Source of the DNA: Flavivirga aquatica
GTDB lineage: Bacteria; Bacteroidota; Bacteroidia; Flavobacteriales; Flavobacteriaceae
Direction of reading: 5' to 3'
DNA: 64,000 nucleotides
Assembly: GCF_001747085.1 (NCBI RefSeq)
Contig: NZ_MDJD01000043.1
Coordinates: forward strand, 124,001-188,000
Part shown: piece after piece, positions 1 through 64,000 of the stretch
How positions within the stretch are numbered: position 1 is the first letter of the stretch
How the letters are laid out: each line of letters begins with the position of its first letter
Notes under the pieces: generated by a model
Seen by the model: the letters and a program-made list of their open reading frames with translations, nothing else
What the model was told of the DNA's origin: nothing
Database searches by the model: none
Translations under genes and position numbers: made by a program

Positions 1-572
1 AGATTGGCATTAAAAGGCGCTCCATCTACTACAATTAAAGGACCTCTTTCTAAAATTTCGCTAGATATTCCTCTAATTCTAATAGTTGGATTATTTCCAG
101 GTTGACCTCCTGCTGTTATTAAGCTTACTCCTGGAACAGCGCCCTGTAATGCTCTTAAGGGGGAAGTGACTTGTTGTGTTTCAATGTTCTTACTTGAAAC
201 AACGCCTACAGATCCCACTATAGATTCTCTTGTTTGCGATCCATAAGCTACAACGATAACTTCCTCAAGTGTTGTTGTGTCCTCATGCATTATAACATTA
301 ATTGTATTTGATGATTGAACAGTAATTTCTTGATTTGTATATCCCACAAAACTAAATACAAGTATTGCTCCTTGATTTACTTTGATTGAATATTTTCCAT
401 CAAAATCTGTTGAAGTTCCAATGTTTGAATTTTTAATTAGAACTGTTGCTCCCGGTAGTGGCAAGTTGTCTTTGTCTACAATCTTACCATAAATAGTTTT
501 GTCTTGTGCAGACAATGATATTATGCAAAATACTATAAATACTAGAGTTAAATAGTAGTTTTTTACTTTCAT
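1..572 (-). CDS. SusC/RagA-like TonB-linked outer membrane receptor, N-terminal part
   Basis: Open frame running off the left edge; about 190 N-terminal residues are visible. The start at 572 gives a clear signal peptide ending ...IISLSAQ, followed by KTIYGKIVDKDNLPLPGATV, the opening of a CarboxypepD_reg-like domain (about residues 23-105). Then come EEVIVVAYGSQTRESIVGSV and TIRIRG...GPLIVVDG, which are hallmarks of the plug domain of SusC-type receptors. Such proteins import glycans, peptides or other large solutes across the outer membrane with TonB energy and a SusD partner, which would lie beyond the edge. The substrate cannot be told. The AraC-type gene just upstream on the same strand is the likely regulator, and the 5' leader is unusual (see 582-728 and 771-793). 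Confidence 0.93.
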   Translation of the reverse strand, partial: MKVKNYYLTLVFIVFCIISLSAQDKTIYGKIVDKDNLPLPGATVLIKNSNIGTSTDFDGKYSIKVNQGAILVFSFVGYTNQEITVQSSNTINVIMHEDTTTLEEVIVVAYGSQTRESIVGSVGVVSSKNIETQQVTSPLRALQGAVPGVSLITAGGQPGNNPTIRIRGISSEILERGPLIVVDGAPFNAN

Positions 573-581
573 AAGTAGATG

Positions 582-728
582 TTTTTGAATTAGTCAATGC
601 AGATTGAAAAAAGGTAGGAGGCGTATTTTTTAAGTGACTAATTCAAAAAAATCATACTTTATAAAAAGAAATTAAAGTTTAGTGGAATTTAAAACATTAC
701 ATATAAAGTTTTATCCGTCCTACCTTTT
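582..728 (-). promoter_or_regulatory. Receptor-gene leader with two interleaved inverted repeats
   Basis: Two perfect inverted repeats interleave upstream of the SusC-like gene. Pair B is TTTTTGAATTAGTCA (582-596) with its complement TGACTAATTCAAAAA (635-649). Pair A is AAAAGGTAGGA (609-619) with TCCTACCTTTT (718-728). Read on the minus strand the order is A, B, A', B', so the two helices cannot nest; they form either a pseudoknot or two alternative hairpins. Arm A' is followed by a run of T on the transcribed strand, as in an intrinsic terminator. An attenuator-like leader is an inference; the transcription start is unknown and the arms could instead be protein-binding sites. Confidence 0.45.
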
Positions 729-770
729 ACAATTGCAGAGATAAAAGAAAGGATAAAGAGGTGGTTTAGG

Positions 771-793
771 GGTAATCCCCATAATACTTTACC
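771..793. promoter_or_regulatory. Operator-like element GGTAAT...TACC, copy 1
   Basis: GGTAATCCCC, then ATAATA, then TTTACC, about 200 bases upstream of the SusC-like gene. A close copy lies at 2440-2463 upstream of the AraC-type regulator gene. Both copies have outer GGTA/TACC inverted ends, a CCC block and ATAATA, and both have the same orientation relative to the gene they precede. This fits a site for the AraC-type regulator between them, but that is an inference. Confidence 0.45.
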
Positions 794-818
794 TATTTTG
801 GTATAGATTATTTGTTAT

Positions 819-2327
819 TTATTCGTAGGTAATACTTTGGTTATGAGATTCTATATACTCAGAAGGTGTAAGAGAAATTTCTTTTTTAAAAGCTTTATTA
901 AAAGTAACTTTATTATTGTATCCTACCTCGTAAGCAACATCAATAATATTTAAATTACCACAAACATCTTCTTTAAGTAAATGAGCAGCCTCTTTAATTC
1001 TGAATTTGTTGATTAGCTCAAAAAAGTTCATGTTAAAATGTTCATTTATTATTTGTGAAGTATTGTGTCTTGTTGTGTTTAATTTTTTTGATAGAATCTC
1101 AAGATTGATATTATTTTCCTTATATATTTTTTCTTCTACAAGTAATGTTATTAGGTTTTCTTTAAGCTCTTTTGATAAAGCCTCAGTTAGTCCTGATTTT
1201 TTATATTTTTCCAGAAATAATTTATTTTTAAAGGGAATGGTTTCACTTTTAAGCATTTGAGGTTGTACATATGCTAAATATGCTATGTAGATAACCATAA
1301 TAGACATTATTCCTATTTGTATATGATAAACTAAACTAGAAATAAAGCCTAAAGCCCCATATGCAAATAAGCCATAAATTAAATAAGAAATAACATATGA
1401 AATGTGTATTCTATATATAGTTTTTTTCCATAAAGTAATGTTGTTGCTAGAAGTATTGTTTTTTTCTTTTACTAAGAATAGCTTGCCAATAAAATATGCG
1501 TAAATAATTAAAGATGTTATTTTGGAAATGAAAATCACTAAATCATAATTTTTATAATCTGTGTTTATTTCTAGCATCATTTTAATTTTCTCTGAAGGGG
1601 ATAATAAGTAAATAGGTGATAGAAATGCTAATAAGATTAAGGTAGGTAGAAAGTGTAATAAGTATACATTTTTAAATTTAAAATCTTGAGTAATACTCTT
1701 AAAATAAAAATATAATAAAGGCCCATATAATAGTGCAATTATAGATGATATTCTATAGGTATATGGTAATTCATATTGTATATTAGACATGTACAGTACA
1801 AATTCAAGAATGAAAAGAGAATGCGCACCAACAAAAGCTCCAATAAATACTTTTGCATATTTATTTGCTTGCTTAGTGAAATTAATAACTAATGCGAAGA
1901 AAAAGCCAATTAACGAAGCATAAAGATATAAGAATGTTAATGGTGTAATGTGTATTAAATATTTGTCATTTAGGCTTTTGTATTCTTCAGTTTTATTAAT
2001 GTTATTATAAGCTCCATTATTTAAAATTGAAAAGTCTAATGTATTATTTATGTATTTTTCAGTAAAAAGGAAGGCGTCTTTAGGTTGGTTTAAATTGGCG
2101 TTTAATATGGCTAGTTTTTTAAATATTTTAATTGAATCTGAGTGTTTTTTTGTCAATGCATCATTGTAAAGTACCAATAGTTCAAGTTGAGCCATATCAT
2201 TATTAATATTTTTTTCTTGAATTAAACTATCAATTTGAATTAATGATAAATTTGGAATAGCTAATAGTTTATTTGATATACTAAATAAGCATAAGGCAAT
2301 AAATAATATTTTTGAATTATTTGGCAT
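819..2327 (-). CDS. Membrane-anchored AraC-family transcriptional regulator
   Basis: 502 aa. Residues 1-23 form a signal-like hydrophobic start, followed by a polar, probably periplasmic segment (about 24-125). About seven hydrophobic helices follow between residues 127 and 352. The C-terminal 100 residues are an AraC-type double helix-turn-helix, with the typical end AYEVGYNNKVTFNKAF and the LTPSEY motif (about 400-490). This architecture, a membrane sensor module joined directly to an AraC DNA-binding domain, is common in Flavobacteriia. It probably senses a signal in the envelope and controls the neighbouring SusC-like system. A similar DNA element upstream of its own gene (2440-2463) and of the receptor gene (771-793) suggests autoregulation. 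The ligand is unknown. Confidence 0.88.
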   Translation of the reverse strand: MPNNSKILFIALCLFSISNKLLAIPNLSLIQIDSLIQEKNINNDMAQLELLVLYNDALTKKHSDSIKIFKKLAILNANLNQPKDAFLFTEKYINNTLDFSILNNGAYNNINKTEEYKSLNDKYLIHITPLTFLYLYASLIGFFFALVINFTKQANKYAKVFIGAFVGAHSLFILEFVLYMSNIQYELPYTYRISSIIALLYGPLLYFYFKSITQDFKFKNVYLLHFLPTLILLAFLSPIYLLSPSEKIKMMLEINTDYKNYDLVIFISKITSLIIYAYFIGKLFLVKEKNNTSSNNITLWKKTIYRIHISYVISYLIYGLFAYGALGFISSLVYHIQIGIMSIMVIYIAYLAYVQPQMLKSETIPFKNKLFLEKYKKSGLTEALSKELKENLITLLVEEKIYKENNINLEILSKKLNTTRHNTSQIINEHFNMNFFELINKFRIKEAAHLLKEDVCGNLNIIDVAYEVGYNNKVTFNKAFKKEISLTPSEYIESHNQSITYE

Positions 2328-2439
2328 TCGTTATTTAATTGACAATGGTTAGTTAAAGCTCTTAATAGGGTAATAGAAAACTAACTTACCATGAAATTAT
2401 AAATAAAGGAGATTGATATTCTTAAAAAATTCTTAAAAA

Positions 2440-2463
2440 GGTAATTCCCGATAATAATATACC
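2440..2463. promoter_or_regulatory. Operator-like element GGTAAT...TACC, copy 2
   Basis: GGTAATTCCC, then GATAATAA, then TATACC. It matches the element at 771-793 except for one extra base and a few substitutions, and lies about 115 bases upstream of the AraC-type regulator start. It is a probable autoregulatory site (inference from the shared sequence only). Confidence 0.45.
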
Positions 2464-2586
2464 CTTTGTAATATAGTAATTTTTTTCTGTTTGTGTAAAA
2501 ATTTTAAGTCGCATTGTTTTGATAATCAGTATTTTGTTTGGTTCTTGTTTTGCTTAAAAAATTGAAGTGAATAATGTTTCTCACAA

Positions 2587-2614
2587 AAAAGGTTGCCTAT
2601 TATAGCAACCTTTT
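2587..2614 (-). terminator. Intrinsic terminator after galE
   Basis: Ten-base perfect stem AAAAGGTTGC (2587-2596) with GCAACCTTTT (2605-2614) and an 8-base loop, 24 bases after the galE stop. The T-rich arm follows the stem on the minus strand, as expected for an intrinsic terminator. Confidence 0.8.
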
Positions 2615-2637
2615 CTATATTATAATTTAGCAAATTT

Positions 2638-3663
2638 TTATTTATTTTCTCTAACTACTTGTTCCCATTTCCATGCAGAACGCATAGCATCATCAAGTGT
2701 TAATTCTGTTTTCCAGCCTAATTCATCATTTGCTTTATTGGTATCTGCATAAGCAGAAATAATATCACCTTCTCTTCTGTCAACAATTTTGTAATTTAAT
2801 TTTTTGCCAGAAACACGTTCAAAAGATTGAACAACCTCTAATACCGAACTCCCTTTTCCTGTTCCTAAATTAAAAGTTTCATAATTTACTTTGTTTTTAT
2901 CTTGAAGCAAGCGGCCTAGAGCTACAACATGTGCTTTTGCTAAATCTACAACATGAATATAATCACGTATACATGTTCCATCTGGTGTTGGATAATCTTC
3001 TCCAAAAACAGATAACTCTTCACGTAAACCTATGGCAGTTTGAGTAATAAAAGGCACTAAGTTTTGAGGAACACCAATTGGTAATTCTCCTATTTTAGCT
3101 GTTTCATGCGCTCCAACTGGATTAAAGTAACGTAAAGCAATAGCTTTTAAAGTTGAAACAACTTTACATGTGTCTCTAATAATTTCTTCACCTATTTGTT
3201 TTGTGTTTCCGTAAGGAGATTCAGCTTGTTTTACTGGTGCATTTTCTGTGATAGGTAATTCATCTGCTTGTCCGTAAACAGTACAAGAAGAGCTAAATAT
3301 GAAACTAGCAGCTGGTAGTTTTTTTAATTCTTTAAGAATGTAAACTAAGGTTCCTATATTATTTTCATAATATAATAAAGGTTCTTTAACACTTTCTCCA
3401 ACTGCTTTACTTGCCGCAAAATGAATAACACCTTTTACATCATTATGTTTTTTGAAGAATGCAGAAACCCCATCCTTATCTTTTAAATCTAATTTTTCAA
3501 AAACAGGAGTTTTTCCAGTTATGGCAGTAATACCATCCAAAACTTTTATTGAAGAGTTTGATAAATCATCAATAATAACAACCTCGTAGCCTTCATTTTG
3601 TAGTTCTACAACTGTATGAGATCCAATAAATCCTAATCCGCCAGTAACTAATATCTTATCCAT
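2638..3663 (-). CDS. galE: UDP-glucose 4-epimerase
   Basis: 341 aa, the usual GalE length. It interconverts UDP-glucose and UDP-galactose in the cytoplasm, supplying envelope polysaccharide precursors. Seen: the NAD-binding GGLGFIG motif at residues 8-14, the SSS of the active site near 124-126 and the catalytic YxxxK (Tyr151, Lys155) of extended short-chain dehydrogenases. Its start overlaps the end of the upstream aminotransferase gene by 8 bases, so the two are translationally coupled and probably serve the same surface-sugar pathway. A strong terminator follows. Confidence 0.95.
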   Translation of the reverse strand: MDKILVTGGLGFIGSHTVVELQNEGYEVVIIDDLSNSSIKVLDGITAITGKTPVFEKLDLKDKDGVSAFFKKHNDVKGVIHFAASKAVGESVKEPLLYYENNIGTLVYILKELKKLPAASFIFSSSCTVYGQADELPITENAPVKQAESPYGNTKQIGEEIIRDTCKVVSTLKAIALRYFNPVGAHETAKIGELPIGVPQNLVPFITQTAIGLREELSVFGEDYPTPDGTCIRDYIHVVDLAKAHVVALGRLLQDKNKVNYETFNLGTGKGSSVLEVVQSFERVSGKKLNYKIVDRREGDIISAYADTNKANDELGWKTELTLDDAMRSAWKWEQVVRENK

Positions 3664-4810
3664 TTATAAATTTTATGATAGTTGATGTAATAAATTCTAT
3701 TTGTTCGTCATCTAATTCCGTATGCATTGGTAATGAAATGACATTTTTAACTAACTTATTTGTAATTTCAAAATCAGCTTCATTGTATCTTGCATCTAAA
3801 TATGCTTTTTGTTTGTGAAGAGGAATAGGGTAGTAGACACCACAAGGAATTCCTTGACTATTTAAGTGTTTTGCTAAAGCATCTCTATCTATACCGCTTA
3901 TTCTTAATGTGTATTGGTGAAAGACATGACAATTACAAGTGTCACATATTTCTAAACAACCATTAGATACTTTTGGTGTTATTATCTGCTCTATATCTTC
4001 AAAAGCTTTATTATATTTTTTTGCAGCAATTTGTCTTGCTTTATTATATTTATCTAAATGCGGTAGTTTGGCATCTAAAACAGCAGCTTGTATACTATCT
4101 AAACGAGAATTAACACCAACGACATCATGGTGATAGCGCTCATACATACCATGATTTACAATACCTCGTATAGTATGTGCTAAATTATCATCGTTTGTAA
4201 AAATGGCACCACCGTCTCCATAACAACCTAAGTTTTTAGAAGGAAAAAAGGAAGTAGATCCTACATGACCAATGGTTCCTGCTTTGGCTTTAGCACCATC
4301 TTTGTATGTGTAATTAGCACCAATAGCTTGAGCATTATCTTCAATAACAAATAAATTATGCTCTTTAGCAATTTCCATTATAGCTTCCATATTGGCACAT
4401 TGACCAAATAAATGAACAGGTACTATGGCTTTTGTTTTTGGAGTAATAGCCTTTTTTATAGCATTAATATTGATATTAAAATCATCTTCGTTAACATCTA
4501 CTAAAACAGGAGTTAATTGTAATAAAGCAATCACCTCAACAGTTGCAGCAAATGTGAAATCTGCTGTAATAACTTCATCTCCGGGTTTTAATCCCAAGCC
4601 CATCATAGCTATTTGTAAAGCATCTGTTCCGTTAGCACATGGTATTACATGTTTTACGCCTAAATATGTTTCTAAATGCTTTTGAAAATCATGAACCTTA
4701 GGTCCATTTATAAATGTAGTTGTTTCAATAACTTCTTGAATAGAAGGATTAACAATATCTTTTATATCGTTATACTGACCTTTAAGGTCAACCATTTGAA
4801 TTTTCTTCAT
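3656..4810 (-). CDS. DegT/DnrJ/EryC1/StrS family sugar aminotransferase
   Basis: 384 aa. A PLP enzyme of the family that aminates nucleotide-linked keto-sugars for lipopolysaccharide or capsule. Seen: EDNAQAIGA with the PLP-contacting Asp158, and TSFFPSKNLG with the Schiff-base Lys192. Near the C-terminus a CLEICDTCNCHVFHQYTLRI segment contains four close cysteines, an insertion in front of the conserved core strand that could bind a metal. The gene is coupled to galE and has a good promoter upstream (4892-4922). The exact sugar cannot be read from sequence. Confidence 0.92.
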   Translation of the reverse strand: MKKIQMVDLKGQYNDIKDIVNPSIQEVIETTTFINGPKVHDFQKHLETYLGVKHVIPCANGTDALQIAMMGLGLKPGDEVITADFTFAATVEVIALLQLTPVLVDVNEDDFNININAIKKAITPKTKAIVPVHLFGQCANMEAIMEIAKEHNLFVIEDNAQAIGANYTYKDGAKAKAGTIGHVGSTSFFPSKNLGCYGDGGAIFTNDDNLAHTIRGIVNHGMYERYHHDVVGVNSRLDSIQAAVLDAKLPHLDKYNKARQIAAKKYNKAFEDIEQIITPKVSNGCLEICDTCNCHVFHQYTLRISGIDRDALAKHLNSQGIPCGVYYPIPLHKQKAYLDARYNEADFEITNKLVKNVISLPMHTELDDEQIEFITSTIIKFING

Positions 4811-4891
4811 CTAAAAAAAATTGTAGTCTATATATTAATTTAAGAGAATAAAGACTAATTTTTATGAATCCCTTTGTGGGGTAACATATAG

Positions 4892-4922
4892 CAAAATTAC
4901 AAAAAACCTTTACGCAAACCAA
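4892..4922 (-). promoter_or_regulatory. Promoter of the aminotransferase-galE operon
   Basis: On the minus strand: TTG, 20 bases, then TAATTTTG, an exact fit to the Bacteroidota TAnnTTTG element. Transcription would start near 4885, leaving a leader of about 75 bases before the ATG at 4810. Confidence 0.55.
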
Positions 4923-5027
4923 TGAAACACTTATCAATAATATTAATTATTAATTAAGTGTTTATTGAACAAAATATATCTCTGTAATTAAAGAATTTAA
5001 ATTTAAAGATGAATTTATTTCAAAGAA

Positions 5028-6290
5028 ATGTATTTTAGCATTAAAGAAAAAATATTGAGTTTTATTTATAACTTAGGAATACACCTTACGCATTTTACTT
5101 TGAAATGTATTGCGTTGTTTAACGAAAAAATAAAAAAAGGTGTTATTGGAAGACAAAATACTTTTGAGGTTTTAAAAAGTAATTTAAGCGAAAATGATAA
5201 AACCTTATGGTTTCATTGTGCTTCTTTAGGCGAGTACGAACAAGGACTTCCTGTATTTAAAGAACTTAGGAAATACTACAAGAGTCATAAAATTGTACTC
5301 AGTTTTTTTTCGCCCTCGGGTTATGAAATTCGTAAAAATTCACCCATTTCAGATATTGTTGTATATCTTCCATTAGATACTCAAAAAAATGCAAAACAGT
5401 TTTTAGATATTGTTAATCCAGAGCTAACAATTTTTGTTAAATATGATATTTGGCCAAATTTTTTAAATGAATTAAAGCATAGAAAATTACAAGCTATATT
5501 GATTTCCGCAGCATTTAGGAAAAATCAATCTTATTTTAAATTTTACGGGAGAGAATTAAAGAACGCTTTATTTGCTTTTGATTATATTTTCACACAAAAT
5601 GAAATTACGAAAGCTTTACTTAGTTCAATAGGATATAACAATGTAAGTATTAGTGGAGATACTCGTTTTGATCGTGTATTTAGTCAATTAGATTTAGATA
5701 ATAATTTAAGTTTTATTGAGTCTTTTAAAGACGATAAATTATGCGTAGTTGCAGGAAGTACATGGCCAGAAGATGAAAAACTATTAGTGAATTATATTAA
5801 CTCTAAAGCAAAAAAAGATATTAAATTTATTATTGCTCCTCATAATATAAAGACTACGCAAATAAAAAATCTACAAGAAAGTTTGAAAGTTAGTACTGTA
5901 TTGTATTCCCAAAAAGATGATGTGTCAATAAATGAGGCTCAAGTCTTTATTATTGATACTATAGGAATTCTTACAAAAATTTACAGTTATGCAGATATTG
6001 CTTATGTAGGAGGAGCAATGGGGAGTACAGGGTTGCATAATACTTTGGAGCCTGCTGTATTTGGAATACCAGTAATAATAGGGGGAAATTATAAAAAATT
6101 TCCAGAAGCTAAGGCTATGATTAGAAATGGAGGTATGTTCTCTATATCAAACCAGAAAGAGCTCGATACTATGTTGACTCAACTAGTTGATAATGATAGT
6201 TTAAGGTTGGATTCTGGAAATAAAAACAAGGTGTTTATAGGTGAAAATAAAGGTGCAGTAATCCAAATTATCGATTATCTACGTATATAA
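5028..6290 (+). CDS. waaA: 3-deoxy-D-manno-octulosonic acid (Kdo) transferase
   Basis: 420 aa, standard length. It transfers Kdo from CMP-Kdo to lipid A on the inner face of the cytoplasmic membrane. Seen: a hydrophobic N-terminal anchor (about residues 8-32), the glycosyltransferase-30 motif FHCASLGEYEQ with the catalytic Glu69, and the C-terminal nucleotide-binding stretch YVGGAMGSTGLHNTLEP. It is divergent from the aminotransferase-galE pair, which fits an envelope polysaccharide neighbourhood. Confidence 0.95.
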   Translation: MYFSIKEKILSFIYNLGIHLTHFTLKCIALFNEKIKKGVIGRQNTFEVLKSNLSENDKTLWFHCASLGEYEQGLPVFKELRKYYKSHKIVLSFFSPSGYEIRKNSPISDIVVYLPLDTQKNAKQFLDIVNPELTIFVKYDIWPNFLNELKHRKLQAILISAAFRKNQSYFKFYGRELKNALFAFDYIFTQNEITKALLSSIGYNNVSISGDTRFDRVFSQLDLDNNLSFIESFKDDKLCVVAGSTWPEDEKLLVNYINSKAKKDIKFIIAPHNIKTTQIKNLQESLKVSTVLYSQKDDVSINEAQVFIIDTIGILTKIYSYADIAYVGGAMGSTGLHNTLEPAVFGIPVIIGGNYKKFPEAKAMIRNGGMFSISNQKELDTMLTQLVDNDSLRLDSGNKNKVFIGENKGAVIQIIDYLRI

Positions 6291-6388
6291 GTGTGTTAAT
6301 GTTAAAAACTCTTAATAAATTCTTAATTTTTAAGAAAAAGTCATTAAATTGACACTGACTAAAATAATTAACACTAAAACAAAAACTG

Positions 6389-6754
6389 ATGAAAAAATTA
6401 TTATTAAGTACTGCATTGCTATTAGCTTTAAGTATTAGTTTCACATCTTGTAGAGATACAAAAAACGCAGAATCTGTAGAAGATGCTGTTGAGAATGCTG
6501 AAAAAGAAGTAGATGGAGCTGTTGAGAATATTAAAGAAGGAGCAGAGCATACTATTGATGCAGCTGAAAAAACTGTAGAAGAAGCAGGAGAAGCTGTTGG
6601 TAATACTGTTGATGAAGCAGGAAAAGCAATAGAAGGAGCAGTAAATACTGCTGAAAAAACAGTGGATAAAGCTGCAACTGATGCTGCTAATGCTGTAGAC
6701 AAAGCTGAAGATGCTCTTAAAAAAGAAGCAAATAAGCTTAAAACAAGTCACTAA
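6389..6754 (+). CDS. Small Ala/Glu-rich helical lipoprotein
   Basis: 121 aa. The signal peptide ends in a lipobox (FTSC, Cys21). The rest is almost wholly charged and Ala-rich, with repeating units of the AEKTVEEAGEAV / DEAGKAIEGAV / AEKTVDKAATDA type that predict one long amphipathic helix or coiled coil. It resembles YtxH-like and LEA-like stress or spacer proteins and may tether or space envelope layers. No enzymatic motif is seen and the function is unknown. Long open frames on the opposite strand are by-products of its repetitive codons. A strong bidirectional terminator follows. Confidence 0.85.
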   Translation: MKKLLLSTALLLALSISFTSCRDTKNAESVEDAVENAEKEVDGAVENIKEGAEHTIDAAEKTVEEAGEAVGNTVDEAGKAIEGAVNTAEKTVDKAATDAANAVDKAEDALKKEANKLKTSH

Positions 6755-6770
6755 TTTATAGAGACTTTAT

Positions 6771-6809
6771 AACACAAAAAAACCACCATAAAGGTGGTTT
6801 TTTTGTGTT
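6771..6809. terminator. Bidirectional intrinsic terminator
   Basis: Perfect 17-base stem from AACACAAAAAAACCACC (6771-6787) with its complement at 6793-6809 and a 5-base loop, lying between the convergent lipoprotein and DUF5777 genes. A-rich and T-rich arms serve both strands. Confidence 0.88.
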
Positions 6810-6847
6810 ATAAATTATTTTATTAGATCAATTTAATAATTGCCTTA

Positions 6848-7747
6848 TTAAAGACGTTTTTGGTTTAAATGTAAAACAAATGTTGCGTTAAATCCGAATA
6901 CAAAATTTCCATCTTTAAAATTGAAATTATTAGGTGTTTGGGTAATAAATATATCTTCTACCATATTTCTTGTATTTGTTAATTGAAATTGCAATAATAA
7001 ATCACTCATTTCCCAATTTACACCTAATACAAATGGCGAATAAGTGTCTTTCGATTTTATTGGATTAGCAACATAATAATACTCTGAAACTAGAGCAACA
7101 TGACCTCCTACTTTATACCTACCACCAATTCCAATAGCAAAATGATTATGAGGATCGTTATTAATAGCAGAGGTACCTCTATGTATAAATGTTGGAGATA
7201 CCTGTAGCGAGAAATTTGGAGTGAATTTACGGGCTATCAATATTTGACTTGTAAATGAGGTTTGTAATTTATTAGCATTTTGAAAGGCTTTATAGCGTTT
7301 GGTTTGGCGAGAAAGATTTTGAAAAAGAGTTACGCTAAATGGAGACGTATTACTATCTCTCCTTTGGTTTATGAGTTTGTACTTTAAAAAACCATCAAAA
7401 ACACCATCTAAGGTGGAGCCACCTGCTCCAAAAGTTAACCTGTCTGAAATACTATATTCTAGAGCTATTCTGGCAGTCCAAATATCTGTAACAAAACTTT
7501 GACTTGGGCGGTTTGGAATATTCCAAAATAAATTCATCGCTTTAATTTCTAAAACACCTTTTTTTCTGTTCTCAATAGAATGTCCTAGAGAAATACGAGT
7601 GCCTTTAAAGGTCGCTATTTCATATTGTGGTGTATTTGGATGTTCCTTTTCTAAAGTGTCAAGTAAGTCTTGTGCATTTAAAGAAGAGGATATAAAGCCA
7701 ATAACTGTAAACAGCCAAAAATATATATTACTTTTCATAAGGTTCAT
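6848..7747 (-). CDS. DUF5777 family outer-membrane beta-barrel protein, copy A
   Basis: 299 aa, signal peptide ending at SLNAQ (about residue 25). The mature start QDLLDTLE, then ATFKGTRISLGHSIENRKKGVLE, is shared almost word for word with the paralogue at 12666-13553. The remainder is alternating amphipathic strands typical of an outer-membrane barrel. The start overlaps the end of the upstream YceI gene by 20 bases. In this family the recurring partners are YceI-like and cytochrome proteins (from memory), so a role in an envelope redox or lipid process is possible but unproven. Confidence 0.85.
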   Translation of the reverse strand: MNLMKSNIYFWLFTVIGFISSSLNAQDLLDTLEKEHPNTPQYEIATFKGTRISLGHSIENRKKGVLEIKAMNLFWNIPNRPSQSFVTDIWTARIALEYSISDRLTFGAGGSTLDGVFDGFLKYKLINQRRDSNTSPFSVTLFQNLSRQTKRYKAFQNANKLQTSFTSQILIARKFTPNFSLQVSPTFIHRGTSAINNDPHNHFAIGIGGRYKVGGHVALVSEYYYVANPIKSKDTYSPFVLGVNWEMSDLLLQFQLTNTRNMVEDIFITQTPNNFNFKDGNFVFGFNATFVLHLNQKRL

Positions 7748-8273
7748 ATTCGAATCTAAATTTAACGGCTATCATTTTAGCTATATTTGGTGCTAAAAGG
7801 GGAGGTATCTTAATTTCAAAATCTTTAACACTAAGGTCAAAATTTCCTGCTATTGAGTATTTACCATTAATATTTTGGATTTCTGTTTTTACTTCTATTT
7901 CTTTTGAAATGTTTCTTATTACCACGATACCTTTTACAATTCTGGTTTGAACTTTCAGAGAAGGATCAAAATCTATAATATGACCTTTAAAAGTAGCTTT
8001 AGGGTGTAAATCAGACTCAATATAGCTTTCATTAAAATGCTCATGCATTAAAGATTTTTTAAACTCAAATGCATTCATTAACATGCTTATAGCGATTTCC
8101 TTTTTAGAAAGATCAATAATGCTTAACACTTGATTGTTTTTTGCTTCAATGTTTTCTACCGAAGTATAAGAAAAAAAGGAGACCTGACCTTGACGTGCAA
8201 TAATTTGGTTTGAAGCTTCATTGAAACTTATTAGTTTATTAAAAAGTAATAACAGAATAATAATTTTATTCAT
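7728..8273 (-). CDS. YceI family periplasmic protein, copy A
   Basis: 181 aa with a cleavable signal peptide. YceI proteins are lipocalin-like barrels that bind polyisoprenoid or other hydrophobic molecules in the periplasm. The segments AKNNQVLSIIDLSKKEIAIS, MHEHFNESYIESDLHPKATF and the closing VRNIS...LSVKDFEIKIP match the fold. It is closely related to the protein at 12119-12664, with the same length and the same cassette position. It lies 2 bases downstream of the OB-fold gene and overlaps the DUF5777 gene. Confidence 0.88.
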   Translation of the reverse strand: MNKIIILLLLFNKLISFNEASNQIIARQGQVSFFSYTSVENIEAKNNQVLSIIDLSKKEIAISMLMNAFEFKKSLMHEHFNESYIESDLHPKATFKGHIIDFDPSLKVQTRIVKGIVVIRNISKEIEVKTEIQNINGKYSIAGNFDLSVKDFEIKIPPLLAPNIAKMIAVKFRFEYEPYEK

Positions 8274-8275
8274 TT

Positions 8276-8701
8276 TTATTTATTAACCAATACACAATTT
8301 AATATGATAACATCTTTTAAAAATCCTTTGCATATACCTTTTAAGTTTATTTTATCACCTAATTCTAATTTGTCAAATTCTTTTTTATTAACATTTTGTA
8401 TATCACATATTATATTTGAATATGTATTATAGCCTTGTAATATTAGTGTATTTCGATTGTTTAAAAAATTAATCTTCTTTATAATCCCTTTTATTTCAAG
8501 AACTTTACCCTTATACATGGAATCTGATTTCTTCTCATCCTCTAAATAATGCTCTGAGATTTCTGCAGCACTTATTTTTAATACTGGAGAAACCTCTTTC
8601 ATATTAATGAACGATGATCTGGAAAGCAGGAAGTATGCATATAGACCTGTCATCAAAAATAAAGAAAATAGAATTATTATTAACTTGTTTTTTTTATTCA
8701 T
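8276..8701 (-). CDS. OB-fold (tRNA_anti-like) membrane-anchored protein, copy A
   Basis: 141 aa: one N-terminal membrane helix (about residues 8-28), then a small domain with YKGKVLEIKGIIKKI, GDKINLKGICKGFL and a closing DVIILNCVLVN. This is the pattern of the OB-fold tRNA_anti-like family of exported proteins. KGIC-G-L-DV and a second Cys near the end are shared with the paralogue at 11691-12107, so a disulphide is likely. It is the first gene of the minus-strand cassette. The function is unknown. Confidence 0.75.
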   Translation of the reverse strand: MNKKNKLIIILFSLFLMTGLYAYFLLSRSSFINMKEVSPVLKISAAEISEHYLEDEKKSDSMYKGKVLEIKGIIKKINFLNNRNTLILQGYNTYSNIICDIQNVNKKEFDKLELGDKINLKGICKGFLKDVIILNCVLVNK

Positions 8702-8940
8702 TTACAACGCAAAATAATAGATATTTATATAATAAGAAGTAATTATTGCTTTATATTTAATATGTATCCATAAAATGTATATTTAAAGATATTTATCCAT
8801 TATAAAAATCAAGTTCTTTAATTGTTTTTGTTAAATGGCAATAAAATATATTATTTTGCATACTTAGAATTAATAAAAAACAACTATTCACTTAATATTG
8901 ATGGTGAATTCTCTTATTTAATATAGGGGCGTTATAACCA

Positions 8941-10065
8941 ATGAGAAAAGATAAACTATACTTTTTAACATTTATATCTATATCGGTAATTTTCTTAATT
9001 ATTGCTTCTTTTAGCTTAAGATATTTTATAAAAGCTAGTGCTAGTCAATTACTAGAGATACAATTAGAGTCAAATAAAAGAGAGGCTAACGAAGTATCAA
9101 AACTAATACATTATCAAATAGCAGCAGGACTTAGCCAGACTAAAGTTTTAGAGCATGTCCAAAATACTATAGAGAATACCCATAAAGATGCCTCATTTAT
9201 TAGTGTGTTTAATTGGTCTGGAATTGAGATGGCTCATTCAGATATAACACAGGTTGGTGTAAAAATTAATTCTAATCAATCACTTCAAGAAGCTCTTAAC
9301 GAAGAGGATAATTCTAATGATATATATGATTTATTTACCGATCAAATAGAAAAAAGTATAGCCAATGGTAATATTGTAAAGACAGAAGTAACTTATATAT
9401 CTGCTGTAAAAGATTCTGATTTAATAGTTGCAGCTCATATAAATTTAGTTAAAATAGCAACTCAAATAAAAGATCTTAAAACAAGTTTTTATATCATATT
9501 CATGCTTATGGGAGGACTTATTATTCTTTCATCATTTTTTGCTGTTCGTATGATAGGTAGTTATTATGAAAAGCAACTAGAATTAAAAAACACAACCCTA
9601 GAGAGTGAACTTTTAAACCTTTCTAAATTAAATACAGATCTTTTAGCGTATCAGCAAAAAGTAATAGAAGATGTTAAAGAAGAAACTGAAGGAGTTTTAG
9701 AGACGTCTACAGAATTTAATCAGGAGTTTAATAAAACAAGAATTCTAACTTATGTTCGAAATGAACTGGTTTCCGTTCCTACAGATAAAATAGCATATAT
9801 CTATACTGAAAACACAATTACATATGTGGTTCGTTTCGATGAAAAAAAATCTACGACTAATATGAGTTTAGATGATCTGTTTACAAATCTGTCCCCTTCA
9901 TTATTCTTTAGAGCGAACAGACAATTTATAATTAGTATAACAGCAATCGCTAAAATAATTAAGTATGGAAATAGCCAACTTAAAATATTAATTCATGATG
10001 CTGATGTAGAAATTATTATTAGTAAAAATAAAGCTGCTGAATTTAGACAATGGCTCAATATGTAA
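8941..10065 (+). CDS. Membrane-bound LytTR transcriptional regulator with extracytoplasmic sensor
   Basis: 374 aa. There is a membrane helix at about 7-29, an extracytoplasmic Cache-like region (about 30-180, including SFISVFNWSGIEMAHSDITQ), a second helix (about 182-204), a coiled coil (about 212-245) and a C-terminal LytTR DNA-binding domain (about 262-374; KIAYIYTENTITYVV, FFRANRQFIIS). Sensor and DNA-binding domain are on one chain, so no separate kinase is needed. The gene lies between two mirror-image copies of the OB-fold/YceI/DUF5777 cassette and is divergent from copy A, which makes it the obvious candidate regulator of both. The signal is unknown. Confidence 0.86.
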   Translation: MRKDKLYFLTFISISVIFLIIASFSLRYFIKASASQLLEIQLESNKREANEVSKLIHYQIAAGLSQTKVLEHVQNTIENTHKDASFISVFNWSGIEMAHSDITQVGVKINSNQSLQEALNEEDNSNDIYDLFTDQIEKSIANGNIVKTEVTYISAVKDSDLIVAAHINLVKIATQIKDLKTSFYIIFMLMGGLIILSSFFAVRMIGSYYEKQLELKNTTLESELLNLSKLNTDLLAYQQKVIEDVKEETEGVLETSTEFNQEFNKTRILTYVRNELVSVPTDKIAYIYTENTITYVVRFDEKKSTTNMSLDDLFTNLSPSLFFRANRQFIISITAIAKIIKYGNSQLKILIHDADVEIIISKNKAAEFRQWLNM

Positions 10066-10420
10066 TAAATAAAATAGGCATATCGTTTCGTTTTTTTAGA
10101 CTTTAAAACACGATTGTATTTAATATGATATTTTATAGTTTAGTTGGAATTGTTTTTTATTTATAAAATTCTACTAAAGGCATACAAATTTTTTATTCTT
10201 CATTGTTAATACTTATTTGGATATTAATCAAGCTAAATATTATAGAAGAAAAAGAAGCTTCATTTTCGATATACGTTTTATATTAAGTCGAGGTAATAGC
10301 TCAAAATTTCAATGGTTTTTTTTCCCTTTTCACAGTCTTTTTTTCCCTTTCACATATATTGTTTTGTGTAGAACCTCTGTGTTTATGGTTATTTGCAGCA
10401 TAATCATTAAAAAAAACAAA
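10066..10420. other. Intergenic stretch before the COG4315 lipoprotein gene
   Basis: 355 bases between the LytTR gene and the lipoprotein gene. An open frame extends from 10217 into the lipoprotein gene, but its first 68 codons look non-coding (basic and aromatic runs ahead of a clear signal peptide). The main feature is the direct repeat at 10317-10354. Nothing else was recognised. Confidence 0.6.
10317..10354. promoter_or_regulatory. Direct repeat, possible LytTR-binding site
   Basis: TTTTTTTCCCTTTTCACA (10317-10334) is repeated as TTTTTTTCCCTTTCACA (10338-10354), 21 bases apart, two helical turns. LytTR proteins are known to bind tandem repeats about 21-22 bases apart, and a LytTR gene lies directly upstream. 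The motif does not match the classical LytTR consensus closely, so this is an inference from spacing and context. Confidence 0.4.
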
Positions 10421-11248
10421 ATGAGAAAATCAATTTTATTATTATTCATTTCAGCAGTATTATTTAACAGTTGTAGTAGTGACGATTCAAATCAAGAATC
10501 AGGAAATCCAACAGAAAATAACAATTCTATAAGGTTAGCAAATAATACAACATTAGGTAATATTTTAACAGATGAAAATGGGATGTCTCTTTATTTCTTT
10601 TCTAAAGATTCTAATGGGGAATCTGCTTGTGTTGATGGATGTGTTGCTGCATGGCCAATATTTTATTCTGAAAGTCTAACTTTAGATGAAGGTTTAAGTG
10701 CTTCAGATTTTGCTCAAATTACTAGAGCAGATGGTGAAAAGCAAACAACATATAAAGGATGGCCATTATATTATTTCGCAAATGATAATGCTGTTGGAGA
10801 TACCAATGGTGATAAATTTGGGAATAACTGGTTTGTTGCTAAGCCAGACTATTCACTTATGTATGTTCAGGCACAATTAGTAGGACGTGATCAAGACGGG
10901 AATGATAAGAATTTTAAAGGTGATTATACTCCTGGAAACGAGCTTACATTTTATATAACAGACGATAGAGGACGAACATTATATGCTTATAAGTTCGATG
11001 ATGAGGGTAAAAATAATTATACAGCACAAGATTTTTCTAATAATGCTATATGGCCTGTATTTCATGTAGATATAGATAAGCTTCCTAGTATTTTAAATCC
11101 AAATGATTTTGGAGTTATAAATGTTTTTGGAGAATCACAATTAACTTTTAAAGGTAGACCATTATATTATTTTGGTCAGGACGTTGAGAGAGGGGATAAT
11201 TATGGGATTAGTGTCCCAACTCCAGGTATTTGGCCAATTGTTAATTAA
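10421..11248 (+). CDS. COG4315 / secreted-repeat lipoprotein
   Basis: 275 aa from the ATG at 10421, which begins MRKSILLLFISAVLFNSCSS, a lipoprotein signal with lipobox Cys. An upstream in-frame start at 10217 would bury this signal and is rejected. The mature part holds repeats of the Lipoprotein_15 type: GMSLYFFSKDSNG with CVDGCVAAWP, then GWPLYYFANDN, GRTLYAYKFDDEG and GRPLYYFGQD. The YxFxxD units and the ACVDGC-AWP motif are characteristic of this secreted repeat. Family function is not established; members often sit near redox proteins, as here. A perfect terminator hairpin follows, 24 bases after the stop. Confidence 0.87.
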   Translation: MRKSILLLFISAVLFNSCSSDDSNQESGNPTENNNSIRLANNTTLGNILTDENGMSLYFFSKDSNGESACVDGCVAAWPIFYSESLTLDEGLSASDFAQITRADGEKQTTYKGWPLYYFANDNAVGDTNGDKFGNNWFVAKPDYSLMYVQAQLVGRDQDGNDKNFKGDYTPGNELTFYITDDRGRTLYAYKFDDEGKNNYTAQDFSNNAIWPVFHVDIDKLPSILNPNDFGVINVFGESQLTFKGRPLYYFGQDVERGDNYGISVPTPGIWPIVN

Positions 11249-11272
11249 TTATAGAATTTATCTTACCTCTAT

Positions 11273-11303
11273 AAAAAAGGGAAGTTTCTTACTTCCCTTT
11301 TTT
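11273..11303 (+). terminator. Terminator or attenuator just before the cytochrome gene
   Basis: Perfect 13-base stem AAAAAAGGGAAGT (11273-11285) with ACTTCCCTTTTTT (11291-11303) and a 5-base loop. It ends only 16 bases before the ATG of the cytochrome c gene (11320), so there is no room for a promoter in between. Expression of the four genes that follow must come by read-through or from a start upstream of the hairpin. Confidence 0.82.
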
Positions 11304-11319
11304 CTAAAAACTCTTAAAT

Positions 11320-11679
11320 ATGAACATAACAGTAAAAATTAAATACGCCCTATTGCTATTATGCATAGTTGTTACTTCTTGCGAATATAATGTAGAAGAA
11401 GAATTACAGACAGAAGGAACCGAAGAAGAAGTTGTGGAATTATGTAACCCAGATGTTTCTTTTGTTGCTAAGATTAAACCGATTATAGATAATAATTGTA
11501 TTAGATGTCATAATGGTAGTCAATTTCCAGATTTAAGAACATATACAGGTGTTAGTAATAGTGCCCAAAGAGTACAAATACGTGTTGTGAATAGAACCAT
11601 GCCTATAGGAGGAGCTTTAACTAACGATGAAATAGAATTGATTCGTTGTTGGGTAGAAAATGGCGCATTAAATAATTAA
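11320..11679 (+). CDS. Mono-haem cytochrome c-like lipoprotein
   Basis: 119 aa. Lipobox VVTSC (about residue 21), an acidic linker (EEELQTEGTEEEVVE), then CNPDVSFVAKIKPIIDNNCIRCHNG with a haem c attachment motif CIRCH. A candidate axial Met lies in RTMPIGG, followed by LTNDEIELIRCWVENG, the closing helix of planctomycete-type cytochrome c domains. It is probably an electron carrier on the periplasmic side of the inner or outer membrane. It begins the run cytochrome, OB-fold, YceI, DUF5777, hotdog protein, all on the plus strand with short gaps. Confidence 0.85.
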   Translation: MNITVKIKYALLLLCIVVTSCEYNVEEELQTEGTEEEVVELCNPDVSFVAKIKPIIDNNCIRCHNGSQFPDLRTYTGVSNSAQRVQIRVVNRTMPIGGALTNDEIELIRCWVENGALNN

Positions 11680-11690
11680 AACCTCTTTAT

Positions 11691-12107
11691 ATGTATAAAA
11701 GAATAATTTTAATAATAATTGTTGTCTTAACGATGGTATTCGTATATGTGTCTATATATAATAAGCCTCATATTAATATTGAAAAATCGACAGCAAATAT
11801 TTCAATAAAATCAAGTGATTTACTAAACGATTTTACTGTTGATGAAACAAAGGCAAATGAAAAATATCTAGATAAAATAATTCAAGTTGAAGGCATTATA
11901 TCGGAAATAAGTTTAGATAAAGAAGGTCGTAGGATAATTGCTTTGGAAGGTGAAGATTTATTAGGAAATGTTACATGCTATTTATCTAACGAAAAAAACA
12001 AAACTAATGAGCGGCTAAAAAGAGGACAATCTATAATAATAAAAGGGATCTGTACAGGTTACCTAATGGACGTTGTTCTAGTTAGGTGCATAATCATTAA
12101 CACTTAA
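11691..12107 (+). CDS. OB-fold (tRNA_anti-like) membrane-anchored protein, copy B
   Basis: 138 aa with an N-terminal membrane helix (about 4-24). The domain YLDKIIQVEGIISEI, GQSIIIKGICTGYLMDVVL and the closing CIIIN match copy A (8276-8701) in order and in the two cysteines. It lies 11 bases after the cytochrome gene and 11 before the YceI gene. It has the same cassette position as copy A, in mirror orientation. The function is unknown. Confidence 0.75.
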   Translation: MYKRIILIIIVVLTMVFVYVSIYNKPHINIEKSTANISIKSSDLLNDFTVDETKANEKYLDKIIQVEGIISEISLDKEGRRIIALEGEDLLGNVTCYLSNEKNKTNERLKRGQSIIIKGICTGYLMDVVLVRCIIINT

Positions 12108-12118
12108 AATTTTAAATT

Positions 12119-12664
12119 ATGAAATCATTAAAAATATTATTAACCTGTATGCTGTTATCAATGTTCTCTTATAGTCAAGGGAAATTCTTAACCAAACAAG
12201 GTTACACATCTTTCTTTTCAAGCTCTCCTGTAGAAGATATTACAGCAGATAACAATCAAGTTTTAAGTATTATCGATACAGCTTCAAGTAAAATTGCTAT
12301 TTCGATGTTAATGAAATCGTTCATGTTCGAGAAATCATTAATGCAAGAACATTTTAATGAAAATTATGTAGAGTCCGACATTTATCCTAAGGCTATTTTT
12401 AAAGGTGAAATTTTAAAATTTAGTGAGTTAGATGGAAACAATAAAAAAGCAACAATTGTTGGAGATATTACTATACATGGTGTTACTAAAAAAATAGAAA
12501 TACACAGTACGATTTCTAAAACAGAAAATAGTATCAAACTTTCAGGTAGTTTTTCGATAAGAGTAGCAGATTTTAATATTGAAATACCCAAAGTTGTTGT
12601 AAATAACATTTCTGAAACTATAAAAGTAACATTCGAACTTGATCATAAACCTTATAGAAAATAA
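12119..12664 (+). CDS. YceI family periplasmic protein, copy B
   Basis: 181 aa, signal peptide ending at SYSQG. ADNNQVLSIIDTASSKIAIS, MQEHFNENYVESDIYPKAIF and ITIHGVTKKIEI show the YceI lipocalin-like fold that binds hydrophobic ligands such as polyisoprenoids. It is the same length as copy A at 7728-8273 and very similar to it in the central third. It overlaps nothing, but is one base from the DUF5777 gene start (12666). Confidence 0.9.
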   Translation: MKSLKILLTCMLLSMFSYSQGKFLTKQGYTSFFSSSPVEDITADNNQVLSIIDTASSKIAISMLMKSFMFEKSLMQEHFNENYVESDIYPKAIFKGEILKFSELDGNNKKATIVGDITIHGVTKKIEIHSTISKTENSIKLSGSFSIRVADFNIEIPKVVVNNISETIKVTFELDHKPYRK

Positions 12665-12665
12665 T

Positions 12666-13553
12666 ATGAAAAAAATTATAACAGTTTTTGCTCTTCTGGC
12701 ATTTAGTTCACATATATTTTCTCAAGACCTTTTAGATGTTTTAGAGAATGAGGCTCCACAAACAAAAACATATACTACTGCAACTTTTAAAGGTACTAGA
12801 GTCCTTAATGGTCATTCAGTAGAGAATAGAAAAAAAGGCGTTTTAGAATTTATGATTTCTCATCGTTTTGGTAGAGTAAATCTGGGTATAGATGAGTTGT
12901 ATGGGCTAGATCAATCAAATATTAGGTTTGCCTTCGAGTATGGACTAACAGACGATATTATGATTGGACTTGGTAGAAGTAGTTTTGATAAAACTTACGA
13001 TGGATTTATAAAGTATAAACTACTAAAACAAAGTTCGGGAAATAATGCCTTTCCATTTACGGCTTCTTTATTTAGTAGTGTTGCCTATAGAACCTTAAAA
13101 GATTTTGATCCAGAGAATGAGCCTAGTACAAACGATAAATTAGCTTACGTCTCTCAAGTTTTACTTGCTAGAAAATTTAGTCCTTCATTTTCGTTACAAA
13201 TCACGCCTACGTTTATACATAAAAATTCTGTGAAAATAGACGAAGATCCGCATGATGTTTTTGCTGTTGGTTTTGGTAGTAGAATAAAGCTTAGTAAAAG
13301 AGTTTCATTGAATGCAGAATATTTTTATACAGCAAATAAGCCAAAGTCAATCGATGCATCGAATTCACTTGCATTAGGAATAGATATTGAAACAGGAGGA
13401 CATGTTTTTCAAATCGTTTTATCTAATTCTATAACAATGATCGAAAGAGGTTTTATTACAGAATCTACAGATAATTTCTTTGAAGGCGACATACATCTAG
13501 GATTTAATATATCGAGAGCATTTCAGTTTGGAAAACATAAAAAGAGAAAATAA
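12666..13553 (+). CDS. DUF5777 family outer-membrane beta-barrel protein, copy B
   Basis: 295 aa from 12666 (MKKIITVFALLAFSSHIFSQ, a clean signal peptide); the in-frame start at 12639 lies inside the YceI gene and is rejected. The mature protein begins QDLLDVLENEAPQT and holds ATFKGTRVLNGHSVENRKKG, the family signature shared with copy A, followed by amphipathic beta strands to the end. It probably inserts in the outer membrane. It is the third gene of cassette B. Confidence 0.86.
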   Translation: MKKIITVFALLAFSSHIFSQDLLDVLENEAPQTKTYTTATFKGTRVLNGHSVENRKKGVLEFMISHRFGRVNLGIDELYGLDQSNIRFAFEYGLTDDIMIGLGRSSFDKTYDGFIKYKLLKQSSGNNAFPFTASLFSSVAYRTLKDFDPENEPSTNDKLAYVSQVLLARKFSPSFSLQITPTFIHKNSVKIDEDPHDVFAVGFGSRIKLSKRVSLNAEYFYTANKPKSIDASNSLALGIDIETGGHVFQIVLSNSITMIERGFITESTDNFFEGDIHLGFNISRAFQFGKHKKRK

Positions 13554-13601
13554 TTAAACCAGTAATTATTTAAATTATTAACTAATAAATTTTATAAAAC
13601 A

Positions 13602-13976
13602 ATGTTTAGGCAAAAGTATAAAGTTCAAGGTGAAGATGTAGATGATTTTATGGTTATGGAAAACACAGCATATTTTAATTATTCAACCTCTATATTTAAT
13701 ATTTTTTTATCAGAGAAAGGATATTCTAAACGTAAAAGAGATGCTTTAAAAATCATTTTACAAGAATCAAAAGAATGTTTTATACGTAGAAAAGATTTAA
13801 TGTTTACTCAAGAATTTTTTGTAAACTTAGAACTTTTCGACATTGATAATGCAAAACAAAAATTGAATATTAGGAGTCGCTTTTTTAATGCAAATAATGA
13901 GTTGTGTGCTATAACTATTGGTGAATTATATTGGAACGATAGTACGTTGCTAAAAAACGTTATTGCTCGCTGTTGA
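13602..13976 (+). CDS. Hotdog-fold thioesterase-like protein
   Basis: 124 aa, cytoplasmic, no signal. The pattern (KYKVQGEDVDDFMVMENTAY at the start, then TSIFNIFLSEKGYS, a central LMFTQEFFVNLELFD and the late RSRFFNANNELCAITIGELYW) follows acyl-CoA or acyl-ACP thioesterase-like hotdog proteins. The usual active-site Asp and N/H are not clearly placed. It could act on acyl thioesters. It is the last gene of the plus-strand cassette, 48 bases after DUF5777 copy B, and is followed by a terminator. Family assignment is by pattern only. Confidence 0.55.
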   Translation: MFRQKYKVQGEDVDDFMVMENTAYFNYSTSIFNIFLSEKGYSKRKRDALKIILQESKECFIRRKDLMFTQEFFVNLELFDIDNAKQKLNIRSRFFNANNELCAITIGELYWNDSTLLKNVIARC

Positions 13977-13996
13977 GAAGAATATTAAAAAAATAA

Positions 13997-14026
13997 AAAC
14001 AGCTTAGGAAGCTCCCTAAGCTGTTT
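13997..14026. terminator. Bidirectional intrinsic terminator
   Basis: Twelve-base perfect stem AAACAGCTTAGG (13997-14008) with CCTAAGCTGTTT (14015-14026), between the convergent hotdog and MORN_2 genes. The T-run is better on the minus strand. Confidence 0.75.
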
Positions 14027-14061
14027 CTATTAATTTGAACAGAGTTATAAGATGTTGTTCA

Positions 14062-14826
14062 TTATTTTTTTTTGAACACCTTATCTAAAAATCCTCTTTT
14101 AGTCTTTTTTGTTTTATTAATAGAATCTAATCTTTTTTTAGCAGATTTATCTAATTTTATTTTAACTCTTTTTATAGAGTCATTTCGTTTTTTTAATAAT
14201 CTATCAGACTTTGTTTTTATTCTTTTAATAGAGTCATTTTTTCTTTCAGTGGCTCTTATTAACTTGATTTGGATTTTTTCAAGAGAATCTTTTTTTCTGA
14301 ATACACGTTTTATAAGATTTCTTGGTTTTTCATTGAATACTTCCTTTTTCCTATGGTAAGTTGTATCCTTTTTTATAAAATCAATCCAATAACCATTTTT
14401 TAGATTATTATTGTAGCTTCCTGTTGATGTTTGGTTTCCTAAAGAATCAAAAGCAATAAATTCACCGTTTTTATAACCTTGTTTCCATTCTTCTATAAAT
14501 TTAAGTTTTCCATTGTTATGCCAAGTTTTCCATGTTCCTGTTTTTAAACCATAATTAAACTCGCCTTGTTCTGCTAGTTGATTAGATCTATAATATTTGG
14601 AATATTTTTTATGTAAAACAAAACCTCCTGCAGCCGATAAAGATTGGTGAATTTCTCCAGATTTAAACCAATAATACATTTTGTTATTATTAAAATTAGA
14701 GCGTTTTTTAGGAGAGACATAGCACTCTATGTTGAAACCATCATATCTAAGGATTTTCTTTTGTAGATCAGAAGAAAAAGCAATACATATTGCAGAAAAT
14801 AAAATAAGGCTTAAAGCTTTTTTCAT
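14062..14826 (-). CDS. Exported MORN_2-type repeat protein with basic C-terminal repeats
   Basis: 254 aa. Signal peptide about 1-19. Residues about 60-155 hold repeats of the MORN_2 type (NNGKLKFIEEWKQGYKNGEF, YNNNLKNGYWIDF), the module of the so-called YwqK antitoxin-like proteins. The C-terminal 85 residues are different: three basic heptad-like units around KNDSIKRIKTKSDRLLKK, KRNDSIKRVKIKLDK and KKRLDSINK, predicting a charged helix. The function is unknown; the database name 'antitoxin' has no support here, since no toxin partner is present. A related MORN_2 protein lies at 21131-21895. Confidence 0.75.
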   Translation of the reverse strand: MKKALSLILFSAICIAFSSDLQKKILRYDGFNIECYVSPKKRSNFNNNKMYYWFKSGEIHQSLSAAGGFVLHKKYSKYYRSNQLAEQGEFNYGLKTGTWKTWHNNGKLKFIEEWKQGYKNGEFIAFDSLGNQTSTGSYNNNLKNGYWIDFIKKDTTYHRKKEVFNEKPRNLIKRVFRKKDSLEKIQIKLIRATERKNDSIKRIKTKSDRLLKKRNDSIKRVKIKLDKSAKKRLDSINKTKKTKRGFLDKVFKKK

Positions 14827-14966
14827 AAAAATTATAATGAATACTTAAAAAGCCAAATTACGTTTAATAAATAAAAAGACGTTAGGGTTTTTCCTTATTA
14901 ATAATAAGGTAATTTGGGTAAGAAGTATGAGGTGACGTTTTATTGAAAAGTTAAGAGCTAATATGT

Positions 14967-16397
14967 TTAACGTTTAATAGCGTCTGCTTTTTTTAAGAAT
15001 ACTTCCCAAATAAATACACCATAAACAATAATATATTCTAAGGCTATAACCCATAAATTTTCAGATTTATCTGCTTTGTTAAGGTTAATATAGGCTAGAT
15101 AGCTTAATATAATAACAAAACTCCATACTAAGGGGAATTTATACTTGGTGAATATGGATAATATTAAAAGTGTTGCTACATACCAAGGGTGTACTGTTGT
15201 GGCTGTAAAATAGTAAAAAGATAAAGCTAATAACATTGCAGTTATAAGCTCAATTGTTGTTTTGTTTTTTCTAAAAAAGGTTATTGTTAAAACAAATAAA
15301 ATAACCAGTAAAGGTGTTATTTTTCCAATAATGGCGATTTCATTATAACCTCTAAATAAATATCCAATTTCCCTTGCAATGTAATAAATACTAGCATTGA
15401 ACTCGAAATGTTGAAACCATAAACCAACAGTTTTTGAATAGTTACTTATAAATTGTGAAGAGTAAAATGGTGTAAAAAGCAAGAGTGTTGTAATTCCAAT
15501 AATTCCATAAAAACCAATAAGTTTTTTAATACTCTTTATAAGATTTTTACCAGTCGTGAATGACGAATTAACATTGGTTTGCTCCAAGTTGCTAGCAGTA
15601 TTACGTTTGATAAACCATTGAAAAAATAAAGGCAGAAATATTAAAGGAATCAATTTAACAGATATTGATAAAGCTAAAACTATGGCAGCCCACTGCCATT
15701 TTTTAATATGGAGTAAATATAAACTCCAAACTAAAAAGAAAATCATAACACCTTCAAAATGAAGATTACCTGTTAGTTCAATTATAATAAAAGGGTTAAG
15801 TATGTACCAGAAAATATTATGAGCATGTAAATTTAATCTATTCAGTAATTTTTTTCCAAAATGAAGTGTTCCAAAATCGGCAGCAATAATAAGTAAACGC
15901 ATCACTATGGCTGAACCTAAAATGCTTTTATCGGCAAATAGTCCAGCGATTGTAAAACAAATTTGATTAATGGGTGGGTAGTTTGTAAAATGACTCGCAT
16001 TTAAAGTGCCCATACCTGCATATAATTCTTGCGTTTGTGCTACAGGGAATTCATTTTTAGTAATAAAAGATTCTACAGTGAAGAGGTAGGGGTTAATGCC
16101 TTCTAAAATCATTCTTCCATCCCAAATAAAACGATAAAAATCTTGAGATAAGTTTGGTATAGTTAAAATAAAAACAGCTCTAAAAGCAAAGGCAAAATAA
16201 GTTAATGCTTTAGTATTGTTTTTTAATAGTGTTATGAGTTTATAAAATGAAATAAACAATGCCGTGTAAAGAATAATGAGCTTTATATAATCTGTACGTA
16301 CGAGATTGTAAGCAAAAGTTATATAAAAAAACACACTAGCAATTGCTAATAAAAAGGGTGTTTTACTTAGTTTTAAAAATGAAGGGTTTAAAAGCAT
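14967..16397 (-). CDS. Polytopic GT-C glycosyltransferase (mannosyltransferase-like)
   Basis: 476 aa with about a dozen membrane helices. The loop after the first helices holds DFYRFIWDGRMILEGINPYL, the aspartate-bearing first loop of GT-C enzymes that use polyprenyl-phosphate sugars, and TNYPPINQ follows. It resembles MptB- and GT87-like mannosyltransferases. With the polyprenyl-phosphate-sugar-synthase-like GT2 at 20442-21134 it could form a donor-user pair for a cell-envelope glycan. A TATATTTG element ends only 4 bases before the start codon (16402-16409), so the mRNA may be leaderless. Confidence 0.75.
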   Translation of the reverse strand: MLLNPSFLKLSKTPFLLAIASVFFYITFAYNLVRTDYIKLIILYTALFISFYKLITLLKNNTKALTYFAFAFRAVFILTIPNLSQDFYRFIWDGRMILEGINPYLFTVESFITKNEFPVAQTQELYAGMGTLNASHFTNYPPINQICFTIAGLFADKSILGSAIVMRLLIIAADFGTLHFGKKLLNRLNLHAHNIFWYILNPFIIIELTGNLHFEGVMIFFLVWSLYLLHIKKWQWAAIVLALSISVKLIPLIFLPLFFQWFIKRNTASNLEQTNVNSSFTTGKNLIKSIKKLIGFYGIIGITTLLLFTPFYSSQFISNYSKTVGLWFQHFEFNASIYYIAREIGYLFRGYNEIAIIGKITPLLVILFVLTITFFRKNKTTIELITAMLLALSFYYFTATTVHPWYVATLLILSIFTKYKFPLVWSFVIILSYLAYINLNKADKSENLWVIALEYIIVYGVFIWEVFLKKADAIKR

Positions 16398-16513
16398 GTG
16401 TCAAATATAGTATTATTTGTTGGTCGGTTTTAAAATGAATTAGCTTACGTTTGAGTGTTATAAAATATTAAAAGAGACTAACCGTTATTAAATAAAAATA
16501 ACTAACCTATTTT

Positions 16514-17494
16514 ATGAAAATTTCTACCTTTTATTTGGCTCCTCTTTGCGTAGCCTTGAGTTTCATTGTTTCGTGTTCATCTGATAGTTCTGATGGTGAA
16601 ATAGATAAGCCTATACTAACAGGAGATATTGGTGATATTGAAAACATTCAAATTTTTCCTATTAACCACCCTTTAAATAAAGATATATCGAATAGTCCTG
16701 TAGATGCTAATTCTAATTTAATACTTAGTAATATTGGCTTAAATAAGGGGCTTTTTCCTGATTTTGGAAGTGGTGAATATCAAGGAGCGCCTATTGGAAT
16801 TCCTTATGTAAGTGTTGATGGAAGTCAATTAAAAGTACCAATAACTTTTGGAGCCAATAGTTATGGAGATGAAAGTGATAAAGGACCTTTCCCAATTCCA
16901 TTAGATGCGCCTATTGAAGGTAATGGAGTAGGAGATAGCCATGTGATTTCGGTTGATGTGGAAAATGGCATGTTGTATGAACTATATAATACATCTCAAG
17001 TTGGAAGTGGTTTTGAAGTCTCTTCGGCAGCAGTGTTTGATTTAAATAAAGTAGAATTTAGACCAGATGGTTGGACATCTGCAGATGCAGCTGGTTTGCC
17101 TATACTTCCGTTATTGGTACGATATCCAGAGGTTGAAAAAGGAGAAATAGATCATCCTATTCGTTTTACGATTAATAGAAGTAAAATATATGAAGGTTAT
17201 GTGCATCCTGCGAGGCATTTGGTTTCTGGAAACACAGGTGATGAGTTATTGCCTTTTGGTGGTAGATTGAGACTAAAAGCAGATTATGATATAAGTGGCT
17301 TTTCTAAAACAAACCAAATTATTCTTACTGCAATGAAAAAATATGGGCTTATGCTTGCAGATGTAGGTTCTGATATGTTTATAACTGGTGCTCCTCATGA
17401 AAAATGGGATAATGATGATCTTAAAAAATTATTACAGGTAACTTTAGATAATTTTGAAGTTATTGAATTGGGAGATATTTCTTTAAGAAATTAG
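16514..17494 (+). CDS. Conserved lipoprotein of unknown function
   Basis: 326 aa; lipobox SFIVSC at about residue 21. The mature protein has conserved-looking stretches: DSHVISVDVENGMLYELYNT, PDGWTSADAAGLPILPLLVR, VHPARHLVSG, LKADYDISGFS and AMKKYGLMLADVGSDMFITG. I recall similar uncharacterised secreted proteins from several phyla but no named domain. The many Asp, His, Arg and Trp in conserved blocks would suit an enzyme or a binding protein, but no function can be claimed. It is a single-gene unit with an inverted-repeat terminator after it. Confidence 0.75.
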   Translation: MKISTFYLAPLCVALSFIVSCSSDSSDGEIDKPILTGDIGDIENIQIFPINHPLNKDISNSPVDANSNLILSNIGLNKGLFPDFGSGEYQGAPIGIPYVSVDGSQLKVPITFGANSYGDESDKGPFPIPLDAPIEGNGVGDSHVISVDVENGMLYELYNTSQVGSGFEVSSAAVFDLNKVEFRPDGWTSADAAGLPILPLLVRYPEVEKGEIDHPIRFTINRSKIYEGYVHPARHLVSGNTGDELLPFGGRLRLKADYDISGFSKTNQIILTAMKKYGLMLADVGSDMFITGAPHEKWDNDDLKKLLQVTLDNFEVIELGDISLRN

Positions 17495-17588
17495 TGTGTA
17501 TAATTTGCTTATACTAAATTTTAAGTAAAGACACTATAAAAATAACACACTAACAAATACTGGTAAAAAGCACTTGACTTAGTTTTAA

Positions 17589-17631
17589 AAAATACAGCAA
17601 CTAAATAATGTATTATTTTTTGCTGTATTTT
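17589..17631 (+). terminator. Probable intrinsic terminator
   Basis: Twelve-base stem AAAATACAGCAA (17589-17600) with TTGCTGTATTTT (17620-17631) and a 19-base loop, about 95 bases after the lipoprotein stop. The long loop makes it less certain. Confidence 0.5.
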
Positions 17632-17700
17632 AACATGAATACTTATTTCATTTATAAGGAAAACAATAGCTTTGTTAGACAATTAAAGACATAAAAAAAT

Positions 17701-18834
17701 ATGACTGTAGATATTGTTGGAGCAGGAATTGGCGGATTAACTACAGCTATAGCACTTGAGCAGAAGGGGTTTAAAATAAGAATTTTTGAACAAGCAAAAG
17801 AAATAAAATCTGTAGGAGCTGGAATAATTTTGGCTAATAATGCTATGCAGGTTTATGAGAGATTAGGATTAAGAAAAATAATTGAAGACAATGGTAATTC
17901 AATTTCATCATTAAATATTACAAAGCCAAACCTTCAAGCGTTATCTAAAGTTGATTTAACTTATTTTGAGGAAAAACATCGGGTAAAGAATATAGCAATT
18001 CACAGAGGTGTTTTACAACAAATTTTACTTGATAAATTAAAGTCTACACAGGTTCATTTGAATTATAAGTTAGATGATGTCACTAAAATTTTTAACGGCT
18101 ATTCGTTAGAATTCCAGAATGGAGAAACGCAGGAATCTAAAGTGCTTTTAGGGGCAGATGGATTACATTCCATGGTTAGGGAAAGTTTATTTCCAAATAC
18201 AAGTATTAGAAAAGCAAACCAAATATGTTGGAGAGGGATTGCTAATTATAATTTACCACTAAATTTTAAGAATGAATTAAATGAAGCTTGGGGAAAAGAA
18301 GCGCGTTTTGGTTTTGTACAAATTGAAGAAAACAAAGTGTATTGGTATGCTTTAAAAACTATTAATAAGAATAAGACTGATTTTTTAATTAATGATATTG
18401 AAGATGATTTTAGTGCATATAATTCTATTATTAAAGAGCTAATTTCTTTAACTCCAAAAGAACAATTACATGTTGCTGAAATATTAGATTTAAAACCTAC
18501 AAAAACTTGGCATAAAGATCGTGTTTGTTTAATTGGTGATGCTGCACACGCTACAACTCCAAATATGGGACAGGGTGCTTGTCAAGCTATTGAGGATGCT
18601 TATGTACTCTCAGAATGTTTATATAAATATGAGATAAATGAAGCTTTTAAGAATTTTCAAGAATTAAGGTTGCCAAAAGCACATCAAGTTGTTAAAGCGA
18701 GTTGGACTATTGGTAAAATGGCACATGTATCGAATCCTATATTGATTTTGATAAGAAATCAAATAATGAAATTAATGCCTTCTTTTATTAATAGAAAACA
18801 ATCTAAAAAAATATTTCAATTGAATACTATATAG
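17701..18834 (+). CDS. FAD-dependent monooxygenase (UbiH/salicylate hydroxylase type)
   Basis: 377 aa, group A flavin monooxygenase (FAD_binding_3). Seen: the dinucleotide fold VGAGIGGLTTAIALEQKG at the N-terminus (GAGIGG, residues 6-11), the middle LLGADGLHSMVR (DG motif), and the FAD ribityl motif GDAAHATTPNMGQGACQAIE near residues 279-298. It hydroxylates an aromatic or polyene substrate with NAD(P)H and oxygen; the substrate is unknown. A TAGCTTTG element at 17667-17674 could be its promoter. It is convergent with the glycosyltransferase gene that follows, with a folded repeat between them. Confidence 0.88.
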   Translation: MTVDIVGAGIGGLTTAIALEQKGFKIRIFEQAKEIKSVGAGIILANNAMQVYERLGLRKIIEDNGNSISSLNITKPNLQALSKVDLTYFEEKHRVKNIAIHRGVLQQILLDKLKSTQVHLNYKLDDVTKIFNGYSLEFQNGETQESKVLLGADGLHSMVRESLFPNTSIRKANQICWRGIANYNLPLNFKNELNEAWGKEARFGFVQIEENKVYWYALKTINKNKTDFLINDIEDDFSAYNSIIKELISLTPKEQLHVAEILDLKPTKTWHKDRVCLIGDAAHATTPNMGQGACQAIEDAYVLSECLYKYEINEAFKNFQELRLPKAHQVVKASWTIGKMAHVSNPILILIRNQIMKLMPSFINRKQSKKIFQLNTI

Positions 18835-18853
18835 ATAAATTATAGTATAATTT

Positions 18854-18945
18854 GCGCTTTTTTCTGCGTTAGCGATTGCAGTGGAAATCCTTTTGTTTTT
18901 TTACAAAAGATTGAAACAGAAAGCGCGACCCTTGTGGTAACGCCC
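18854..18945. repeat. REP-like folded intergenic repeat, copy 1
   Basis: Begins GCGC then TTTTTTCTGCGTTAGCGATT and ends AAAGCGCGACCC...GTAACGCCC. The outer parts pair (GCGCTTT...CTG with CAGAAAGCGC; GCGTTA with TAACGC), so it can fold. It shares the motifs TGCGTTAGsGATTG, rGnGGmAATCCTTTT, GCGGAAAGCsCGACCC-like and GTAACGCCC with the element at 48977-49134. It lies between convergent genes, the usual place for such repeats. I recall similar elements scattered in Flavobacteriaceae genomes. Confidence 0.65.
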
Positions 18946-18954
18946 AAAATTATT

Positions 18955-20445
18955 TTAAACTTTAGATGTTAATGATTTAATGAAAACATAACCAAAACCT
19001 AAAAATAACATAAGATGAAAAGGGAAAAGTCCAAAATCGCCTCCTTGATTACCTACAATAAAAGCACTATACATACCAAATGCAAAATAAAGCATGAGTA
19101 ATCCTTCAAAAATAACATGAATTGAGACCGTTTTTTTTATGTATTTATTATTTTTCCAACTGTCTTTTAATGTGTTTATATTGAATTTAGGTGTACGGAC
19201 AAATTCGCTCTTTTTACCCAAATGGCCTTCTAAAACAGCAATAGAATTATGTAATGAGAATCCCATTGCTATAGAGAAAAAGACAAAGAACATACCTATG
19301 TATCTTATAAAGTTTTTAAAGCCACTACCGTATATGTTTTTGTACATATGCCAATAGCATACAAAAAATATAACAGTGCTTATAACAAAGAAACTCATAA
19401 CATAAAAGTAGGGTCTTAAATGGGCATATTCATTTTTTATATATAGCATAGGTATGCTAAGCACACCAACAATAAGTACATTTAAAAACATAGTACTGTT
19501 TAATAAATGTAATAAACCATGAACTTTGGTTTTTGTTGATATATTTTCGTTTTTTAAAACACGCCAAAGCATTTTTCTGAAATTTTCTGCACCACCTTTA
19601 TTCCATCTAAATTGTTGTGATCGAGCAGCGCTTATAACGACTGGTAATTCAGCAGGAGTTTCTACTTCTTCTAAGTATTTGAATTTCCAGTTTTTTAATT
19701 GTGCACGGTAGCTTAAATCTAAATCTTCGGTAAGTGTATCTCCTTCCCAATTACCTGCATCTATAATACATGCCTTTCTCCATAGACCTGCTGTCCCATT
19801 GAAATTAATAAAATGGCCTTTGCTATTTCTGCCTACTTGTTCTAAAGTAAAATGAGCATCTAAAGCAAATGCTTGAATTTTTGTTAATATAGAATAGTTC
19901 CTATTGATGTGTCCCCAACGGGTTTGAACAACTCCAATAGATTCATCCTTAAAATAAGGAACCGTACGTTTTAACCAATCTTTTTTAGGTAGAAAATCAG
20001 AATCAAAAATAGCTATAATTTCACCTTTTGCGACTTTTAATCCTTCTTTAAGAGCTCCTGCTTTAAAACCCGAACGGTCTGTTCTTGTTATGTGTTGAAT
20101 ATCTAATCCTGTAGATTGTAAACTTTCTATTTGTTTACGTGTAGTATCAACAGTTTCGTCTGTAGAGTCGTCTAAAACTTGAATTTCTAATTTGCTTTTT
20201 GGATAGTCAATTAAGGCAATATTATCTAATAAACGTTCCATAACATACATTTCGTTATAAACAGGAAGTTGTATGGTTATATATGGAATCTCATCTGGGT
20301 TTGATAAATCAAATTGAGAACATTTATTTTTTGCTTTTTTTGAGGATAGATAATTAAATAGCAGGTTTAGCTGCGCTAATGAATAAACAAAAATTAGCAA
20401 AAGAGCTATTGTGTATATAATTATGATTGTTGTTTGTAAAATCAT
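18955..20445 (-). CDS. Cellulose-synthase-like membrane glycosyltransferase (GT2)
   Basis: 496 aa. A membrane helix comes first (about 5-30), then a cytoplasmic GT2 domain with IQLPVYNE, the metal/nucleotide motifs DDSTDET, DSDFLP and TEDLDLSYRAQ and the processivity-type QQFRW, then about four helices to the end. This is the arrangement of processive beta-glycosyltransferases and of glucosylceramide-synthase-like enzymes. Its start overlaps the end of the 20442 gene by 4 bases (coupled). It probably makes a lipid-linked or surface glycan; donor and acceptor are unknown. Confidence 0.85.
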   Translation of the reverse strand: MILQTTIIIIYTIALLLIFVYSLAQLNLLFNYLSSKKAKNKCSQFDLSNPDEIPYITIQLPVYNEMYVMERLLDNIALIDYPKSKLEIQVLDDSTDETVDTTRKQIESLQSTGLDIQHITRTDRSGFKAGALKEGLKVAKGEIIAIFDSDFLPKKDWLKRTVPYFKDESIGVVQTRWGHINRNYSILTKIQAFALDAHFTLEQVGRNSKGHFINFNGTAGLWRKACIIDAGNWEGDTLTEDLDLSYRAQLKNWKFKYLEEVETPAELPVVISAARSQQFRWNKGGAENFRKMLWRVLKNENISTKTKVHGLLHLLNSTMFLNVLIVGVLSIPMLYIKNEYAHLRPYFYVMSFFVISTVIFFVCYWHMYKNIYGSGFKNFIRYIGMFFVFFSIAMGFSLHNSIAVLEGHLGKKSEFVRTPKFNINTLKDSWKNNKYIKKTVSIHVIFEGLLMLYFAFGMYSAFIVGNQGGDFGLFPFHLMLFLGFGYVFIKSLTSKV

Positions 20446-21134
20446 TTTTTAATACTATATTTAAAAATCCAACCTAATATTTTAACGCCTGCAAATATAG
20501 CACCTTTTACTGTACCAGACACTTTTGAAACACCAATTCTGTTTCTATAGTTAACTGGTATTTCGGTATATGATAATTTCTGCTTCAATACTTTCAATTG
20601 CATTTCGACAGTCCATCCATATGTTTTGTCTTCCATATTAAGAGCCAATAGTTTGTTGTATTTAATAGCTCTAAATGGGCCGAGGTCTGTGAATTTTGCG
20701 CGAAAAAATAAATTCATTAGTTTGGTAGCTAGCCAATTACCAAATATTTGCGGAAATGTCATAGAGCCTGCTTCGCGTAATTCTTTTACTCTAGAACCCA
20801 CTACAAAATCTAAATTATTTTCAATTATTGGGGCTACAATTTTGGTTAAATCTTCTGGGAAATCACTGTAATCTCCATCTAAAAAAACAATAATATTTGG
20901 TTTAACCGTTTGTCTAGAAACGTAATCTATTCCTTTCAAACAGGCGTATCCATAACCTTTATTCGTTTCTTTTAAAACAGTTGCTCCAGCTTTTCTAGCT
21001 TTATTTTCTGTCTCATCTGTTGAATTGTTGCTTACGACAATGATTTCTGAAACAATACTGGGAATATCATTAATTACGTGCGCAATAGAATCGGCTTCAT
21101 TATAAGCAGGTATGATGACTTTTATGTTGGTCAT
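20442..21134 (-). CDS. Polyprenyl-phosphate sugar synthase-like glycosyltransferase (GT2)
   Basis: 230 aa, the size of DPM1-type GT2 enzymes. Seen: VIIPAYNEADSI, the DGDYSDFPED catalytic DxD region, TDLGPFRAIKY and the YGWTVEMQLK motif (the WT-E-Q helix of polyprenyl-phosphate glycosyltransferases). It would charge polyprenyl phosphate with a hexose for use by GT-C enzymes such as that at 14967-16397. It overlaps its neighbours on both sides by 4 bases, forming a coupled trio with the GT2 at 18955 and the MORN_2 protein at 21131. Confidence 0.85.
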   Translation of the reverse strand: MTNIKVIIPAYNEADSIAHVINDIPSIVSEIIVVSNNSTDETENKARKAGATVLKETNKGYGYACLKGIDYVSRQTVKPNIIVFLDGDYSDFPEDLTKIVAPIIENNLDFVVGSRVKELREAGSMTFPQIFGNWLATKLMNLFFRAKFTDLGPFRAIKYNKLLALNMEDKTYGWTVEMQLKVLKQKLSYTEIPVNYRNRIGVSKVSGTVKGAIFAGVKILGWIFKYSIKK

Positions 21135-21895
21135 TGAAGATCGGATAGGTTATTTTCCTTTTTGAATGACTTAAAATCTGTCCATTCATTAATTTTTTTA
21201 TTAGCTTTATACTTTACTGCAGAAACTAATTCTTCGTTTTTGTACATTAAACAATATCCATTTTTCTGATTATCTTTAAGTTGGCATTTATGATTTATTT
21301 TTTCCATATCATCATAGAATAACCACCAATTATTTTTTTTTCCATTCACGAAGTGACCTTCGCTTTCCTTATTCCCATTTTCGCGGTAAAATTGCCAATA
21401 ATTTGTGGTTTTACCATCCTTATACTCACCGTTTTTTTTAAGTACCCCGTTTTTGTGATAAAAAACCCAATAACCTTCTTCTTTTCCTTTATAAAAAAGA
21501 CCTTCTTTAGCTAATTTTCCATTGTTATAATATGATTTCCAATATTTAGTACGTTTTCCGTTTTCGTAAGAGCCTTCCTTTTCTAGGGAGCTATCATTAT
21601 AATAATATTTCCAATATTTATCTTTTTGTCCTAATTTATATAAACCTTGAGCTTTTAAGGTTCCATTATCATAATAAAAATACCAATATTTATTTTCTTT
21701 ATTGTTTTGGAATTCTCCTTTTTTCTCTAGATTTCCATTGGAATGATAAAATAACCAATATCCAGTTTTTATATTATTATCTAACCAACCTTCAGTTTTT
21801 ATATGACCATTGTCATAATACGTTTTTTTATAGTTTTTTTGAGCAAGAGCATTAAAACCTATAAATAGTACTATTGCGATTAAAAAGTGTTTCAT
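21131..21895 (-). CDS. Exported MORN_2-type repeat protein
   Basis: 254 aa from the ATG at 21895 (MKHFLIAIVLFIGFNALAQ, a clean signal peptide). The longer in-frame start at 21988 would add 31 unlikely residues. Nearly the whole mature protein is about nine tandem units of 22-24 residues of the form YYNDGTLKAQGLYKLGQKDKYW, a MORN_2 (YwqK-like) repeat with ending K-K-YW or K-GYW. Such repeats form beta-hairpin sheets and are found in exported proteins of unknown role. It overlaps the GT2 gene by 4 bases, so it may assist envelope glycan assembly (inference). Confidence 0.8.
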   Translation of the reverse strand: MKHFLIAIVLFIGFNALAQKNYKKTYYDNGHIKTEGWLDNNIKTGYWLFYHSNGNLEKKGEFQNNKENKYWYFYYDNGTLKAQGLYKLGQKDKYWKYYYNDSSLEKEGSYENGKRTKYWKSYYNNGKLAKEGLFYKGKEEGYWVFYHKNGVLKKNGEYKDGKTTNYWQFYRENGNKESEGHFVNGKKNNWWLFYDDMEKINHKCQLKDNQKNGYCLMYKNEELVSAVKYKANKKINEWTDFKSFKKENNLSDLQ

Positions 21896-22007
21896 TTGAT
21901 TTTCTGAAAAAGCAGAAATTATTTTAATTAAAGAATGCTTTGATTGTTTTGGTAGTATTCCATTTGAATAAAAAGGGAATACTACCATTAAAATATATAT
22001 TGAAAAC

Positions 22008-23597
22008 TTATTTTTTATTAACTAAATCCATTAAATCTACATCGTTTCCTAATAATATTTCAGTCGGATTAATTCTTCCTTCCATACTGTCGTTTTCTAA
22101 TTTAAGTACCCCACGAGGGCAAACGGCACTACAAACACCACAACCAACGCAACTCGATCGTACAATATTTTCTCCTTTTTGAGCATATGCACGAACATCT
22201 ATTCCCATTTCACAGCTGTTAGAACAGTTTCCACAAGAAATACATTGTCCACCATTTGTTGTAATTCTAAATTTAGAGAATAAACGTTGTTGAAACCCTA
22301 ATATAGAAGCCATTGGACAACCAAAGCGACACCATGCTCTATTTCCTAAAATAGGATAGAAACCTGTACCAATAACACCAGAGAATATGGAACCAATATA
22401 TAAGCCGTAAGCAGATCTTAAGGTTCCAGATTTTATCAAAAATACCTCGTCTATTGTTCCTGTAAAATGCATTGTTATTAATAAAAGAATAGCAATAAAG
22501 AATCCTATAGCTCCATATCTAGCATCTTTTCCTAGCTCATTACGTTTAAAAATCATGACTAGAACAAATACTACAGTTAAAAATATAGCAACCAATATTA
22601 AGAACAAGCCTTTTGTTAACCAATATTTACTAGGGTCGTAACCTAAATAGGTATATATAACGCCCGTTGTCATAACTACAGAGAATACAAGTACCGTATG
22701 TATTAACCAACGTTCTAGTTTCCATGCAGACATTTTTTTAGAGGATAATTGTCTAAAAGAATCTCCAGCGGTTTCTGCTAAACCACCGCAACCGCAAACC
22801 CAAGAGCAATACCAACGTTTTCCATATTTATAAGTTAAATAAGGTGATACCACAAATATGGATAATACGCCAAAAACTAATAAAGCCATACCTATAGTGC
22901 CATTGTTTATAAAACTATCTATTCTATATTGATCAAAATTATAATAGTTTAATGGCCACATATTTTTAAGATCGTAGTATGGTAAATCTGAATTCATAAC
23001 ATACATGAATTCTGGAATTAAAAAGGCGAAGCCTAGTTGGAAAAACATAACAGAAACGGTACGCAATTGTTGGTATTTATTGTGTCTGTATTTTAATATG
23101 AACTTGTATCCGAAAATTATGATTGCTACCGTGTACAATGTTCCGTAAACGAACCATTGACTAGCTGGTCTTCCGCTTAATAGTTTACTTAAAGGATCGA
23201 AAAGAGATATTAAACCTGTATTTGGAGCACCATCTACACCTTGTCCTAATAATGTAGGGAAAAAATAAAGTACAATATAGAATGCGGTTAAAATAACGCC
23301 AATAATCCAGCCCCAAGTACCTCGAGAGGATATGGATTTAAACCAGACACCATCATTTTTTATACCTTCTAATTTTGTTAGATATGCATCTCTTGAATAT
23401 ACAATGGTTCCAACAGATATTAATCCTAAAGCTAAAGTTAAAAAGACGGATTTGTTAGGGAAGTTTGTATTAAATAGGGCTAACACCAGTATAAATAACC
23501 CAATAATACCTATTGCTAATGCAATTTTTTGTTTTTTCGAAATGTCTTGTGCATCTGGTTTTGCTAAAGACATGCTATGATTTATTTTATTGCTCAT
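22008..23597 (-). CDS. Membrane polyferredoxin (NapH/NosR/CcoG-like 4Fe-4S protein)
   Basis: 529 aa, about eight to ten membrane helices. Cysteine motifs: CSWVCGCGGLAE in the middle, the NosR/NapH/CcoG-type CRFGCPMAS, then two ferredoxin sites CISCGNCSNSCEMGID and CVGCGVCSAVCPRG near the C-terminus. It would pass electrons between the quinone pool or a cytoplasmic donor and a periplasmic acceptor. The FAD oxidoreductase gene lies 9 bases upstream in the same operon and is the likely electron partner. The terminal acceptor is not identifiable. Confidence 0.88.
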   Translation of the reverse strand: MSNKINHSMSLAKPDAQDISKKQKIALAIGIIGLFILVLALFNTNFPNKSVFLTLALGLISVGTIVYSRDAYLTKLEGIKNDGVWFKSISSRGTWGWIIGVILTAFYIVLYFFPTLLGQGVDGAPNTGLISLFDPLSKLLSGRPASQWFVYGTLYTVAIIIFGYKFILKYRHNKYQQLRTVSVMFFQLGFAFLIPEFMYVMNSDLPYYDLKNMWPLNYYNFDQYRIDSFINNGTIGMALLVFGVLSIFVVSPYLTYKYGKRWYCSWVCGCGGLAETAGDSFRQLSSKKMSAWKLERWLIHTVLVFSVVMTTGVIYTYLGYDPSKYWLTKGLFLILVAIFLTVVFVLVMIFKRNELGKDARYGAIGFFIAILLLITMHFTGTIDEVFLIKSGTLRSAYGLYIGSIFSGVIGTGFYPILGNRAWCRFGCPMASILGFQQRLFSKFRITTNGGQCISCGNCSNSCEMGIDVRAYAQKGENIVRSSCVGCGVCSAVCPRGVLKLENDSMEGRINPTEILLGNDVDLMDLVNKK

Positions 23598-23606
23598 TAT
23601 ATTTTT

Positions 23607-24905
23607 TTATACTGTTTGTAATGTCTTTTTATATGCTAATAAGATTTCAGTCTCGAAAGTTTTATAGAATTCTGGATCGAAATTAGCTTCGGTTAAATGT
23701 TCCATGATATAATCTACATCACGTTTTTCTGTTAACCATTTATCGAATATATCATGTCTCATTCTAATCCCGAAAGTGTTTATACCTAAAAATGTATTGT
23801 CAATAGTGTTATAGCATACCGTGATACATTTCGTATTGTCTTCATGTTTCCAATGAAAATGTGCTTCATGTTCTCTAGGTTTAGAGAATACCCAACCATA
23901 AGTTTGATATTCTATATCTAAAAACTTAGCAGAGTTAAACCAATGTCCTGGCTTATATTCAATTCTATTGCCACAAATGGTTTGAGCTAAAGTTTCTCCC
24001 ATCATTCTGCCTGTATACCATACAGCTTCAATGGGTCTACGTTGCCCTATGCTTTCGTGTTGTTCTGCACAATCCCCAATAGCATAAATATCAGGAATAT
24101 TAGTTTCTAAAAATTGATTTACTTTTACACCACGACCAATTTCTATATTAGAATCTTTAATAAAATCGATGTTAGGAGACACTCCAGCTGTTAATCCAAC
24201 TACATTGCAAGGAATTTCTTCGCCTGTTTCTTGAATAATTATAGATTTTACTTTCCCGTTTTCATCTGAGACAATTTCTTTTAAATTATTTCCTAAGCGT
24301 AAATCTATATGATGGTTTTTAATGTGTCTGTTAATCATTTCGCTTTCACCTTCAGGTAAAACACCATTCCAAAAACTATTTTCTCTCACTAAAAAGGTAA
24401 CGGGTATATTTCTACTATTAAGCATTTCGGCAAGTTCTATACCTATTAATCCACCACCAACTATCACGGCTCTTTTACATATTTTATTATTTGGAGCATA
24501 TCTTTCAAGATTTTCTAAGTCTTGTTTATGGTACATACCCATAACACCATCTAAATCTTGTCCTGGCCATCCAAACTTATTAGGTTTACTACCAGTTGCA
24601 ATGACTAGTTTGTCATATTTAAGACTGTCACCTTCCGCAAAAAGCAGTTTTTTAGTTTCAGTATCTATACTTTTCACAAAACCTTTTTTTAGGTCAATTC
24701 TATTTTTCTCCCAAAACCAATTTTCGTAAGGCTGTGTATGTTCAAATTTCATATGCCCCATGTATACATACATAAGAGCTGTACGAGAGAAAAAATAATC
24801 AGCTTCAGCAGAAACAATAGTAATTTTTTTATCGGAAAGCTTTCTAATGTGTCTAGCTGTAGTAACGCCAGAAATTCCATTTCCTATTATGACAATGTGT
24901 TCCAT
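23607..24905 (-). CDS. NAD(P)/FAD-dependent oxidoreductase
   Basis: 432 aa of the pyridine-nucleotide disulphide oxidoreductase family. Seen: the N-terminal FAD motif IIGNGISGVTTARHIR, TGSKPN, the NAD(P)-binding VIVGGGLIGIELAEML, and the second FAD motif IYAIGDCAE. It has no active-site CxxC, so it resembles ferredoxin, rubredoxin or nitrite-reductase-type flavoproteins (NirB N-terminal type). The C-terminal 100 residues are extra and family-specific. It is the first gene of an operon with the polyferredoxin at 22008, so it probably feeds electrons from NAD(P)H to that protein (inference). Confidence 0.88.
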   Translation of the reverse strand: MEHIVIIGNGISGVTTARHIRKLSDKKITIVSAEADYFFSRTALMYVYMGHMKFEHTQPYENWFWEKNRIDLKKGFVKSIDTETKKLLFAEGDSLKYDKLVIATGSKPNKFGWPGQDLDGVMGMYHKQDLENLERYAPNNKICKRAVIVGGGLIGIELAEMLNSRNIPVTFLVRENSFWNGVLPEGESEMINRHIKNHHIDLRLGNNLKEIVSDENGKVKSIIIQETGEEIPCNVVGLTAGVSPNIDFIKDSNIEIGRGVKVNQFLETNIPDIYAIGDCAEQHESIGQRRPIEAVWYTGRMMGETLAQTICGNRIEYKPGHWFNSAKFLDIEYQTYGWVFSKPREHEAHFHWKHEDNTKCITVCYNTIDNTFLGINTFGIRMRHDIFDKWLTEKRDVDYIMEHLTEANFDPEFYKTFETEILLAYKKTLQTV

Positions 24906-25284
24906 ATGTTGATAGTTGTTTGATTTTTAAAATTACATGTAATTCGAAATATAGATTTTAGAAAGTATTCTAATACTAAATAACGCATTATCATATTTTG
25001 GTAATTATGTAGTATTAGGTCGCAGTTAAAGATAATAACTTATCTTAAGGTTATTAATTTAGAATAGATTTAAATTGAGTTTTGAGTGTAAGTATTTTGA
25101 GTTTTTTAAGACGCGAAAATTCTTTTTTATATATGTAAGTTAACTAATGTTTAGTGCGACTGATGGGGTGTTACTTTGCAAATAATAAAATTTAAGAGTG
25201 ATTAAATAAATTAGATATTTTGAAACCATTTAAAATGTCTTTAATACAGATTAGATCTGAACATAAAAAAATAATAAATAACAG
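24906..25284. other. Divergent intergenic region, redox genes
   Basis: 379 bases between the divergent FAD oxidoreductase and DUF547 genes. It holds a dyad TAATAAC (25033-25039) / GTTATTA (25050-25056) with an inner AGATAA/TTATCT palindrome (25030-25045), and three TTGAGT units (25075, 25082, 25097). Two TATTTTG-like promoter remnants lie on each side. No gene is visible. Confidence 0.5.
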
Positions 25285-25998
25285 ATGAAAAAAAGATTAA
25301 TAATATTAGTAGTAATTTTAATTACAGGTCAAGGGTTTTCACAGGGTTTGAATTCATTTTTCACAAAAGCTGATGCTTTTTTTAAAACAAATGTAGCTAA
25401 TGGAAAAGTAGCATATTCAAAGATTCATTCAAATCCAGAAACACTAAATGAAGTTTTAAACATTGCAGATGGAATTTCTGTTTTAAAAGATGATGCTAAA
25501 AATTATCAAGCATTTTGGATTAATGCTTATAATTTATCGGTAATAAAAGGAATAGTAGATAATTACCCAACTAACTCTCCATTAGATAATAAAGGTTTCT
25601 TTGATAAAACAACTCATAATTTAGGGGGTAAAAAAATTACTCTAAATGATATTGAACATAAACTTTTAAGAGGACAATTTAAAGATCCACGTTTTCATTT
25701 TGTATTGGTTTGTGGTGCTGTCGGTTGCCCTCCTTTAATAGCTCAAGCATATTTACCAAGCACATTAGATGCTCAATTAGAAAAGCAAACTAAAATAGCA
25801 TTGAATGGAACTTTTTTAAAGGTGAATGCTAAAAAGAAACGTGTTCAAGCATCACAAATTATGGAATGGTATAAAGGTGATTTTACGATGAATGGTAAAA
25901 CAGAAATAGATTTTATAAATAAGTATAGAGCTGAAAAATTAGAAGGAAAATTTAAGTTAAGTTATTTTCCTTATGATTGGAAAGTAAATAAGCAATAA
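25285..25998 (+). CDS. DUF547 domain exported protein, copy 1
   Basis: 237 aa, signal peptide ending at GFSQG. The DUF547 core is clear: VAYSKIHSN, FWINAYNLSVIKGIVDNYP, IEHKLLRGQFKDPRFHFVLV and CGAVGCPPLIAQAY, then the KKRVQASQIMEWYKGDF block. DUF547 is an uncharacterised domain with a papain-like or glutaredoxin-adjacent proposal in the literature; the conserved Cys pair (CGAVGCP) and Trp-Asn suggest a thiol role. It is divergent from the polyferredoxin operon and followed by a barrel gene. A second DUF547 protein occurs at 34158-35009. Confidence 0.88.
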   Translation: MKKRLIILVVILITGQGFSQGLNSFFTKADAFFKTNVANGKVAYSKIHSNPETLNEVLNIADGISVLKDDAKNYQAFWINAYNLSVIKGIVDNYPTNSPLDNKGFFDKTTHNLGGKKITLNDIEHKLLRGQFKDPRFHFVLVCGAVGCPPLIAQAYLPSTLDAQLEKQTKIALNGTFLKVNAKKKRVQASQIMEWYKGDFTMNGKTEIDFINKYRAEKLEGKFKLSYFPYDWKVNKQ

Positions 25999-26085
25999 TA
26001 AATTCTTGAGAAAGTAAGAATTTTTATGAATAATTAATATTAATTAAAAATCTTTCTTATACAAGGAGATAAAAACTAAATACCA

Positions 26086-27012
26086 ATGAAGAAAATAATA
26101 GCAGTATTAGCATTTGCAGTAATTTCATTTACTGGGTTTTCACAAGAAGATCAAGAAACACCAAAAAGTAATGTGCAAACTTTTACACCATCTAAATTAT
26201 TAAAACAAGGACAATGGGATATTAAATTTTTTAATAGCATATATACACAAACTGAACAAACAGATGAGAGATCTAGTTCGGTGACAATACCAAGACAAAC
26301 GTTTTTTACTAATACAACTGAAATTTTTACAGGAATAAGTAAGAACTCAAGAATTAACGTAGGTTTCATTTTTCAAGTAAGATCTAATACATTAGCAGGT
26401 CAAGGCGCTTTAGATGTTTTGAGTTTTGAAAATAAAGGCAACGAGAGTAGATCAGGGGTATCAACAATAGCTCCTTCAATTAGAATTCAACCTTTTAGAA
26501 GTATACCTAATTTCTCATTAACAAGTTCATTTTATATACCTGTATTTGAAGATCAACCAGATGGCTTTTTAGACCAAAGAAGTTTTGCTTGGGAAACTAA
26601 ATTTTTCTTCGATAAAACTTTTGGAGGTAATAAATGGCAAGTATTTACAGAGGCTGATTTCAAATTTAATTTTGGAGATGATAGAGAGGATGTTGCTGCA
26701 GATGAGAATTCAGGAGAAAGATTTGCAGGAAATAGTTTATTTTTACCATTAAGTACTTTTTTAAGTTATTTTCCATCATCGAAATCAACCATTTTTGTTA
26801 ATGCACAACAAGCTTTTTTAATAGGTATTGATAATCCTCAGTTTGCTGGAGGTGATAATTTTTCACAAAACTCTACTACTTTAGGTTTTGGAGGTAAATA
26901 TCAATTAACACAAGTGTTAAATCTTGAGGCTTCTTTTGGGAAAATAGTTAGAGGTAATAATTTTCAAGGTTTAGGTCAAACTTTTAGCGTAGGTTTAAGA
27001 GCATTGTTTTAA
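26086..27012 (+). CDS. Outer-membrane beta-barrel protein of unknown function
   Basis: 308 aa, signal peptide ending at GFSQE. The mature protein is a run of amphipathic strands (QGQWDIKFFNSIYTQ, RINVGFIFQV, SRSGVSTIAPSIRI, KSTIFVNAQQAFLIG) ending in an aromatic C-terminal residue (FSVGLRALF), the outer-membrane insertion signal. It has no recognised domain. It probably forms a porin or channel, and is co-oriented with the DUF547 gene 87 bases upstream. Confidence 0.75.
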   Translation: MKKIIAVLAFAVISFTGFSQEDQETPKSNVQTFTPSKLLKQGQWDIKFFNSIYTQTEQTDERSSSVTIPRQTFFTNTTEIFTGISKNSRINVGFIFQVRSNTLAGQGALDVLSFENKGNESRSGVSTIAPSIRIQPFRSIPNFSLTSSFYIPVFEDQPDGFLDQRSFAWETKFFFDKTFGGNKWQVFTEADFKFNFGDDREDVAADENSGERFAGNSLFLPLSTFLSYFPSSKSTIFVNAQQAFLIGIDNPQFAGGDNFSQNSTTLGFGGKYQLTQVLNLEASFGKIVRGNNFQGLGQTFSVGLRALF

Positions 27013-27061
27013 TATAAGAAACTAAATAAATAGTAACTTAGGAGTTTGAAAATCTATTTAA

Positions 27062-28066
27062 ATGAAAAGATTCAAACTCCTTTTTTTATTATTAGCATTA
27101 AGCATTCAATCATGCATAACACAAACTAACAAAATTAACGGTGTAAGTTTTGTGGCTTCTGGCGAGGCTATTAATGATAATCATGTTAAACCTGTTATTA
27201 ATCTTAATGCTAATTATGCAGCTATTATGCCTTTTGGCTATATTAAGGAATTGTCTAACCCAGATATTGTATTTAATACAGATAGGCAGTGGTTTGGCGA
27301 ATCTAAAAAAGGAGCAAAACAGTATATTGCAACACTTAAGGCTAAGCATATTAAAATTATGTTGAAACCTCAAATTTGGGTTTGGCGGGGTGAATTTACA
27401 GGTAATATAGAAATGGATAGTGAAGCAGATTGGAAAACTTTAGAAGCTTCTTATTCAAAGTTTATTTTGGAATATACAGAATTGGCTCAAGAGATGAAAG
27501 TTGATATATTATGTATAGGAACGGAGCTAGAGAAATTTATAGATAATAGACCAGATTATTGGTTTTCTTTAATAGAGAAGATAAAAAGTAAGTACAAAGG
27601 AAAACTAACGTATGCTGCTAACTGGGATGAATTTAAGAGAACTCCTTTTTGGAGTAAGTTAGATTATATTGGAGTAGATGCTTATTTTCCTGTTAGTAAT
27701 AGTAAGACACCAACAGTATCCGAATGTTTAGAGGGGTGGAAAGCACACAAACCTGTTGTTTTTGAAATATCTAAAAAACATGATAAACCTATTTTGTTTA
27801 CAGAGTTTGGTTATAGAAGTGTTGATTATTCTGGGAAAGAACCATGGAAGAGTGATAGAAGTATGAATCAAGTAAATCTTGAAGCGCAAACAAATACGAC
27901 ACAAGCTTTATTTGAAACTTTTTGGAAAGAAGATTGGTTTGCAGGTGGTTTTATTTGGAAATGGTTTCATAATTATGAGAAATCTGGAGGGGAAAATAAT
28001 TCAAGGTTCACACCACAAAATAAACCTGTTGAAACTTTAATAAGAAAACAGTATAGTTTGAAATGA
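27062..28066 (+). CDS. GH113-like glycoside hydrolase lipoprotein
   Basis: 334 aa. Lipobox IQSC (Cys18). The TIM-barrel pattern fits glycoside hydrolase family 113 and related GTA-type barrels: MLKPQIWVWRGEFTG, GTELEKF with probable acid/base Glu155, KLTYAANWDEF, DYIGVDAYFPV and LFTEFGYRS with probable nucleophile Glu248, closing with GGFIWKWFHNY. GH113 members are beta-mannanases; the substrate here is unknown. It would be anchored in the outer membrane or periplasm. It is coupled by an ATGA overlap to the lipoprotein gene at 28063. Confidence 0.82.
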   Translation: MKRFKLLFLLLALSIQSCITQTNKINGVSFVASGEAINDNHVKPVINLNANYAAIMPFGYIKELSNPDIVFNTDRQWFGESKKGAKQYIATLKAKHIKIMLKPQIWVWRGEFTGNIEMDSEADWKTLEASYSKFILEYTELAQEMKVDILCIGTELEKFIDNRPDYWFSLIEKIKSKYKGKLTYAANWDEFKRTPFWSKLDYIGVDAYFPVSNSKTPTVSECLEGWKAHKPVVFEISKKHDKPILFTEFGYRSVDYSGKEPWKSDRSMNQVNLEAQTNTTQALFETFWKEDWFAGGFIWKWFHNYEKSGGENNSRFTPQNKPVETLIRKQYSLK

Positions 28067-28800
28067 ATAAAGTAAAGTATATAATTATTAGTTTTTTGAC
28101 ATTAGTTTCTTGTTCAGATTCTAGTGATGATGTTGCTTTGTCCTCAATAACTTTAGAAAGTTATATTAAAGGAAGAACTATTGAAACAGGAGCCGTTATT
28201 GCATGTGCAGCTAGTGATAAAGATTCAGGAGAGATTCTTACGTTTTACTATCCAAAGTTTGGCGCTTTAAATGTTAGATATTATGAAACAGATAAAGTTG
28301 AGTTAGATAATAATGATTTTTCAAATTATACAAGAAGATTACTTAATAGTACTCCTTTTTTTAATGGATATCTAGGTAAGTTTATACAGGAATCTGTTAA
28401 TGAAAAATGGATTATTATCACTTACGAATTGGATAATGAAATTAAAATGTCAAATCCAATACGTACAAAACAAATTTCAAAGCCTACTGTTTGGAATGAG
28501 GATGTAATTATAGATCAATCTCAATCTAGAATGCCTAATTTTTCATGGCAAGATAATGCCTTTGGAGATAATGCGATTTATTTTCAAGTTGTTTCTGATG
28601 CTCAAAATAATTTGTTATCGGGAACTTATACTTTAGATAATCATTTTCAATATTACGATACATCAAATTTAGTGTTAAATATAACCACAAAAACGCCACC
28701 AAATTTAATTTTGAACAATACTTATAACTTTACCTTAATGGACGTAAGTATAGACAATTGGGTAAATGGAGTTATTTTAAAAACTTTTAAGATAGAATGA
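28063..28800 (+). CDS. Lipoprotein of unknown function
   Basis: 245 aa; lipobox LVSC (about residue 17) followed by SDSSDD, the sorting-type acidic start of many Flavobacterial lipoproteins. I recognise no domain; the mature part is beta-rich with a DKDSGEILTFYYPKFGALNV segment and a late TYTLDNHFQYYDTS. It is coupled to both neighbours by ATGA overlaps, so the three products are probably made in fixed ratio and may form one envelope complex. Confidence 0.75.
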   Translation: MNKVKYIIISFLTLVSCSDSSDDVALSSITLESYIKGRTIETGAVIACAASDKDSGEILTFYYPKFGALNVRYYETDKVELDNNDFSNYTRRLLNSTPFFNGYLGKFIQESVNEKWIIITYELDNEIKMSNPIRTKQISKPTVWNEDVIIDQSQSRMPNFSWQDNAFGDNAIYFQVVSDAQNNLLSGTYTLDNHFQYYDTSNLVLNITTKTPPNLILNNTYNFTLMDVSIDNWVNGVILKTFKIE

Positions 28801-30077
28801 AAAAACACTTTTCAATATTCTTTTTTGCATTCTTACTTTGTTTCATCGCATTTGCGCAAAGTAATACAGTTGCAGACCTGAAAATTCAAGGGAATAAAAA
28901 ATTAAAAGCATCATTTATAAAAAAAATATCGGCAATTAAATCTGGAAAACCTCTAGATTCCTTGGTAATAGCTCAAGATATAATTAGGTTAAAACGATTA
29001 CCGTCTGTATCTCATGCTTATTTTCAAGTATTTCATTCTCATGATAATCAGTACAACGTGTTTTATAATATTGAAGAGAACTTTACTATTATTCCATCTG
29101 TAAATGTATATACTTCTAGTGATGATGAATTTGCGTATAGATTAGGATTATATGAGTTCAATTTATTTGGACAAAATATTACTTTTGGAGGTTTTTATCA
29201 AAAAGATATTTATAGTTCATATGCGTTAAATTTGAGAGCACCTTATTTGTTTTCTAATAAATTAGGTTTAGCATTAACGTATCAAGATTTAACAACTCAA
29301 GAGCCTGTTTTTTTTGATAATACGGAAGGGGTTAATTATAGGTATAATAATACTTCTTTTGAAGCTTTAGGTTTATATGAGCTAAATTTTAATAATAGAT
29401 TTGAAATAGGAGTTAACGCCTTTACCGAGGATTATTTATTTAAATCTGCAGTATCAGGAATTCAGAACATACCATTAGATAAGTTTGCTTTAATAGCAAA
29501 AAAGTTCTTATATAAATTTATATATGAATATAATAATCTGGATTATCATTATCAATACGTATCTGGTTTTAAAAGCATGTTTAATTTTCAATATGTAACT
29601 TCTAAAAATAATGAATTACCAGATTTTTTAATAGGTTGGAATGATTTTTTCTATTTTAAAAGATTAGGAAAAAAAGGGAATTGGGCTAATAGATTGCGTT
29701 TAGGTCTTTCGTCAAATAATGATTCTCCTTTCGCTCCATTTTCAGTAGATAATAACTTAAATGTAAGAGGAGCTGGTAACGTTATAGATAGAGGTACTGG
29801 TGCTATTGTACTTAATACAGAGTATAGACGAACACTATACGAGAAAGGTTGGTTTGTATTACAAGGGAATGCTTTTGTAGATGCAGGCTCATGGAGAAAC
29901 CCAGGAGGTAGTTTTGGTGATTTTAGTGATTCGCAAAATATTAGAGTATATCCAGGTTTAGGTTTGCGTTTTGTTCACAAAAATATATATAATGCCATTT
30001 TTAGAATTGATTACGGGTATGGTATAACAAAAGATGCAGCCCAAGGTTTAGTATTTGGTATTGGGCAGTATTTTTAG
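28797..30077 (+). CDS. One-POTRA Omp85-like outer-membrane barrel
   Basis: 426 aa, signal peptide about 1-21. Residues 24-95 resemble a single POTRA domain (VADLKIQGNKKLKASFIKKI, then IIRLKRLPSVSHAYFQVF). The rest is a 16-strand-type barrel (FTIIPSVNVYTSSDDEFAYR, NLNVRGAGNVIDRGTGAIVL, the conserved VRGxGN-like loop and the final GLVFGIGQYF with C-terminal Phe). BamA and TamA have more POTRA domains; a single one is seen in two-partner secretion-like and FadL-unrelated short Omp85 proteins. It may move or anchor the two lipoproteins coded just before it (inference). Confidence 0.8.
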   Translation: MKKHFSIFFFAFLLCFIAFAQSNTVADLKIQGNKKLKASFIKKISAIKSGKPLDSLVIAQDIIRLKRLPSVSHAYFQVFHSHDNQYNVFYNIEENFTIIPSVNVYTSSDDEFAYRLGLYEFNLFGQNITFGGFYQKDIYSSYALNLRAPYLFSNKLGLALTYQDLTTQEPVFFDNTEGVNYRYNNTSFEALGLYELNFNNRFEIGVNAFTEDYLFKSAVSGIQNIPLDKFALIAKKFLYKFIYEYNNLDYHYQYVSGFKSMFNFQYVTSKNNELPDFLIGWNDFFYFKRLGKKGNWANRLRLGLSSNNDSPFAPFSVDNNLNVRGAGNVIDRGTGAIVLNTEYRRTLYEKGWFVLQGNAFVDAGSWRNPGGSFGDFSDSQNIRVYPGLGLRFVHKNIYNAIFRIDYGYGITKDAAQGLVFGIGQYF

Positions 30078-30317
30078 ATGTTGATTTTGTTTAACTTTCC
30101 TGAAATTGGTTAAAAATCAGTTTTACCTTCATGTTATTTTAAGCTTAAGCATTTATTAAAGTTTTTGATTTAAATTACTGATATATAGCTTTATATGTGT
30201 TATTTTTATGTTAAAAAATAAGGTGTTGTAAATTAATTTTTTAAAAAAAAATCAACATCAAGGGTAGGACTTTTATTATTTAACTTGTTATATGATTATA
30301 ATAAAAAATTTAAAATC

Positions 30318-30761
30318 ATGAAAAAAGTTCAATTAACAGCAAAATCACTATTATTTATTCTATTACTTGTATTTGCATCTTGTAGTGACTCTTCTGAAAC
30401 ACTTGACGATAATTTAAATGAAAACCTAAATAAGGTTGAGAGTTCTAAAAATGGTCAATTTAGCAATGAAGAAAACCCTGAGCCAAATAACCCAATTAAT
30501 ATTTGTAGCAGCTTTAAAGGGATTAACCCCAACGAGAGGTTTAAAATTGTAAATGTTTCAGTATTTGCCATTCAAGATCTCGATATAAGTTCTGTGGTAT
30601 GGACTATAAATGGTAAGGTAGTAGAACCTACTATATTATATAGTGTATTAAGACTTGAAAACCATGTAACCGAACCTGGACTATTGGATATATGTTTTAA
30701 AGCTTCATCTCCTAGTTGTGGAGAGTTAGAAGATTGTATAACGTTTGATTTTAAAGAATAA
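30318..30761 (+). CDS. Small Cys-containing lipoprotein of unknown function
   Basis: 147 aa from the ATG at 30318 (MKKVQLTAKSLLFILLL, lipobox FASC); the in-frame start at 30285 would add 11 non-signal residues. The acidic N-terminal linker (SSETLDDNLNENLNKVE) is followed by a compact domain with NICSSFKGINPNERF, VWTINGKVV, LLDICFKA and SCGELEDCITF, whose five cysteines could form disulphides. It resembles a small Ig-like or PKD-type fold. The function is unknown. A strong terminator follows. Confidence 0.7.
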   Translation: MKKVQLTAKSLLFILLLVFASCSDSSETLDDNLNENLNKVESSKNGQFSNEENPEPNNPINICSSFKGINPNERFKIVNVSVFAIQDLDISSVVWTINGKVVEPTILYSVLRLENHVTEPGLLDICFKASSPSCGELEDCITFDFKE

Positions 30762-30787
30762 GTTGTATAATTTTTTATATTAAGCAT

Positions 30788-30821
30788 AAACCTTTGTCAT
30801 TGAATTCGATGACAAAGGTTT
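30788..30821 (+). terminator. Intrinsic terminator
   Basis: Thirteen-base perfect stem AAACCTTTGTCAT (30788-30800) with ATGACAAAGGTTT (30809-30821), 8-base loop, then a T-run, 26 bases after the lipoprotein stop. Confidence 0.85.
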
Positions 30822-30968
30822 TTTTATAAAGAAAATGACTTTAAGCAAATTCAAATATTAAAAGGTTTAATATAATTTTTCAAGAATTTAATATGGGTTT
30901 AACTAAAACTTAATTAAACACTAGAATTAGTAGTTATAAATTAATTAGTTTTGCTAAAAAAATAGTTT

Positions 30969-31697
30969 ATGAGAGTTTTAGCAATAGGAGATATTCACGG
31001 AGGTTTAAAAGCTTTAATACAAGTTTTAAATAAGATAGAGGTTAAAGCAAGTGATAAACTCATTTTTATGGGTGATTATGTAGATGGATGGAGTGAATCT
31101 GCACAGGTAATTCAGTTTTTAATGGAATTATCTCAAAAAATAAATTGTGTTTTTATAAAAGGAAATCATGATGTTTGGTGTGAGGAGTGGTTAAAAACTG
31201 GTGAAGTTAATCCTACTTGGTATATACATGGGGGCAAGGAGACTATGGATAGTTATGCAGATTTTTCAGATGAAGAAAAAAGCAATCACCTAAGTTTTTT
31301 CGAAAATATGCCACTTTATCATATTGATGAAGACAATAGATTATTTCTTCATGCAGGTTTTACATCAATGCACGGTGTTGAAAAAGAAGTTTTTAAAACG
31401 ACTTTTTATTTTGATAGAACGCTTTGGGAAATGGCTTTAACTATGGATAAGAGTATTGAAAAAGATTCTTTATTATATCCAAACCGTTTAAAGCATTATA
31501 AAGAAATATACATTGGGCATACTCCAACAACTAATTTTGAGTCAGACGTACCTATGAATGCCGCTAATGTTTGGAATATTGATACTGGTGCAGCATTTAA
31601 AGGTAAAATATCTGGGATAGATGTAAACTCTAAAGACCTTTTTCAAAGCGATAATTTACCGTCTTTATATCCAAATGAAAAAGGGAGAAATAAATAA
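30969..31697 (+). CDS. Serine/threonine protein phosphatase-like metallophosphatase
   Basis: 242 aa of the PPP-type calcineurin family. Motifs in order: GDIHGG (residues 7-12), GDYVDGW, GNHD (about residue 61), then LHAGF and the late IGHTPTT. All metal ligands are present. It likely hydrolyses phosphoprotein or a small phospho-substrate in the cytoplasm; substrate unknown. A TAGTTTTG element at 30946-30953 could be its promoter, giving a leader of about 10 bases. Confidence 0.88.
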   Translation: MRVLAIGDIHGGLKALIQVLNKIEVKASDKLIFMGDYVDGWSESAQVIQFLMELSQKINCVFIKGNHDVWCEEWLKTGEVNPTWYIHGGKETMDSYADFSDEEKSNHLSFFENMPLYHIDEDNRLFLHAGFTSMHGVEKEVFKTTFYFDRTLWEMALTMDKSIEKDSLLYPNRLKHYKEIYIGHTPTTNFESDVPMNAANVWNIDTGAAFKGKISGIDVNSKDLFQSDNLPSLYPNEKGRNK

Positions 31698-31726
31698 GCA
31701 GCTTAGACTTTTAAAAACATTATAGA

Positions 31727-33250
31727 TTATTCAATGCTTTTAAAGTCTTTGATAGCCTGATTAGGTTCAATAACATTATAACCTTTCCAGAACTCAGGAT
31801 CGTATTTTGGTAAATAAATAGGCTCAACTTTTGGTTTTTCTATAAAATTGTCAAAGTTGGCTTTAGTAATACTTTCGTTTTCAAAAACTATCAATTCATT
31901 TTTTATAGTACTAGAAATAATAAAATGTATATCCGATGATAATTCGTTTTGTTTTCTACGTCCTCTAGTGTGTTTGTTTTTTTCAATAATTTTTAAAGGT
32001 CTTTTTATTCCAAATTTATTACCTTCCTTAACATCAGCATATTTAAGGGTGTATTTATTGGTTGCGTTTTTTGTATAAATTAGAGTGCCTTTTTTTAAAT
32101 AATAATTATACGAAATACCTAAAAGATTAAAGGTCTTTAAAGGCTTTACATTTTCGTAATCTACCCTTACAATAGCAAAGTCGTTGGTGTTAATATAAAT
32201 AAAGCCTTTATAGTCGGCATTCCTTTTTGGAAAGAAACTTATTTTATAAACAAAGTAGTCGTTTATAAAACTATAATCTTCTATTTTAAAATTATATCTA
32301 TTATGTTTTTCTAGAAAGTTTAATTTGCTGTTTTCAAATATAAAGCTGTTATGTCTTATATTATGAATGCTATTTTTTCTGTAGTTTAAAAAGTTCTTTT
32401 TTCTTTTTTCTTCTTTTTTCTTTTGAGCGTCTAAAAATGCTTTCGTTTTATCGGTTTCATCATTACTATATGTTTCGAAAAATGAAGAATCAATTTCTTC
32501 CTTTGTTCCAAAAAAACCTGATTTTATTTTAAAGTAAGAATCACGTTTTATATGTTTTTTAATAATTTTATTAAATTTTTCTTCAAAGCTTTTAAAACTA
32601 ACCTCTTTGCTTTTGTCATATAATTTTGATGATTTAATAATATCTAACTTTTGTAAATCCTTATCTCCGGTTTTACCATATATATTGGCTAAAATTTCGG
32701 TGTAATTGTCGGCGTTTTTGGGAATAACCTTTAAAACACTATCAATAAAACGTTGATTAAACTCAGGTATGGTTGTTTTCTTTATTTTAATATCGCTTTT
32801 TAAAATATTCGAAAAAAATGATGATCTATAAAATAGTTTACTTTTTGTAAAACTGAATTCATAATTATTTTCAATATTCTCTTTTGTTTTTTCAATAATC
32901 TCCTCTACAGTATAATTTTTATTAGAAACCATAACTTCATTTAATTCTATGGTCTTAGGGTTTAAAAATATAATACTGTCTTTTAAATTTTTAAGAAGCA
33001 AACGTTTGTTTTGGTAGCCTAAACAACGAATAAATATAGAGTCTGTAAGCTTTGTTTTTTTTCTAAAGTACAGTTGGAACTTGCCTGTTTCATTACTAAT
33101 AACTCCAGATGTTTCGTTTAAAGCTATAGTAGCAAAAGGAATTGGTTTTTGCGATATAGAATCTAAGAGTTTAGCACTTAAGGATTCCTGCGCTTGATTT
33201 GTAATTATAGAGAGAATAAAAAGAATACATGTATTATAAAATGATTTCAT
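31727..33250 (-). CDS. CarboxypepD_reg-like domain exported protein
   Basis: 507 aa, signal peptide about 1-21. Residues 22-105 form a CarboxypepD_reg-like domain (SAKLLDSISQKPIPFATIAL, SNETGKFQLYF, SIFIRCLGYQNKRLLL). The long remainder is polar and Lys/Asp rich, with a coiled segment KAFLDAQKKKEEKRKKNFLN and late beta strands including RNADYKGFIYINTNDFAIVR and TYTLKYADVKEG-type blocks. This is the general plan of Bacteroidota proteins that sit near TonB receptors, without a barrel here. The function is unknown. Confidence 0.75.
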   Translation of the reverse strand: MKSFYNTCILFILSIITNQAQESLSAKLLDSISQKPIPFATIALNETSGVISNETGKFQLYFRKKTKLTDSIFIRCLGYQNKRLLLKNLKDSIIFLNPKTIELNEVMVSNKNYTVEEIIEKTKENIENNYEFSFTKSKLFYRSSFFSNILKSDIKIKKTTIPEFNQRFIDSVLKVIPKNADNYTEILANIYGKTGDKDLQKLDIIKSSKLYDKSKEVSFKSFEEKFNKIIKKHIKRDSYFKIKSGFFGTKEEIDSSFFETYSNDETDKTKAFLDAQKKKEEKRKKNFLNYRKNSIHNIRHNSFIFENSKLNFLEKHNRYNFKIEDYSFINDYFVYKISFFPKRNADYKGFIYINTNDFAIVRVDYENVKPLKTFNLLGISYNYYLKKGTLIYTKNATNKYTLKYADVKEGNKFGIKRPLKIIEKNKHTRGRRKQNELSSDIHFIISSTIKNELIVFENESITKANFDNFIEKPKVEPIYLPKYDPEFWKGYNVIEPNQAIKDFKSIE

Positions 33251-33320
33251 AAATCGTAAATTAATATAAAAGTATGACGATTATAAAAGAAAATTGTAAC
33301 ATTTAGAATTTTATTAAGTA

Positions 33321-34076
33321 TCAATTCTTAACACTTATATGTTTTAAATAATAGTTTTTTAAACCTTCGGGAGAAGCTCCAAACCATTTTTTAACATAAA
33401 TAGTCCAAAAAAAGTATTGTAATTTCCAAACACCATGTTTTCTGTATAACCTTGCAGATGTATAGAGTTTTTTATTAATTACAACAAACTCCTTTCTTGC
33501 GTATAATGCATTTATTAAAACGTTATCTTCATAAATAACATAACGTTCGTCAAAACCACCAATATTATTGAATAATGTTTTAGTTATAAATTGACTTTGG
33601 TCTCCACCTCGACAAGCTCTCCAGCTAAACCTAGTAAGCCAACTAGCTAATTTTAACCACCAATGGTTACTATCAAATTGCATTCTAAAACATCCAGCTT
33701 GATTGCCATTTTGTACTTCATTAATAATGCATTGATCAAAATTTTTAGGAGGAAAAGAATCAGCATGTAAAAAATATAAAATACTACCTGTAGCATGTTT
33801 AGTACCAGAATTCATTTGTTTAGCACGTCCTTTTTGCGAGTTAATAAGTTTTAAATAAGGAAAAAGAGAGTTAACGTTTTTTTCTTTAAATTCTTTGATC
33901 GTATTCGAAATAAAGCAAGAAATAATATCTTGAGACCCATCAGTGCTGCCTCCATCAACACAAATTATTTCTGAAATATTATCTTTTGAAGAATGATTTA
34001 AAAGATAATCTAGCAGATTAGAAATATTATCTGCTTCATTCAGCATTGGAATAATAATAGATATTTGGTGTTTCAT
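33321..34076 (-). CDS. TIGR04283 family (arsenosugar-associated) glycosyltransferase 2
   Basis: 251 aa from 34076 (MKHQISIIIPMLNEADNI); a further in-frame ATG at 34100 would add 8 residues. GT2 fold: SIIIPMLNEADN, CVDGGSTDGSQD, GRAKQMNSG (characteristic of this family), LHADSFPP, then GGDQSQFITK and GGFDERYVIYEDN. TIGR04283 members are found beside arsM and arsS and are thought to glycosylate the arsenoribose product; the enzymology is not settled. It lies about 2.5 kb from arsM, so it may belong to the same cluster. Confidence 0.85.
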   Translation of the reverse strand: MKHQISIIIPMLNEADNISNLLDYLLNHSSKDNISEIICVDGGSTDGSQDIISCFISNTIKEFKEKNVNSLFPYLKLINSQKGRAKQMNSGTKHATGSILYFLHADSFPPKNFDQCIINEVQNGNQAGCFRMQFDSNHWWLKLASWLTRFSWRACRGGDQSQFITKTLFNNIGGFDERYVIYEDNVLINALYARKEFVVINKKLYTSARLYRKHGVWKLQYFFWTIYVKKWFGASPEGLKNYYLKHISVKN

Positions 34077-34157
34077 GCTTTGTCTATTCTTGTGAGGCAA
34101 GAATTAGTTTTAATTGGCTTTATATGATTTTTATTTATTCAAGATTAAGAAAATAAT

Positions 34158-35009
34158 TCACTCATTCAAACTCCAATCATAATCTTTAAAATGTTTTTTT
34201 GCTTTATCCGAAATTTGAACAGATGTATATTTATTCAAAAACTGGATTAAAGATTGATTTTTGGTGAAATCTGAAGAAAACCATTTGAATATTTTTGACA
34301 GTTCTAGTGTGTTATTAGAAATGTTATTTCTCTTAGTGTCATTTAAAAACTGTTTGGTACTAGTTGTTAGTTGCTCTTCTAGATTTAATGCACTAAAGGC
34401 TTTGTTTTGTAATTTAGGACAAGAAAAAGAAGCACATACAATAGCAAAATGAATACGGGGTTCATTCATTTTTCGCAAAATTTCGTGTTCTATTTCGTTT
34501 AAATTATACCATTTGTCTCCTAGTTTCCAAAAACGTTGATCCCAAGGTTTTTTTATGTTTTTAATACTCTTTAATGGGTAATAACGCAAGATTAAATCAA
34601 TAGTCATGGCATTATATGCGTTAATCCAATATGCTAATTTGTCTTCTTTAGCCCAAGAAGTATTTGGCATGTTTTGGCTCAAAGTGGTTATATAGGTTGA
34701 TAGCAATTTTCTATCGTTTTTAAATGCTTTGTAGTTTACATTACCTTGGTTAGAAACGTGTTTTTGTAATAAAGTATTCCAAATATTGTGGCTAAATAAG
34801 TTTGATTCGTTGTTGTTTATAGTGGTGTCTTTTTTTAGTGATTTTCGAGGTTGAGGCGGTTCTTGAGGCTCTGGAGTATTGGCTTCAATAGCGCTGCTGT
34901 CTATAACAATTGAATTTTTAATAGGGGTAGGAGGTGTGTTAGAAACTATATGCTTTGTACTCGAACATGCGGTTATAAAAAAGATAATAAAGAATTGTAG
35001 ATATTTCAT
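34158..35009 (-). CDS. DUF547 domain lipoprotein, copy 2
   Basis: 283 aa; lipobox ITACS (about residue 15) and a Pro/Glu-rich linker to about residue 70. The DUF547 core follows: VNYKAFKNDRKLLSTYITTL, AYWINAYNAMTIDLILRYYP, INEIEHEILRKMNEPRIHFA-type block (here YNLNEIEHEI) and CASFSCPKLQNKAF, closing with LELSKIFKWFSSDF. The Cys pair lies in the same place as in the 25285 protein (CASFSCP versus CGAVGCP). It is in the same strand and gap as the hydroxylase and the arsenosugar genes, but the functional link is unproven. Confidence 0.85.
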   Translation of the reverse strand: MKYLQFFIIFFITACSSTKHIVSNTPPTPIKNSIVIDSSAIEANTPEPQEPPQPRKSLKKDTTINNNESNLFSHNIWNTLLQKHVSNQGNVNYKAFKNDRKLLSTYITTLSQNMPNTSWAKEDKLAYWINAYNAMTIDLILRYYPLKSIKNIKKPWDQRFWKLGDKWYNLNEIEHEILRKMNEPRIHFAIVCASFSCPKLQNKAFSALNLEEQLTTSTKQFLNDTKRNNISNNTLELSKIFKWFSSDFTKNQSLIQFLNKYTSVQISDKAKKHFKDYDWSLNE

Positions 35010-35025
35010 TTAAAAGTTTTAAGTT

Positions 35026-35931
35026 CTATTTACGCTTTCTAGAGAATATAGGATACATTTCTTGGGTTATAAAATCTTCAGGAAAAGTTTCATCATCTGT
35101 AAACCCTAATTCAATGTCTTTTCCACTATTTGGGATATAGTCAGTTTTAAAAATGTAATCCCAAATGCTAAGTGTTAGTCCATAATTAACACCAAACCTA
35201 ACATGTTTTGGCAATTGTTTTGCATGATGCCAAATATGCATTTTAGGATTGTTAAAGATGTATTTAAAAATACCATAATCCCACCCTAAGTTTGCATGGT
35301 TTAAATGGCCAATAATAATTGCGAAAAAATAAACAATAGAGACGTCCTTTGCGTTGTAATTTCCAATGATTGAGATAGGAATGTAAAGTAAAGATTTGTA
35401 AACAACAGGTTCCATCCAATGGTAGCGTAAATGCGCAGCAAACCCCATTTCTTTTACAGAGTGATGTATTTTGTGGAAATTCCATAGAAAGGGTATACGG
35501 TGTAGTAATCTATGCGTATTCCATTGCACAAAATCTGAAACTAAAAAAAATATTAATAAACCTAGCCATTTTGGTAAATCATCAACATCAAAAAGCTGGA
35601 AGCTATAAATAGATAAGCCAATACTAGTTAATAGGTCATTAAAAATTTGGGCAACAGTATTTGATAAAGCAATTAAAATAATAAGATTTAGTAGAAAGAA
35701 ATTAAAGAACATATAGAAAATGTCTAACCAAAAATCTTTTCTAAAAATAGATTGTTTTTTTCGCCAAGGAAATACTATTTCAAGCGCCCATACTAATAAA
35801 GAAATAACAATTAAACCATAAAAATAGTTATCCCATTGATTTTGAAAAAAGAGCTCTTGTTTGAGGTAATTCCAGTAACCCGAATAGGAATTTTTTATAA
35901 GATTTATATAGTTGTTCATGCTTATATTCAT
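35026..35931 (-). CDS. Sterol desaturase / fatty acid hydroxylase family membrane protein
   Basis: 301 aa, four or more membrane helices. The di-iron histidine motifs of the FA_hydroxylase family are present: HRLLH, FHKIHHS, and the late HIWHHAKQ, with a further HLNH. These integral enzymes hydroxylate or desaturate lipids with oxygen. The substrate cannot be told. Divergent from it is an Mpo1-like gene (36033), a family that acts on 2-hydroxy fatty acids in yeast, so a 2-hydroxy-lipid pathway is possible (inference). Confidence 0.88.
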   Translation of the reverse strand: MNISMNNYINLIKNSYSGYWNYLKQELFFQNQWDNYFYGLIVISLLVWALEIVFPWRKKQSIFRKDFWLDIFYMFFNFFLLNLIILIALSNTVAQIFNDLLTSIGLSIYSFQLFDVDDLPKWLGLLIFFLVSDFVQWNTHRLLHRIPFLWNFHKIHHSVKEMGFAAHLRYHWMEPVVYKSLLYIPISIIGNYNAKDVSIVYFFAIIIGHLNHANLGWDYGIFKYIFNNPKMHIWHHAKQLPKHVRFGVNYGLTLSIWDYIFKTDYIPNSGKDIELGFTDDETFPEDFITQEMYPIFSRKRK

Positions 35932-36032
35932 TAAGGCAGAATAGTAAAAATACTATATTTTAATGGTACATTTAGGTTAATATGTTATTTCATAATAAAA
36001 TTTGATTACTTGTTGCAATATTAATTTAAAAG

Positions 36033-36527
36033 ATGAAAACAATGCGAAAAATAGAAATTTTACTAAGTGAATATGGAGAAAGTCATCAAACACCATTTAA
36101 TAAAAAAGTTCATTATTTTTGTGTGCCAGCTATTTTTTTTAGTCTTATAGGTTTGCTAGCTTGTATTCCACTAAGCGGATTACTTAATGGTATAATGCCT
36201 GTTTGGATTACCTCTTATATGCATATTGGATCATTGGCAATTGTTTTGGGACTTATGTATTATTTGCGTTTATCTTTTGTACTTTTTATGGGAATGTTAG
36301 TGTTTTCTTTATTAGCACTTGTAGGAATTAATAAAATTGCAAGTCTAGATCTCGCACCGCTTTGGGCTATTATGCTTGTTATTTTTGCTGTAGCTTGGAT
36401 AATGCAATTTATTGGGCATAATCATGAAGGGAAAAAACCATCATTTTTAAAAGATGTACAATTTTTAATGATTGGTCCTGCATGGACTATGAGTCATCTT
36501 TTTAAAAGCCTTAAAATTAAATTTTAA
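36033..36527 (+). CDS. Mpo1-like (DUF962) membrane protein
   Basis: 164 aa, four membrane helices. The family signature YGESHQTPFNKKVHYFCVPA at the start and QFIGHNHEGKKPSFLKD near the end are present, with the histidines of the Mpo1 dioxygenase fold (His in KKVHYF and HNH). In yeast Mpo1 cleaves 2-hydroxy fatty acids by iron-dependent alpha-oxidation; bacterial members are uncharacterised. It sits between arsM and the hydroxylase gene on the opposite strand. Confidence 0.85.
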   Translation: MKTMRKIEILLSEYGESHQTPFNKKVHYFCVPAIFFSLIGLLACIPLSGLLNGIMPVWITSYMHIGSLAIVLGLMYYLRLSFVLFMGMLVFSLLALVGINKIASLDLAPLWAIMLVIFAVAWIMQFIGHNHEGKKPSFLKDVQFLMIGPAWTMSHLFKSLKIKF

Positions 36528-36534
36528 AATAAAA

Positions 36535-36558
36535 AAGAGTGCTAGAAAAAGCACTCTT
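36535..36558 (-). terminator. Intrinsic terminator after arsM
   Basis: Nine-base stem AAGAGTGCT (36535-36543) with AGCACTCTT (36550-36558). On the minus strand a T-rich tail follows, so it ends the arsM side; it also serves the convergent Mpo1-like gene. Confidence 0.7.
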
Positions 36559-36587
36559 GGTATAATTAATTGTTAAGCATTTTTTAT

Positions 36588-37556
36588 TTAGCAACATCCG
36601 CCACCGTCATAATGATAAGTAGATTTACTAATGTAAATATCATCTCTATTTAGGTCTGCTATAGCTCCTGCTGTTTTATCACAAATAGCTAAAGGTTGAT
36701 TTTTTAATAAAATATGTCCTTTTTTATCATCAAAGTAATCTTCATCACCGTAATAAATAGCAGCTTTACCAGTAAAAATACAAGGACCGTCTTCAGGCAT
36801 TGGGTCTTTAATAGCAGCAACTTCGATAGATTCTATATAAATTAACTCATCAGTTGGGTAATTTTTAGGGTCTAAAACTCTATAAGGCTTACGAGCACGA
36901 ATTTCAATAGTTCCAAAACCAGCATCAGTTAATGCTTTTACATATTCAGCTATTGGCAAGCTTCCACTTAAGCATAATGCGCGCAACCTATCATCATTAC
37001 GTAACTCATCATTCATGGGTTGTTCGCATGTAGGATCACTCATAACTAAACGACCGTGTGGTTTTAAAACACGATGCATTTCTTCTATAGCTTTCTTTAA
37101 ATCTTCAGCCTTAAAAATGTTGAATAAACAGTTTTGTGCAGCAACATCTATGCTATTATCTTCAACAGGAAGATTCATAGCATCCCCTTTTTTAAGATCT
37201 ACAAACTCACTTTTAAACCAGTCGTTTTGCGCTTCTGCTTCTAGAAAGTTTTTTCTAGAGGCTTCTAGCATTTCATCAACAACATCAACACCAACTATAC
37301 CACCTTTTTGACGATTAAAATATGAGAATTGTAATAACTCCATACCACCACCAACGCCTACATATAGCATTTTTGGGTTATTAGTTAAATCACGAGCGTG
37401 TACAGTACTACCACATCCGTAATTCATCTCTTGCATTATTTTAGGGATTTTTAATCCTGGTAATTCCCAAATTGGGTTTGTCGTACAGCATAAACCAACA
37501 TCTGGTGTAAGTGCAGCTTCTTTATACACATCATGTGTAGCATCTAAATAACTCAT
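36588..37556 (-). CDS. arsM: Arsenosugar-type arsenite methyltransferase
   Basis: 322 aa. It methylates arsenite to methyl- and dimethylarsenicals with SAM. Seen: SAM motif I LYVGVGGGMELLQF (about 64-77), VGVDVVDEML, and the post-I QNCLFNIFKA with Cys143. Cysteines at 23, 24, 48, 177, 195, 259 and 292 provide thiol ligands for As(III), and the protein ends GGGCC. This longer form with LCCTTNP at the start is the one found with ArsS. It is the last gene of the minus-strand cluster. No arsR, arsenate reductase or efflux pump is seen in the window. Confidence 0.92.
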   Translation of the reverse strand: MSYLDATHDVYKEAALTPDVGLCCTTNPIWELPGLKIPKIMQEMNYGCGSTVHARDLTNNPKMLYVGVGGGMELLQFSYFNRQKGGIVGVDVVDEMLEASRKNFLEAEAQNDWFKSEFVDLKKGDAMNLPVEDNSIDVAAQNCLFNIFKAEDLKKAIEEMHRVLKPHGRLVMSDPTCEQPMNDELRNDDRLRALCLSGSLPIAEYVKALTDAGFGTIEIRARKPYRVLDPKNYPTDELIYIESIEVAAIKDPMPEDGPCIFTGKAAIYYGDEDYFDDKKGHILLKNQPLAICDKTAGAIADLNRDDIYISKSTYHYDGGGCC

Positions 37557-37627
37557 CTTTTTATTAGTATTCAGCTTTATATACAGTTTATAATTATATT
37601 CAGTTGTAAAATAGAGAGTACTGTATT

Positions 37628-38440
37628 TTATACTGTTTTAATTAATTCTTTAAAGAGTGTTATCATGTTAGGCTCTGCTTTAGATGCCATAGCAATAATT
37701 TCACTTATATCAACAGGTTTTAAATTGTCTGGATCACACTCATCTGTTAAAACAGATACTGCTGCTGCCTTTAATTTTAAATGGTTTGCTACTATTATTT
37801 CTGGAACAGTACTCATGCCTACAGCATCTGCTCCAATTATTTTAAGCATTCTATATTCTGCTCTGGTTTCTAATTGCGGACCAAAAACACTAGCGTAAAC
37901 ACCTTTGTGTAATGTTATATTATTAGCCTTAGCAATGCTTTTAAATTTAGAATTAATTTCTGCATTATAAGGTGCACTCATATCTGTAAAACGCTCTCCT
38001 AATTTTTCAACATCTTTAAAAGCTAAAGGGGAATTTCCTTGAAGGTTTATATGATCATCAATAAGCATTAATTCACCTTTTTTAAAGTTGAGGTTAATAG
38101 CTCCCGAAGCATTAGAAACTAGTAAGGTTTTAATACCTAATTTTTCCATAATACGAACAGGATAGGTGACGTCTTGGAGTGTATAGCCTTCATAAAGATG
38201 AAAACGCCCTTGCATGACGATAACTTTTCGTCCTTCTAGAATACCATAAATAAGTTTGCCTTTATGAAATTCGACTGTAGCTGTTGGGAAATTAGGAATA
38301 TGGTTGTAACTAACTTCTTTTAAAACCTCTATTTCGTTTATAAATTGACCTAAGCCTGTACCTAAAATAATTCCTATTTCAGGGGTATCAAAACCTTTGT
38401 TTTTTAAAAAATCGGTAGTTTCGTTTATAAATTTTAGCAT
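37628..38440 (-). CDS. Purine nucleoside phosphorylase
   Basis: 270 aa, the trimeric low-mass PNP family. Seen: IGIILGTGLGQF (phosphate loop), MQGRFHLYEGYTLQDVTYPV, VSNASGAIN and EYRMLKIIGADAVGMSTVPE with the purine-site residues, closing VSVLTDECDP. It splits purine nucleosides with phosphate to a free base and a ribose 1-phosphate. Beside arsM and arsS the likely job is to remove adenine from the arsenic-bearing deoxyadenosine product, which would yield a 5-arsino-ribose 1-phosphate for the glycosyltransferases (inference from pathway logic). Confidence 0.9.
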   Translation of the reverse strand: MLKFINETTDFLKNKGFDTPEIGIILGTGLGQFINEIEVLKEVSYNHIPNFPTATVEFHKGKLIYGILEGRKVIVMQGRFHLYEGYTLQDVTYPVRIMEKLGIKTLLVSNASGAINLNFKKGELMLIDDHINLQGNSPLAFKDVEKLGERFTDMSAPYNAEINSKFKSIAKANNITLHKGVYASVFGPQLETRAEYRMLKIIGADAVGMSTVPEIIVANHLKLKAAAVSVLTDECDPDNLKPVDISEIIAMASKAEPNMITLFKELIKTV

Positions 38441-38456
38441 ATAATTTTTTACGTTA

Positions 38457-39200
38457 TTAGCGTTTAATCAATTTTTTAATGATACTTTGATTTGCGCTTT
38501 TAATTTCCACTAAATATACACCAGAATTTAAATTAGATAAAGAAAATGATTGTTTTTTTAATGATGTTTTTTCTACAGATTTAACCTGATTTCCTAGTAT
38601 GTTGTATATATTTATAGATAAGGGTGCTTGCGTATCGTTACGTACTTCAAACGCATCAATTGTTGGGTTAGGGTATAGGGTAATATTTTCGCTAAGGGTA
38701 TTGCTCTCTATATTTAAAAGAGTACAGTTTGAAGGATTAAATGGTGTAAATTTCCCAAAATCCCAAAATTGATTAAATTGTAAACAATAAAATAAAATAC
38801 GATCGTAGTCTTCAATTTTATCTCCTCCAGAAATATTAACAGTAAAAGACTTTGCGCCATTTTGAGGTATAACTGGTACACATCTGGTGCAACCTACTAA
38901 ACCAAATTCTATATGTTCTAAAGTTGAAATTTGAGCAGATCTCAAGTCGGCATCAGACATTCCTTTAGATTTTACTAAATACGCTCTAATATCTGGGCCA
39001 GAAGCTGTTTTAAAGTTTGCGCCTAAATTTAAGCGAATGGTATTGTTGTTTTCTAAAGTAATATCTACATCTCCAGTAATATTATAAGAAGAAATATTTT
39101 GATTGTTACCAAAACTGTTAGCAGGAACGGTACATTGTGAAAATCCGTATTGGATTAAAAGTAAAAAATTTAAGAATAGTAATGCTTTTTTCATTTTCAT
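38457..39200 (-). CDS. DM13-domain secreted protein with T9SS sorting domain
   Basis: 247 aa from 39200 (a start 2 codons later is equally good); the longer open frame up to 39260 would run into the neighbouring glycosyltransferase gene. Signal peptide ends at YGFSQC. The DM13 core is clear: ISSYNITGDVDITLENNNTI, LNLGANFKTASGPDIRAYLV and DYDRILFYCLQFNQFWDFG, the Cys being the conserved one of DM13. C-terminal residues about 170-247 are a T9SS type A sorting domain (LYPNPTIDAFEV, GVYLVEIKS). It is exported to the cell surface. DM13 is proposed as a redox domain; its role here is unknown. Confidence 0.88.
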   Translation of the reverse strand: MKMKKALLFLNFLLLIQYGFSQCTVPANSFGNNQNISSYNITGDVDITLENNNTIRLNLGANFKTASGPDIRAYLVKSKGMSDADLRSAQISTLEHIEFGLVGCTRCVPVIPQNGAKSFTVNISGGDKIEDYDRILFYCLQFNQFWDFGKFTPFNPSNCTLLNIESNTLSENITLYPNPTIDAFEVRNDTQAPLSINIYNILGNQVKSVEKTSLKKQSFSLSNLNSGVYLVEIKSANQSIIKKLIKR

Positions 39201-39208
39201 AGTAGTTT

Positions 39209-39814
39209 TTAGGTTAAAAAATTTTTGACAAAAAAGGGAATGTCTTTTATATCTTCCCAAGTATCTATGTCGTTTTTTTTATCTAAAAATTTCACTGAAG
39301 TTGTATTTAAATCTGTTAAAGTTTTTTCTAATACAGAAGAAGTGCCCCAAGCTTTGTTTTTAAAAGCTTCTGGATGTAATACATTCATGCCTAGTAAATA
39401 ATAACCACCATCTTCGGCAGGGCCAATGACTACATCATGAGATTCTAGTTGTTTATATGCTTCTTCAATGGTTTGCGCATTTAAATCATATAAGTCGCTG
39501 CCAATAATTACTACCTTATTATAATTTGCATTTAATAATTCTGTAAATGCATGTTGCATGCGTTCTCCTAAATCTTCGCCTTTTTGAAGTTTTTTGTTGA
39601 AGAATTTAGTATCCCATATATCATTATCGATAATGTTTTCAGAATAGAATACAAATCTATTAGTGTCTACTGCTTTAGAAATATCTGCGGTATGTTGTAA
39701 AAGAAATTTATATATATCTAATGCAGTTTGATCTCCAACGGTTTTTGCTAAACGTGTTTTACACTTACCTAGTTCAGGGTTTCTTGTAAATACAATTAAT
39801 GCATTTTCACTCAT
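39209..39814 (-). CDS. TIGR04282 family (arsenosugar-associated) nucleotidyl/glycosyltransferase
   Basis: 201 aa. DUF2064 / GT-A-like fold with IVFTRNPELGKCKTRLAK at the start, GEDLGERMQHAF, VVIIGSDLYDL with the metal-binding Asp, and VIGPAEDGGYYLLGM. The family occurs with arsM and arsS in many phyla and is named for arsenosugar biosynthesis, with its exact reaction unproved. It overlaps the rhodanese gene by 8 bases. A second, diverged member lies at 47185-47871. Confidence 0.88.
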   Translation of the reverse strand: MSENALIVFTRNPELGKCKTRLAKTVGDQTALDIYKFLLQHTADISKAVDTNRFVFYSENIIDNDIWDTKFFNKKLQKGEDLGERMQHAFTELLNANYNKVVIIGSDLYDLNAQTIEEAYKQLESHDVVIGPAEDGGYYLLGMNVLHPEAFKNKAWGTSSVLEKTLTDLNTTSVKFLDKKNDIDTWEDIKDIPFFVKNFLT

Positions 39815-40319
39815 TTATATTGTTTTTGGGATATACTTTTTTACCGGCTTTTAGCCATTTGCTCCATTCGTACGAAAAGGTATGAATACTGTCTGTTGCT
39901 TTTTCTTTTTCATTGTAAACAGAAAAGCCATTATTTTTCCATTCAAAAATACCACCATACAAGTTTTTAACATTTGTATATCCAGCTTTTTTAAGTTTGT
40001 GTGAAATCGTTTCCGACCTAATCCCTAGAGAACAATAGACAACAATTAAAGTATCTTTTTTTTGAATTTGTTTCTTAATGTTTTTCACTTTAAAATGATC
40101 GTATCCTACAAAAACAGCATCTTTAAGGTGACTTACTTTATACTCATTAGCTTCTCTAGCATCTAAAAGTATTGCCTTAATTTTTGGTGTTGCTAATTCT
40201 TGAGCAGTGATATAAGGTATTTTGTTGTTATTGTATTTATTTAATAAATCATCTAAAGTTTCTTGAGCTTGAAGCTGAGTAAATAATAGGACTGATGTAA
40301 AAAATAATAATAATTTCAT
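39807..40319 (-). CDS. Exported rhodanese-domain protein
   Basis: 170 aa from 40319 (MKLLLFFTSVLLFTQLQAQ, a signal peptide); the upstream in-frame start lies inside the metallophosphoesterase gene. The rhodanese fold follows: ITAQELATPKIKAILLDARE, VSHLKDAVFVGYDHF and the active loop IVVYCSLGIRSETISH with its catalytic Cys. Rhodaneses transfer sulphur or oxygen-group persulphides. In this cluster it could serve thiolation of arsenic or a thiol/thioarsenic step, which is speculation. Confidence 0.88.
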   Translation of the reverse strand: MKLLLFFTSVLLFTQLQAQETLDDLLNKYNNNKIPYITAQELATPKIKAILLDAREANEYKVSHLKDAVFVGYDHFKVKNIKKQIQKKDTLIVVYCSLGIRSETISHKLKKAGYTNVKNLYGGIFEWKNNGFSVYNEKEKATDSIHTFSYEWSKWLKAGKKVYPKNNINE

Positions 40320-40323
40320 AATG

Positions 40324-41151
40324 TTATAGTTGAATTCCAAATCCTTGTAAACCACTTTCTATTGCTGGTAGAATTTCGGTGTTATCCCAAATACCAGTAA
40401 CAATAGTTCTTGCATATTCTTTGGGAAGGATGTCATTTTGCATAAGCTTGTTGGTCAATTTATAGTTATACTTTAAGGAGTGATGTTTAAAGTTAAATGT
40501 TTCATTTTTGTCATTTAAAATAGTATACCAAACATTTGGGTTACCATCATTAGCAGGCATGCCAATAACTCCAGGGTTAATCCACAGTTTGTTTTCTTTT
40601 TCATGATAAAAAGGGAGGCCACAATGTCCGCCTATAATAACATCACTTTTTGTAACATCAAAATTAGATTTTTTAGTGTTCCATGGCGTCGATTTAAAAA
40701 TAAATTCGGAAGTATTAAAGTATGAACCATGTACAATGGTTACTTTTTTTCCAGCATAATTAAATTCTATATGGTCTGGTAAAGGTTTTAAAAACTCTAA
40801 AGAGCTTTTAGAAAGTTTACTTTGCGCATAAGGATACCATTGTTGAGAAAACCCATCGCACCTTGAGCCTTTTTTAAAATCGCAACCACAATCTTCGGCT
40901 TCATTACTTAATTGTATTTCTACATTACCAGCAATGCTTTTTGCATGCCAAAGTTTAAAGAGTTGTACGGTTTCTTCGGGTTGCGAGCAATAACCAACAA
41001 TGTCTCCTGTACAAATACAGTTTTCGGGTAATATGTTTTCCGATTCTGCAACACGCTTTAAAGCTTCTAAAGCTTGCAGGTTACTGTAAACGCCTCCAAA
41101 AAGTAATACCTTTCCAGATAATTTTCCTAGATGTTCTATTTTTTTATCCAT
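40324..41151 (-). CDS. Metallophosphoesterase-fold protein with altered metal site and Cys-rich insertion
   Basis: 275 aa. The calcineurin-like order is kept: residues 18-24 FGGVYSN replace the usual DxHGN, then CTGDIVGYC (47-55), GNVE (75-78) in place of GNHE, HGS (141-143) and GGHCGLP (174-180). The first Asp and two His are thus missing, so the metal site must be changed or lost. A segment DCGCDFKKGSRCDGFSQQWY (87-106) adds three cysteines. I recall a proteobacterial family with the same alterations beside arsenosugar genes. Its role may be binding rather than hydrolysis. Confidence 0.85.
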   Translation of the reverse strand: MDKKIEHLGKLSGKVLLFGGVYSNLQALEALKRVAESENILPENCICTGDIVGYCSQPEETVQLFKLWHAKSIAGNVEIQLSNEAEDCGCDFKKGSRCDGFSQQWYPYAQSKLSKSSLEFLKPLPDHIEFNYAGKKVTIVHGSYFNTSEFIFKSTPWNTKKSNFDVTKSDVIIGGHCGLPFYHEKENKLWINPGVIGMPANDGNPNVWYTILNDKNETFNFKHHSLKYNYKLTNKLMQNDILPKEYARTIVTGIWDNTEILPAIESGLQGFGIQL

Positions 41152-42482
41152 TTTGATAATTTAATAGGTAATAAATATATTATGATACAACTTAACACGC
41201 CCCAAACATTAACCCAAAGTAAGCTGGCGTATTTTCCTTGTGTAAATATGAATGATTTTGGAAATACTCCAAACACTAAAGTAAATCCAAAAAGTAGTCC
41301 GCAAATAACACTTAAATAGAAACTAATTTTGGGAACCTTTATATTCCAAAATAAAAAGGCTGGTGTTAACCCAATAACCATAGTTCCAGAAATTGTTGTT
41401 GCAGATAAAATTTCAGCATTAAAAAAAATGGGCAGTGTTCCTAGAATAGCAACAGTAGCCATTGATGCTCTACCAAAGGTTAGCGTGTTACCTAAATTTA
41501 AATCTATAGCTAATAATTTTGAAAATGATGAAAACGTAGAATCTAAAGTAGATGCAGCAGAGGTAATCATAATAAAATTAATAATTAAAAGAATAACAAC
41601 ACCAAAGGCTTTACCAACTTCTACAGCTGCTTGACCTTGCATGCCTTGTATTTTAGCAAATACTCCAACAAGGCTAAATAAAACAATGCATAAACCGCCA
41701 AAAACACTTGCAAAAAGAAAGCTTTTTAAAGTGGTTTTTGGAGTACTTATAAAAGCTCTATCTGTTAATACAGGATCATGAAATGGATAGCTAAACGATT
41801 GAATAATGGCTGCAAAAAATAAATTTAGACCTAACTCGAAGCTCCAAGTTCCTGAGGTAACAATGTTTTTAGCTGTGAAATTTTCAACAGAAAAAATGTT
41901 CCATAAAATAACGATTAATAGCACTGAAAATAGTCCCATTTGGATAACATCTGTAAATATAGAACTACTTAAACCGCCTTTTATAGCATAAGCTAAAGTT
42001 AGAAGTGTAAATACAATTATAGACCAGTAGTAAGGAGAACTGCCTTGTGCTCCAAAATAACTACCAATAACCATAGTGTTACTCCATATTTCATTAAATA
42101 ACCTTATGGCTATTAATATTGAAAACAATGCCATGGCGCCTTTGCCAAATTTTGTGGTTAAAAATTGGTGTATACTTTTAAAATTACCTTTGGTACGTAA
42201 TTGATAAAGTAATACACCAGCAACTGCAAACGATAAGTAATAACCTGCATAGGCAACTCCACCAACAATACCAAAACTTAAGCCTAGATTAGCTGCATTG
42301 GTGATGCTTTTTGCAAAAATCCATGAAATAATTAAACTACCTGTTAACACAAAAGTATTAGGTGGCTTTAGTTTTTTTGTAGCTCTAAAAAATTGATTTT
42401 TAGATTTTGCTAAAGGAGACATTAAAAACAATATCAAACTCGATACGATAATTAATAGCCATTGCCAGTTAATTGTTTCCAT
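41136..42482 (-). CDS. Sodium:solute symporter (SSS family)
   Basis: 448 aa, about 12 to 13 membrane helices of the SSS fold, with GGVAYAGYYLSFAVAGVL and a late STLDSTFSSFSK helix (the Na2-site-like Ser/Thr block). It couples solute uptake to sodium entry in the cytoplasmic membrane. It lies between susD and the metallophosphoesterase gene (16-base overlap at one side), so it probably continues the import path of the SusC/SusD pair. Substrate unknown; a pathway-linked sugar, nucleoside or arsenical are options. Confidence 0.85.
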   Translation of the reverse strand: METINWQWLLIIVSSLILFLMSPLAKSKNQFFRATKKLKPPNTFVLTGSLIISWIFAKSITNAANLGLSFGIVGGVAYAGYYLSFAVAGVLLYQLRTKGNFKSIHQFLTTKFGKGAMALFSILIAIRLFNEIWSNTMVIGSYFGAQGSSPYYWSIIVFTLLTLAYAIKGGLSSSIFTDVIQMGLFSVLLIVILWNIFSVENFTAKNIVTSGTWSFELGLNLFFAAIIQSFSYPFHDPVLTDRAFISTPKTTLKSFLFASVFGGLCIVLFSLVGVFAKIQGMQGQAAVEVGKAFGVVILLIINFIMITSAASTLDSTFSSFSKLLAIDLNLGNTLTFGRASMATVAILGTLPIFFNAEILSATTISGTMVIGLTPAFLFWNIKVPKISFYLSVICGLLFGFTLVFGVFPKSFIFTQGKYASLLWVNVWGVLSCIIIYLLPIKLSKWIKK

Positions 42483-42488
42483 AATTAA

Positions 42489-43922
42489 TTATTCATTCCA
42501 CCAAACAGGAACGTTAATACTGTTATTATCTGTTGTAGCTGCTGCCTTAGCATAATTTTCGGCATTTAAAGCTTCCTCTTCTGCTGGATAAGGCATTCTT
42601 GTTGGAATTAAGTTGTTATTTAAACTTGCAGAAATGGTTTTTAATTCTGGAAAGCCAGTTCTTCTATATTCCACCCAACTTTCGTAACCATTAATAAGGT
42701 TAGCAATCCATTTTTGTGTAATAATTTGCTGTAAAGGTGTTGTTCCTGTAGCATTGTAATTGGCATTTCCAGAAAGGTAATTTGCTGGTAATTCAGTATT
42801 CCAATATTCAAAAGCTAATAGTACTCCAGTTTCATATAATGTTTGAGCATCTGCTGTAATAAAATTTTTGGCGGCAGCTTCTGCTAATGCAAAGTGAACT
42901 TCCCATGCTGTAATAAAATTAGCGTCTAAAGTAGAGGTGTCTTCTCTAAATGCTGTGCCAGCTAATGAATAATCGGCTAAAGTAATAGATGTTGAGGTTG
43001 CATCTATACCGTTTAATAATCCATTAAATTCTCCAGAAGCTGCATTTGGTGCAGGTTTAAATAGTGTGTTAATTCTTGTATCGTTTAAACCAGTTAAAAT
43101 GTTTTCCATGGTTTTAGATAGAACAAAATTATTAAAATCGCCTACACGTAATTGTGCTAATCTAAAACTATTTGGGTCTGAATTTGTAAAGTTGAAAATA
43201 GCATTTTGAGCATTGGTTTTTATATAATTATCGTTATTGAAAATAGATTGTAATTCTGCCGAAACATCTATTTTATTTGAAATTCTTAAAAGATGTTTAA
43301 TTTTTAAGGCATTTGCAAATTGAATCCATGATTGTAAATCACCATTAAATAAAATATCGCCTTGTAATGAAATGGCATCGGTATAATTTTCTATAGCAAT
43401 AATGCCTTTGTTTAAATTATCTAGAATGCCTCCTTCATTCATATAAATACTTTCTTGCGTGTCATATTTAGGAGTTACTGTTCCGTTAAAAGCTTCAAAA
43501 TATGGAACGTCTCCAAATAAATCTGTTAAACCAGCAGCTATATAAGCTTTTAATATTAGAGCAGGACCTTCATAAACTTTAAAGGCATCTATTGTTCTAG
43601 ATTGATTTAAAATAATTTCATTGTCACGTAAATTGGTGTAGAATATAGACCAAGGGTTTCCGCCTAATTGTGGAGATTTAAGTGCATGACGGTCAAATAA
43701 GTTGAAATCTAAAGCAGTTCTGTGTTGTGCTAATAAATCGCCAGCAACAAAACCTTCGTAACTCATTTCTTCGCCATAGTTGTAAATAACTTGAGTAAGT
43801 AATAAACTAGGTTGTACCGAAACGGGCGCATTGGGATTTGTATTAATGGCTTCAAAGTCTTTTGTACAACTAGTAGTTGCTAGAAGGCTTAAAATTGTGA
43901 ATATATATATAATGTTTTTCAT
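42489..43922 (-). CDS. SusD/RagB-like outer-membrane lipoprotein
   Basis: 477 aa; lipobox ATTSCT (about residue 19), then KDFEAINTNPNAP, the start of the SusD-like_2 family, and the late NLINGYESWVEYRRTGFPEL with ARTMPYPAEEEALN-type closing (here PTRMPYPAEEEALN). It caps the SusC barrel at 43933 and binds the substrate outside the cell. No glycan enzymes are nearby, so this pair may take up something other than polysaccharide. Confidence 0.93.
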   Translation of the reverse strand: MKNIIYIFTILSLLATTSCTKDFEAINTNPNAPVSVQPSLLLTQVIYNYGEEMSYEGFVAGDLLAQHRTALDFNLFDRHALKSPQLGGNPWSIFYTNLRDNEIILNQSRTIDAFKVYEGPALILKAYIAAGLTDLFGDVPYFEAFNGTVTPKYDTQESIYMNEGGILDNLNKGIIAIENYTDAISLQGDILFNGDLQSWIQFANALKIKHLLRISNKIDVSAELQSIFNNDNYIKTNAQNAIFNFTNSDPNSFRLAQLRVGDFNNFVLSKTMENILTGLNDTRINTLFKPAPNAASGEFNGLLNGIDATSTSITLADYSLAGTAFREDTSTLDANFITAWEVHFALAEAAAKNFITADAQTLYETGVLLAFEYWNTELPANYLSGNANYNATGTTPLQQIITQKWIANLINGYESWVEYRRTGFPELKTISASLNNNLIPTRMPYPAEEEALNAENYAKAAATTDNNSINVPVWWNE

Positions 43923-43932
43923 GTTTTTTCTT

Positions 43933-46900
43933 TTAAAAGTTTAATCCTGCTTTAAATCCGAAACTTCTAGTTGTTGCATAACTTAAGTCTTCTACACCGC
44001 TAACAAAACCGTTACCTTGTACAGCAATTTGTTCTGGATCGAAGTGTGGGTTTTCGGTAATAGCAAAAAGATTATTTCCTGTAATAGATAAACTTAAGTC
44101 AGCGCCTTTTTTTAGACCTAAGAAGCCATTTTTTAATTTAAAATCGTATCCAATTGAAAATTGGCGTAGTTTTAAGAAAGAAGCATCGTATACATTATTT
44201 TCTTCATGATTTCTATCGTAAAATTGGCGGTAGTAACTTTCTGCAGATACAGAAACAGTATTAGGTTGCCCTGTTGTTTGTTTTACACCTTGGGCTACAA
44301 TACCAGAAGTTGGTCTAAAAGCTGTTTCGGCTAGTTGCCCGCCCACATTACCTAAAGCACGTGTTCTAGATACAATTTCGCCACCTTGTCTCCAATCAAA
44401 TAAAAAGTTTAAGTTCCAGTTTTTATAATTAAAATTATTATTCCAACCTAGTGTGAAATCTGGATTGTAATTACCTAATTTTTTTAAGTTACTATCTGCT
44501 ATATATCTACCATTATCGTCAATAATAAACTCGCCATTATCATTTTTTAAATAGCCTGTTCCATAAAAATCTCCAATACGTCCGCCTTCTTCTACTTGAA
44601 ACCAAACGGTTTGGTTAGCACTATCGTAAATTCTGCTGTAAGCTAAAGTTAAGCGACCTGCTTCTTGAGGTAAATTTTTAATAGTTGAACGGTTGGTTGC
44701 AAAATTAAAAGTGGTATTCCATTTAAAATTTTCATTTTTAATAGGTGTTACTCCAAGAATAATTTCAACACCTTGTGTGTTTACTTTTCCACCATTAACA
44801 ACTTGTTGGTTGTAACCCGATGATATGGTTATGGGTAATGATATAATTTGATCTTTAGTTGTGGCATTATAATATGTAAAGTCAAAACTTAAAAGGTCTT
44901 TAAAAAAGCGTAAATCGGCACCTACTTCATAACTTGTTGTTTGTTCTGGTTTTAAATTAGCGTTTGGAATAAAATCTTGATCGCTAAATGTTGGTTGTCC
45001 GTTAAAAGGTGTTTGAGATACAAAAGCACCAGAAGTTTGGTATGGACTAGTATCATTTCCAACTTGAGCTACACTGGCACGTAATTTTGCAAATGAAAAT
45101 ATACTTGGTAGTTCTGTTGCATTTGATAAAACAAAACTGGTTGAAACTGAAGGGTAAAAGAAAGAAGTACCACTAACAGAAAAAGGAGTAGCTAAAGCAC
45201 TAGACCAATCGTTTCTACCTGTAATATCTAAAAATAAGAAGTTTTTATAACCAAATTTTGCAATACCGTATATTGAGTTGATTCGTTTTTTACTTTCAAA
45301 TTGAAAGGCTTCGATAGGGGAAGCTGCATTGTTTAGATTAAAGATTCCTGGTTGTGCTAAATTTACAGTTTGTAATTGTTTTGTGGATGCAGTTTGGTCT
45401 AAACGATTTCCACCTAGTGAGACATCAAAAGAAATGTTGTTAAACGTATTGTTGTAATTAATTAAGAAATCTGTATTTACTTCTCTGTATTTTACATCAT
45501 GTTCTGCATAACCTCCATTTTTAAAACGGTTACTGCTAAAGTTTCTTCTAAATTGGCGTGTTTCGCTACTGTAATCCATTCCAGATCTTAAAGAAACACT
45601 TAAATGGTTTGTAAGTTGTTGTTTTAAAGAAATGTTTCCAAATATACGATCACGCTCAAATGAGTTTCTGTTTTCTAATAAAATAAAATATGGATTATCA
45701 AAAAAGGTATAGTTAAATGAATATTGTTGTATGCCTTCTAATCCTGGTTGCCAGTAATTCCTTAAACTGTTTGTGTTTAATGAACGTGATCCCCAAGCTA
45801 CTAATGAATAATTAACGTTTTCACTACCATAACCGTTTGACGGTCTGTTATCGCTATTTGAATTTACATAACTAAAAGATGTTGCAATATTTGTTTTTTC
45901 TGAAGGTTTAAAATTAAGTTTAGCAGAAATGGTTTGTCTGGCTAAGTTTACGCCAGGAATAATAGATTCACTTCTTAAATCTGTAAATGATAATCTGTAA
46001 TTTCCAGAGTTAAACCCGTTAGAAATAGCAACATTGTTAGTGGTGGTAACTCCCGTTTTATAAAAATCTTTTAGATTGTTAGGGTTCGAGTTAAAAGGAG
46101 TTGCTGTGATAGGTAAACCATTGTAAAGAGCTGTATCACCTCCACGAACAGTGTTCCCATTAGGCAATTGTACAGGGCTATCAAATTGAGGGATTAAAAT
46201 ACCAGCATCTAAACGTGGTCCCCAAGAGTAGGTAATGTTATCGCTAATTCCTGCACCAAGCCCATCTATAAATTCAAATTTTCCAGATTGACCTTGTCCA
46301 TATTCGTTTTGAAATTCGGGTAATTTAAAAGCTGAGTCTATAGAAATTGAGGTATTTATGTTAACACTAAAGCCTTTCTTTTTACTACCATCTTTAGTTT
46401 TAATAACAATTACACCGTTTGAAGCTCTGGTACCATAAAGTGCTGCGGCACTTGGACCTTTTAAAACAGTAACAGATTCAATATCGTCTGGGTTTACTTC
46501 CATAGCGCCATTACCAAAGTCAATTTCTTGAAATCCAGCGGCTGCTTCGTTAGTTGTATTAAATATGGTTTCGTTATTAATAGGAATACCGTCTACTACA
46601 AAAAGTGGGTTGTTGTTAGAGAAAGAAGATTCTCCTCGAATGGTTATTTTAGATGAAGATCCAACACCTGTTGCTCCTTGTGTAACTGTAACTCCTGCTA
46701 GTTTTCCTTGTAAGTTATCAAGAAAATTAACTGTTTTTACTTTTGTTAAGCTTTCAGATTTTATGTTTTGTACTACATAACCAAGTTCTTTGGTTTCTCT
46801 TTCTAGTCCTAATGCGGTAACAACTATTTGGTCTAAACTTGTAATGTCTTCTTTTAAGGCAATATTAATTACGGAAGCATTTCCAATTGTTATAATTTGT

Positions 46901-47124
46901 GTTTCGTAACCTAGATATGAGAATTTTAATGGACTTGATTTAGAGGATACTTGAATAGTGTATTTTCCGTTTTCATTAGAGATTGTTCCATTGTTATTGT
47001 TGGTTATATTAACAAAAGGTAATGGAGTGCCGTTGGATGCATCTGTTATTGTTCCTGTAATAGTTATTTGAGCATGAGCTATACCTGCAAAGGCAAGCAT
47101 CATGTAAAATATTATGTGCTTCAT
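43933..47124 (-). CDS. SusC/RagA-like TonB-dependent receptor
   Basis: 1063 aa, full length. Signal peptide about 1-18, CarboxypepD_reg-like domain about 20-105 (TITGTITDASNGTPLPFVNI), TonB box region ITSLDQIVVTALG, a plug with LFVVDGIPI, VTVLKGPSAAALYG and ASNGVIVIKTK, then a 22-strand barrel ending FGFKAGLNF. It lies directly after the arsS/second-TIGR04282 genes in the arsenosugar region with only 60 bases between, so it is probably co-transcribed with them. The inverted repeat ATCTGAA (47154-47160) / TTCAGAT (47168-47174) lies in that gap. Confidence 0.94.
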   Translation of the reverse strand: MKHIIFYMMLAFAGIAHAQITITGTITDASNGTPLPFVNITNNNNGTISNENGKYTIQVSSKSSPLKFSYLGYETQIITIGNASVINIALKEDITSLDQIVVTALGLERETKELGYVVQNIKSESLTKVKTVNFLDNLQGKLAGVTVTQGATGVGSSSKITIRGESSFSNNNPLFVVDGIPINNETIFNTTNEAAAGFQEIDFGNGAMEVNPDDIESVTVLKGPSAAALYGTRASNGVIVIKTKDGSKKKGFSVNINTSISIDSAFKLPEFQNEYGQGQSGKFEFIDGLGAGISDNITYSWGPRLDAGILIPQFDSPVQLPNGNTVRGGDTALYNGLPITATPFNSNPNNLKDFYKTGVTTTNNVAISNGFNSGNYRLSFTDLRSESIIPGVNLARQTISAKLNFKPSEKTNIATSFSYVNSNSDNRPSNGYGSENVNYSLVAWGSRSLNTNSLRNYWQPGLEGIQQYSFNYTFFDNPYFILLENRNSFERDRIFGNISLKQQLTNHLSVSLRSGMDYSSETRQFRRNFSSNRFKNGGYAEHDVKYREVNTDFLINYNNTFNNISFDVSLGGNRLDQTASTKQLQTVNLAQPGIFNLNNAASPIEAFQFESKKRINSIYGIAKFGYKNFLFLDITGRNDWSSALATPFSVSGTSFFYPSVSTSFVLSNATELPSIFSFAKLRASVAQVGNDTSPYQTSGAFVSQTPFNGQPTFSDQDFIPNANLKPEQTTSYEVGADLRFFKDLLSFDFTYYNATTKDQIISLPITISSGYNQQVVNGGKVNTQGVEIILGVTPIKNENFKWNTTFNFATNRSTIKNLPQEAGRLTLAYSRIYDSANQTVWFQVEEGGRIGDFYGTGYLKNDNGEFIIDDNGRYIADSNLKKLGNYNPDFTLGWNNNFNYKNWNLNFLFDWRQGGEIVSRTRALGNVGGQLAETAFRPTSGIVAQGVKQTTGQPNTVSVSAESYYRQFYDRNHEENNVYDASFLKLRQFSIGYDFKLKNGFLGLKKGADLSLSITGNNLFAITENPHFDPEQIAVQGNGFVSGVEDLSYATTRSFGFKAGLNF

Positions 47125-47184
47125 TTAATGTAATTAAAAAATTGAAAAGATATATCTGAAAATAAAATTCAGATTGAGAGTATT

Positions 47185-47871
47185 TTAGATATGATTTGTA
47201 ATAGGAGAGCCTTTATTAAATTGAAGGTTTAATATGGGGTTTTTAATAGAAATATAAAAAGTTGAAATAATTCTTTTTTCTAGAAAAAGATATAATTTAA
47301 GAAGCTTTTTTATGGTTTTTGAAAGCGTTCTAAAATTATTGATAATTGTTTTAACATCTGCTGCAGAATCAATATCTGTTAATGTTTCTAAATAGCAAAT
47401 GTTTATTTTTTTTGAAGCATTTAATTTAGAAATACTTCTATTTAATTGAGAGGTTTGCCAGGGTAATTTTAAAAATATATCTGCATTAAATTGAGATTTT
47501 TTAAGTCCCATAAGGTAAAAACCACCATCTGTAGATGGCCCTAAAACAAGGTTGTGCTTTTGTAATAGGTGAGCTGTTTTAAGAATATGTTTTGTAGTTA
47601 AGTGTGGGGTATCGTTCCCTATGGTTATAACTGTATTATATCCTTTGTTGTATGTTGTTTGTATGGCGTTGGTAAAACGTTCTCCAAAAGAATTGCCAAC
47701 TTGTTGATTTTCGGAAAAAATAAAATAAGGTAGCCCAGTTTTTTTTATAATACTTAATGTACGAGCATTAAGTGCTGCAAATACATCTTTAGAATATTGA
47801 AATGGTTTTGAAACCGCTTCTTTTTCGGCAGAATTCGCAAAAATTAATATGGCTACTTTACCTTCTTTCAT
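47185..47871 (-). CDS. TIGR04282-like protein, diverged second copy
   Basis: 228 aa. The C-terminal half of the motif set is intact (GNDTPHL, GPSTDGGFYLMGL, PWQTSQLNRS, DIDSAADV), matching the protein at 39209-39814. The N-terminal glycine-rich motif RNPELGKCKTRL of the partner is replaced by FANSAEKEAVSKPF, so the usual nucleotide-binding loop is lost. It may form a heteromer with the complete copy or have a changed role. It lies 2 bases after arsS. Confidence 0.82.
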   Translation of the reverse strand: MKEGKVAILIFANSAEKEAVSKPFQYSKDVFAALNARTLSIIKKTGLPYFIFSENQQVGNSFGERFTNAIQTTYNKGYNTVITIGNDTPHLTTKHILKTAHLLQKHNLVLGPSTDGGFYLMGLKKSQFNADIFLKLPWQTSQLNRSISKLNASKKINICYLETLTDIDSAADVKTIINNFRTLSKTIKKLLKLYLFLEKRIISTFYISIKNPILNLQFNKGSPITNHI

Positions 47872-47873
47872 AA

Positions 47874-48929
47874 TTATGCAACAACACCTTGACAGCTACT
47901 TCCTGCTCCAGCTGTACAGCCATAACAGTGTTGAGAAATAACAATGTTTCGGCCTTCTAATAGTTCTTCATTATATTCTGAAATGTGTTTTGCTTTGCTA
48001 TTTACTGGCAGACCTAGCATTTGATTAAAGTCGCAGTCGAATAAATAGCCATCCCAACTTATTGATAAGGTGTTTGTGCACATTACGTTTTCTACTGCGG
48101 CTGGGTTGTAGGCTTCAACTAAAGCATACATGTAATCTTCGTAATTTTCTGAGGCTATTAAATAATCTAAAAATCTGGAGATTGGTAAATTAGTAATGGC
48201 AAATAAATTATGAAATTGAATGCTAAAATCTTCCATTAACCCTTTTTTAAAATCTTTTTCCATGGCCATTTGGTCTCCTGGTAAAAAGGCTCCAGATGGG
48301 TTGTAAACTAAATCTAAACGTAAGTCGCTATCTGGCATACCGTAACCTACGGCGTTTAATTCTTGAAGGGCTTTTATGGATTTATCGAAAACACCATCGC
48401 CACGTTGTTTATCTGTTTTACCTCGAGTCCAATGTGGCATTGAGCTAACTACGTGTACATTGTGTTTTTTAAAGAATTCTGGTAAATCGTAATATTTTTT
48501 ATTGGCTCTAATTATGGTTAGGTTAGAGCGTACAATAAAATCTTTAATACCGGCTTTAGCGGCTTCTTCTACAAACCATCTAAAATCTGGATTCATTTCT
48601 GGTGCGCCTCCTGTTAAATCTAAGGTATGCGCTCCTGTGTTTTTTATAACTTCCAGGCATTGTTGCATGGTTTCGCGGGTCATGATTTCTTTTCTATCTG
48701 GACCGGCATCGACATGGCAATGCTCGCAAACTTGGTTACACATGTAGCCAACGTTTATTTGAAGTATTTCTAACTTTTTAGCTTTTAATGGAAACTGATT
48801 AGTTTCGGCTATTTTATCTTTAAATGTTGGTAATTCGCCATTTTGGAAAATACCGTTTGATAAAATTTGCAGTTGTCTATTGCTATTTGCTAAATCGCTT
48901 TCGCGTTTTTTTAAGGACTTTGTTGCCAT
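47874..48929 (-). CDS. arsS: Arsenosugar biosynthesis radical SAM protein ArsS
   Basis: 351 aa. Radical SAM motif CNQVCEHCHVDAGP with Cys64, Cys68 and Cys71 for the 4Fe-4S cluster, GGAPEMNP SAM-contact, and a C-terminal DUF3641-type region with CTNTLSISWDGYLFDCDFNQ and HCYGCTAGAGSSCQG. ArsS joins the 5'-deoxyadenosyl group of SAM to dimethylarsenite, forming the arsenic-carbon bond of arsenosugars. It is separated from the AhpD-like gene upstream by a REP-like repeat. Confidence 0.93.
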   Translation of the reverse strand: MATKSLKKRESDLANSNRQLQILSNGIFQNGELPTFKDKIAETNQFPLKAKKLEILQINVGYMCNQVCEHCHVDAGPDRKEIMTRETMQQCLEVIKNTGAHTLDLTGGAPEMNPDFRWFVEEAAKAGIKDFIVRSNLTIIRANKKYYDLPEFFKKHNVHVVSSMPHWTRGKTDKQRGDGVFDKSIKALQELNAVGYGMPDSDLRLDLVYNPSGAFLPGDQMAMEKDFKKGLMEDFSIQFHNLFAITNLPISRFLDYLIASENYEDYMYALVEAYNPAAVENVMCTNTLSISWDGYLFDCDFNQMLGLPVNSKAKHISEYNEELLEGRNIVISQHCYGCTAGAGSSCQGVVA

Positions 48930-48976
48930 TAATTAGTTTTTGTCTTTTTTGTTCGTGTAAAAAAATATAGTTTCTG

Positions 48977-49134
48977 GCTTTGCGTTAGGGATTGAAGCGG
49001 CATCCTTTTTAAATTAAACTAAAAATTAATTTGGTTTTAGCTTTAAGTAGTTGGTAGATAACCATGTTGTTGGATGCTTACAATAATGTTTTAAAAAGAT
49101 AAAGCGGAAAGCCCGACCCTTGGGTAACGCCCTT
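48977..49134. repeat. REP-like folded intergenic repeat, copy 2
   Basis: Begins GGCTTTGCGTTAGGGATTG, AAGCGGCATCCTTTTT and ends AAAGCGGAAAGCCCGACCCT, then TGGGTAACGCCC. It matches copy 1 (18854-18945) in both outer blocks, with a longer unrelated centre of about 70 bases. GGCTT pairs with AAGCC and GCGTTA with TAACGC. It lies inside the arsenosugar region, between the AhpD-like gene and arsS. Confidence 0.7.
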
Positions 49135-49137
49135 ATA

Positions 49138-49473
49138 CTAGCCGTCTAATTTATTTACTTTATTCATCATTTGTACGCCATGTACTAGGGTTGCTCCACT
49201 TTTTATGGCTGCTCCTACATGTATGGCTTCCATCATTTCTTCTTTAGTAACGCCGCGTTGTAAGCCGTCTTTAGTGTAGGCGTCTATGCAATAAGGGCAT
49301 TGTTCTGTGTGGGCAACGGCTAAGGCAATTAACGATTTTTCTCTGGCCGTAAGTGCGCCTTCTTCGAAAACTTTACCGTAGTACTCGAAAAACTTGTTGC
49401 CTAATTCTTCATTCCATTCTGTGATTTTTCCAAATTTTCTTAGGTCTGATGGATCGTAATATGTTTTTTGCAT
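49138..49473 (-). CDS. Arsenosugar-associated AhpD/CMD-like protein
   Basis: 111 aa, carboxymuconolactone-decarboxylase/AhpD fold. The helix TAREKSLIALAVAHTEQCPY and CPYCIDAYTKDG carry the CxxC (Cys-Pro-Tyr-Cys) peroxidase-like pair; AIHVGAAIKSGATLVHG completes the family pattern. It is annotated in similar clusters as an arsenosugar-biosynthesis-associated peroxidase-like protein. It is the first gene of the minus-strand cluster, behind a possible operator (49507-49542). Confidence 0.88.
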   Translation of the reverse strand: MQKTYYDPSDLRKFGKITEWNEELGNKFFEYYGKVFEEGALTAREKSLIALAVAHTEQCPYCIDAYTKDGLQRGVTKEEMMEAIHVGAAIKSGATLVHGVQMMNKVNKLDG

Positions 49474-49489
49474 GTTGTAAATTTTGGAC

Positions 49490-49497
49490 TAAAGATA
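49490..49497 (-). promoter_or_regulatory. Possible -7 element of the arsenosugar cluster
   Basis: TATCTTTA on the minus strand, seven of eight matches to TAnnTTTG, which would start transcription about 10 bases before the AhpD-like ATG at 49473. The large inverted repeat lies directly upstream. Confidence 0.4.
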
Positions 49498-49506
49498 TAA
49501 ATCTAA

Positions 49507-49542
49507 TTTGTTAAGTCGAGAAGTTTAAAGTGACTTAACAAA
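49507..49542. promoter_or_regulatory. Operator-like 11-bp inverted repeat at the arsenosugar cluster
   Basis: TTTGTTAAGTC (49507-49517) and GACTTAACAAA (49532-49542) are perfect complements with a 14-base spacer. The site lies 34-69 bases upstream of the AhpD-like start and overlaps the -33 region of the proposed promoter, the place for a repressor. No regulator gene is visible in the window. The right arm overlaps the start of the terminator hairpin of the neighbouring acyl-CoA dehydrogenase gene by 2 bases. Confidence 0.5.
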
Positions 49543-49583
49543 AAATGCTGAAAATATTTTATTAAATATTATTCAGCATTTTT
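49541..49583 (-). terminator. Terminator after the acyl-CoA dehydrogenase gene
   Basis: AAAAATGCTGAA (49541-49552) with TTCAGCATTTTT (49572-49583); the loop itself continues the pairing (AATATTT/AAATATT). T-run on the minus strand. Confidence 0.75.
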
Positions 49584-49642
49584 AAATGTTAAAAAGGGTT
49601 GGTTACTATAATAGTCCTTTTTGAGGCAACAAAAGTAATACT

Positions 49643-50785
49643 TTAATCCTTTAAAACATTTCTAGATATTACAATTTTTTGAATTTCTGAAGTTCCTTCG
49701 TAAATTTGTGTGATTTTAGCATCACGCATTAAGCGTTCTACATGATATTCTTTTACAAAACCATTACCTCCATGTATTTGTACAGCTTCGACAGTGTGTT
49801 CCATAGCTGTTTTAGAGGCATATAATTTTGCCATAGCGCTAGAGAAATCATAACTATTGCCTTGGTCTTTGTCCCATGCTGCTTTCATTACCAAGTGTCT
49901 TGAAGCTTCAATGTCTGTAATCATATCTGCTAGTTTGAAAGCTATGGCTTGATGGTTGCAAATTTCTGTACCAAAGGCTTTTCGTTCTTTTGAGTATTTT
50001 AAAGCTAATTCGTAAGCGCCCGATGCTATGCCTAAGGCTTGAGCTGCTATACCTATACGACCTCCAGAAAGAGTTTTCATAGCAAATTTAAAGCCAAAGC
50101 CATCTTCTCCAATCCTATTTTCTTTTGGTACTTTTACATCGTTAAATTGAAGTGTGTGTGTGTCGCTTCCTCGGATTCCTAATTTATCTTCTTTAGGACC
50201 TATGTGAAATCCTTCTGCACCTTTTTCAATAATAAAGGCATTTATGCCACGGTGTCCTTTATCTCTATCTGTTTGGGCAATGACTAAATATACGTCTGCT
50301 CGACCACCGTTGGTTATCCAGTTTTTTGTGCCATTAATAATGTAGTGATCGCCTTTATCTATGGCTGTTGTTTTTTGTGAAGTGGCATCGCTACCAGCTT
50401 CGGGTTCACTTAAACAAAAGGCTCCAATAAATTCGCCTGTAGCTAATTTTGTTAAATATTTTTGTTTTTGTTCTTCAGAGCCATAAGCTTCTATACCATA
50501 ACAAACTAATGAGTTATTTACAGATACTATTACAGATGCAGAGGCGTCTATTTTTGATAGTTCTTCCATAATTAAAACATAAGAAATAGTATCCATACCA
50601 CTTCCACCATATTTTGGGTCTACCATAATGCCAAGAAAACCTAAGTCTCCCATTTTTTTTACCAATTCATTAGGAAAGTGTTGTTTTTCATCACGTTCAA
50701 TAACACCTGGTAGTAATTCTGTTTGTGCAAAATCGCGAGCAGCATCGCGAATCATAATGTGTTCTTCTGAAAGGTTAAAATCCAT
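49643..50785 (-). CDS. Short-chain-type acyl-CoA dehydrogenase
   Basis: 380 aa, full length. Seen: FCLSEPEAGSDA, GTKNWITNGG, the FAD/substrate contact KLGIRGSDTHTL, and RLMRDAKITQIYEGTSEIQ, which holds the catalytic Glu of the short/medium-chain enzymes. It oxidises acyl-CoA to enoyl-CoA, passing electrons to ETF. It has its own promoter (50826-50856) and terminator and is not part of the arsenosugar region. Confidence 0.95.
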   Translation of the reverse strand: MDFNLSEEHIMIRDAARDFAQTELLPGVIERDEKQHFPNELVKKMGDLGFLGIMVDPKYGGSGMDTISYVLIMEELSKIDASASVIVSVNNSLVCYGIEAYGSEEQKQKYLTKLATGEFIGAFCLSEPEAGSDATSQKTTAIDKGDHYIINGTKNWITNGGRADVYLVIAQTDRDKGHRGINAFIIEKGAEGFHIGPKEDKLGIRGSDTHTLQFNDVKVPKENRIGEDGFGFKFAMKTLSGGRIGIAAQALGIASGAYELALKYSKERKAFGTEICNHQAIAFKLADMITDIEASRHLVMKAAWDKDQGNSYDFSSAMAKLYASKTAMEHTVEAVQIHGGNGFVKEYHVERLMRDAKITQIYEGTSEIQKIVISRNVLKD

Positions 50786-50825
50786 AATTCTTAAATATAA
50801 TGTTGATTTGATGAATGAATATTCG

Positions 50826-50856
50826 CAAATATAGCTTTTTAGTGTAAATTTTTCAA
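50826..50856 (-). promoter_or_regulatory. Promoter of the acyl-CoA dehydrogenase gene
   Basis: Minus strand: TTG, 20 bases, TATATTTG, a full match to the Bacteroidota consensus. The transcription start would be near 50819, giving a leader of about 34 bases. Confidence 0.6.
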
Positions 50857-50881
50857 TTAGGATTGCTATTTTTGCTACGAA

Positions 50882-51946
50882 ATGAAAAAAAAAGAATACA
50901 GTGTTATAGGGGTGATGTCTGGAACGTCTTTAGACGGAATAGATTTAGTAGAAGTTAAATTTTATATAGATAATACATGGCATTTTGAGGTTATTTGTGC
51001 AGAGACTGTGAGCTATACTCAAAAATGGTATGATACTTTAAAAGGTTTAGTGTCTTGTTCTTTTGAAGAATTACAAAAGATAGACGAAGCTTATACAGAT
51101 TATCTGGCAATTATTATTAAAAATTTCATCGTTAAAAATAATATAGATAGTATTGATTTAGTCTGTTCGCATGGACATACAGCGTTACACCAGCCAGAAA
51201 AAAAAATAACTTATCAAATAGGAAATAGACCTAAGCTTGCTAAATTATTAAATGAGCAGTTGGTTTGCGATTTTAGAGTGCAAGATGTTGAGTATGGTGG
51301 TCAAGGTGCGCCATTAGTGCCTATTGGAGATGAATTGTTGTTTTCTAAATATGATTTTTGTTTAAACTTAGGTGGTTTTGCAAATATTTCTACTAAAATT
51401 AATACGTCTCGAATAGCTTATGATATTTGTCCGGTAAATATTGTATTGAATCATTATGTAAAAACTTTAGAGGTTAATTATGATGATAAAGGAGGTATTG
51501 CCTCAACTGGTATTTTAAATGATGAATTACTAGAGGCTTTAAATGCTTTAGATTTTTATGAAGAAGTATATCCTAAATCGCTAGGCTTAGAATGGGTTAA
51601 TACATTTATTTTTCCTTTAATAGATCGTTTTCAATTAGAAATAAAAGATATTCTAAAAACTTGTGTTGAACATATTGCTATTCAAATTGCTTCAGAAATA
51701 AATAAAAAAAATAGAGCTACGGTATTAATTACTGGGGGAGGTGTTTATAATGAGTATCTTATAAATAGACTTAAAGCACACTCAAAAAAAGCACTTATTA
51801 TACCAACAAATGAAATTGTAGAGTTTAAAGAGGCTATAATTTTTGGGTTTCTTGGAGTTTTAAAATTAAGAAATGAGGTTAATTGTTTGAAAACAGTTAC
51901 AGGTGCTATTCAAGACCATAGTTCTGGTAAGATATTCCTTCCTTAA
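50882..51946 (+). CDS. anmK: Anhydro-N-acetylmuramic acid kinase
   Basis: 354 aa, full length. It phosphorylates and opens 1,6-anhydroMurNAc in peptidoglycan recycling. Seen: VIGVMSGTSLDGIDLVEV, VCSHGHTALHQPE, VCDFRVQDVEYGGQGAPLVP with the catalytic Asp, LNLGGFANIS and ITGGGVYNEYL. A TATTTTTG element ends only 7 bases before the start codon, so its mRNA may be almost leaderless. Confidence 0.95.
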   Translation: MKKKEYSVIGVMSGTSLDGIDLVEVKFYIDNTWHFEVICAETVSYTQKWYDTLKGLVSCSFEELQKIDEAYTDYLAIIIKNFIVKNNIDSIDLVCSHGHTALHQPEKKITYQIGNRPKLAKLLNEQLVCDFRVQDVEYGGQGAPLVPIGDELLFSKYDFCLNLGGFANISTKINTSRIAYDICPVNIVLNHYVKTLEVNYDDKGGIASTGILNDELLEALNALDFYEEVYPKSLGLEWVNTFIFPLIDRFQLEIKDILKTCVEHIAIQIASEINKKNRATVLITGGGVYNEYLINRLKAHSKKALIIPTNEIVEFKEAIIFGFLGVLKLRNEVNCLKTVTGAIQDHSSGKIFLP

Positions 51947-51985
51947 AAATAATAAAAAATTAATCTTAATGGTTTTTTAGTTTTT

Positions 51986-51993
51986 TATATTTG
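51986..51993 (+). promoter_or_regulatory. Possible -7 element before the dehydrogenase gene
   Basis: TATATTTG, an exact TAnnTTTG match, about 120 bases before the dehydrogenase ATG; no good TTG lies at the expected distance upstream. A long leader would result. Confidence 0.35.
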
Positions 51994-52112
51994 TGACATT
52001 AATAATTTAAAATACTTTTTAGAATGACTCAACTATAGCTACGCTTAAATATACCTTCCAGATATATATTTATAGAATATGTTAAAAAAGAATCAAAAAA
52101 AAAGTATAAAAA

Positions 52113-53339
52113 ATGAAAGAATTATTAAAAAAATACGAGAATAAATCACCCGAAATTGTTTTTAATTGGAAGGATTCTGAAACTGAAGCAGAAGGATGGG
52201 TTGTTATCAATTCATTGCGTGGTGGTGCTGCAGGAGGAGGAACAAGAATGCGTAAAGGACTTGATATGAATGAAGTTTTATCGTTAGCTAAAACTATGGA
52301 AATTAAATTTACAGTTTCTGGCCCTGCTATTGGAGGTGCAAAATCGGGTATTAATTTTGATCCTAACGATTCAAGAAAAAAAGGCGTGTTAGAACGTTGG
52401 TATAAAGTCGTGTCTCCTTTGCTTAAGAGCTATTATGGTACTGGTGGTGATTTAAATGTAGATGAAATTCATGAAGTTATTCCGATTACAGAAGCAAGTG
52501 GTGTTTGGCACCCTCAAGAAGGGGTTTTTAATGGGCATTTTATGCCTACTGAAGCTGATAAAATAAACAGAATTGGACAATTACGTCAAGGTGTTATTAA
52601 AGTTATTGAAAACCCAGATTATTCCCCTAGTGTATCAAAAAAGTATACTGTAGCAGATATGATTACTGGTTTTGGTGTAGCCGAAGCTGTAAAACAGTAT
52701 TATAATATTTATGGAGGCTCTGTAGAAGGTAAACGTGTTGTAATACAAGGGTTTGGAAATGTAGGGGCAGCGGCAGCTTTTTATTTATCACAAATGGGAG
52801 CTAAAATAGTAGGTATTATTGATATTGCTGGTGGGGTAATTAATGAAGATGGTTTTTCTTTTGGGGATATCAAAAAATTATTTCTTGCTAAAAATGGTAA
52901 TACTTTAAATGCAGAAACTTTAATTCCTTTTGAAAAAATAAATAAGGAAATCTGGTCTATAAAAACAGAAATTTTTGCACCATGCGCAGCATCTAGATTA
53001 ATTACAAGAAAACAAATAGAGGAAATGATTAATAGTGGTTTAGAAGTTATTTCTTGCGGTGCTAATGTGCCATTTGCCGATAAAGAAATTTTCTTTGGCT
53101 CTATTATGGAGCACACAGACCAAAAGGTGAGTTTAATACCAGATTTTATTTCAAATTGTGGTATGGCTCGTGTTTTTGCTTATTTCATGGAACGCAAAGT
53201 GCAAATGACAGATGAAGCCATATTTAATGATACCTCAAATAGAATTAAAGAGGCTTTAGAAAACGTGTATAATAAAAATCAATATAAAACAGGAATTAGT
53301 GCAACAGCTTTTGAGCTTGCACTAAGTCAATTAATATAA
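52113..53339 (+). CDS. Glu/Leu/Phe/Val family amino acid dehydrogenase
   Basis: 408 aa. Seen: GGAAGGGTRMRKGLDMNEVL, GPAIGGAKSGINFDP with the catalytic Lys, YYGTGGDLNVDE with the active-site Asp, and the Rossmann motif VIQGFGNVGAAAAFYLSQMG. It oxidatively deaminates an amino acid with NAD(P). The short catalytic loop and insertion pattern differ from classical glutamate dehydrogenase, so leucine-type or dimeric members are possible. It is followed 15 bases later by nhaD. Confidence 0.9.
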   Translation: MKELLKKYENKSPEIVFNWKDSETEAEGWVVINSLRGGAAGGGTRMRKGLDMNEVLSLAKTMEIKFTVSGPAIGGAKSGINFDPNDSRKKGVLERWYKVVSPLLKSYYGTGGDLNVDEIHEVIPITEASGVWHPQEGVFNGHFMPTEADKINRIGQLRQGVIKVIENPDYSPSVSKKYTVADMITGFGVAEAVKQYYNIYGGSVEGKRVVIQGFGNVGAAAAFYLSQMGAKIVGIIDIAGGVINEDGFSFGDIKKLFLAKNGNTLNAETLIPFEKINKEIWSIKTEIFAPCAASRLITRKQIEEMINSGLEVISCGANVPFADKEIFFGSIMEHTDQKVSLIPDFISNCGMARVFAYFMERKVQMTDEAIFNDTSNRIKEALENVYNKNQYKTGISATAFELALSQLI

Positions 53340-53354
53340 TAATTAATTAAATTT

Positions 53355-54749
53355 ATGGAAGTAGCAATTATTTTAGTATTCGTAATGGGGTATTTAGCCA
53401 TTACTCTAGAGCATAGTATAAAAATAGACAAATTAATACCTGCATTGGTCATGATGGCTATTTGTTGGGCATTAGTAGCTTTAGGGATTGAAAGCTTTCC
53501 GCAATGGTTTGATTCTTCTAAACATGCCTTATTAGAAGGTTTTGGAGGACTTCCTTCGGAAGAAAAAATGCACCTTATGGAAGAAACGCTTCTTCATCAT
53601 TTAGGGAAAACATCAGAAATACTGGTGTTCTTGTTAGGAGCTATGACTATTGTAGAAATTATTGATTACTTCGATGGGTTTTCAACTATAAAAGATTTTA
53701 TAAAAACGAAGAAGAAGTCCAAAATCTTATGGATTTTTGCTATTCTAGCTTTTATCTTATCTGCAATTATAGATAACCTTACAGCAACTATTGTATTAAT
53801 TTCTATACTACAGAAAATAGTAAAAGATAAAAATGTTCGTATTTGGTTTGCTGGTTTAATAATTATAGCTGCAAATGCAGGAGGAGCTTGGTCTCCAATT
53901 GGAGATGTTACAACTACCATGTTATGGATTGGTAAAAAAGTAACAACAGGGCATTTGGTAGGATACTTATTGTTACCATCATTTTTGTGTATGGCAGTAC
54001 CAACATTTATTGCATCGTTCTTACCAGCTTTTAAAGGTGATTTAGATTTAGAAGAAGAAGTGGAAAAGAAAAAGAAATCAAAATTTAGTGCAACTATGCT
54101 TTATTTAGGTTTAGGTGCTATTGTGTTTGTACCTATATTTAAAATGATTACACATTTACCTCCATATGTAGGTATGATGCTATCTTTAGGCATTGTTGCT
54201 ATTTTTGCAGAGGTATACAGTAGTTCTAAATTTAGTATGAGCGAGATTGACTCGGAAGAAAGTGATGCGCATGCACATCATAGTCCTGTACACCATTCAT
54301 TATCTAAAATTGAATTACCAAGTATCTTATTTTTCTTAGGAATATTAATGGCGGTTGCGGCATTAGAATCTTTAGGGATATTATTTGGTTTTGCACAATC
54401 ATTACAAGATACGATGCCGCAATTAGGAACAGAATTGCATTCTGGAGGCGTATCAGATTTAGTGGTTTTATTATTAGGTGTAGGATCTGCAGTGATAGAT
54501 AATGTACCATTAGTTGCAGCTAGTTTAGGTATGTTTTCAGAACCTTTAGATCATGAATTATGGCATTTTATAGCTTTTTCTGCAGGAACAGGAGGTAGTA
54601 TGTTAATTATTGGTTCTGCGGCAGGAGTTGTGGCTATGGGGATGGAAAAAATAGATTTTTTCTGGTACTTAAAAAAGATCGCTTGGTTAGCTTTTGTAGG
54701 CTTCATTGTCGGTTCAATTGCATTTATGTTTACAAGAACTTTATTTTAA
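53355..54749 (+). CDS. nhaD: Na+/H+ antiporter NhaD
   Basis: 464 aa, about 12 membrane helices. It has the ion-transporter signature of the NhaD family: IIDNLTATIVLISIL, NAGGAWSPIGDVTTTMLW and the second half VGSAVIDNVPLVAAS and AGTGGSMLIIGSAAG. A cytoplasmic His-rich stretch (HAHHSPVHHS) lies near residues 300-310. It expels sodium using the proton gradient, as expected in a marine bacterium. Confidence 0.93.
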   Translation: MEVAIILVFVMGYLAITLEHSIKIDKLIPALVMMAICWALVALGIESFPQWFDSSKHALLEGFGGLPSEEKMHLMEETLLHHLGKTSEILVFLLGAMTIVEIIDYFDGFSTIKDFIKTKKKSKILWIFAILAFILSAIIDNLTATIVLISILQKIVKDKNVRIWFAGLIIIAANAGGAWSPIGDVTTTMLWIGKKVTTGHLVGYLLLPSFLCMAVPTFIASFLPAFKGDLDLEEEVEKKKKSKFSATMLYLGLGAIVFVPIFKMITHLPPYVGMMLSLGIVAIFAEVYSSSKFSMSEIDSEESDAHAHHSPVHHSLSKIELPSILFFLGILMAVAALESLGILFGFAQSLQDTMPQLGTELHSGGVSDLVVLLLGVGSAVIDNVPLVAASLGMFSEPLDHELWHFIAFSAGTGGSMLIIGSAAGVVAMGMEKIDFFWYLKKIAWLAFVGFIVGSIAFMFTRTLF

Positions 54750-54887
54750 TCGAAAAAAAGCTTCTTTCTATTGAGGTTAAAAATAAAATTGGTATTCTTA
54801 CAGAAATTTAAGAATCGAGTCTAAAAGTATTTTGCTATACTTTAACAAAAAAAGAAACGTTATAAAATTGCAGTAAATTTTTTTTTC

Positions 54888-55589
54888 ATGCTAAATACAT
54901 TATTACAAAACACACAAGAAGGAGCAGAAGTGCTTACAGAAGAAGAATCTGTTGAAAAAACACTTTCAATTATAGAATTAATTAGTAGCGGCGGTTTTGC
55001 AGGACAGCTTATAATTGCTATTCTGTTTTTATTATTAGTAGGCGCTATTTATATTTATTTTGAACGCATATTTGCTATAAAAGCAGCTTCAAAAGTTGAT
55101 TCTAATTTTATGAATCAAATTAAAGACCATGTTAGTAATGGGAAAGTTGATTCTGCTCAAATGTTATGTGCGCAAGTTAACACACCTGTATCTCGATTGA
55201 TAGGAAAGGGAATTTCTAGAATAGGGAAACCATTAGCAGATATTAATACAGCTATTGAAAACGCAGGACGTTTAGAAATATATGGTTTAGAGAAGAACGT
55301 AAGTATTTTAGCAACTATCTCTGGAGCTGCTCCTATGATAGGTTTTCTTGGTACGGTAGTTGGGATGATATTAGCAATATATGAGCTCGCAAATGCTGGA
55401 GGTAGTATACAAATGGATGTTTTGGCAAGTGGTTTATATACTGCCATGACAACAACTGTTGCAGGTTTAATTGTAGGTATTGTTGGTTATATAGCATATA
55501 ACCATCTAGTAGTAAAAACAGATAAGGTGGTATACCAAATGGAAGCCAATTCATTAGAGTTTTTAGATCACTTAAACGAGCCAACATAA
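54888..55589 (+). CDS. exbB: ExbB/MotA-TolQ-type proton channel subunit
   Basis: 233 aa with three membrane helices. Family features: GKGISRIGKPLADINTAIEN, SILATISGAAPMIGFLGTVV and the closing AMTTTVAGLIVGIVGYIAYN. With ExbD it uses the proton gradient to energise TonB. The next gene (exbD) starts 1 base after its stop. Confidence 0.93.
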   Translation: MLNTLLQNTQEGAEVLTEEESVEKTLSIIELISSGGFAGQLIIAILFLLLVGAIYIYFERIFAIKAASKVDSNFMNQIKDHVSNGKVDSAQMLCAQVNTPVSRLIGKGISRIGKPLADINTAIENAGRLEIYGLEKNVSILATISGAAPMIGFLGTVVGMILAIYELANAGGSIQMDVLASGLYTAMTTTVAGLIVGIVGYIAYNHLVVKTDKVVYQMEANSLEFLDHLNEPT

Positions 55590-55590
55590 T

Positions 55591-55980
55591 ATGAACTTTA
55601 GAGGAAGAAATAAAGTAACACCAGAATTCAATATGTCGTCTATGACGGATATTGTATTCTTACTGCTTATATTTTTTATGATTGCTTCTACATTGGTTAG
55701 TACCAACGCTATTGATATTGTGTTGCCTAAAGCAAGTGGGAAAACAGAGAATAAAAAATCTGTTGCAGTGAGTATAAAAAAGAACTTAACGTATTACGTA
55801 GATCAAAAACGAGTTGGAGAAAGTGTCTTAGAAAATGAGTTGTTAGCAGCTTTATCTTCACAAGATAAACCAACTATAGTTTTAAGAGCTGAAAAGTCTG
55901 TACCTGTTGAAAATGTTGTAAAGGTTATGGATATTGCAAATAGAAATAAATTTAAAGTCATATTGGCAGTAAAACCTTAA
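55591..55980 (+). CDS. exbD: ExbD biopolymer transport protein
   Basis: 129 aa, one N-terminal membrane helix with the essential Asp (MTDIVFLLLIFFMIASTL, Asp22 within SSMTDIV) and a small periplasmic domain with DKPTIVLRAEKSVPVENVVK. It belongs with exbB and the tonB gene that follows. Confidence 0.94.
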   Translation: MNFRGRNKVTPEFNMSSMTDIVFLLLIFFMIASTLVSTNAIDIVLPKASGKTENKKSVAVSIKKNLTYYVDQKRVGESVLENELLAALSSQDKPTIVLRAEKSVPVENVVKVMDIANRNKFKVILAVKP

Positions 55981-55990
55981 TAATTAATGT

Positions 55991-56040
55991 GTCATTTCGA
56001 GTGGTTTCGATTCGAAAAATCGAAATTGTATCGAGAAGCT
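55991..56040. repeat. Short palindromic intergenic repeat
   Basis: GTCATTTCGAG, then TTTCGATT (56005-56012) and AATCGAAA (56018-56025) as a hairpin, then TCGAGAAG. I recall the GTCATTTCGAG...TCGAGAA frame as a common repeat in Flavobacteriia. It lies between exbD and tonB and ends 9 bases before the tonB start. Confidence 0.6.
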
Positions 56041-56048
56041 TTTGAGTA

Positions 56049-56909
56049 ATGAAGTATTTAAAAACCAAACACGAAAAAAATTCAGCAAAATTAACGACCT
56101 TAATAACGGTTATTATTTTACTATTGTTGTTTGTTGTAAGTACACCAGAGGTTGAGACTCCAGAAGAATATGGTATTGCAGTAAATTTTGGAAACACAAA
56201 TTTTGGAAAAGGAAAAGTACAACCATTAAAACCAGTAAAGTCCGAACCTAGAAAAGTTGAGGAGCCTCCTCAGCCAGATGCTTCGCAAGCTGAACCTGAG
56301 GTAACAAAGCCTTCTGAGGTTAAGGATAATGTGTTGACTCAAGATAATGCGGAGGCTATTGCTATTAAAAAGCAAAAAGAAGCTGCAGAAGCAAAAGCAA
56401 TAGCAGAAGCTGAAGCCAAAAAAGCTAAAGCAGAAGCTGATAGGAAAGCTAAAGAAAAGAGAGAGAAAGAAGAAAAGAAGAAGAAGTTAGATGCTTTAAT
56501 AGGTGGGGTAAGTAAATCTGAAGGAAAAGAAACTGGTAGTGAAGGAAACGATAATAAGGCAGGAGATAAAGGACAGTTAGATGGTAACCCTTATGCTCCA
56601 AGTTATTTTGGAGGAAAAGGAACTGGGAGTGGTGGTGTTGGTCATGGATTAAATGGAAGAGGGCGCGCATCTTTTAAAAAGGAAAAACAAATATGCAATG
56701 AATCAGGTATGGTTATTGTTAAGATTATAGTGAATCGAAGTGGAAATGTTATTGAAGCTGTTCCAGGTGTTAAAGGCACGACCAATACTTCTAGATGCTT
56801 ATTGGATCCAGCAAAAAAAATAGCTATGTCCCACAAATGGCCTGCAGACTCTAAAGCACCAGCAAAACAAATAGGTTTTGTGAAAGTTAATTTTAGTTTA
56901 GGACAATAA
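56049..56909 (+). CDS. TonB-family energy transducer
   Basis: 286 aa. N-terminal membrane helix (about 18-36, TVIILLLLFVVSTPEV), a Pro/Lys/Glu-rich spacer including QPLKPVKSEPRKVEEPPQP, a long helical stretch rich in Ala, Lys and Glu (KEAAEAKAIAEAEAKKAKAE), then a compact C-terminal domain with CNESGMVIVKIIVNRSGNVI and SHKWPADSKAPAKQIGFVKV. It transmits ExbBD energy to receptors such as the SusC proteins here. It follows exbD after a 68-base gap holding a repeat. Confidence 0.88.
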   Translation: MKYLKTKHEKNSAKLTTLITVIILLLLFVVSTPEVETPEEYGIAVNFGNTNFGKGKVQPLKPVKSEPRKVEEPPQPDASQAEPEVTKPSEVKDNVLTQDNAEAIAIKKQKEAAEAKAIAEAEAKKAKAEADRKAKEKREKEEKKKKLDALIGGVSKSEGKETGSEGNDNKAGDKGQLDGNPYAPSYFGGKGTGSGGVGHGLNGRGRASFKKEKQICNESGMVIVKIIVNRSGNVIEAVPGVKGTTNTSRCLLDPAKKIAMSHKWPADSKAPAKQIGFVKVNFSLGQ

Positions 56910-56912
56910 GAA

Positions 56913-58130
56913 ATGACATATCAGGATACAATTAATTGGATGTTCTCGCAACTACCAATGTATCAAAAACAAGGTAAAACGGCTTTAAAAAAAGATTTAT
57001 CAAATACTTTAAAATTAGCTGAATATTTAGAGTTTCCAGAACGTAATTTTAAATCTATTCATATAGCAGGAACCAATGGAAAAGGTTCTACTAGCCATAT
57101 GTTAGCATCTATTCTACAAGAAGCGGGTTATAAAGTAGGTTTATATACATCCCCTCATTTAAAAGACTTTAAAGAACGTATTAAAATTAACGGACAAGTT
57201 GTAGGTGAACAATTTATAATTGATTTTATAAAACAAAATAAAGGCTTTTTAGAAACGAATCAACTATCTTTTTTTGAGATGACTGTTGGTATGGCTTTCG
57301 ATTATTTTTCGAAGCAGAAGGTGGATATCGCTATTATCGAAGTTGGTTTAGGTGGCCGATTAGACTCTACAAACATCATTACTCCAGAAGTATCTGTAAT
57401 TACGAATATAGGATTAGACCATACACAGTTTTTAGGGAATACACTTGAAGCTATAGCTTTTGAAAAGGCGGGTATTATAAAACCTAGTATTCCAGTGGTT
57501 ATAGGTGAAACTCAAAAAGAAACAGAGCCAGTATTTAATAGTATTGCAAAGGCGAATAATTCTAAAATTATATTTGCAGATCAAGATGTTAAAACCGTTT
57601 ATAAATCTGATTTAATAGGAAGTTATCAAACTAAAAATATTAAAACAGCAATTGAAACAATTAATGAAATTCGGTTAAAAGGATTTAAGATTTCTGATAA
57701 ACACATAAAAGACGGTCTGTTGCGTGTTGTAAATAACACAAGTTTATTAGGACGCTGGCAGGTTTTAAATGAGCAGCCTAAAGTGGTTTGTGATACAGGT
57801 CATAATAGTGAAGGTTTAACTTATGTGATGAATCAAATTTCTAATGAAAATCATGAGGCTTTACATATCGTTTTTGGGGTTGTAAGTGATAAAGATTTAT
57901 CATCGATTGCTCATTTATTACCAAGGCAAGCGACATATTATTTTTGTAAACCTGATATTCCTCGAGGGATGGATGCAGAGCAACTTAAGAAGACTTTAAA
58001 AGGTTATGGGGTGTTTGGTGAAGTATATGGTTCTGTTAATGAGGCGTATAAAGTTGCTTTAAGAAATTCTACATCTAACGATTTTATTTTTATAGGAGGA
58101 AGTACTTTTGTAGTGGCAGAAATAATTTAA
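56913..58130 (+). CDS. folC: Folylpolyglutamate synthase / dihydrofolate synthase
   Basis: 405 aa. Mur-ligase-fold with FKSIHIAGTNGKGSTSHMLA (P-loop GTNGKGS), YTSPHLKDFKERI, EVGLGGRLDSTN and the C-terminal ligase part GRWQVLNEQPKVVCDTGHN. It glutamylates folates. It begins 3 bases after the tonB-family gene, an adjacency often seen in Bacteroidota. Confidence 0.95.
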   Translation: MTYQDTINWMFSQLPMYQKQGKTALKKDLSNTLKLAEYLEFPERNFKSIHIAGTNGKGSTSHMLASILQEAGYKVGLYTSPHLKDFKERIKINGQVVGEQFIIDFIKQNKGFLETNQLSFFEMTVGMAFDYFSKQKVDIAIIEVGLGGRLDSTNIITPEVSVITNIGLDHTQFLGNTLEAIAFEKAGIIKPSIPVVIGETQKETEPVFNSIAKANNSKIIFADQDVKTVYKSDLIGSYQTKNIKTAIETINEIRLKGFKISDKHIKDGLLRVVNNTSLLGRWQVLNEQPKVVCDTGHNSEGLTYVMNQISNENHEALHIVFGVVSDKDLSSIAHLLPRQATYYFCKPDIPRGMDAEQLKKTLKGYGVFGEVYGSVNEAYKVALRNSTSNDFIFIGGSTFVVAEII

Positions 58131-58149
58131 TTTTTTTACAAAAAAGCTT

Positions 58150-58178
58150 TTGGTAATTAAAAAACAAGAGTATATTTG
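58150..58178 (+). promoter_or_regulatory. Promoter of tRNA-Val
   Basis: TTG (58150-58152), 18 bases, TATATTTG (58171-58178), a full Bacteroidota consensus. Transcription would start about 10 bases before the tRNA. Confidence 0.7.
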
Positions 58179-58194
58179 CACCTCCTAATAATAA

Positions 58195-58269
58195 GGGCGC
58201 GTAGCTCAGTTGGTTCAGAGCACTTGGTTTACACCCAAGGGGTCAGGGGTTCGAATCCCTTCGCGCCCA
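58195..58269 (+). tRNA. tRNA-Val (UAC)
   Basis: 75 bases with a complete cloverleaf. Acceptor GGGCGCG (58195-58201) with CGCGCCC (58262-58268), D stem GCTC/GAGC, anticodon arm CTTGG-TTTACAC-CCAAG with anticodon TAC, and T arm GGGGTTCGAATCCCT. The discriminator is A and CCA is not encoded. A promoter and a terminator flank it, so it is a one-gene unit. Confidence 0.97.
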
Positions 58270-58280
58270 CAGAATTTATA

Positions 58281-58311
58281 AAAACCTGTAAATTAAATAT
58301 TTACAGGTTTT
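58281..58311 (+). terminator. Terminator after tRNA-Val
   Basis: AAAACCTGTAAAT (58281-58293) with ATTTACAGGTTTT (58299-58311), a 13-base stem with a 5-base loop and T-run, 11 bases after the tRNA. Confidence 0.85.
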
Positions 58312-58417
58312 TTGTTTTTGATGGTTATTGTAACTTGTTGTTTGTCAATACAATGGGAGTTCAAACTTTTTTAAGATATCCAAATATCTCCACAATTAAT
58401 TTTTTTTAACAATAGGA

Positions 58418-60660
58418 TTAACAGGTTTTCTTTAACTGTTCCAAAAGAATTGTATCCTCATTCCAATACTTCAGTAGTTTTTCGTATTCTTTTTGTGTTT
58501 TAGTAATTTTTAAAGTATATGGTCTTCCTTTTGTTATGGTTTCAGTTTTTAAATCTATAGTAACACTTTTAATTACATTTTCTACTTCCTGTCTTAGTTG
58601 TTGATTTGCCCCTATATTCATAAACAAAATCTATCGGAGAATTTAAAAAAGGAGATAACATTTCCCAAATCTTAGGATTACGTTTTGAATTAGGAACTTT
58701 TCTAGTCCAATTAATAGGAGGTTGCGGTTTTTCATTCGTTTTATGTGATAATTCTTGTATGCAAACCTCTTTGACGTTATAAAATAATGGAGTTTTGTTT
58801 TTTGAATTTAATAAAGCCTTAAATAGAACCTTATTAAGATATTTTCTAGATAAATACTTAGTGATCTTCTTTGTTGTAATCTCAGTCCAAGTAGTATCTT
58901 TATTCTTAAAAGTACTAAGTCGCAAAATATCTTGTACAAGACGAGTTGCCACTTCCATTCTTCCAATAGTATTCTTTTCATAATACAAATAAGAATCTTT
59001 TACATTATGGATATCATTAGTACTAATATAGTTTGGGATATATTCTATTTGTTCTTTAAGTAAGGGGTTAAGTGCTGTTCTCTCTTGTGCCATCTTTCTC
59101 AAAATATGTATAAGATGCCCTATTTTATATAGGTTATTAGAGTTTTCTACTGCTACAAAGACTTTTTTAAACAAGGTAAAGCTATACTGTTTTATTAAAG
59201 AACACCAGCTTTCTGTACTGATATTATCAAATATCTTACTTAGATTATTATTTAATTTACCCGCTATTATTTTATCATTAATATAGCATAAGGCTATGGC
59301 AAGAATACTAAAATCCAAAGTATCTCTTCTCCGAATATCAAAATTAGGCTCAGAAAACCCTAGTAAGATTTCTCTTATGGCATGGGTATATTCAGAATTA
59401 GGAACATGACTTTTCTTCATATAATAATCCAACCACTTCAATTGATCTTCAATAGGTCTGTTTTTTAGTATTGAAATATGTCGGCTTTTAGGCCATAAAA
59501 CAACAGCTCCATAATGATACCAGTATTCGATGGTCATTCCTGCATTACCAGTAAAACCTTCTTCTTCTTTTTCTGTTGGTTCTCCTTCTCCCAGATCGAG
59601 GTCAGCGATTACATCTTTCTTTTCGATACTTAAATATCCCAATCCGGGATTGTTGCCATTCCAATGTTCTATATAGGTGTATTCGTCATAAATTTCTCCC
59701 ATAGTTCCATCTTCTTCCGGTTCGTCGTCATATCTGCGATAACTATTGTAATAATCATAATCAGCTTCTAATTGACCGTTTTGATAATGTGTTATTAATG
59801 CCAATTGTGCATAATATCCAGCTTTTTCTGCGGCATGCAATAGTGCTTCTGCTCTTGGTTTATCATGTCCTTTTAAATTCATTAAGGAGAAGTTTGCTGG
59901 TGTATATTCATGACCTAAGAAAATGGCTTTAGGTAATTCTTTAAATTCTTCTTTAGAGGAGGTTAGGATTTCCGATATTTTATTTTGCTGGATACTAAAT
60001 TTGGGGCTATTGATTTGCGAATTGGAATTAGCGTTTACTAAATTATATACAAGGCAGATTCTATAGCCAGATGTGATAGGTTTAATTTCGTGTTCGCAAT
60101 CTGCAAAAAAGGCTGTGTAGGGTAGTTTGTAAGTAGTATAAGCTTCTGAAAAGTCAACTATTTGAGTTCTGTTGTTAAAGCTTATTTTCAATTCTCCTCC
60201 AGTATGTTTGCTAGGTAATCCAATCACTAAGGTACCAAACATTCCCTGAATCTTTATGTGACAGGAAAAAACTGCCTGATTCATAGATCAGAAGCTTGTA
60301 TAAATTGACTTCTACAACATTTTGTTTTTCAAAGCCAAGTCCTTTTTTAGTTTGATTTACTATTGTTTTTAAAAAAGGAAGCCATTCTGGATTATGAAAA
60401 GAAATGGGTTCAGCATCTATTTCCCATACATTACGAACCGAATCATCATAGATGGTTTTACTACCTTTTCCAAAAGGAGCTTTATGAGACACATTGATTA
60501 TTGATTGAATCTGGTTGATTTCTATAGGGAAACTGACTTCTCCAAATCCATCTATTCGAAGACCGGGTATCATCAAATTCTTTGTTCCAGCAACTACAAA
60601 CGTACCATTGCCTTTGATGTCGTGTAGTAAGTTTATTATATCCTGTAAGTTCTCTTGCAT
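58418..60660 (-). pseudogene. 2OG-Fe(II) oxygenase-type gene broken by two frameshifts
   Basis: The gene runs in three frames. Part 1 (60211-60660) holds a signal-free N-terminus, MQENLQDIINLLHDIKGNGT, up to YESGSFFLSHKDS with an HxD iron motif. Part 2 (58569-60284) resumes in another frame with GMFGTLVIGLPSKHTGGEL, SGYRICLVYNL and a long C-terminal region up to FVYEYRG. Part 3 (58418 to about 58612) resumes with ANQQLRQEVENVIKSVTIDL and TITKGRPYTLKITKTQKEYE. The break near 60245-60252 looks like a loss of about 11 bases just after HKDS. The second is one extra base in a run of four C at 58609-58612. Joined, it would be about 745 aa. Recent loss or a sequencing error are both possible. Confidence 0.85.
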
Positions 60661-60840
60661 ATCACAAACATACTCGTTTTTGTGAAATTATATTTAACAT
60701 TAATCGTAAGAATATGTTGAATTTAAGCTATGCAGGTTCGAACTTTTGAAAATATATTATTTTTCACTAAAAAGGAGTTTTTCAATTTAAAGAATCTCAG
60801 TATTTTGGTCTAAAAAAACACGAAATCCTGATAAAACATT

Positions 60841-63800
60841 ATGGCGCAACAATTCGGTAAAACTTGGTGGGGAGAACAATTTTTAAAGGCTTTATCACAA
60901 ATTGATTATTCTAACCGCTTACCACGAGGAAAAACCTATGCTCGAAAAGGTACTGTAAAGGATATTAGGATTACTAAAAATATTATTGAGGCAAAAGTTA
61001 AAGGTAGTAGGCCTAGGCCTTATACTATTAAGATTACCATTCCAGCATTTAGCTCTTCACAGAAAAAGAAACTTATGGATGCTATAATTGGTGATCCATT
61101 GTCGTTATCTCATTTATTAAATCGTGAATTACCACAAGAACTAAATGAGATTGCAAAACAGAATGGAATACAAGTTTTTCCTAACCAATGGTCAGATTTT
61201 GAAATGCAATGTTCTTGTCCAGATTGGGCTGTGCCATGCAAACATTTAGCAGCTGTCATTTATGTTTTCTCAGCAGAGATTGACCGAAATCCGTTTTTAT
61301 TATTCCAATTGCACGATTTGGATATTCTTAGCGCGTTAACCCAAGCAGGAATGCAGTTAGAAGGAAGTGTAAAAGCTTTGAATTTCGAAAATTTACTTTA
61401 TGATAAACCAATTTCTATTGAATTTCAAAATAGTTCTGAGGAAGCTGTTTTTGATTTGTCTAAAATTATTCCTCAAGCCGAAAATGTATTGCCTCTATTA
61501 GAAGATAAAGCGCTTTTTTATACAAAACCATTTGCCTCGATACTTAAAAAACATTATAAACTAGGAACTTCGTTTGCCAAAAATATAGTGGCAAAAGAAA
61601 TTGTCGCGCTAGAACTCAATACATTTGAGAAGATTGAATGTGTAGAAATTCAAATCCATAAGAAAGAAATAAATTTCCAAGGGATTACCTTCTTTTCTAG
61701 AGGGGAGCCTATAGATACTTCAACTTTTACTAAAGACTTAGATTCATTAATTGATTTTTTAGAAAGAATCCCTAGGAAATTTGAAAATCGTCTCTCAGTT
61801 GATTTGCAATGCCTGTGCCGGGCTTATCATTTAAGTGTTTATTTAATGCTTAATGGGGCGTATGTTCCTCAAATTGTAGAATTGGAAGAAGTACATTATA
61901 AGGTTCGTTGGATACCTGCTATGGCTAGTGAGGAAGTAAACTATTTAGTGGAATCTTTGGAGAAAAATATTTCACAGCGGTTTGTTGCCATAAATGCCGC
62001 TTCTAAAAAGCAACAATATTTAACGCCAAAAGATCAAATCATTTGTTTGTTGTCTGCTTTTTTAACACATTATATGCTTAAAAAAGGATCATGTACTACT
62101 GGCACAAAAACGCCTTTGGATTTTAAAATTGATGAACTTTTTTTTAGTAATAAAAAGCAATCTTTCCCTGACTTTGAAGAGCAGCAAGTTCCTAATTCTA
62201 TACATCAATATTTACAGCGATTACACATCAGTAGCCAAGTTTATACACCATTGATTAAGATAGAAGATAATCCTTTGGAAAGTATTTTTGAAATAGAACT
62301 ATGGATTGAAAATAAGCAGGATGCTGTTCAAAAACCTGTTTCTTTAGAGAAGTTTGTCAAAGGAGGAAAGTATGCTTCTTATAAAGCTTCTGTTTTTCAA
62401 TCGTTATCGAGTTTATCTAAAGATTTTGTAGACATAAAACCATTGATTTCTTCTTTAGGTAAAGAACAACTCTTTTTAGATAGCGATGGCTTTGCTGCCA
62501 TTTTACTTAAAGTATTGCCTATTATCAAATTACTAGGTATTCGAATACTATTGCCCAATTCTTTAAAGCAGTTGGCGAAGCCTCAAGTCTCCATAAAATT
62601 AGATAGTAATAGTTCAAAAACAGACAGTAAAACCTATTTAAACTTGAATGAAATGTTAGATTTTCAATGGCAGGTAGCTATAGGAAATCAAACGATATCC
62701 GTTGCTGAATTTAAAAAATTGGTTAAAAACACCTCTGGAGTAGTCAATATTAAAGGAGAATATGTGCTTATTGATCCTAAGCAAATTCAAACCTTATTAA
62801 ACAATTTAGAAAAAGACAGAGAACTTTCTCATATTGATATATTACAATCTTTGTTAACTGAAGAATATCAAGAAGCCAAAATATCCCTTTCGAACTCGGC
62901 TCGTGAAATTATAGAAAGTTTGTTGAAAAGTGAAGCTAAACCAATCCCCCAAAGTTTAAAAGCCACTTTACGGCCTTATCAGGAAAGAGGTTTTCAATGG
63001 TTGTATAATAATAGCAAGGTAGGTTTTGGAAGTATTATTGCTGATGATATGGGACTCGGTAAGACTATTCAGGTGATTACCTTATTACTTCAATTTAAAG
63101 CTGAAGGAAGGCTGGATAAAAAGAAAGGACTCATTGTGGTACCAACTACGCTTTTGACCAACTGGCAGAAAGAAATAGAAAAGTTTGCTCCAGATTTAAG
63201 TACTCATATTTATCATGGAGCAAAACGTACTTTTGTTGCAGCCGGTTTTGACGTTTTTATAACCACCTATGGTTTATTGCGTTCCGATGTATCCAAATTT
63301 CAAAAAATAAAATGGGAGATATTAGTTATTGATGAAGCTCAAGCAATCAAAAATGCGGGAACAGAACAGACCAAAGCTATAAAGAAAATTAAAGCTACTG
63401 TAAAAGTTGCTATGAGTGGTACACCTGTAGAAAATCGCTTAAGTGAATATTGGAGCTTATTCGATTTTACGAACAAAGGGTATTTAGGTTCTATGAAATA
63501 TTTTACACAACATTTTTCTTCTCCTATTGAACGAAAGAATGATCAGCTAGCATTACATCGTTTCAAAAAAGTTACAGATCCTTTCATACTACGTCGCTTA
63601 AAAACGGACAAATCTATTATTACTGATCTTCCTGAAAAAATAGAGCAAGATTGCTTTGTTGCTCTAGGAAAGGAACAAATTGCGTTATATCAAAATGTGG
63701 TTGATAAAATGATAAAAGCTCTAAATGAAGTTGAGGAAAAATCTATTGAACGAAAAGGATTAGTCCTTAAAATGATAACAGCTTTAAAGCAAGTTTGTAA

Positions 63801-64000
63801 CCATCCCTCTCAATTTTTGAAGAAAGAAGATTATCGTCCACAATTGTCAGGGAAATCAGAACGACTACTAGAGATATTGAGTGCTATTTATGAGAATAAT
63901 GAAAAAGTGTTGATCTTCACCCAATACAAAGAAATGGGGCAGATTCTTTCGGAAATGCTATCCAAAGTTTTTGGTACAAAACCCTTATTCTTACATGGGG
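60841..64000 (+). CDS. SWIM zinc-finger SNF2-family helicase, N-terminal part
   Basis: Open frame from the ATG at 60841 running off the right edge, 1053 codons visible. It begins MAQQFGKTWWGEQFLKALSQ. A SWIM zinc-finger (CSCPDWAVPCKHLAAV) lies at about residues 122-138, and the SNF2 ATPase starts near 715 with LRPYQERGFQWLYNN, DDMGLGKTIQVITLL (Walker A, about 734-748), IDEAQAIKN (about 830) and MSGTPVENRLSEYW. It remodels or translocates on DNA using ATP; the target is unknown. It is divergent from the broken oxygenase gene, with 180 bases between. Confidence 0.92.
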   Translation, partial: MAQQFGKTWWGEQFLKALSQIDYSNRLPRGKTYARKGTVKDIRITKNIIEAKVKGSRPRPYTIKITIPAFSSSQKKKLMDAIIGDPLSLSHLLNRELPQELNEIAKQNGIQVFPNQWSDFEMQCSCPDWAVPCKHLAAVIYVFSAEIDRNPFLLFQLHDLDILSALTQAGMQLEGSVKALNFENLLYDKPISIEFQNSSEEAVFDLSKIIPQAENVLPLLEDKALFYTKPFASILKKHYKLGTSFAKNIVAKEIVALELNTFEKIECVEIQIHKKEINFQGITFFSRGEPIDTSTFTKDLDSLIDFLERIPRKFENRLSVDLQCLCRAYHLSVYLMLNGAYVPQIVELEEVHYKVRWIPAMASEEVNYLVESLEKNISQRFVAINAASKKQQYLTPKDQIICLLSAFLTHYMLKKGSCTTGTKTPLDFKIDELFFSNKKQSFPDFEEQQVPNSIHQYLQRLHISSQVYTPLIKIEDNPLESIFEIELWIENKQDAVQKPVSLEKFVKGGKYASYKASVFQSLSSLSKDFVDIKPLISSLGKEQLFLDSDGFAAILLKVLPIIKLLGIRILLPNSLKQLAKPQVSIKLDSNSSKTDSKTYLNLNEMLDFQWQVAIGNQTISVAEFKKLVKNTSGVVNIKGEYVLIDPKQIQTLLNNLEKDRELSHIDILQSLLTEEYQEAKISLSNSAREIIESLLKSEAKPIPQSLKATLRPYQERGFQWLYNNSKVGFGSIIADDMGLGKTIQVITLLLQFKAEGRLDKKKGLIVVPTTLLTNWQKEIEKFAPDLSTHIYHGAKRTFVAAGFDVFITTYGLLRSDVSKFQKIKWEILVIDEAQAIKNAGTEQTKAIKKIKATVKVAMSGTPVENRLSEYWSLFDFTNKGYLGSMKYFTQHFSSPIERKNDQLALHRFKKVTDPFILRRLKTDKSIITDLPEKIEQDCFVALGKEQIALYQNVVDKMIKALNEVEEKSIERKGLVLKMITALKQVCNHPSQFLKKEDYRPQLSGKSERLLEILSAIYENNEKVLIFTQYKEMGQILSEMLSKVFGTKPLFLHG

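Follow-up and report, generated by a model that had tools for sequence, protein, structure and literature searches.

A DUF5777 barrel, YceI and OB-fold gene cassette of Bacteroidota as a possible envelope redox module with a putative LytTR operator

In Cyc2, a mono-haem domain is fused to a porin, and the conduits MtrCAB and MtoAB combine an outer-membrane barrel of 26 strands with decahaem c-type cytochromes (PMC8406198). YceI proteins have been associated with ubiquinone-8 as well as with cytochrome b561 as a partner, and in the LcoA-BcnA system bcnA is both linked and fused to cytochrome b561, with a lipid-peroxidation phenotype in the mutant (PMC9113575). For the membrane-bound LytTR regulators of Bacteroides, the published binding sites are repeats 11-13 bp apart, followed after about 10 bp by the promoter (PMC6193735). 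A literature search found no paper naming the DUF5777 family and nothing useful on YceI with Bacteroidota cytochromes or on COG4315/PF03640, and a search of NCBIfam returned no informative names over threshold.

The window analysed here is a stretch of 64,000 nucleotides from Flavivirga aquatica, in which two OB-fold (PF12869)/YceI/DUF5777 triplets flank the gene of a membrane-bound LytTR regulator as mirror images (Table 1). The placement of the three families in matching order on each side, proposed in a first-pass annotation of this DNA, was confirmed throughout by gene calls and Pfam, with the DUF5777 matches of both copies exceeding the curated cut-off. The genes described as lying between the triplets, encoding the LytTR regulator, a COG4315 lipoprotein, and a mono-haem cytochrome, are all present, but two corrections are needed. 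The cytochrome gene is part of the plus-strand operon, and the conserved unit is therefore cytochrome-OB-YceI-DUF5777. The COG4315 gene is the first of this operon, and its start is most likely ATG 10421, which is accompanied by a lipobox, rather than TTG 10217. The hairpin preceding the cytochrome gene is possibly a partial terminator or attenuator, and similar hairpins occur in loci L020-L024 and L027. A thioesterase-like gene following the plus cassette was seen in 10 Aquimarina loci.

Table 1. Position, strand and supporting evidence of the features in and around the two cassettes
Feature	Position	Strand	Evidence
DUF5777 barrel, minus-type cassette	6848..7747	-	PF19089 E=1.7e-70; clade with C48 copy
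YceI lipocalin, minus-type cassette	7728..8273	-	PF04264 E=1.5e-9
OB-fold protein, N-terminal hydrophobic helix, minus-type cassette	8276..8701	-	PF12869 E=7.7e-21; hydropathy
One-component membrane LytTR regulator	8941..10065	+	PF04397 E=1.5e-17; hydropathy; orthologues
Candidate LytTR operator, direct repeat TTTTTCCCTTTTCA / TTTTTCCCTTTCACA	10319..10354	+	~20-21 bp period; conservation
Candidate Bacteroidota promoter	10363..10395	+	TTTG 10363-10366, TTATTTG 10389-10395; read from sequence
Lipoprotein_15 / COG4315 repeat lipoprotein	10421..11248	+	PF03640 E=9.6e-37, three repeats; lipobox LFNSC
Hairpin, COG4315-cytochrome intergenic	11274..11302	+	Region fold -17.8 kcal/mol
Mono-haem cytochrome c lipoprotein	11320..11679	+	CIRCH, conserved Met in TMPIGG; weak PF13442 match
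OB-fold protein, N-terminal hydrophobic helix, plus-type cassette	11691..12107	+	PF12869 E=1e-30; AlphaFold2 pLDDT 87
YceI lipocalin, plus-type cassette	12119..12664	+	PF04264 E=6.8e-16; solved relative 5ixg YceI
DUF5777 12-strand outer-membrane barrel, plus-type cassette	12666..13553	+	PF19089 E=4.3e-97; AlphaFold2; Foldseek
Thioesterase-like protein, 3' of plus cassette	13602..13976	+	PF13279 match slightly under curated cut-off

The claimed kinship of the two sides holds for all three pairs, with identities of 42% for DUF5777 (E 8e-74), 43% for YceI (E 3e-50), and 28% for the OB-fold proteins (E 3e-22); a DNA-level comparison additionally revealed a 225-nt inverted repeat, 71% complementary, within the YceI genes. 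These identities and the matching gene order could be taken as signs of a recent inverted duplication, which would leave the mirror layout without functional meaning. This explanation is scarcely credible, as a recent event is at odds with the DUF5777 tree, in which the plus and minus types form separate clades with a long branch between them and relatives in other genera, and both types are retained in 10 of 10 named Aquimarina loci. The host genome holds four DUF5777 loci rather than two, and a third copy, located on contig C48, is closer to the minus-type copy than the plus copy is. Judged from these sequence relationships, the two cassettes are old, separate paralogues, whose split predates Aquimarina. 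The term mirror-image duplication is thus apt for the anatomy but not for a fresh duplication. The view of the locus as one regulated module in two copies is weakened by the old split, the occurrence of each type alone next to an orthologous LytTR gene in other genera, the lack of cytochrome and COG4315 genes in the minus type, and the presence, in this genome, of an operator-like repeat before the plus operon only.

Among 87 DUF5777 loci of Bacteroidota, YceI is encoded within four genes of DUF5777 in 68 and a one-electron carrier in 76. In an earlier, more neutral set of 77 loci, YceI was found at 60, a cytochrome at 58, and a Rieske protein at 9, compared with a CxxCH motif in 21 of 784 unrelated neighbours. 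In most cases a mono-haem cytochrome c serves as the carrier, and the family of the window cytochrome recurs in most cassettes, but in some other genomes a Rieske (PF00355) or cupredoxin (PF00127) protein is found instead, in or beside the cytochrome's slot. DUF5777 is present in 116 of the 297 Bacteroidota genomes sampled, its loci also adjoin NrfD/4Fe-4S genes and ethylbenzene-dehydrogenase-like haem genes, and several are accompanied by LytTR systems. The proposal to look for the triplet elsewhere, with its cytochromes and regulators, was thus borne out.

The AlphaFold2 model of the plus-type DUF5777 protein is a 12-strand barrel (pLDDT 87, pTM 0.81) with porin-like Foldseek matches, namely NanC, FapF, OmpG, and OmpF, in agreement with the barrel assignment of the first-pass annotation. 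This grouping would equally suit a small porin of the ordinary kind or a barrel for lipid export, whose linkage to redox genes would reflect mere co-regulation in respiratory or stress operons. Such a role is improbable, as co-regulation alone would predict neither the exchange of the carrier for unrelated redox proteins nor the fusion of an N-terminal mono-haem domain to DUF5777, which occurs in seven genomes. The fused haem domain is of the CX4CH/Met type, and full-length comparison gives 55-59% identity for the relatives. Because the carrier is swapped and the fusions exist, redox coupling is further supported, and the earlier interpretation as a whole is partly supported, its quinone or polyprenoid step and its crossing of the outer membrane being conjectural.

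The pairing of a mono-haem c domain with an outer-membrane barrel, fused N-terminally in the seven relatives, recalls Cyc2. However, the cassette was rejected as a Cyc2 system, which is defined by a fused gene, 16 strands, and an AXPXFAR[Q/K][T/Y] motif before CXXCH: the cytochrome and the barrel of the window are encoded by separate genes, 12 strands are modelled, the haem motif of the DUF5777 fusions is CX4CH, and inspection of the window cytochrome and the fusions did not reveal the AXPXFAR[Q/K][T/Y] motif. The cassette, found here in Bacteroidota, also adds YceI and OB-fold partners. With MtrCAB and MtoAB it has in common a barrel and a c-type cytochrome in the outer membrane, but it carries one or few haems instead of decahaem proteins and 12 strands instead of 26; it was not assigned to these conduits, given the single CxxCH of the window cytochrome and the modelled strand number.

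Like LcoA-BcnA, the cassette has a YceI lipocalin with a genetic link to a redox protein. The cassette may be an analogue, in which YceI would trap lipid peroxyl radicals or oxidised lipids, the carrier would regenerate YceI, and the envelope would be detoxified, with DUF5777 exporting or admitting lipid. The YceI family membership and the redox partner gene favour this possibility, as do the bcnA precedent with its mutant phenotype (PMC9113575) and the dedicated stress-type regulators (LytTR, ECF sigma) adjoining cassettes. However, cytochrome b561 is absent among the cassette genes, which excludes identity with LcoA-BcnA; the carrier belongs to the mono-haem c, Rieske, or cupredoxin proteins, and is fused to the barrel and not to YceI; a barrel and an OB-fold protein are added; and 15 loci hold DUF5777 and a cytochrome without YceI, some adjoining NrfD-type respiratory genes. 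An analogous function is therefore regarded as rather unlikely, with a real chance nonetheless.

All three PF12869 genes of the host genome lie within DUF5777 cassettes. The closest solved fold to the model of the plus-type protein is the PF12869 lipoprotein 3F1Z of Klebsiella (TMt 0.70, Foldseek), with which it has the OB fold in common; the cassette protein differs in its anchoring by an N-terminal hydrophobic helix and in its DUF5777 context. The haem chaperone CcmE also has an OB fold, but a CcmE-like role was rejected, since the Foldseek matches listed are 3f1z and aminoacyl-tRNA synthetases, not CcmE. A nucleic-acid role, as suggested by the name of PF12869, is unlikely because the protein has a membrane helix and is encoded together with envelope proteins.

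The LytTR protein has transmembrane segments at residues 8-26 and 184-202, enclosing some 150 periplasmic residues, and a LytTR domain at 275-372 (hydropathy and Pfam). Orthologues occur in the 10 Aquimarina loci, and three further loci hold orthologues of 43-52% identity. Upstream of the candidate promoter, whose block of TTTG and TTATTTG aligns across Aquimarina, lies the direct repeat 10319-10354, conserved in 13 of 13 upstream regions compared. It scores 39.3, against 4.6 for the next distinct site within 64 kb, and its pattern has one match in the 4.64 Mb genome and none in the reversed control. It was not found before the LytTR gene or before the host's minus cassette (best score -17.5), whereas 9 of 10 other loci (Aquimarina) and L153 carry it before the minus cassette. 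A sigma-70 promoter scan gave no more matches than shuffled sequences. The repeat fits published LytTR-site geometry (PMC6193735) and, with its position, was counted in favour of a putative LytTR control of the plus operon. The Bacteroides regulators are alike in carrying a LytTR DNA-binding domain behind transmembrane segments and in having direct repeats immediately upstream of the promoter; here, two transmembrane segments enclose the periplasmic part, the repeat sequence is different, and the repeat precedes the target operon instead of the regulator gene.

Regulators with extracytoplasmic parts recur near cassettes, with a Reg_prop kinase and LytTR in L059 and an ECF sigma factor beside others, which would suit a sensing unit, in which YceI and the carrier signal envelope redox state or lipid to the adjacent regulator, with the barrel as its target. 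This is highly improbable, as the regulator type differs between loci while the cassette is constant, and many cassettes have no regulator nearby.

The reading preferred here, that the plus operon is an envelope redox module under LytTR control, is given about even chances. In the mechanism that we infer, electrons would pass through or at the DUF5777 barrel in the outer membrane, in a direction likewise conjectural, by means of a small one-electron carrier, in this case the mono-haem cytochrome lipoprotein docked at the barrel. Periplasmic YceI would deliver or remove a lipophilic redox partner, perhaps an isoprenoid quinone or an oxidised lipid; the OB-fold protein, anchored in the inner membrane, may hold or supply YceI on the inner side; and the LytTR protein, sensing an envelope signal, would activate the operon by binding the repeat. 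The module would thus resemble a split Cyc2 cytochrome-porin plus a YceI system. A single haem is unable to bridge the outer membrane unaided, and a full trans-membrane wire would therefore require an additional component. Against the redox-module reading, no recognised carrier is encoded nearby in 11 of the 87 loci or in the minus cassettes, and it is uncertain whether the cytochrome is exposed at the surface; its acidic stretch after the lipid-anchored Cys lies further out than in the canonical export signal (PMC5080379), which its sequence fits in part only. A broader proposal is advanced tentatively, namely that DUF5777 with a mono-haem cytochrome, Rieske, or cupredoxin protein constitutes a new class of minimal electron conduit of the outer membrane, widespread in Bacteroidota and independent of both Cyc2 and Mtr, to which YceI-bound menaquinone or lipid would couple the interior; this is possible but doubtful.

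Taken together, the analysis suggests that the DUF5777 cassette, widespread and apparently unstudied, is a small envelope electron-transfer device in many Bacteroidota. The exchange of carriers and the natural fusions make the redox-module reading directly testable. If it is true, a large share of this abundant environmental phylum would possess a redox device of the outer membrane that has gone unrecognised, and work on YceI lipocalin function would gain a system that includes both a barrel and a defined electron carrier.

The region carrying the two cassettes agrees with its first-pass annotation across all ten genes, with four corrections: the COG4315 lipoprotein gene most likely starts at an ATG at 10421, the mono-haem cytochrome c lipoprotein belongs to the plus operon, the genome holds four rather than two loci of the outer-membrane barrel family DUF5777 (PF19089), and the copies are old paralogues. 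The proposed kinship of the cassettes was borne out in all three families, with copy-versus-copy identities far beyond chance (DUF5777 42%, YceI 43%, OB-fold 28%). The 4.64 Mb genome encodes 4 DUF5777, 3 OB-fold (PF12869) and 8 YceI proteins; a YceI gene lies near each of the four DUF5777 genes, and all three PF12869 genes reside in DUF5777 cassettes. The named relatives closest at this locus are Aquimarina species. The small thioesterase-like gene that follows the plus cassette occurs in the same place in ten Aquimarina loci and in none of the Tenacibaculum or genome G134 loci.

Coordinates and gene orders of the features discussed
Feature	Source	Position	Remark
Window	contig C43	124001-188000	
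Ten-gene region	window	6848-13976	
Minus cassette	window	8701-6848 (-)	
Plus cassette	window	11691-13553 (+)	
Thioesterase-like gene	window	13602-13976	after plus cassette
C45 copy	contig C45		OB-DUF5777-cytochrome-YceI
C48 copy	contig C48		YceI-DUF5777
Two large leucine-rich-repeat proteins	L018	12310-17450	immediately downstream of C48 DUF5777
Membrane LytTR paralogue	L216	12978-14075	C48:98983-100074
Cupredoxin with sorting domain	L105	7222-7797	
Cupredoxin with sorting domain	L120	8007-8594	

In neighbourhoods read at 43 similar loci and at loci sampled widely across the phylum, DUF5777 is persistently accompanied by YceI and a one-electron carrier. In the more neutral set of 77 loci, drawn by tool from one phylum and with related genomes counted separately, YceI was found in 60, a cytochrome in 58 and a Rieske protein in 9, while 21 of the 784 unrelated ORFs that served as control contain CxxCH; after the addition of ten loci, some picked for long reading frames, YceI was present within four genes at 68 of 87 and a carrier at 76 of 87. 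The annotated triplet does recur in other genomes: YceI and the carrier are found with DUF5777, and LytTR accompanies some loci. The OB gene is less constant (15/77). Most often the carrier is mono-haem: its haem motif reads CxxCH or CX4CH, Met-Pro is conserved, and a motif resembling WIxxGAxNN lies at the C-terminal end. In other genomes a Rieske protein (PF00355, E-values down to 3e-10) substitutes for the cytochrome, or a cupredoxin (PF00127) stands beside or instead of it; two cassette cupredoxins have a sorting domain for type IX secretion and are therefore likely located at the cell surface. Some loci combine DUF5777 and a cytochrome without YceI, at times near 4Fe-4S, NrfD and ethylbenzene-dehydrogenase-like haem genes. 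At five loci (L106, L124, L127, L155 and L096), cytochrome-DUF5777 pairs adjoin 4Fe-4S, NrfD-like and extra cytochrome c genes, which suggests a second respiratory context for the barrel.

Cooperation of carrier and barrel is most strongly supported by fusions, in which a haem domain precedes DUF5777 in one polypeptide (411 aa in genome G030, 440 aa in G317). Among 114 searched genomes of the order concerned, seven, spread over four families, encode the fusion at full length. The six apart from the query match it at 55-59% identity, and each retains CX4CH and the Met; a separate second mono-haem lipoprotein adjoins four of the fusion loci read. Since porin N-termini usually face the periplasm (PMC8406198), the fused haem would be on the inner side of the barrel.

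Modelled as single chains, DUF5777 forms a 12-strand barrel (AlphaFold2, pLDDT 87) closest to FapF, NanC, OmpG and OmpF, and the OB protein a membrane helix with an OB fold, its nearest match being 3f1z, which also belongs to PF12869. With residue numbers running one higher than the count from Met, conserved charged residues alternate on the DUF5777 strands (e.g. D113, K117, K119; R207, K209; D241, E243), a pattern that fits a charged lumen; strand 1 is preceded by a conserved stretch (F42, K43, R46, H51, E54). Two Chitinophagaceae proteins (L059_10, L060_4) contain a tandem DUF5777 duplication in one polypeptide of ~615 aa, possibly a double or enlarged barrel.

Upstream of the COG4315 gene, TTTTTCCYTTTYA occurs twice as a direct repeat with a 20-21 bp period, kept in 13/13 loci and closely followed by a TTTG/TTATTTG promoter-like pair; this placement matches published LytTR-site geometry (PMC6193735). 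A matrix trained solely on sites ahead of this gene scored the repeat at 39.3, the next distinct site within the 64 kb reaching 4.6. The pattern has one match in 4.64 Mb and its reversed control none, a count that indicates rarity rather than independence because the pattern was written from the same sites. Ahead of the minus OB gene, the matrix detects the repeat as well in L153 and 9 of 10 Aquimarina loci, whereas the window and locus L025 yielded no such site there, nor did the C45 or C48 cassettes. Of the suggested single regulated module in two copies, only the plus operon has the repeat in this genome, and regulation of the minus cassette through it is therefore not supported here. In the gap between the COG4315 and cytochrome genes, a hairpin conserved in several relatives may lower downstream gene expression. 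In four Aquimarina loci (L026-L029) the LytTR and COG4315 genes are separated by a tandem of three genes, whose products of ~230-240 aa contain a stretch of collagen-like repeats.

The mirror layout itself, with both cassettes around one LytTR, recurs in 10/10 named Aquimarina loci; a recent duplication as its origin is disfavoured by the DUF5777 tree of 67 sequences, in which the two types are older than the mirror. A long branch divides a plus group (plus copies, Tenacibaculum L030 and L099 of genome G134) from a minus group (minus copies, the C48 copy and L153 of genome G088). The tree comes from a rapid search, and its support is moderate: most key groups reach 87-93 and the wider minus group 100. 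The plus type alone adjoins an orthologous LytTR in L030 (46% identity) and L099 (43%), as does the minus type alone in L153 (52%). Because of these separate groups and single types, the Aquimarina mirror is best interpreted, from sequence relationships, as two older LytTR-linked cassette types brought together around a single regulator. The second membrane LytTR paralogue, on C48, is 57% identical to that of the window and lies ~21 kb from the YceI-DUF5777 pair, near genes resembling conjugation genes.

Published work describes YceI proteins in association with ubiquinone-8 or related isoprenoids, and a defence against lipid peroxyl radicals in which BcnA is teamed with a cytochrome b561 (PMC9113575). 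In Cyc2, which oxidises iron, a mono-haem cytochrome is joined to a porin predicted to have 16 strands (PMC8406198). The cassette resembles both systems but is placed outside them, because their defining features were sought and not found in it. Alongside the observed gene set, carrier exchange, fusion, modelled folds and repeat, a mechanism can be proposed in which LytTR would switch on the operon, the carrier would hand over single electrons at the barrel, YceI would ferry an isoprenoid quinone or lipid, and the OB protein would serve as an anchor on the inner side. On this wholly comparative evidence, a new class of outer-membrane conduit is a tentative and rather doubtful reading, whereas the cassette has an even chance of being a redox module.

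Follow-up and report, generated by a model that had tools for sequence, protein, structure and literature searches.

A SusC/SusD and sodium-symporter cassette beside arsS in Flavivirga aquatica and its relatives: candidate uptake of methylated arsenic

Introduction

Why do a SusC/SusD pair and a sodium/solute symporter adjoin the arsenosugar genes of the marine bacterium Flavivirga aquatica? The ArsM/ArsS arsenosugar pathway is known from Synechocystis. The purpose of arsenosugar synthesis is a long-standing question, usually answered by detoxification of inorganic arsenic. For ArsS, the main references are reportedly Cheng 2021 and Xue 2019. Adenosylation of arsenic by this enzyme is prior knowledge and is cited in PMC12159101. 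The window analysed here is a stretch of 64,000 nucleotides, in which the genes of interest occupy positions 33321-49473.

Organization of the locus

The open reading frames and families listed for this region in the original prediction agree with our profile searches, except that two TIGR04282-like genes are found instead of one. All genes lie on the minus strand unless stated. The first in reading direction encodes an AhpD-like protein with a CxxC motif (TIGR04169, 49138..49473; NCBIfam 193 bits, cut-off 120), whose C59 and C62 are invariant in 137/137 aligned sequences. It is followed by the radical SAM enzyme ArsS (TIGR04167, 47874..48929; 441.5 bits, cut-off 300), in which eight of nine cysteines (all except C91) are invariant in an alignment of 141 sequences. 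Next come a second TIGR04282-like gene, cofC2 (47185..47871), the TonB-dependent outer-membrane transporter SusC (43933..47124; TIGR04056, 620 bits), the surface lipoprotein SusD (SusD-like_2, 42489..43922; PF12771, 302 bits), a divergent Na+/solute symporter (SSS, 41136..42482) and a degenerate metallophosphoesterase of calcineurin-like fold (MPE, 40324..41151).

Downstream of these lie an exported rhodanese (NF045521, 39807..40319; 206 bits, cut-off 145), which probably starts at 40319 rather than at 40355, the first position of its ORF, a TIGR04282 nucleotidyltransferase-like gene (cofC, 39209..39814; 217 bits, cut-off 134), a secreted protein with a DM13 domain and a T9SS tail (38457..39260; domain matches), a purine nucleoside phosphorylase (PNP, 37628..38440; NF006054, 340 bits) and the arsenosugar ArsM (NF038099, 36588..37556; 576 bits, cut-off 400). 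All genes between arsS and arsM, these two included, share one strand; neighbouring ORFs as called either overlap or lie ≤ 71 bases apart. A gap of 656 bases, which holds a divergent Mpo1-like gene on the plus strand (36033..36527; PF06127), sets apart three further genes: a di-iron fatty-acid/lipid hydroxylase (35026..35931; PF04116), a DUF547 lipoprotein (34158..35009; PF04784) and the TIGR04283 glycosyltransferase (GT2, 33321..34100; 223 bits, cut-off 182). The window thus shares with the known pathway NF038099, TIGR04167, TIGR04169, TIGR04282 and TIGR04283, all over their curated cut-offs, and differs from it by a TonB- and Na+-type import cassette that in relatives often goes with the absence of ArsM.

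The import genes were said to have no carbohydrate enzymes beside them. Indeed, a scan of the 20 proteins at 30969-51946 found no glycoside hydrolase, lyase or sulfatase. In this the locus differs from polysaccharide utilisation loci, with which it has side-by-side SusC and SusD in common. SusC, SusD, SSS and MPE matched no NCBIfam family with a name that refers to the arsenosugar pathway. A minus-strand scan of 33-51 kb with a Bacteroidetes-type promoter pattern gave two matches, one at 50856, upstream of an acyl-CoA dehydrogenase gene, the other within that gene at 50112; there was none directly upstream of ahpD or arsS.

A conserved cassette is tied to ArsS

The core novelty is a compact cassette adjoining arsS, susC-susD-SSS symporter-MPE, usually headed by the second cofC-like gene. 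Among the 393 genomes of the window's order, 61 are ArsS-positive and 22 carry the SSS; the SSS occurs in 21/61 ArsS-positive versus 1/332 ArsS-negative genomes (Fisher p = 7e-18), the one exception being G351. An MPE of ≥ 432 bits is found in the same 21 of the 393 genomes as the cassette SSS, and the SusD subfamily (≥ 678 bits) in exactly the 21 cassette genomes when 80 genomes were searched. The association of SSS, MPE and SusD with ArsS is beyond chance. The gene order is kept whether the cassette follows arsS or precedes (ahpD-)arsS. Outside the order, three genomes from three other families have the cassette, all with ArsS and two of the three with the cassette adjoining arsS. Variation exists: in G457 the cassette and arsS are on separate contigs, and in L101 and L112 SusCD is absent near arsS.

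The original prediction, which had linked SusCD and SSS to arsS, held that their absence near arsS in most relatives would make the link local chance. Read literally, that absence is seen, since the SSS is missing in 40/61 ArsS-positive genomes, a count that would suit an unrelated SusCD locus inserted next to arsS. The converse contradicts it: 21 of the 22 SSS genomes have ArsS, compared with 61/393 overall. Together with the cassette's two placements around arsS, its occurrence in three more families and a natural gene fusion (see below), these counts make a chance insertion scarcely credible.

We did not retain cofC2 as a strict member of the cassette, because it adjoins arsS without SusCD in four loci (L066, L116, L129, L136) and was undetected in the three cassette loci outside the order. 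Its profile match covers only positions 70-189 of TIGR04282 (104.5 bits, under the cut-off of 134); in the alignment the N-terminal GxxKTR motif is absent and the C-terminal NKGSP motif present. The second cofC-like gene, the lost metal site of MPE, its fusion to the AhpD-like protein in relatives and the anticorrelation with ArsM are all new relative to the original prediction.

ArsM is often missing where the cassette is present

In the first set of genomes (set A), ArsM over cut-off is found in 8/21 cassette-positive versus 34/40 cassette-negative ArsS-positive genomes (p = 3e-4). When any ArsM-like match with E ≤ 1e-20 is counted, the figures are 9/21 versus 38/40 (p = 1e-5). A second set (set B) gave 3/16 versus 29/32 (p = 1e-6). 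It derives from 80 records, of which 21 labelled MAG were left out and 48 of the other 59 were counted; all 17 cassette-positive and the first 33 of 42 cassette-negative records were sampled, with 16 and 32 entering the counts. L096 seems to duplicate the contig of L050 and stands outside the ArsM counts. The ArsM of L121, which is split in two frames, was scored as missing for the Fisher test and as present for the tree tests. Species with the cassette and without ArsM include Winogradskyella thalassocola, W. eximia, Algibacter amylolyticus and A. pectinivorans; Algibacter luteus, W. jejuensis and Kordia algicida show the opposite pattern.

A two-trait Markov test of 109 genomes also indicates dependence between ArsM and the cassette (LR 30.3, p = 4e-6), on the ArsS tree rather than a species tree and with ∼ 15 changes per trait. 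The subsets agree (set A, p = 0.011; set B, p = 2e-4), as does the coding by any ArsM-like match (p = 2e-7). The TIGR04283 glycosyltransferase, used as a control, shows no dependence (p = 0.39). ArsM is lost faster with the cassette present in all four ArsM fits. Both the combined fit and the set A fit have the cassette lost mainly where ArsM exists; set B does not, with no loss fitted, and the any-ArsM coding reverses the relation.

The remainder of the pathway seems undecayed in the genomes with the cassette and without ArsM, because 12/13 retain TIGR04283 over cut-off and the eight ArsS cysteines are invariant throughout. Two further genomes (G292, G120) have ArsS with neither the cassette nor any ArsM-like match. 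An unrelated arsenic methyltransferase is possible in ArsM-negative genomes.

The lack of an ArsM-like match (E ≤ 1e-20) in 12/21 cassette-positive genomes could also mean that their ArsS now acts on a different substrate, perhaps one without arsenic, brought in by the cassette. Their ArsS proteins are 65-93% identical to that of the window (within the order) and have the same eight cysteines, and ArsM and the cassette coexist in 11 genomes, including the window's; such a change of substrate is improbable.

Salvage offers another reading. The cassette would bring in finished algal arsenosugars or arsenolipid head groups, to be re-used by the glycosyltransferase and envelope proteins, with ArsS kept for times without supply. 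Several hosts belong to Algibacter, Winogradskyella and Polaribacter, genera associated with algae, and arsenosugars are comparable in size to sialic acid. A SusCD-like pair is described for the uptake of sialic acid (PMC3969230). Import of the finished sugar predicts loss of ArsS, not of ArsM. SSS-bearing genomes found without selection for ArsS nevertheless have it in 24/25 cases, and the L158 locus contains little beyond SusCD-SSS-MPE/AhpD-ArsS. We therefore regard salvage as unlikely.

The symporter and the phosphoesterase-like protein

The window's SSS scores 34 bits against TIGR00813 (cut-off 184) and does not match PF00474. Its tentative assignment comes from the subfamily, of which ten members were compared: eight match PF00474 (E ≤ 0.1; best 2.3e-8) and all ten TIGR00813. 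A conserved SAASTLDS stretch is presumably tied to the sodium site. The nearest solved sequences are choline and glucose carriers. The structure model (mean pLDDT 45) was unusable.

The MPE model (pLDDT 76) resembles 3rqz (Foldseek E 2.6e-12) and 3qfm (TM 0.68-0.70), and the protein has the calcineurin-like fold with an incomplete set of the motifs of both metal sites (DxH, GD, GNH, H, GHxH). The Asp and His of motif I, the His of GNH and the second His of GHTH are replaced in 45/45 sequences (G20, Y22, V77 and G178), whereas D50, N76, H141 and H176 are retained; we take the former to mark the loss of metal site 1 and the latter the survival of site 2. Four cysteines (Cys55, Cys88, Cys90 and Cys98) are invariant. 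Residues 91-100, beside Cys90 and containing Cys98, fall below pLDDT 50, and therefore we claim no distances from the cysteines to the metal site. MPE shares its fold and the site-2 ligands with SapH/3rqz-type phosphoesterases and is set apart from them by the four replaced ligand residues and the four invariant cysteines. An ordinary phosphatase was considered and rejected because the metal-site-1 ligands are replaced in all 45 sequences; the sequence leaves room for a putative mononuclear activity at site 2. In four genomes MPE is fused to the TIGR04169 protein (L043, L046 and L056, and L158 in another family).

These features bear on the proposal that the cassette imports some other ingredient (an acceptor, a phosphodiester head group or an unrelated nutrient) and is regulated jointly with arsenosugar synthesis, with ArsM lost for reasons of niche. 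SusCD and SSS transporters carry mostly nutrients, the closest solved SSS sequences are those of the choline and glucose carriers, and the MPE fold derives from phosphoesterases. Yet on this proposal one would not expect ArsM to go missing with the cassette while TIGR04283 stays, and conserved ligands are lost in MPE, whose fusion partner is an AhpD-like protein. We judge it rather unlikely.

A model for import of methylated arsenic

A cassette nearly confined to genomes with ArsS, and often found without ArsM, suggests import of ready-methylated arsenic for arsenosugars. Our preferred reading, to which we assign a probability of roughly 0.55, is that the cassette takes up an arsenical that is already methylated, which would supply ArsS and let the cell do without ArsM. 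Of the functions first suggested for these genes, uptake of an arsenical is thus the best reading here, while export or lipidation of arsenosugars found no specific support in this analysis.

We envisage that SusCD at the outer membrane and the sodium-coupled SSS at the inner membrane would import a methylated arsenical, perhaps dimethylarsinate (DMA) or some dimethylarsinoyl compound that algae release. The MPE-fold cysteine protein and the AhpD-like CxxC protein, at times one polypeptide, may keep the arsenic in a trivalent dimethyl state, or reduce it to that state, in readiness for ArsS, which would add the 5′-deoxyadenosyl group. The PNP, TIGR04282 and TIGR04283 proteins could then complete and transfer the arsenosugar. 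With arsenic entering in this way, the cell would no longer need an arsenite methyltransferase of its own and would often lose it. The full proposition, dedicated TonB- and Na+-driven uptake of organoarsenicals with a phosphoesterase fold turned thiol carrier or reductase, together supplying arsenosugar synthesis from outside, is held more tentatively, at somewhat under even odds.

SusCD pairs usually carry larger molecules, and DMA is small. NanO/NanU of Bacteroidetes (NanOU) provides a precedent for a SusC/SusD-like pair serving one small molecule, the monosaccharide sialic acid, which NanU binds in free form (PMC3969230). It differs in its substrate and in its inner-membrane carriers, which are MFS proteins (NanT) in that source and an SSS in the window; the window's pair is moreover coupled to an arsenic-carbon enzyme. 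A literature search joining arsenosugar and TonB gave no match, with most subscription papers beyond its reach, and no title among the matches listed concerned such an arsenical importer. Arsenosugar combined with flavobacter matched what appears from its record to be a review of food algae.

If the model is true, arsenosugars would be a product for which these bacteria seek arsenic and not a by-product of inorganic arsenic detoxification: a lineage without arsenic methylation of its own, but with ArsS and an adjoining importer, would spend energy on acquiring arsenic. Further consequences would be a hint that methylated arsenic is recycled in the sea, a marker for this process in metagenomes and a function for the orphan SusCD, SSS and MPE subfamilies.

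Outer genes of the locus

The whole 33321-49473 layout had been proposed as a single extended system. This does not hold, because Mpo1 is found near arsS in 2/140 loci and DM13 in 17/140, and the fatty-acid hydroxylase is unspecific. The Mpo1-like gene is probably outside the system, a neighbour by chance, and DM13 is an uncommon, loosely associated member. Genome-wide, the hydroxylase occurs in 57/61 ArsS-positive genomes and also in 5/19 ArsS-negative ones, and is therefore not specific. The DUF547 lipoprotein is a frequent neighbour, with a homologue on the arsS strand in 86/140 loci (paralogues down to 26% identity included). The rhodanese is a known neighbour; we read its curated family name, rhoda_near_glyco, as pointing to such surroundings.

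Gene organization of the arsenosugar locus

Open reading frames and family matches bear out the gene list of the original prediction at this locus. On the minus strand, in order of transcription, the AhpD-like protein TIGR04169 and the radical SAM enzyme ArsS (TIGR04167) are followed by cofC2 (47185-47871, minus strand; a second, divergent TIGR04282-like gene), SusC, SusD, a divergent SSS symporter and a degenerate calcineurin-like metallophosphoesterase (denoted MPE), and then by a rhodanese (NF045521), a TIGR04282 protein (cofC, 39209-39814, minus strand), a DM13-T9SS protein, PNP and the arsenosugar-type methyltransferase ArsM (NF038099). Intergenic spacing from arsS to arsM is ≤ 71 bases, consistent with one operon. 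Beyond arsM, a 656-base gap within the locus holds a divergent Mpo1-like gene (36033-36527, plus strand); the minus strand then continues with an FA hydroxylase, a DUF547 gene (34158-35009) and the glycosyltransferase TIGR04283. The nearest named ArsS loci belong to Algibacter, Winogradskyella, Flavivirga and related Flavobacteriaceae. The TIGR04282 match of cofC2 is limited to the C-terminal part, with a conserved NKGSP; the N-terminal GxxKTR stretch is absent. Some loci without SusCD (L066, L116, L129 and L136) still have cofC2 next to arsS. The cofC in the slot between the rhodanese and DM13-T9SS genes shares ∼ 40% identity with its counterparts in close relatives (L063, L068) and ∼ 65% with those of L040 and L099, as if two cofC types swap for each other in place.

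The core of the locus is the known arsenosugar pathway. The four proteins of the transport cassette (SusC, SusD, SSS, MPE) match no NCBIfam family named for it; a literature search for arsenosugar together with TonB found no paper containing both. By analogy, the cassette may work like a NanOU-type uptake system. It differs from a polysaccharide utilisation locus, and we do not regard it as one, because the 20 proteins scanned include no glycoside hydrolase, lyase or sulfatase. In our view the whole is an arsenosugar locus equipped with a putative importer.

Conservation of the cassette beside arsS

ArsS scored over cut-off in 61 of 393 Flavobacteriales genomes, the present one included; the other 60 neighbourhoods form set A, and set B was drawn from 80 named arsS loci. 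Counted on the arsS strand (set A, named loci), the neighbours are AhpD (57/60, 79/80), cofC (42/60, 79/80), PNP (41/60, 77/80), rhodanese (33/60, 68/80), DUF547 (36/60, 50/80), ArsM (35/60, 51/80), TIGR04283 (23/60, 44/80), SSS and MPE (each 19/60, 21/80), FA hydroxylase (18/60, 29/80) and DM13 (5/60, 12/80), genes far from arsS being undercounted because the flanks stop 17 kb downstream in set A and 10 kb downstream in set B. Mpo1, on either strand, occurs in 0/60 and 2/80 (L094 and L131, its only appearances near arsS beyond the window). The original prediction had proposed one extended system that takes in the import and envelope genes; by these counts DUF547 is a frequent neighbour of arsS, DM13 is uncommon and Mpo1 is probably there by chance. 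A DUF547 homologue is present in 86 of 140 neighbourhoods and in genus g3 is placed upstream of ahpD, not beside the glycosyltransferase gene, which hints at a real role.

SSS and MPE adjoin each other in 40 of the 140 loci. SusC and SusD lie upstream in 34 of these, and in four more once the stretch was extended, leaving two (L101 and L112) without SusCD nearby. The cassette is mostly downstream of arsS, commonly as arsS-cassette-rhodanese, and upstream of (ahpD-)arsS in G314, G216, G228 and G160. Genome-wide, SSS (E ≤ 1e-60) is present in 22/393 genomes of the order, 21 of which have ArsS. MPE at ≥ 432 bits occurs in exactly these 21 (next match among the 393 genomes, 116 bits), as does the SusD subfamily at ≥ 678 bits (next match 530 bits; 80 genomes searched, all 61 with ArsS plus 19 without). 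The cassette adjoins arsS in 20/21 genomes, although in G236 arsM lies between the two. The exception is G254, a draft assembly of some 350 contigs, where the parts are spread over separate contigs. A lone SSS orthologue is found in G351 (locus L147), a genome that lacks ArsS, MPE and the SusD subfamily; G236, another species of the same genus, bears the cassette.

In a phylum-wide sample SSS was found in 5/257 genomes. Two were already known; the remaining three belong to other families and all have ArsS. Their arrangements are susC-susD-sss-mpe/ahpD-arsS (G551), a cassette facing ahpD-arsS (G562) and a cassette on a 17 kb contig that does not hold arsS (G457). Tree distances of SSS and ArsS agree (r = 0.84, 39 loci); the cassette has therefore largely travelled with its arsS.

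ArsM is often missing where the cassette is present

ArsM scored over cut-off in 8/21 cassette-positive versus 34/40 cassette-negative ArsS genomes (p = 3e-4), and any ArsM-like match at 1e-20 in 9/21 versus 38/40 (p = 1e-5). In set B, where cassette status was taken from the locus and SSS absence confirmed genome-wide in all 32 negatives, the counts are 3/16 versus 29/32 (p = 1e-6); the three negatives without ArsM comprise two genomes whose ArsM-like match is weaker and one in which ArsM is divided between two frames. In Aquimarina agarivorans (L121, genome G664) ArsM is split in two frames, either by sequencing error or as a fresh pseudogene. The pattern recurs within Winogradskyella (1/8 versus 9/9), Algibacter (0/4 versus 2/2) and g3 (1/4 versus 7/7), and no ArsM scores over cut-off in the three cassette genomes from beyond the order. 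On the ArsS tree, a Pagel-type test (109 tips combined) favoured dependence (LR 30.3, p = 4e-6), as did set B (p = 2e-4) and the any-ArsM coding (p = 2e-7); set A alone reached moderate significance only (p = 0.011). All four fits give faster ArsM loss in lineages that carry the cassette. Cassette loss is almost confined to lineages with ArsM in the combined and set A fits, which is what two routes to one substrate would predict; for set B no loss of the cassette is fitted, and under the any-ArsM coding the pattern is reversed. The control, TIGR04283, showed no dependence on the cassette (19/21 versus 29/40, p = 0.19; on the tree, p = 0.39), and 12/13 cassette-positive genomes without ArsM retain it over cut-off. 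In g3 it is found in 3/4 cassette-positive and 1/7 cassette-negative species, the reverse of ArsM there.

We give slightly better than even odds (about 55%) to import of a methylated arsenical standing in place of methylation in cassette-positive genomes; dimethylarsinate or a dimethylarsinoyl compound released from algae would be candidate substrates. Against this, G292 and G120 have ArsS with neither cassette nor any ArsM-like match, and ArsM and cassette occur together in eleven genomes, the present one among them. SusCD pairs usually take up larger molecules than dimethylarsinate. NanU, however, binds the free monosaccharide sialic acid (PMC3969230).

The cassette protein MPE

MPE has the fold of the 3rqz/SapH-type phosphoesterases. 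Relative to 3rqz, SDxH has become GGxY, GNH has become GNV and GHTH has become GHCG; these replacements, at positions 20, 22, 77 and 178, are shared by 45/45 sequences, in all of which D50, N76, H141, H176 and four cysteines (55, 88, 90 and 98) are invariant. We take the lost ligands to be mostly those of metal site 1 and the retained ones those of site 2. Its residues set MPE apart from ordinary active phosphoesterases, and we read it as a putative mononuclear or thiol-metalloid binding protein; we infer that it may bind arsenic. In L043, L046, L056 and L158 the MPE reading frame runs on into a full TIGR04169 domain (143–196 bits), L158 being from another family than the other three. This natural fusion is strong evidence that MPE and the pathway-associated TIGR04169 protein act jointly.
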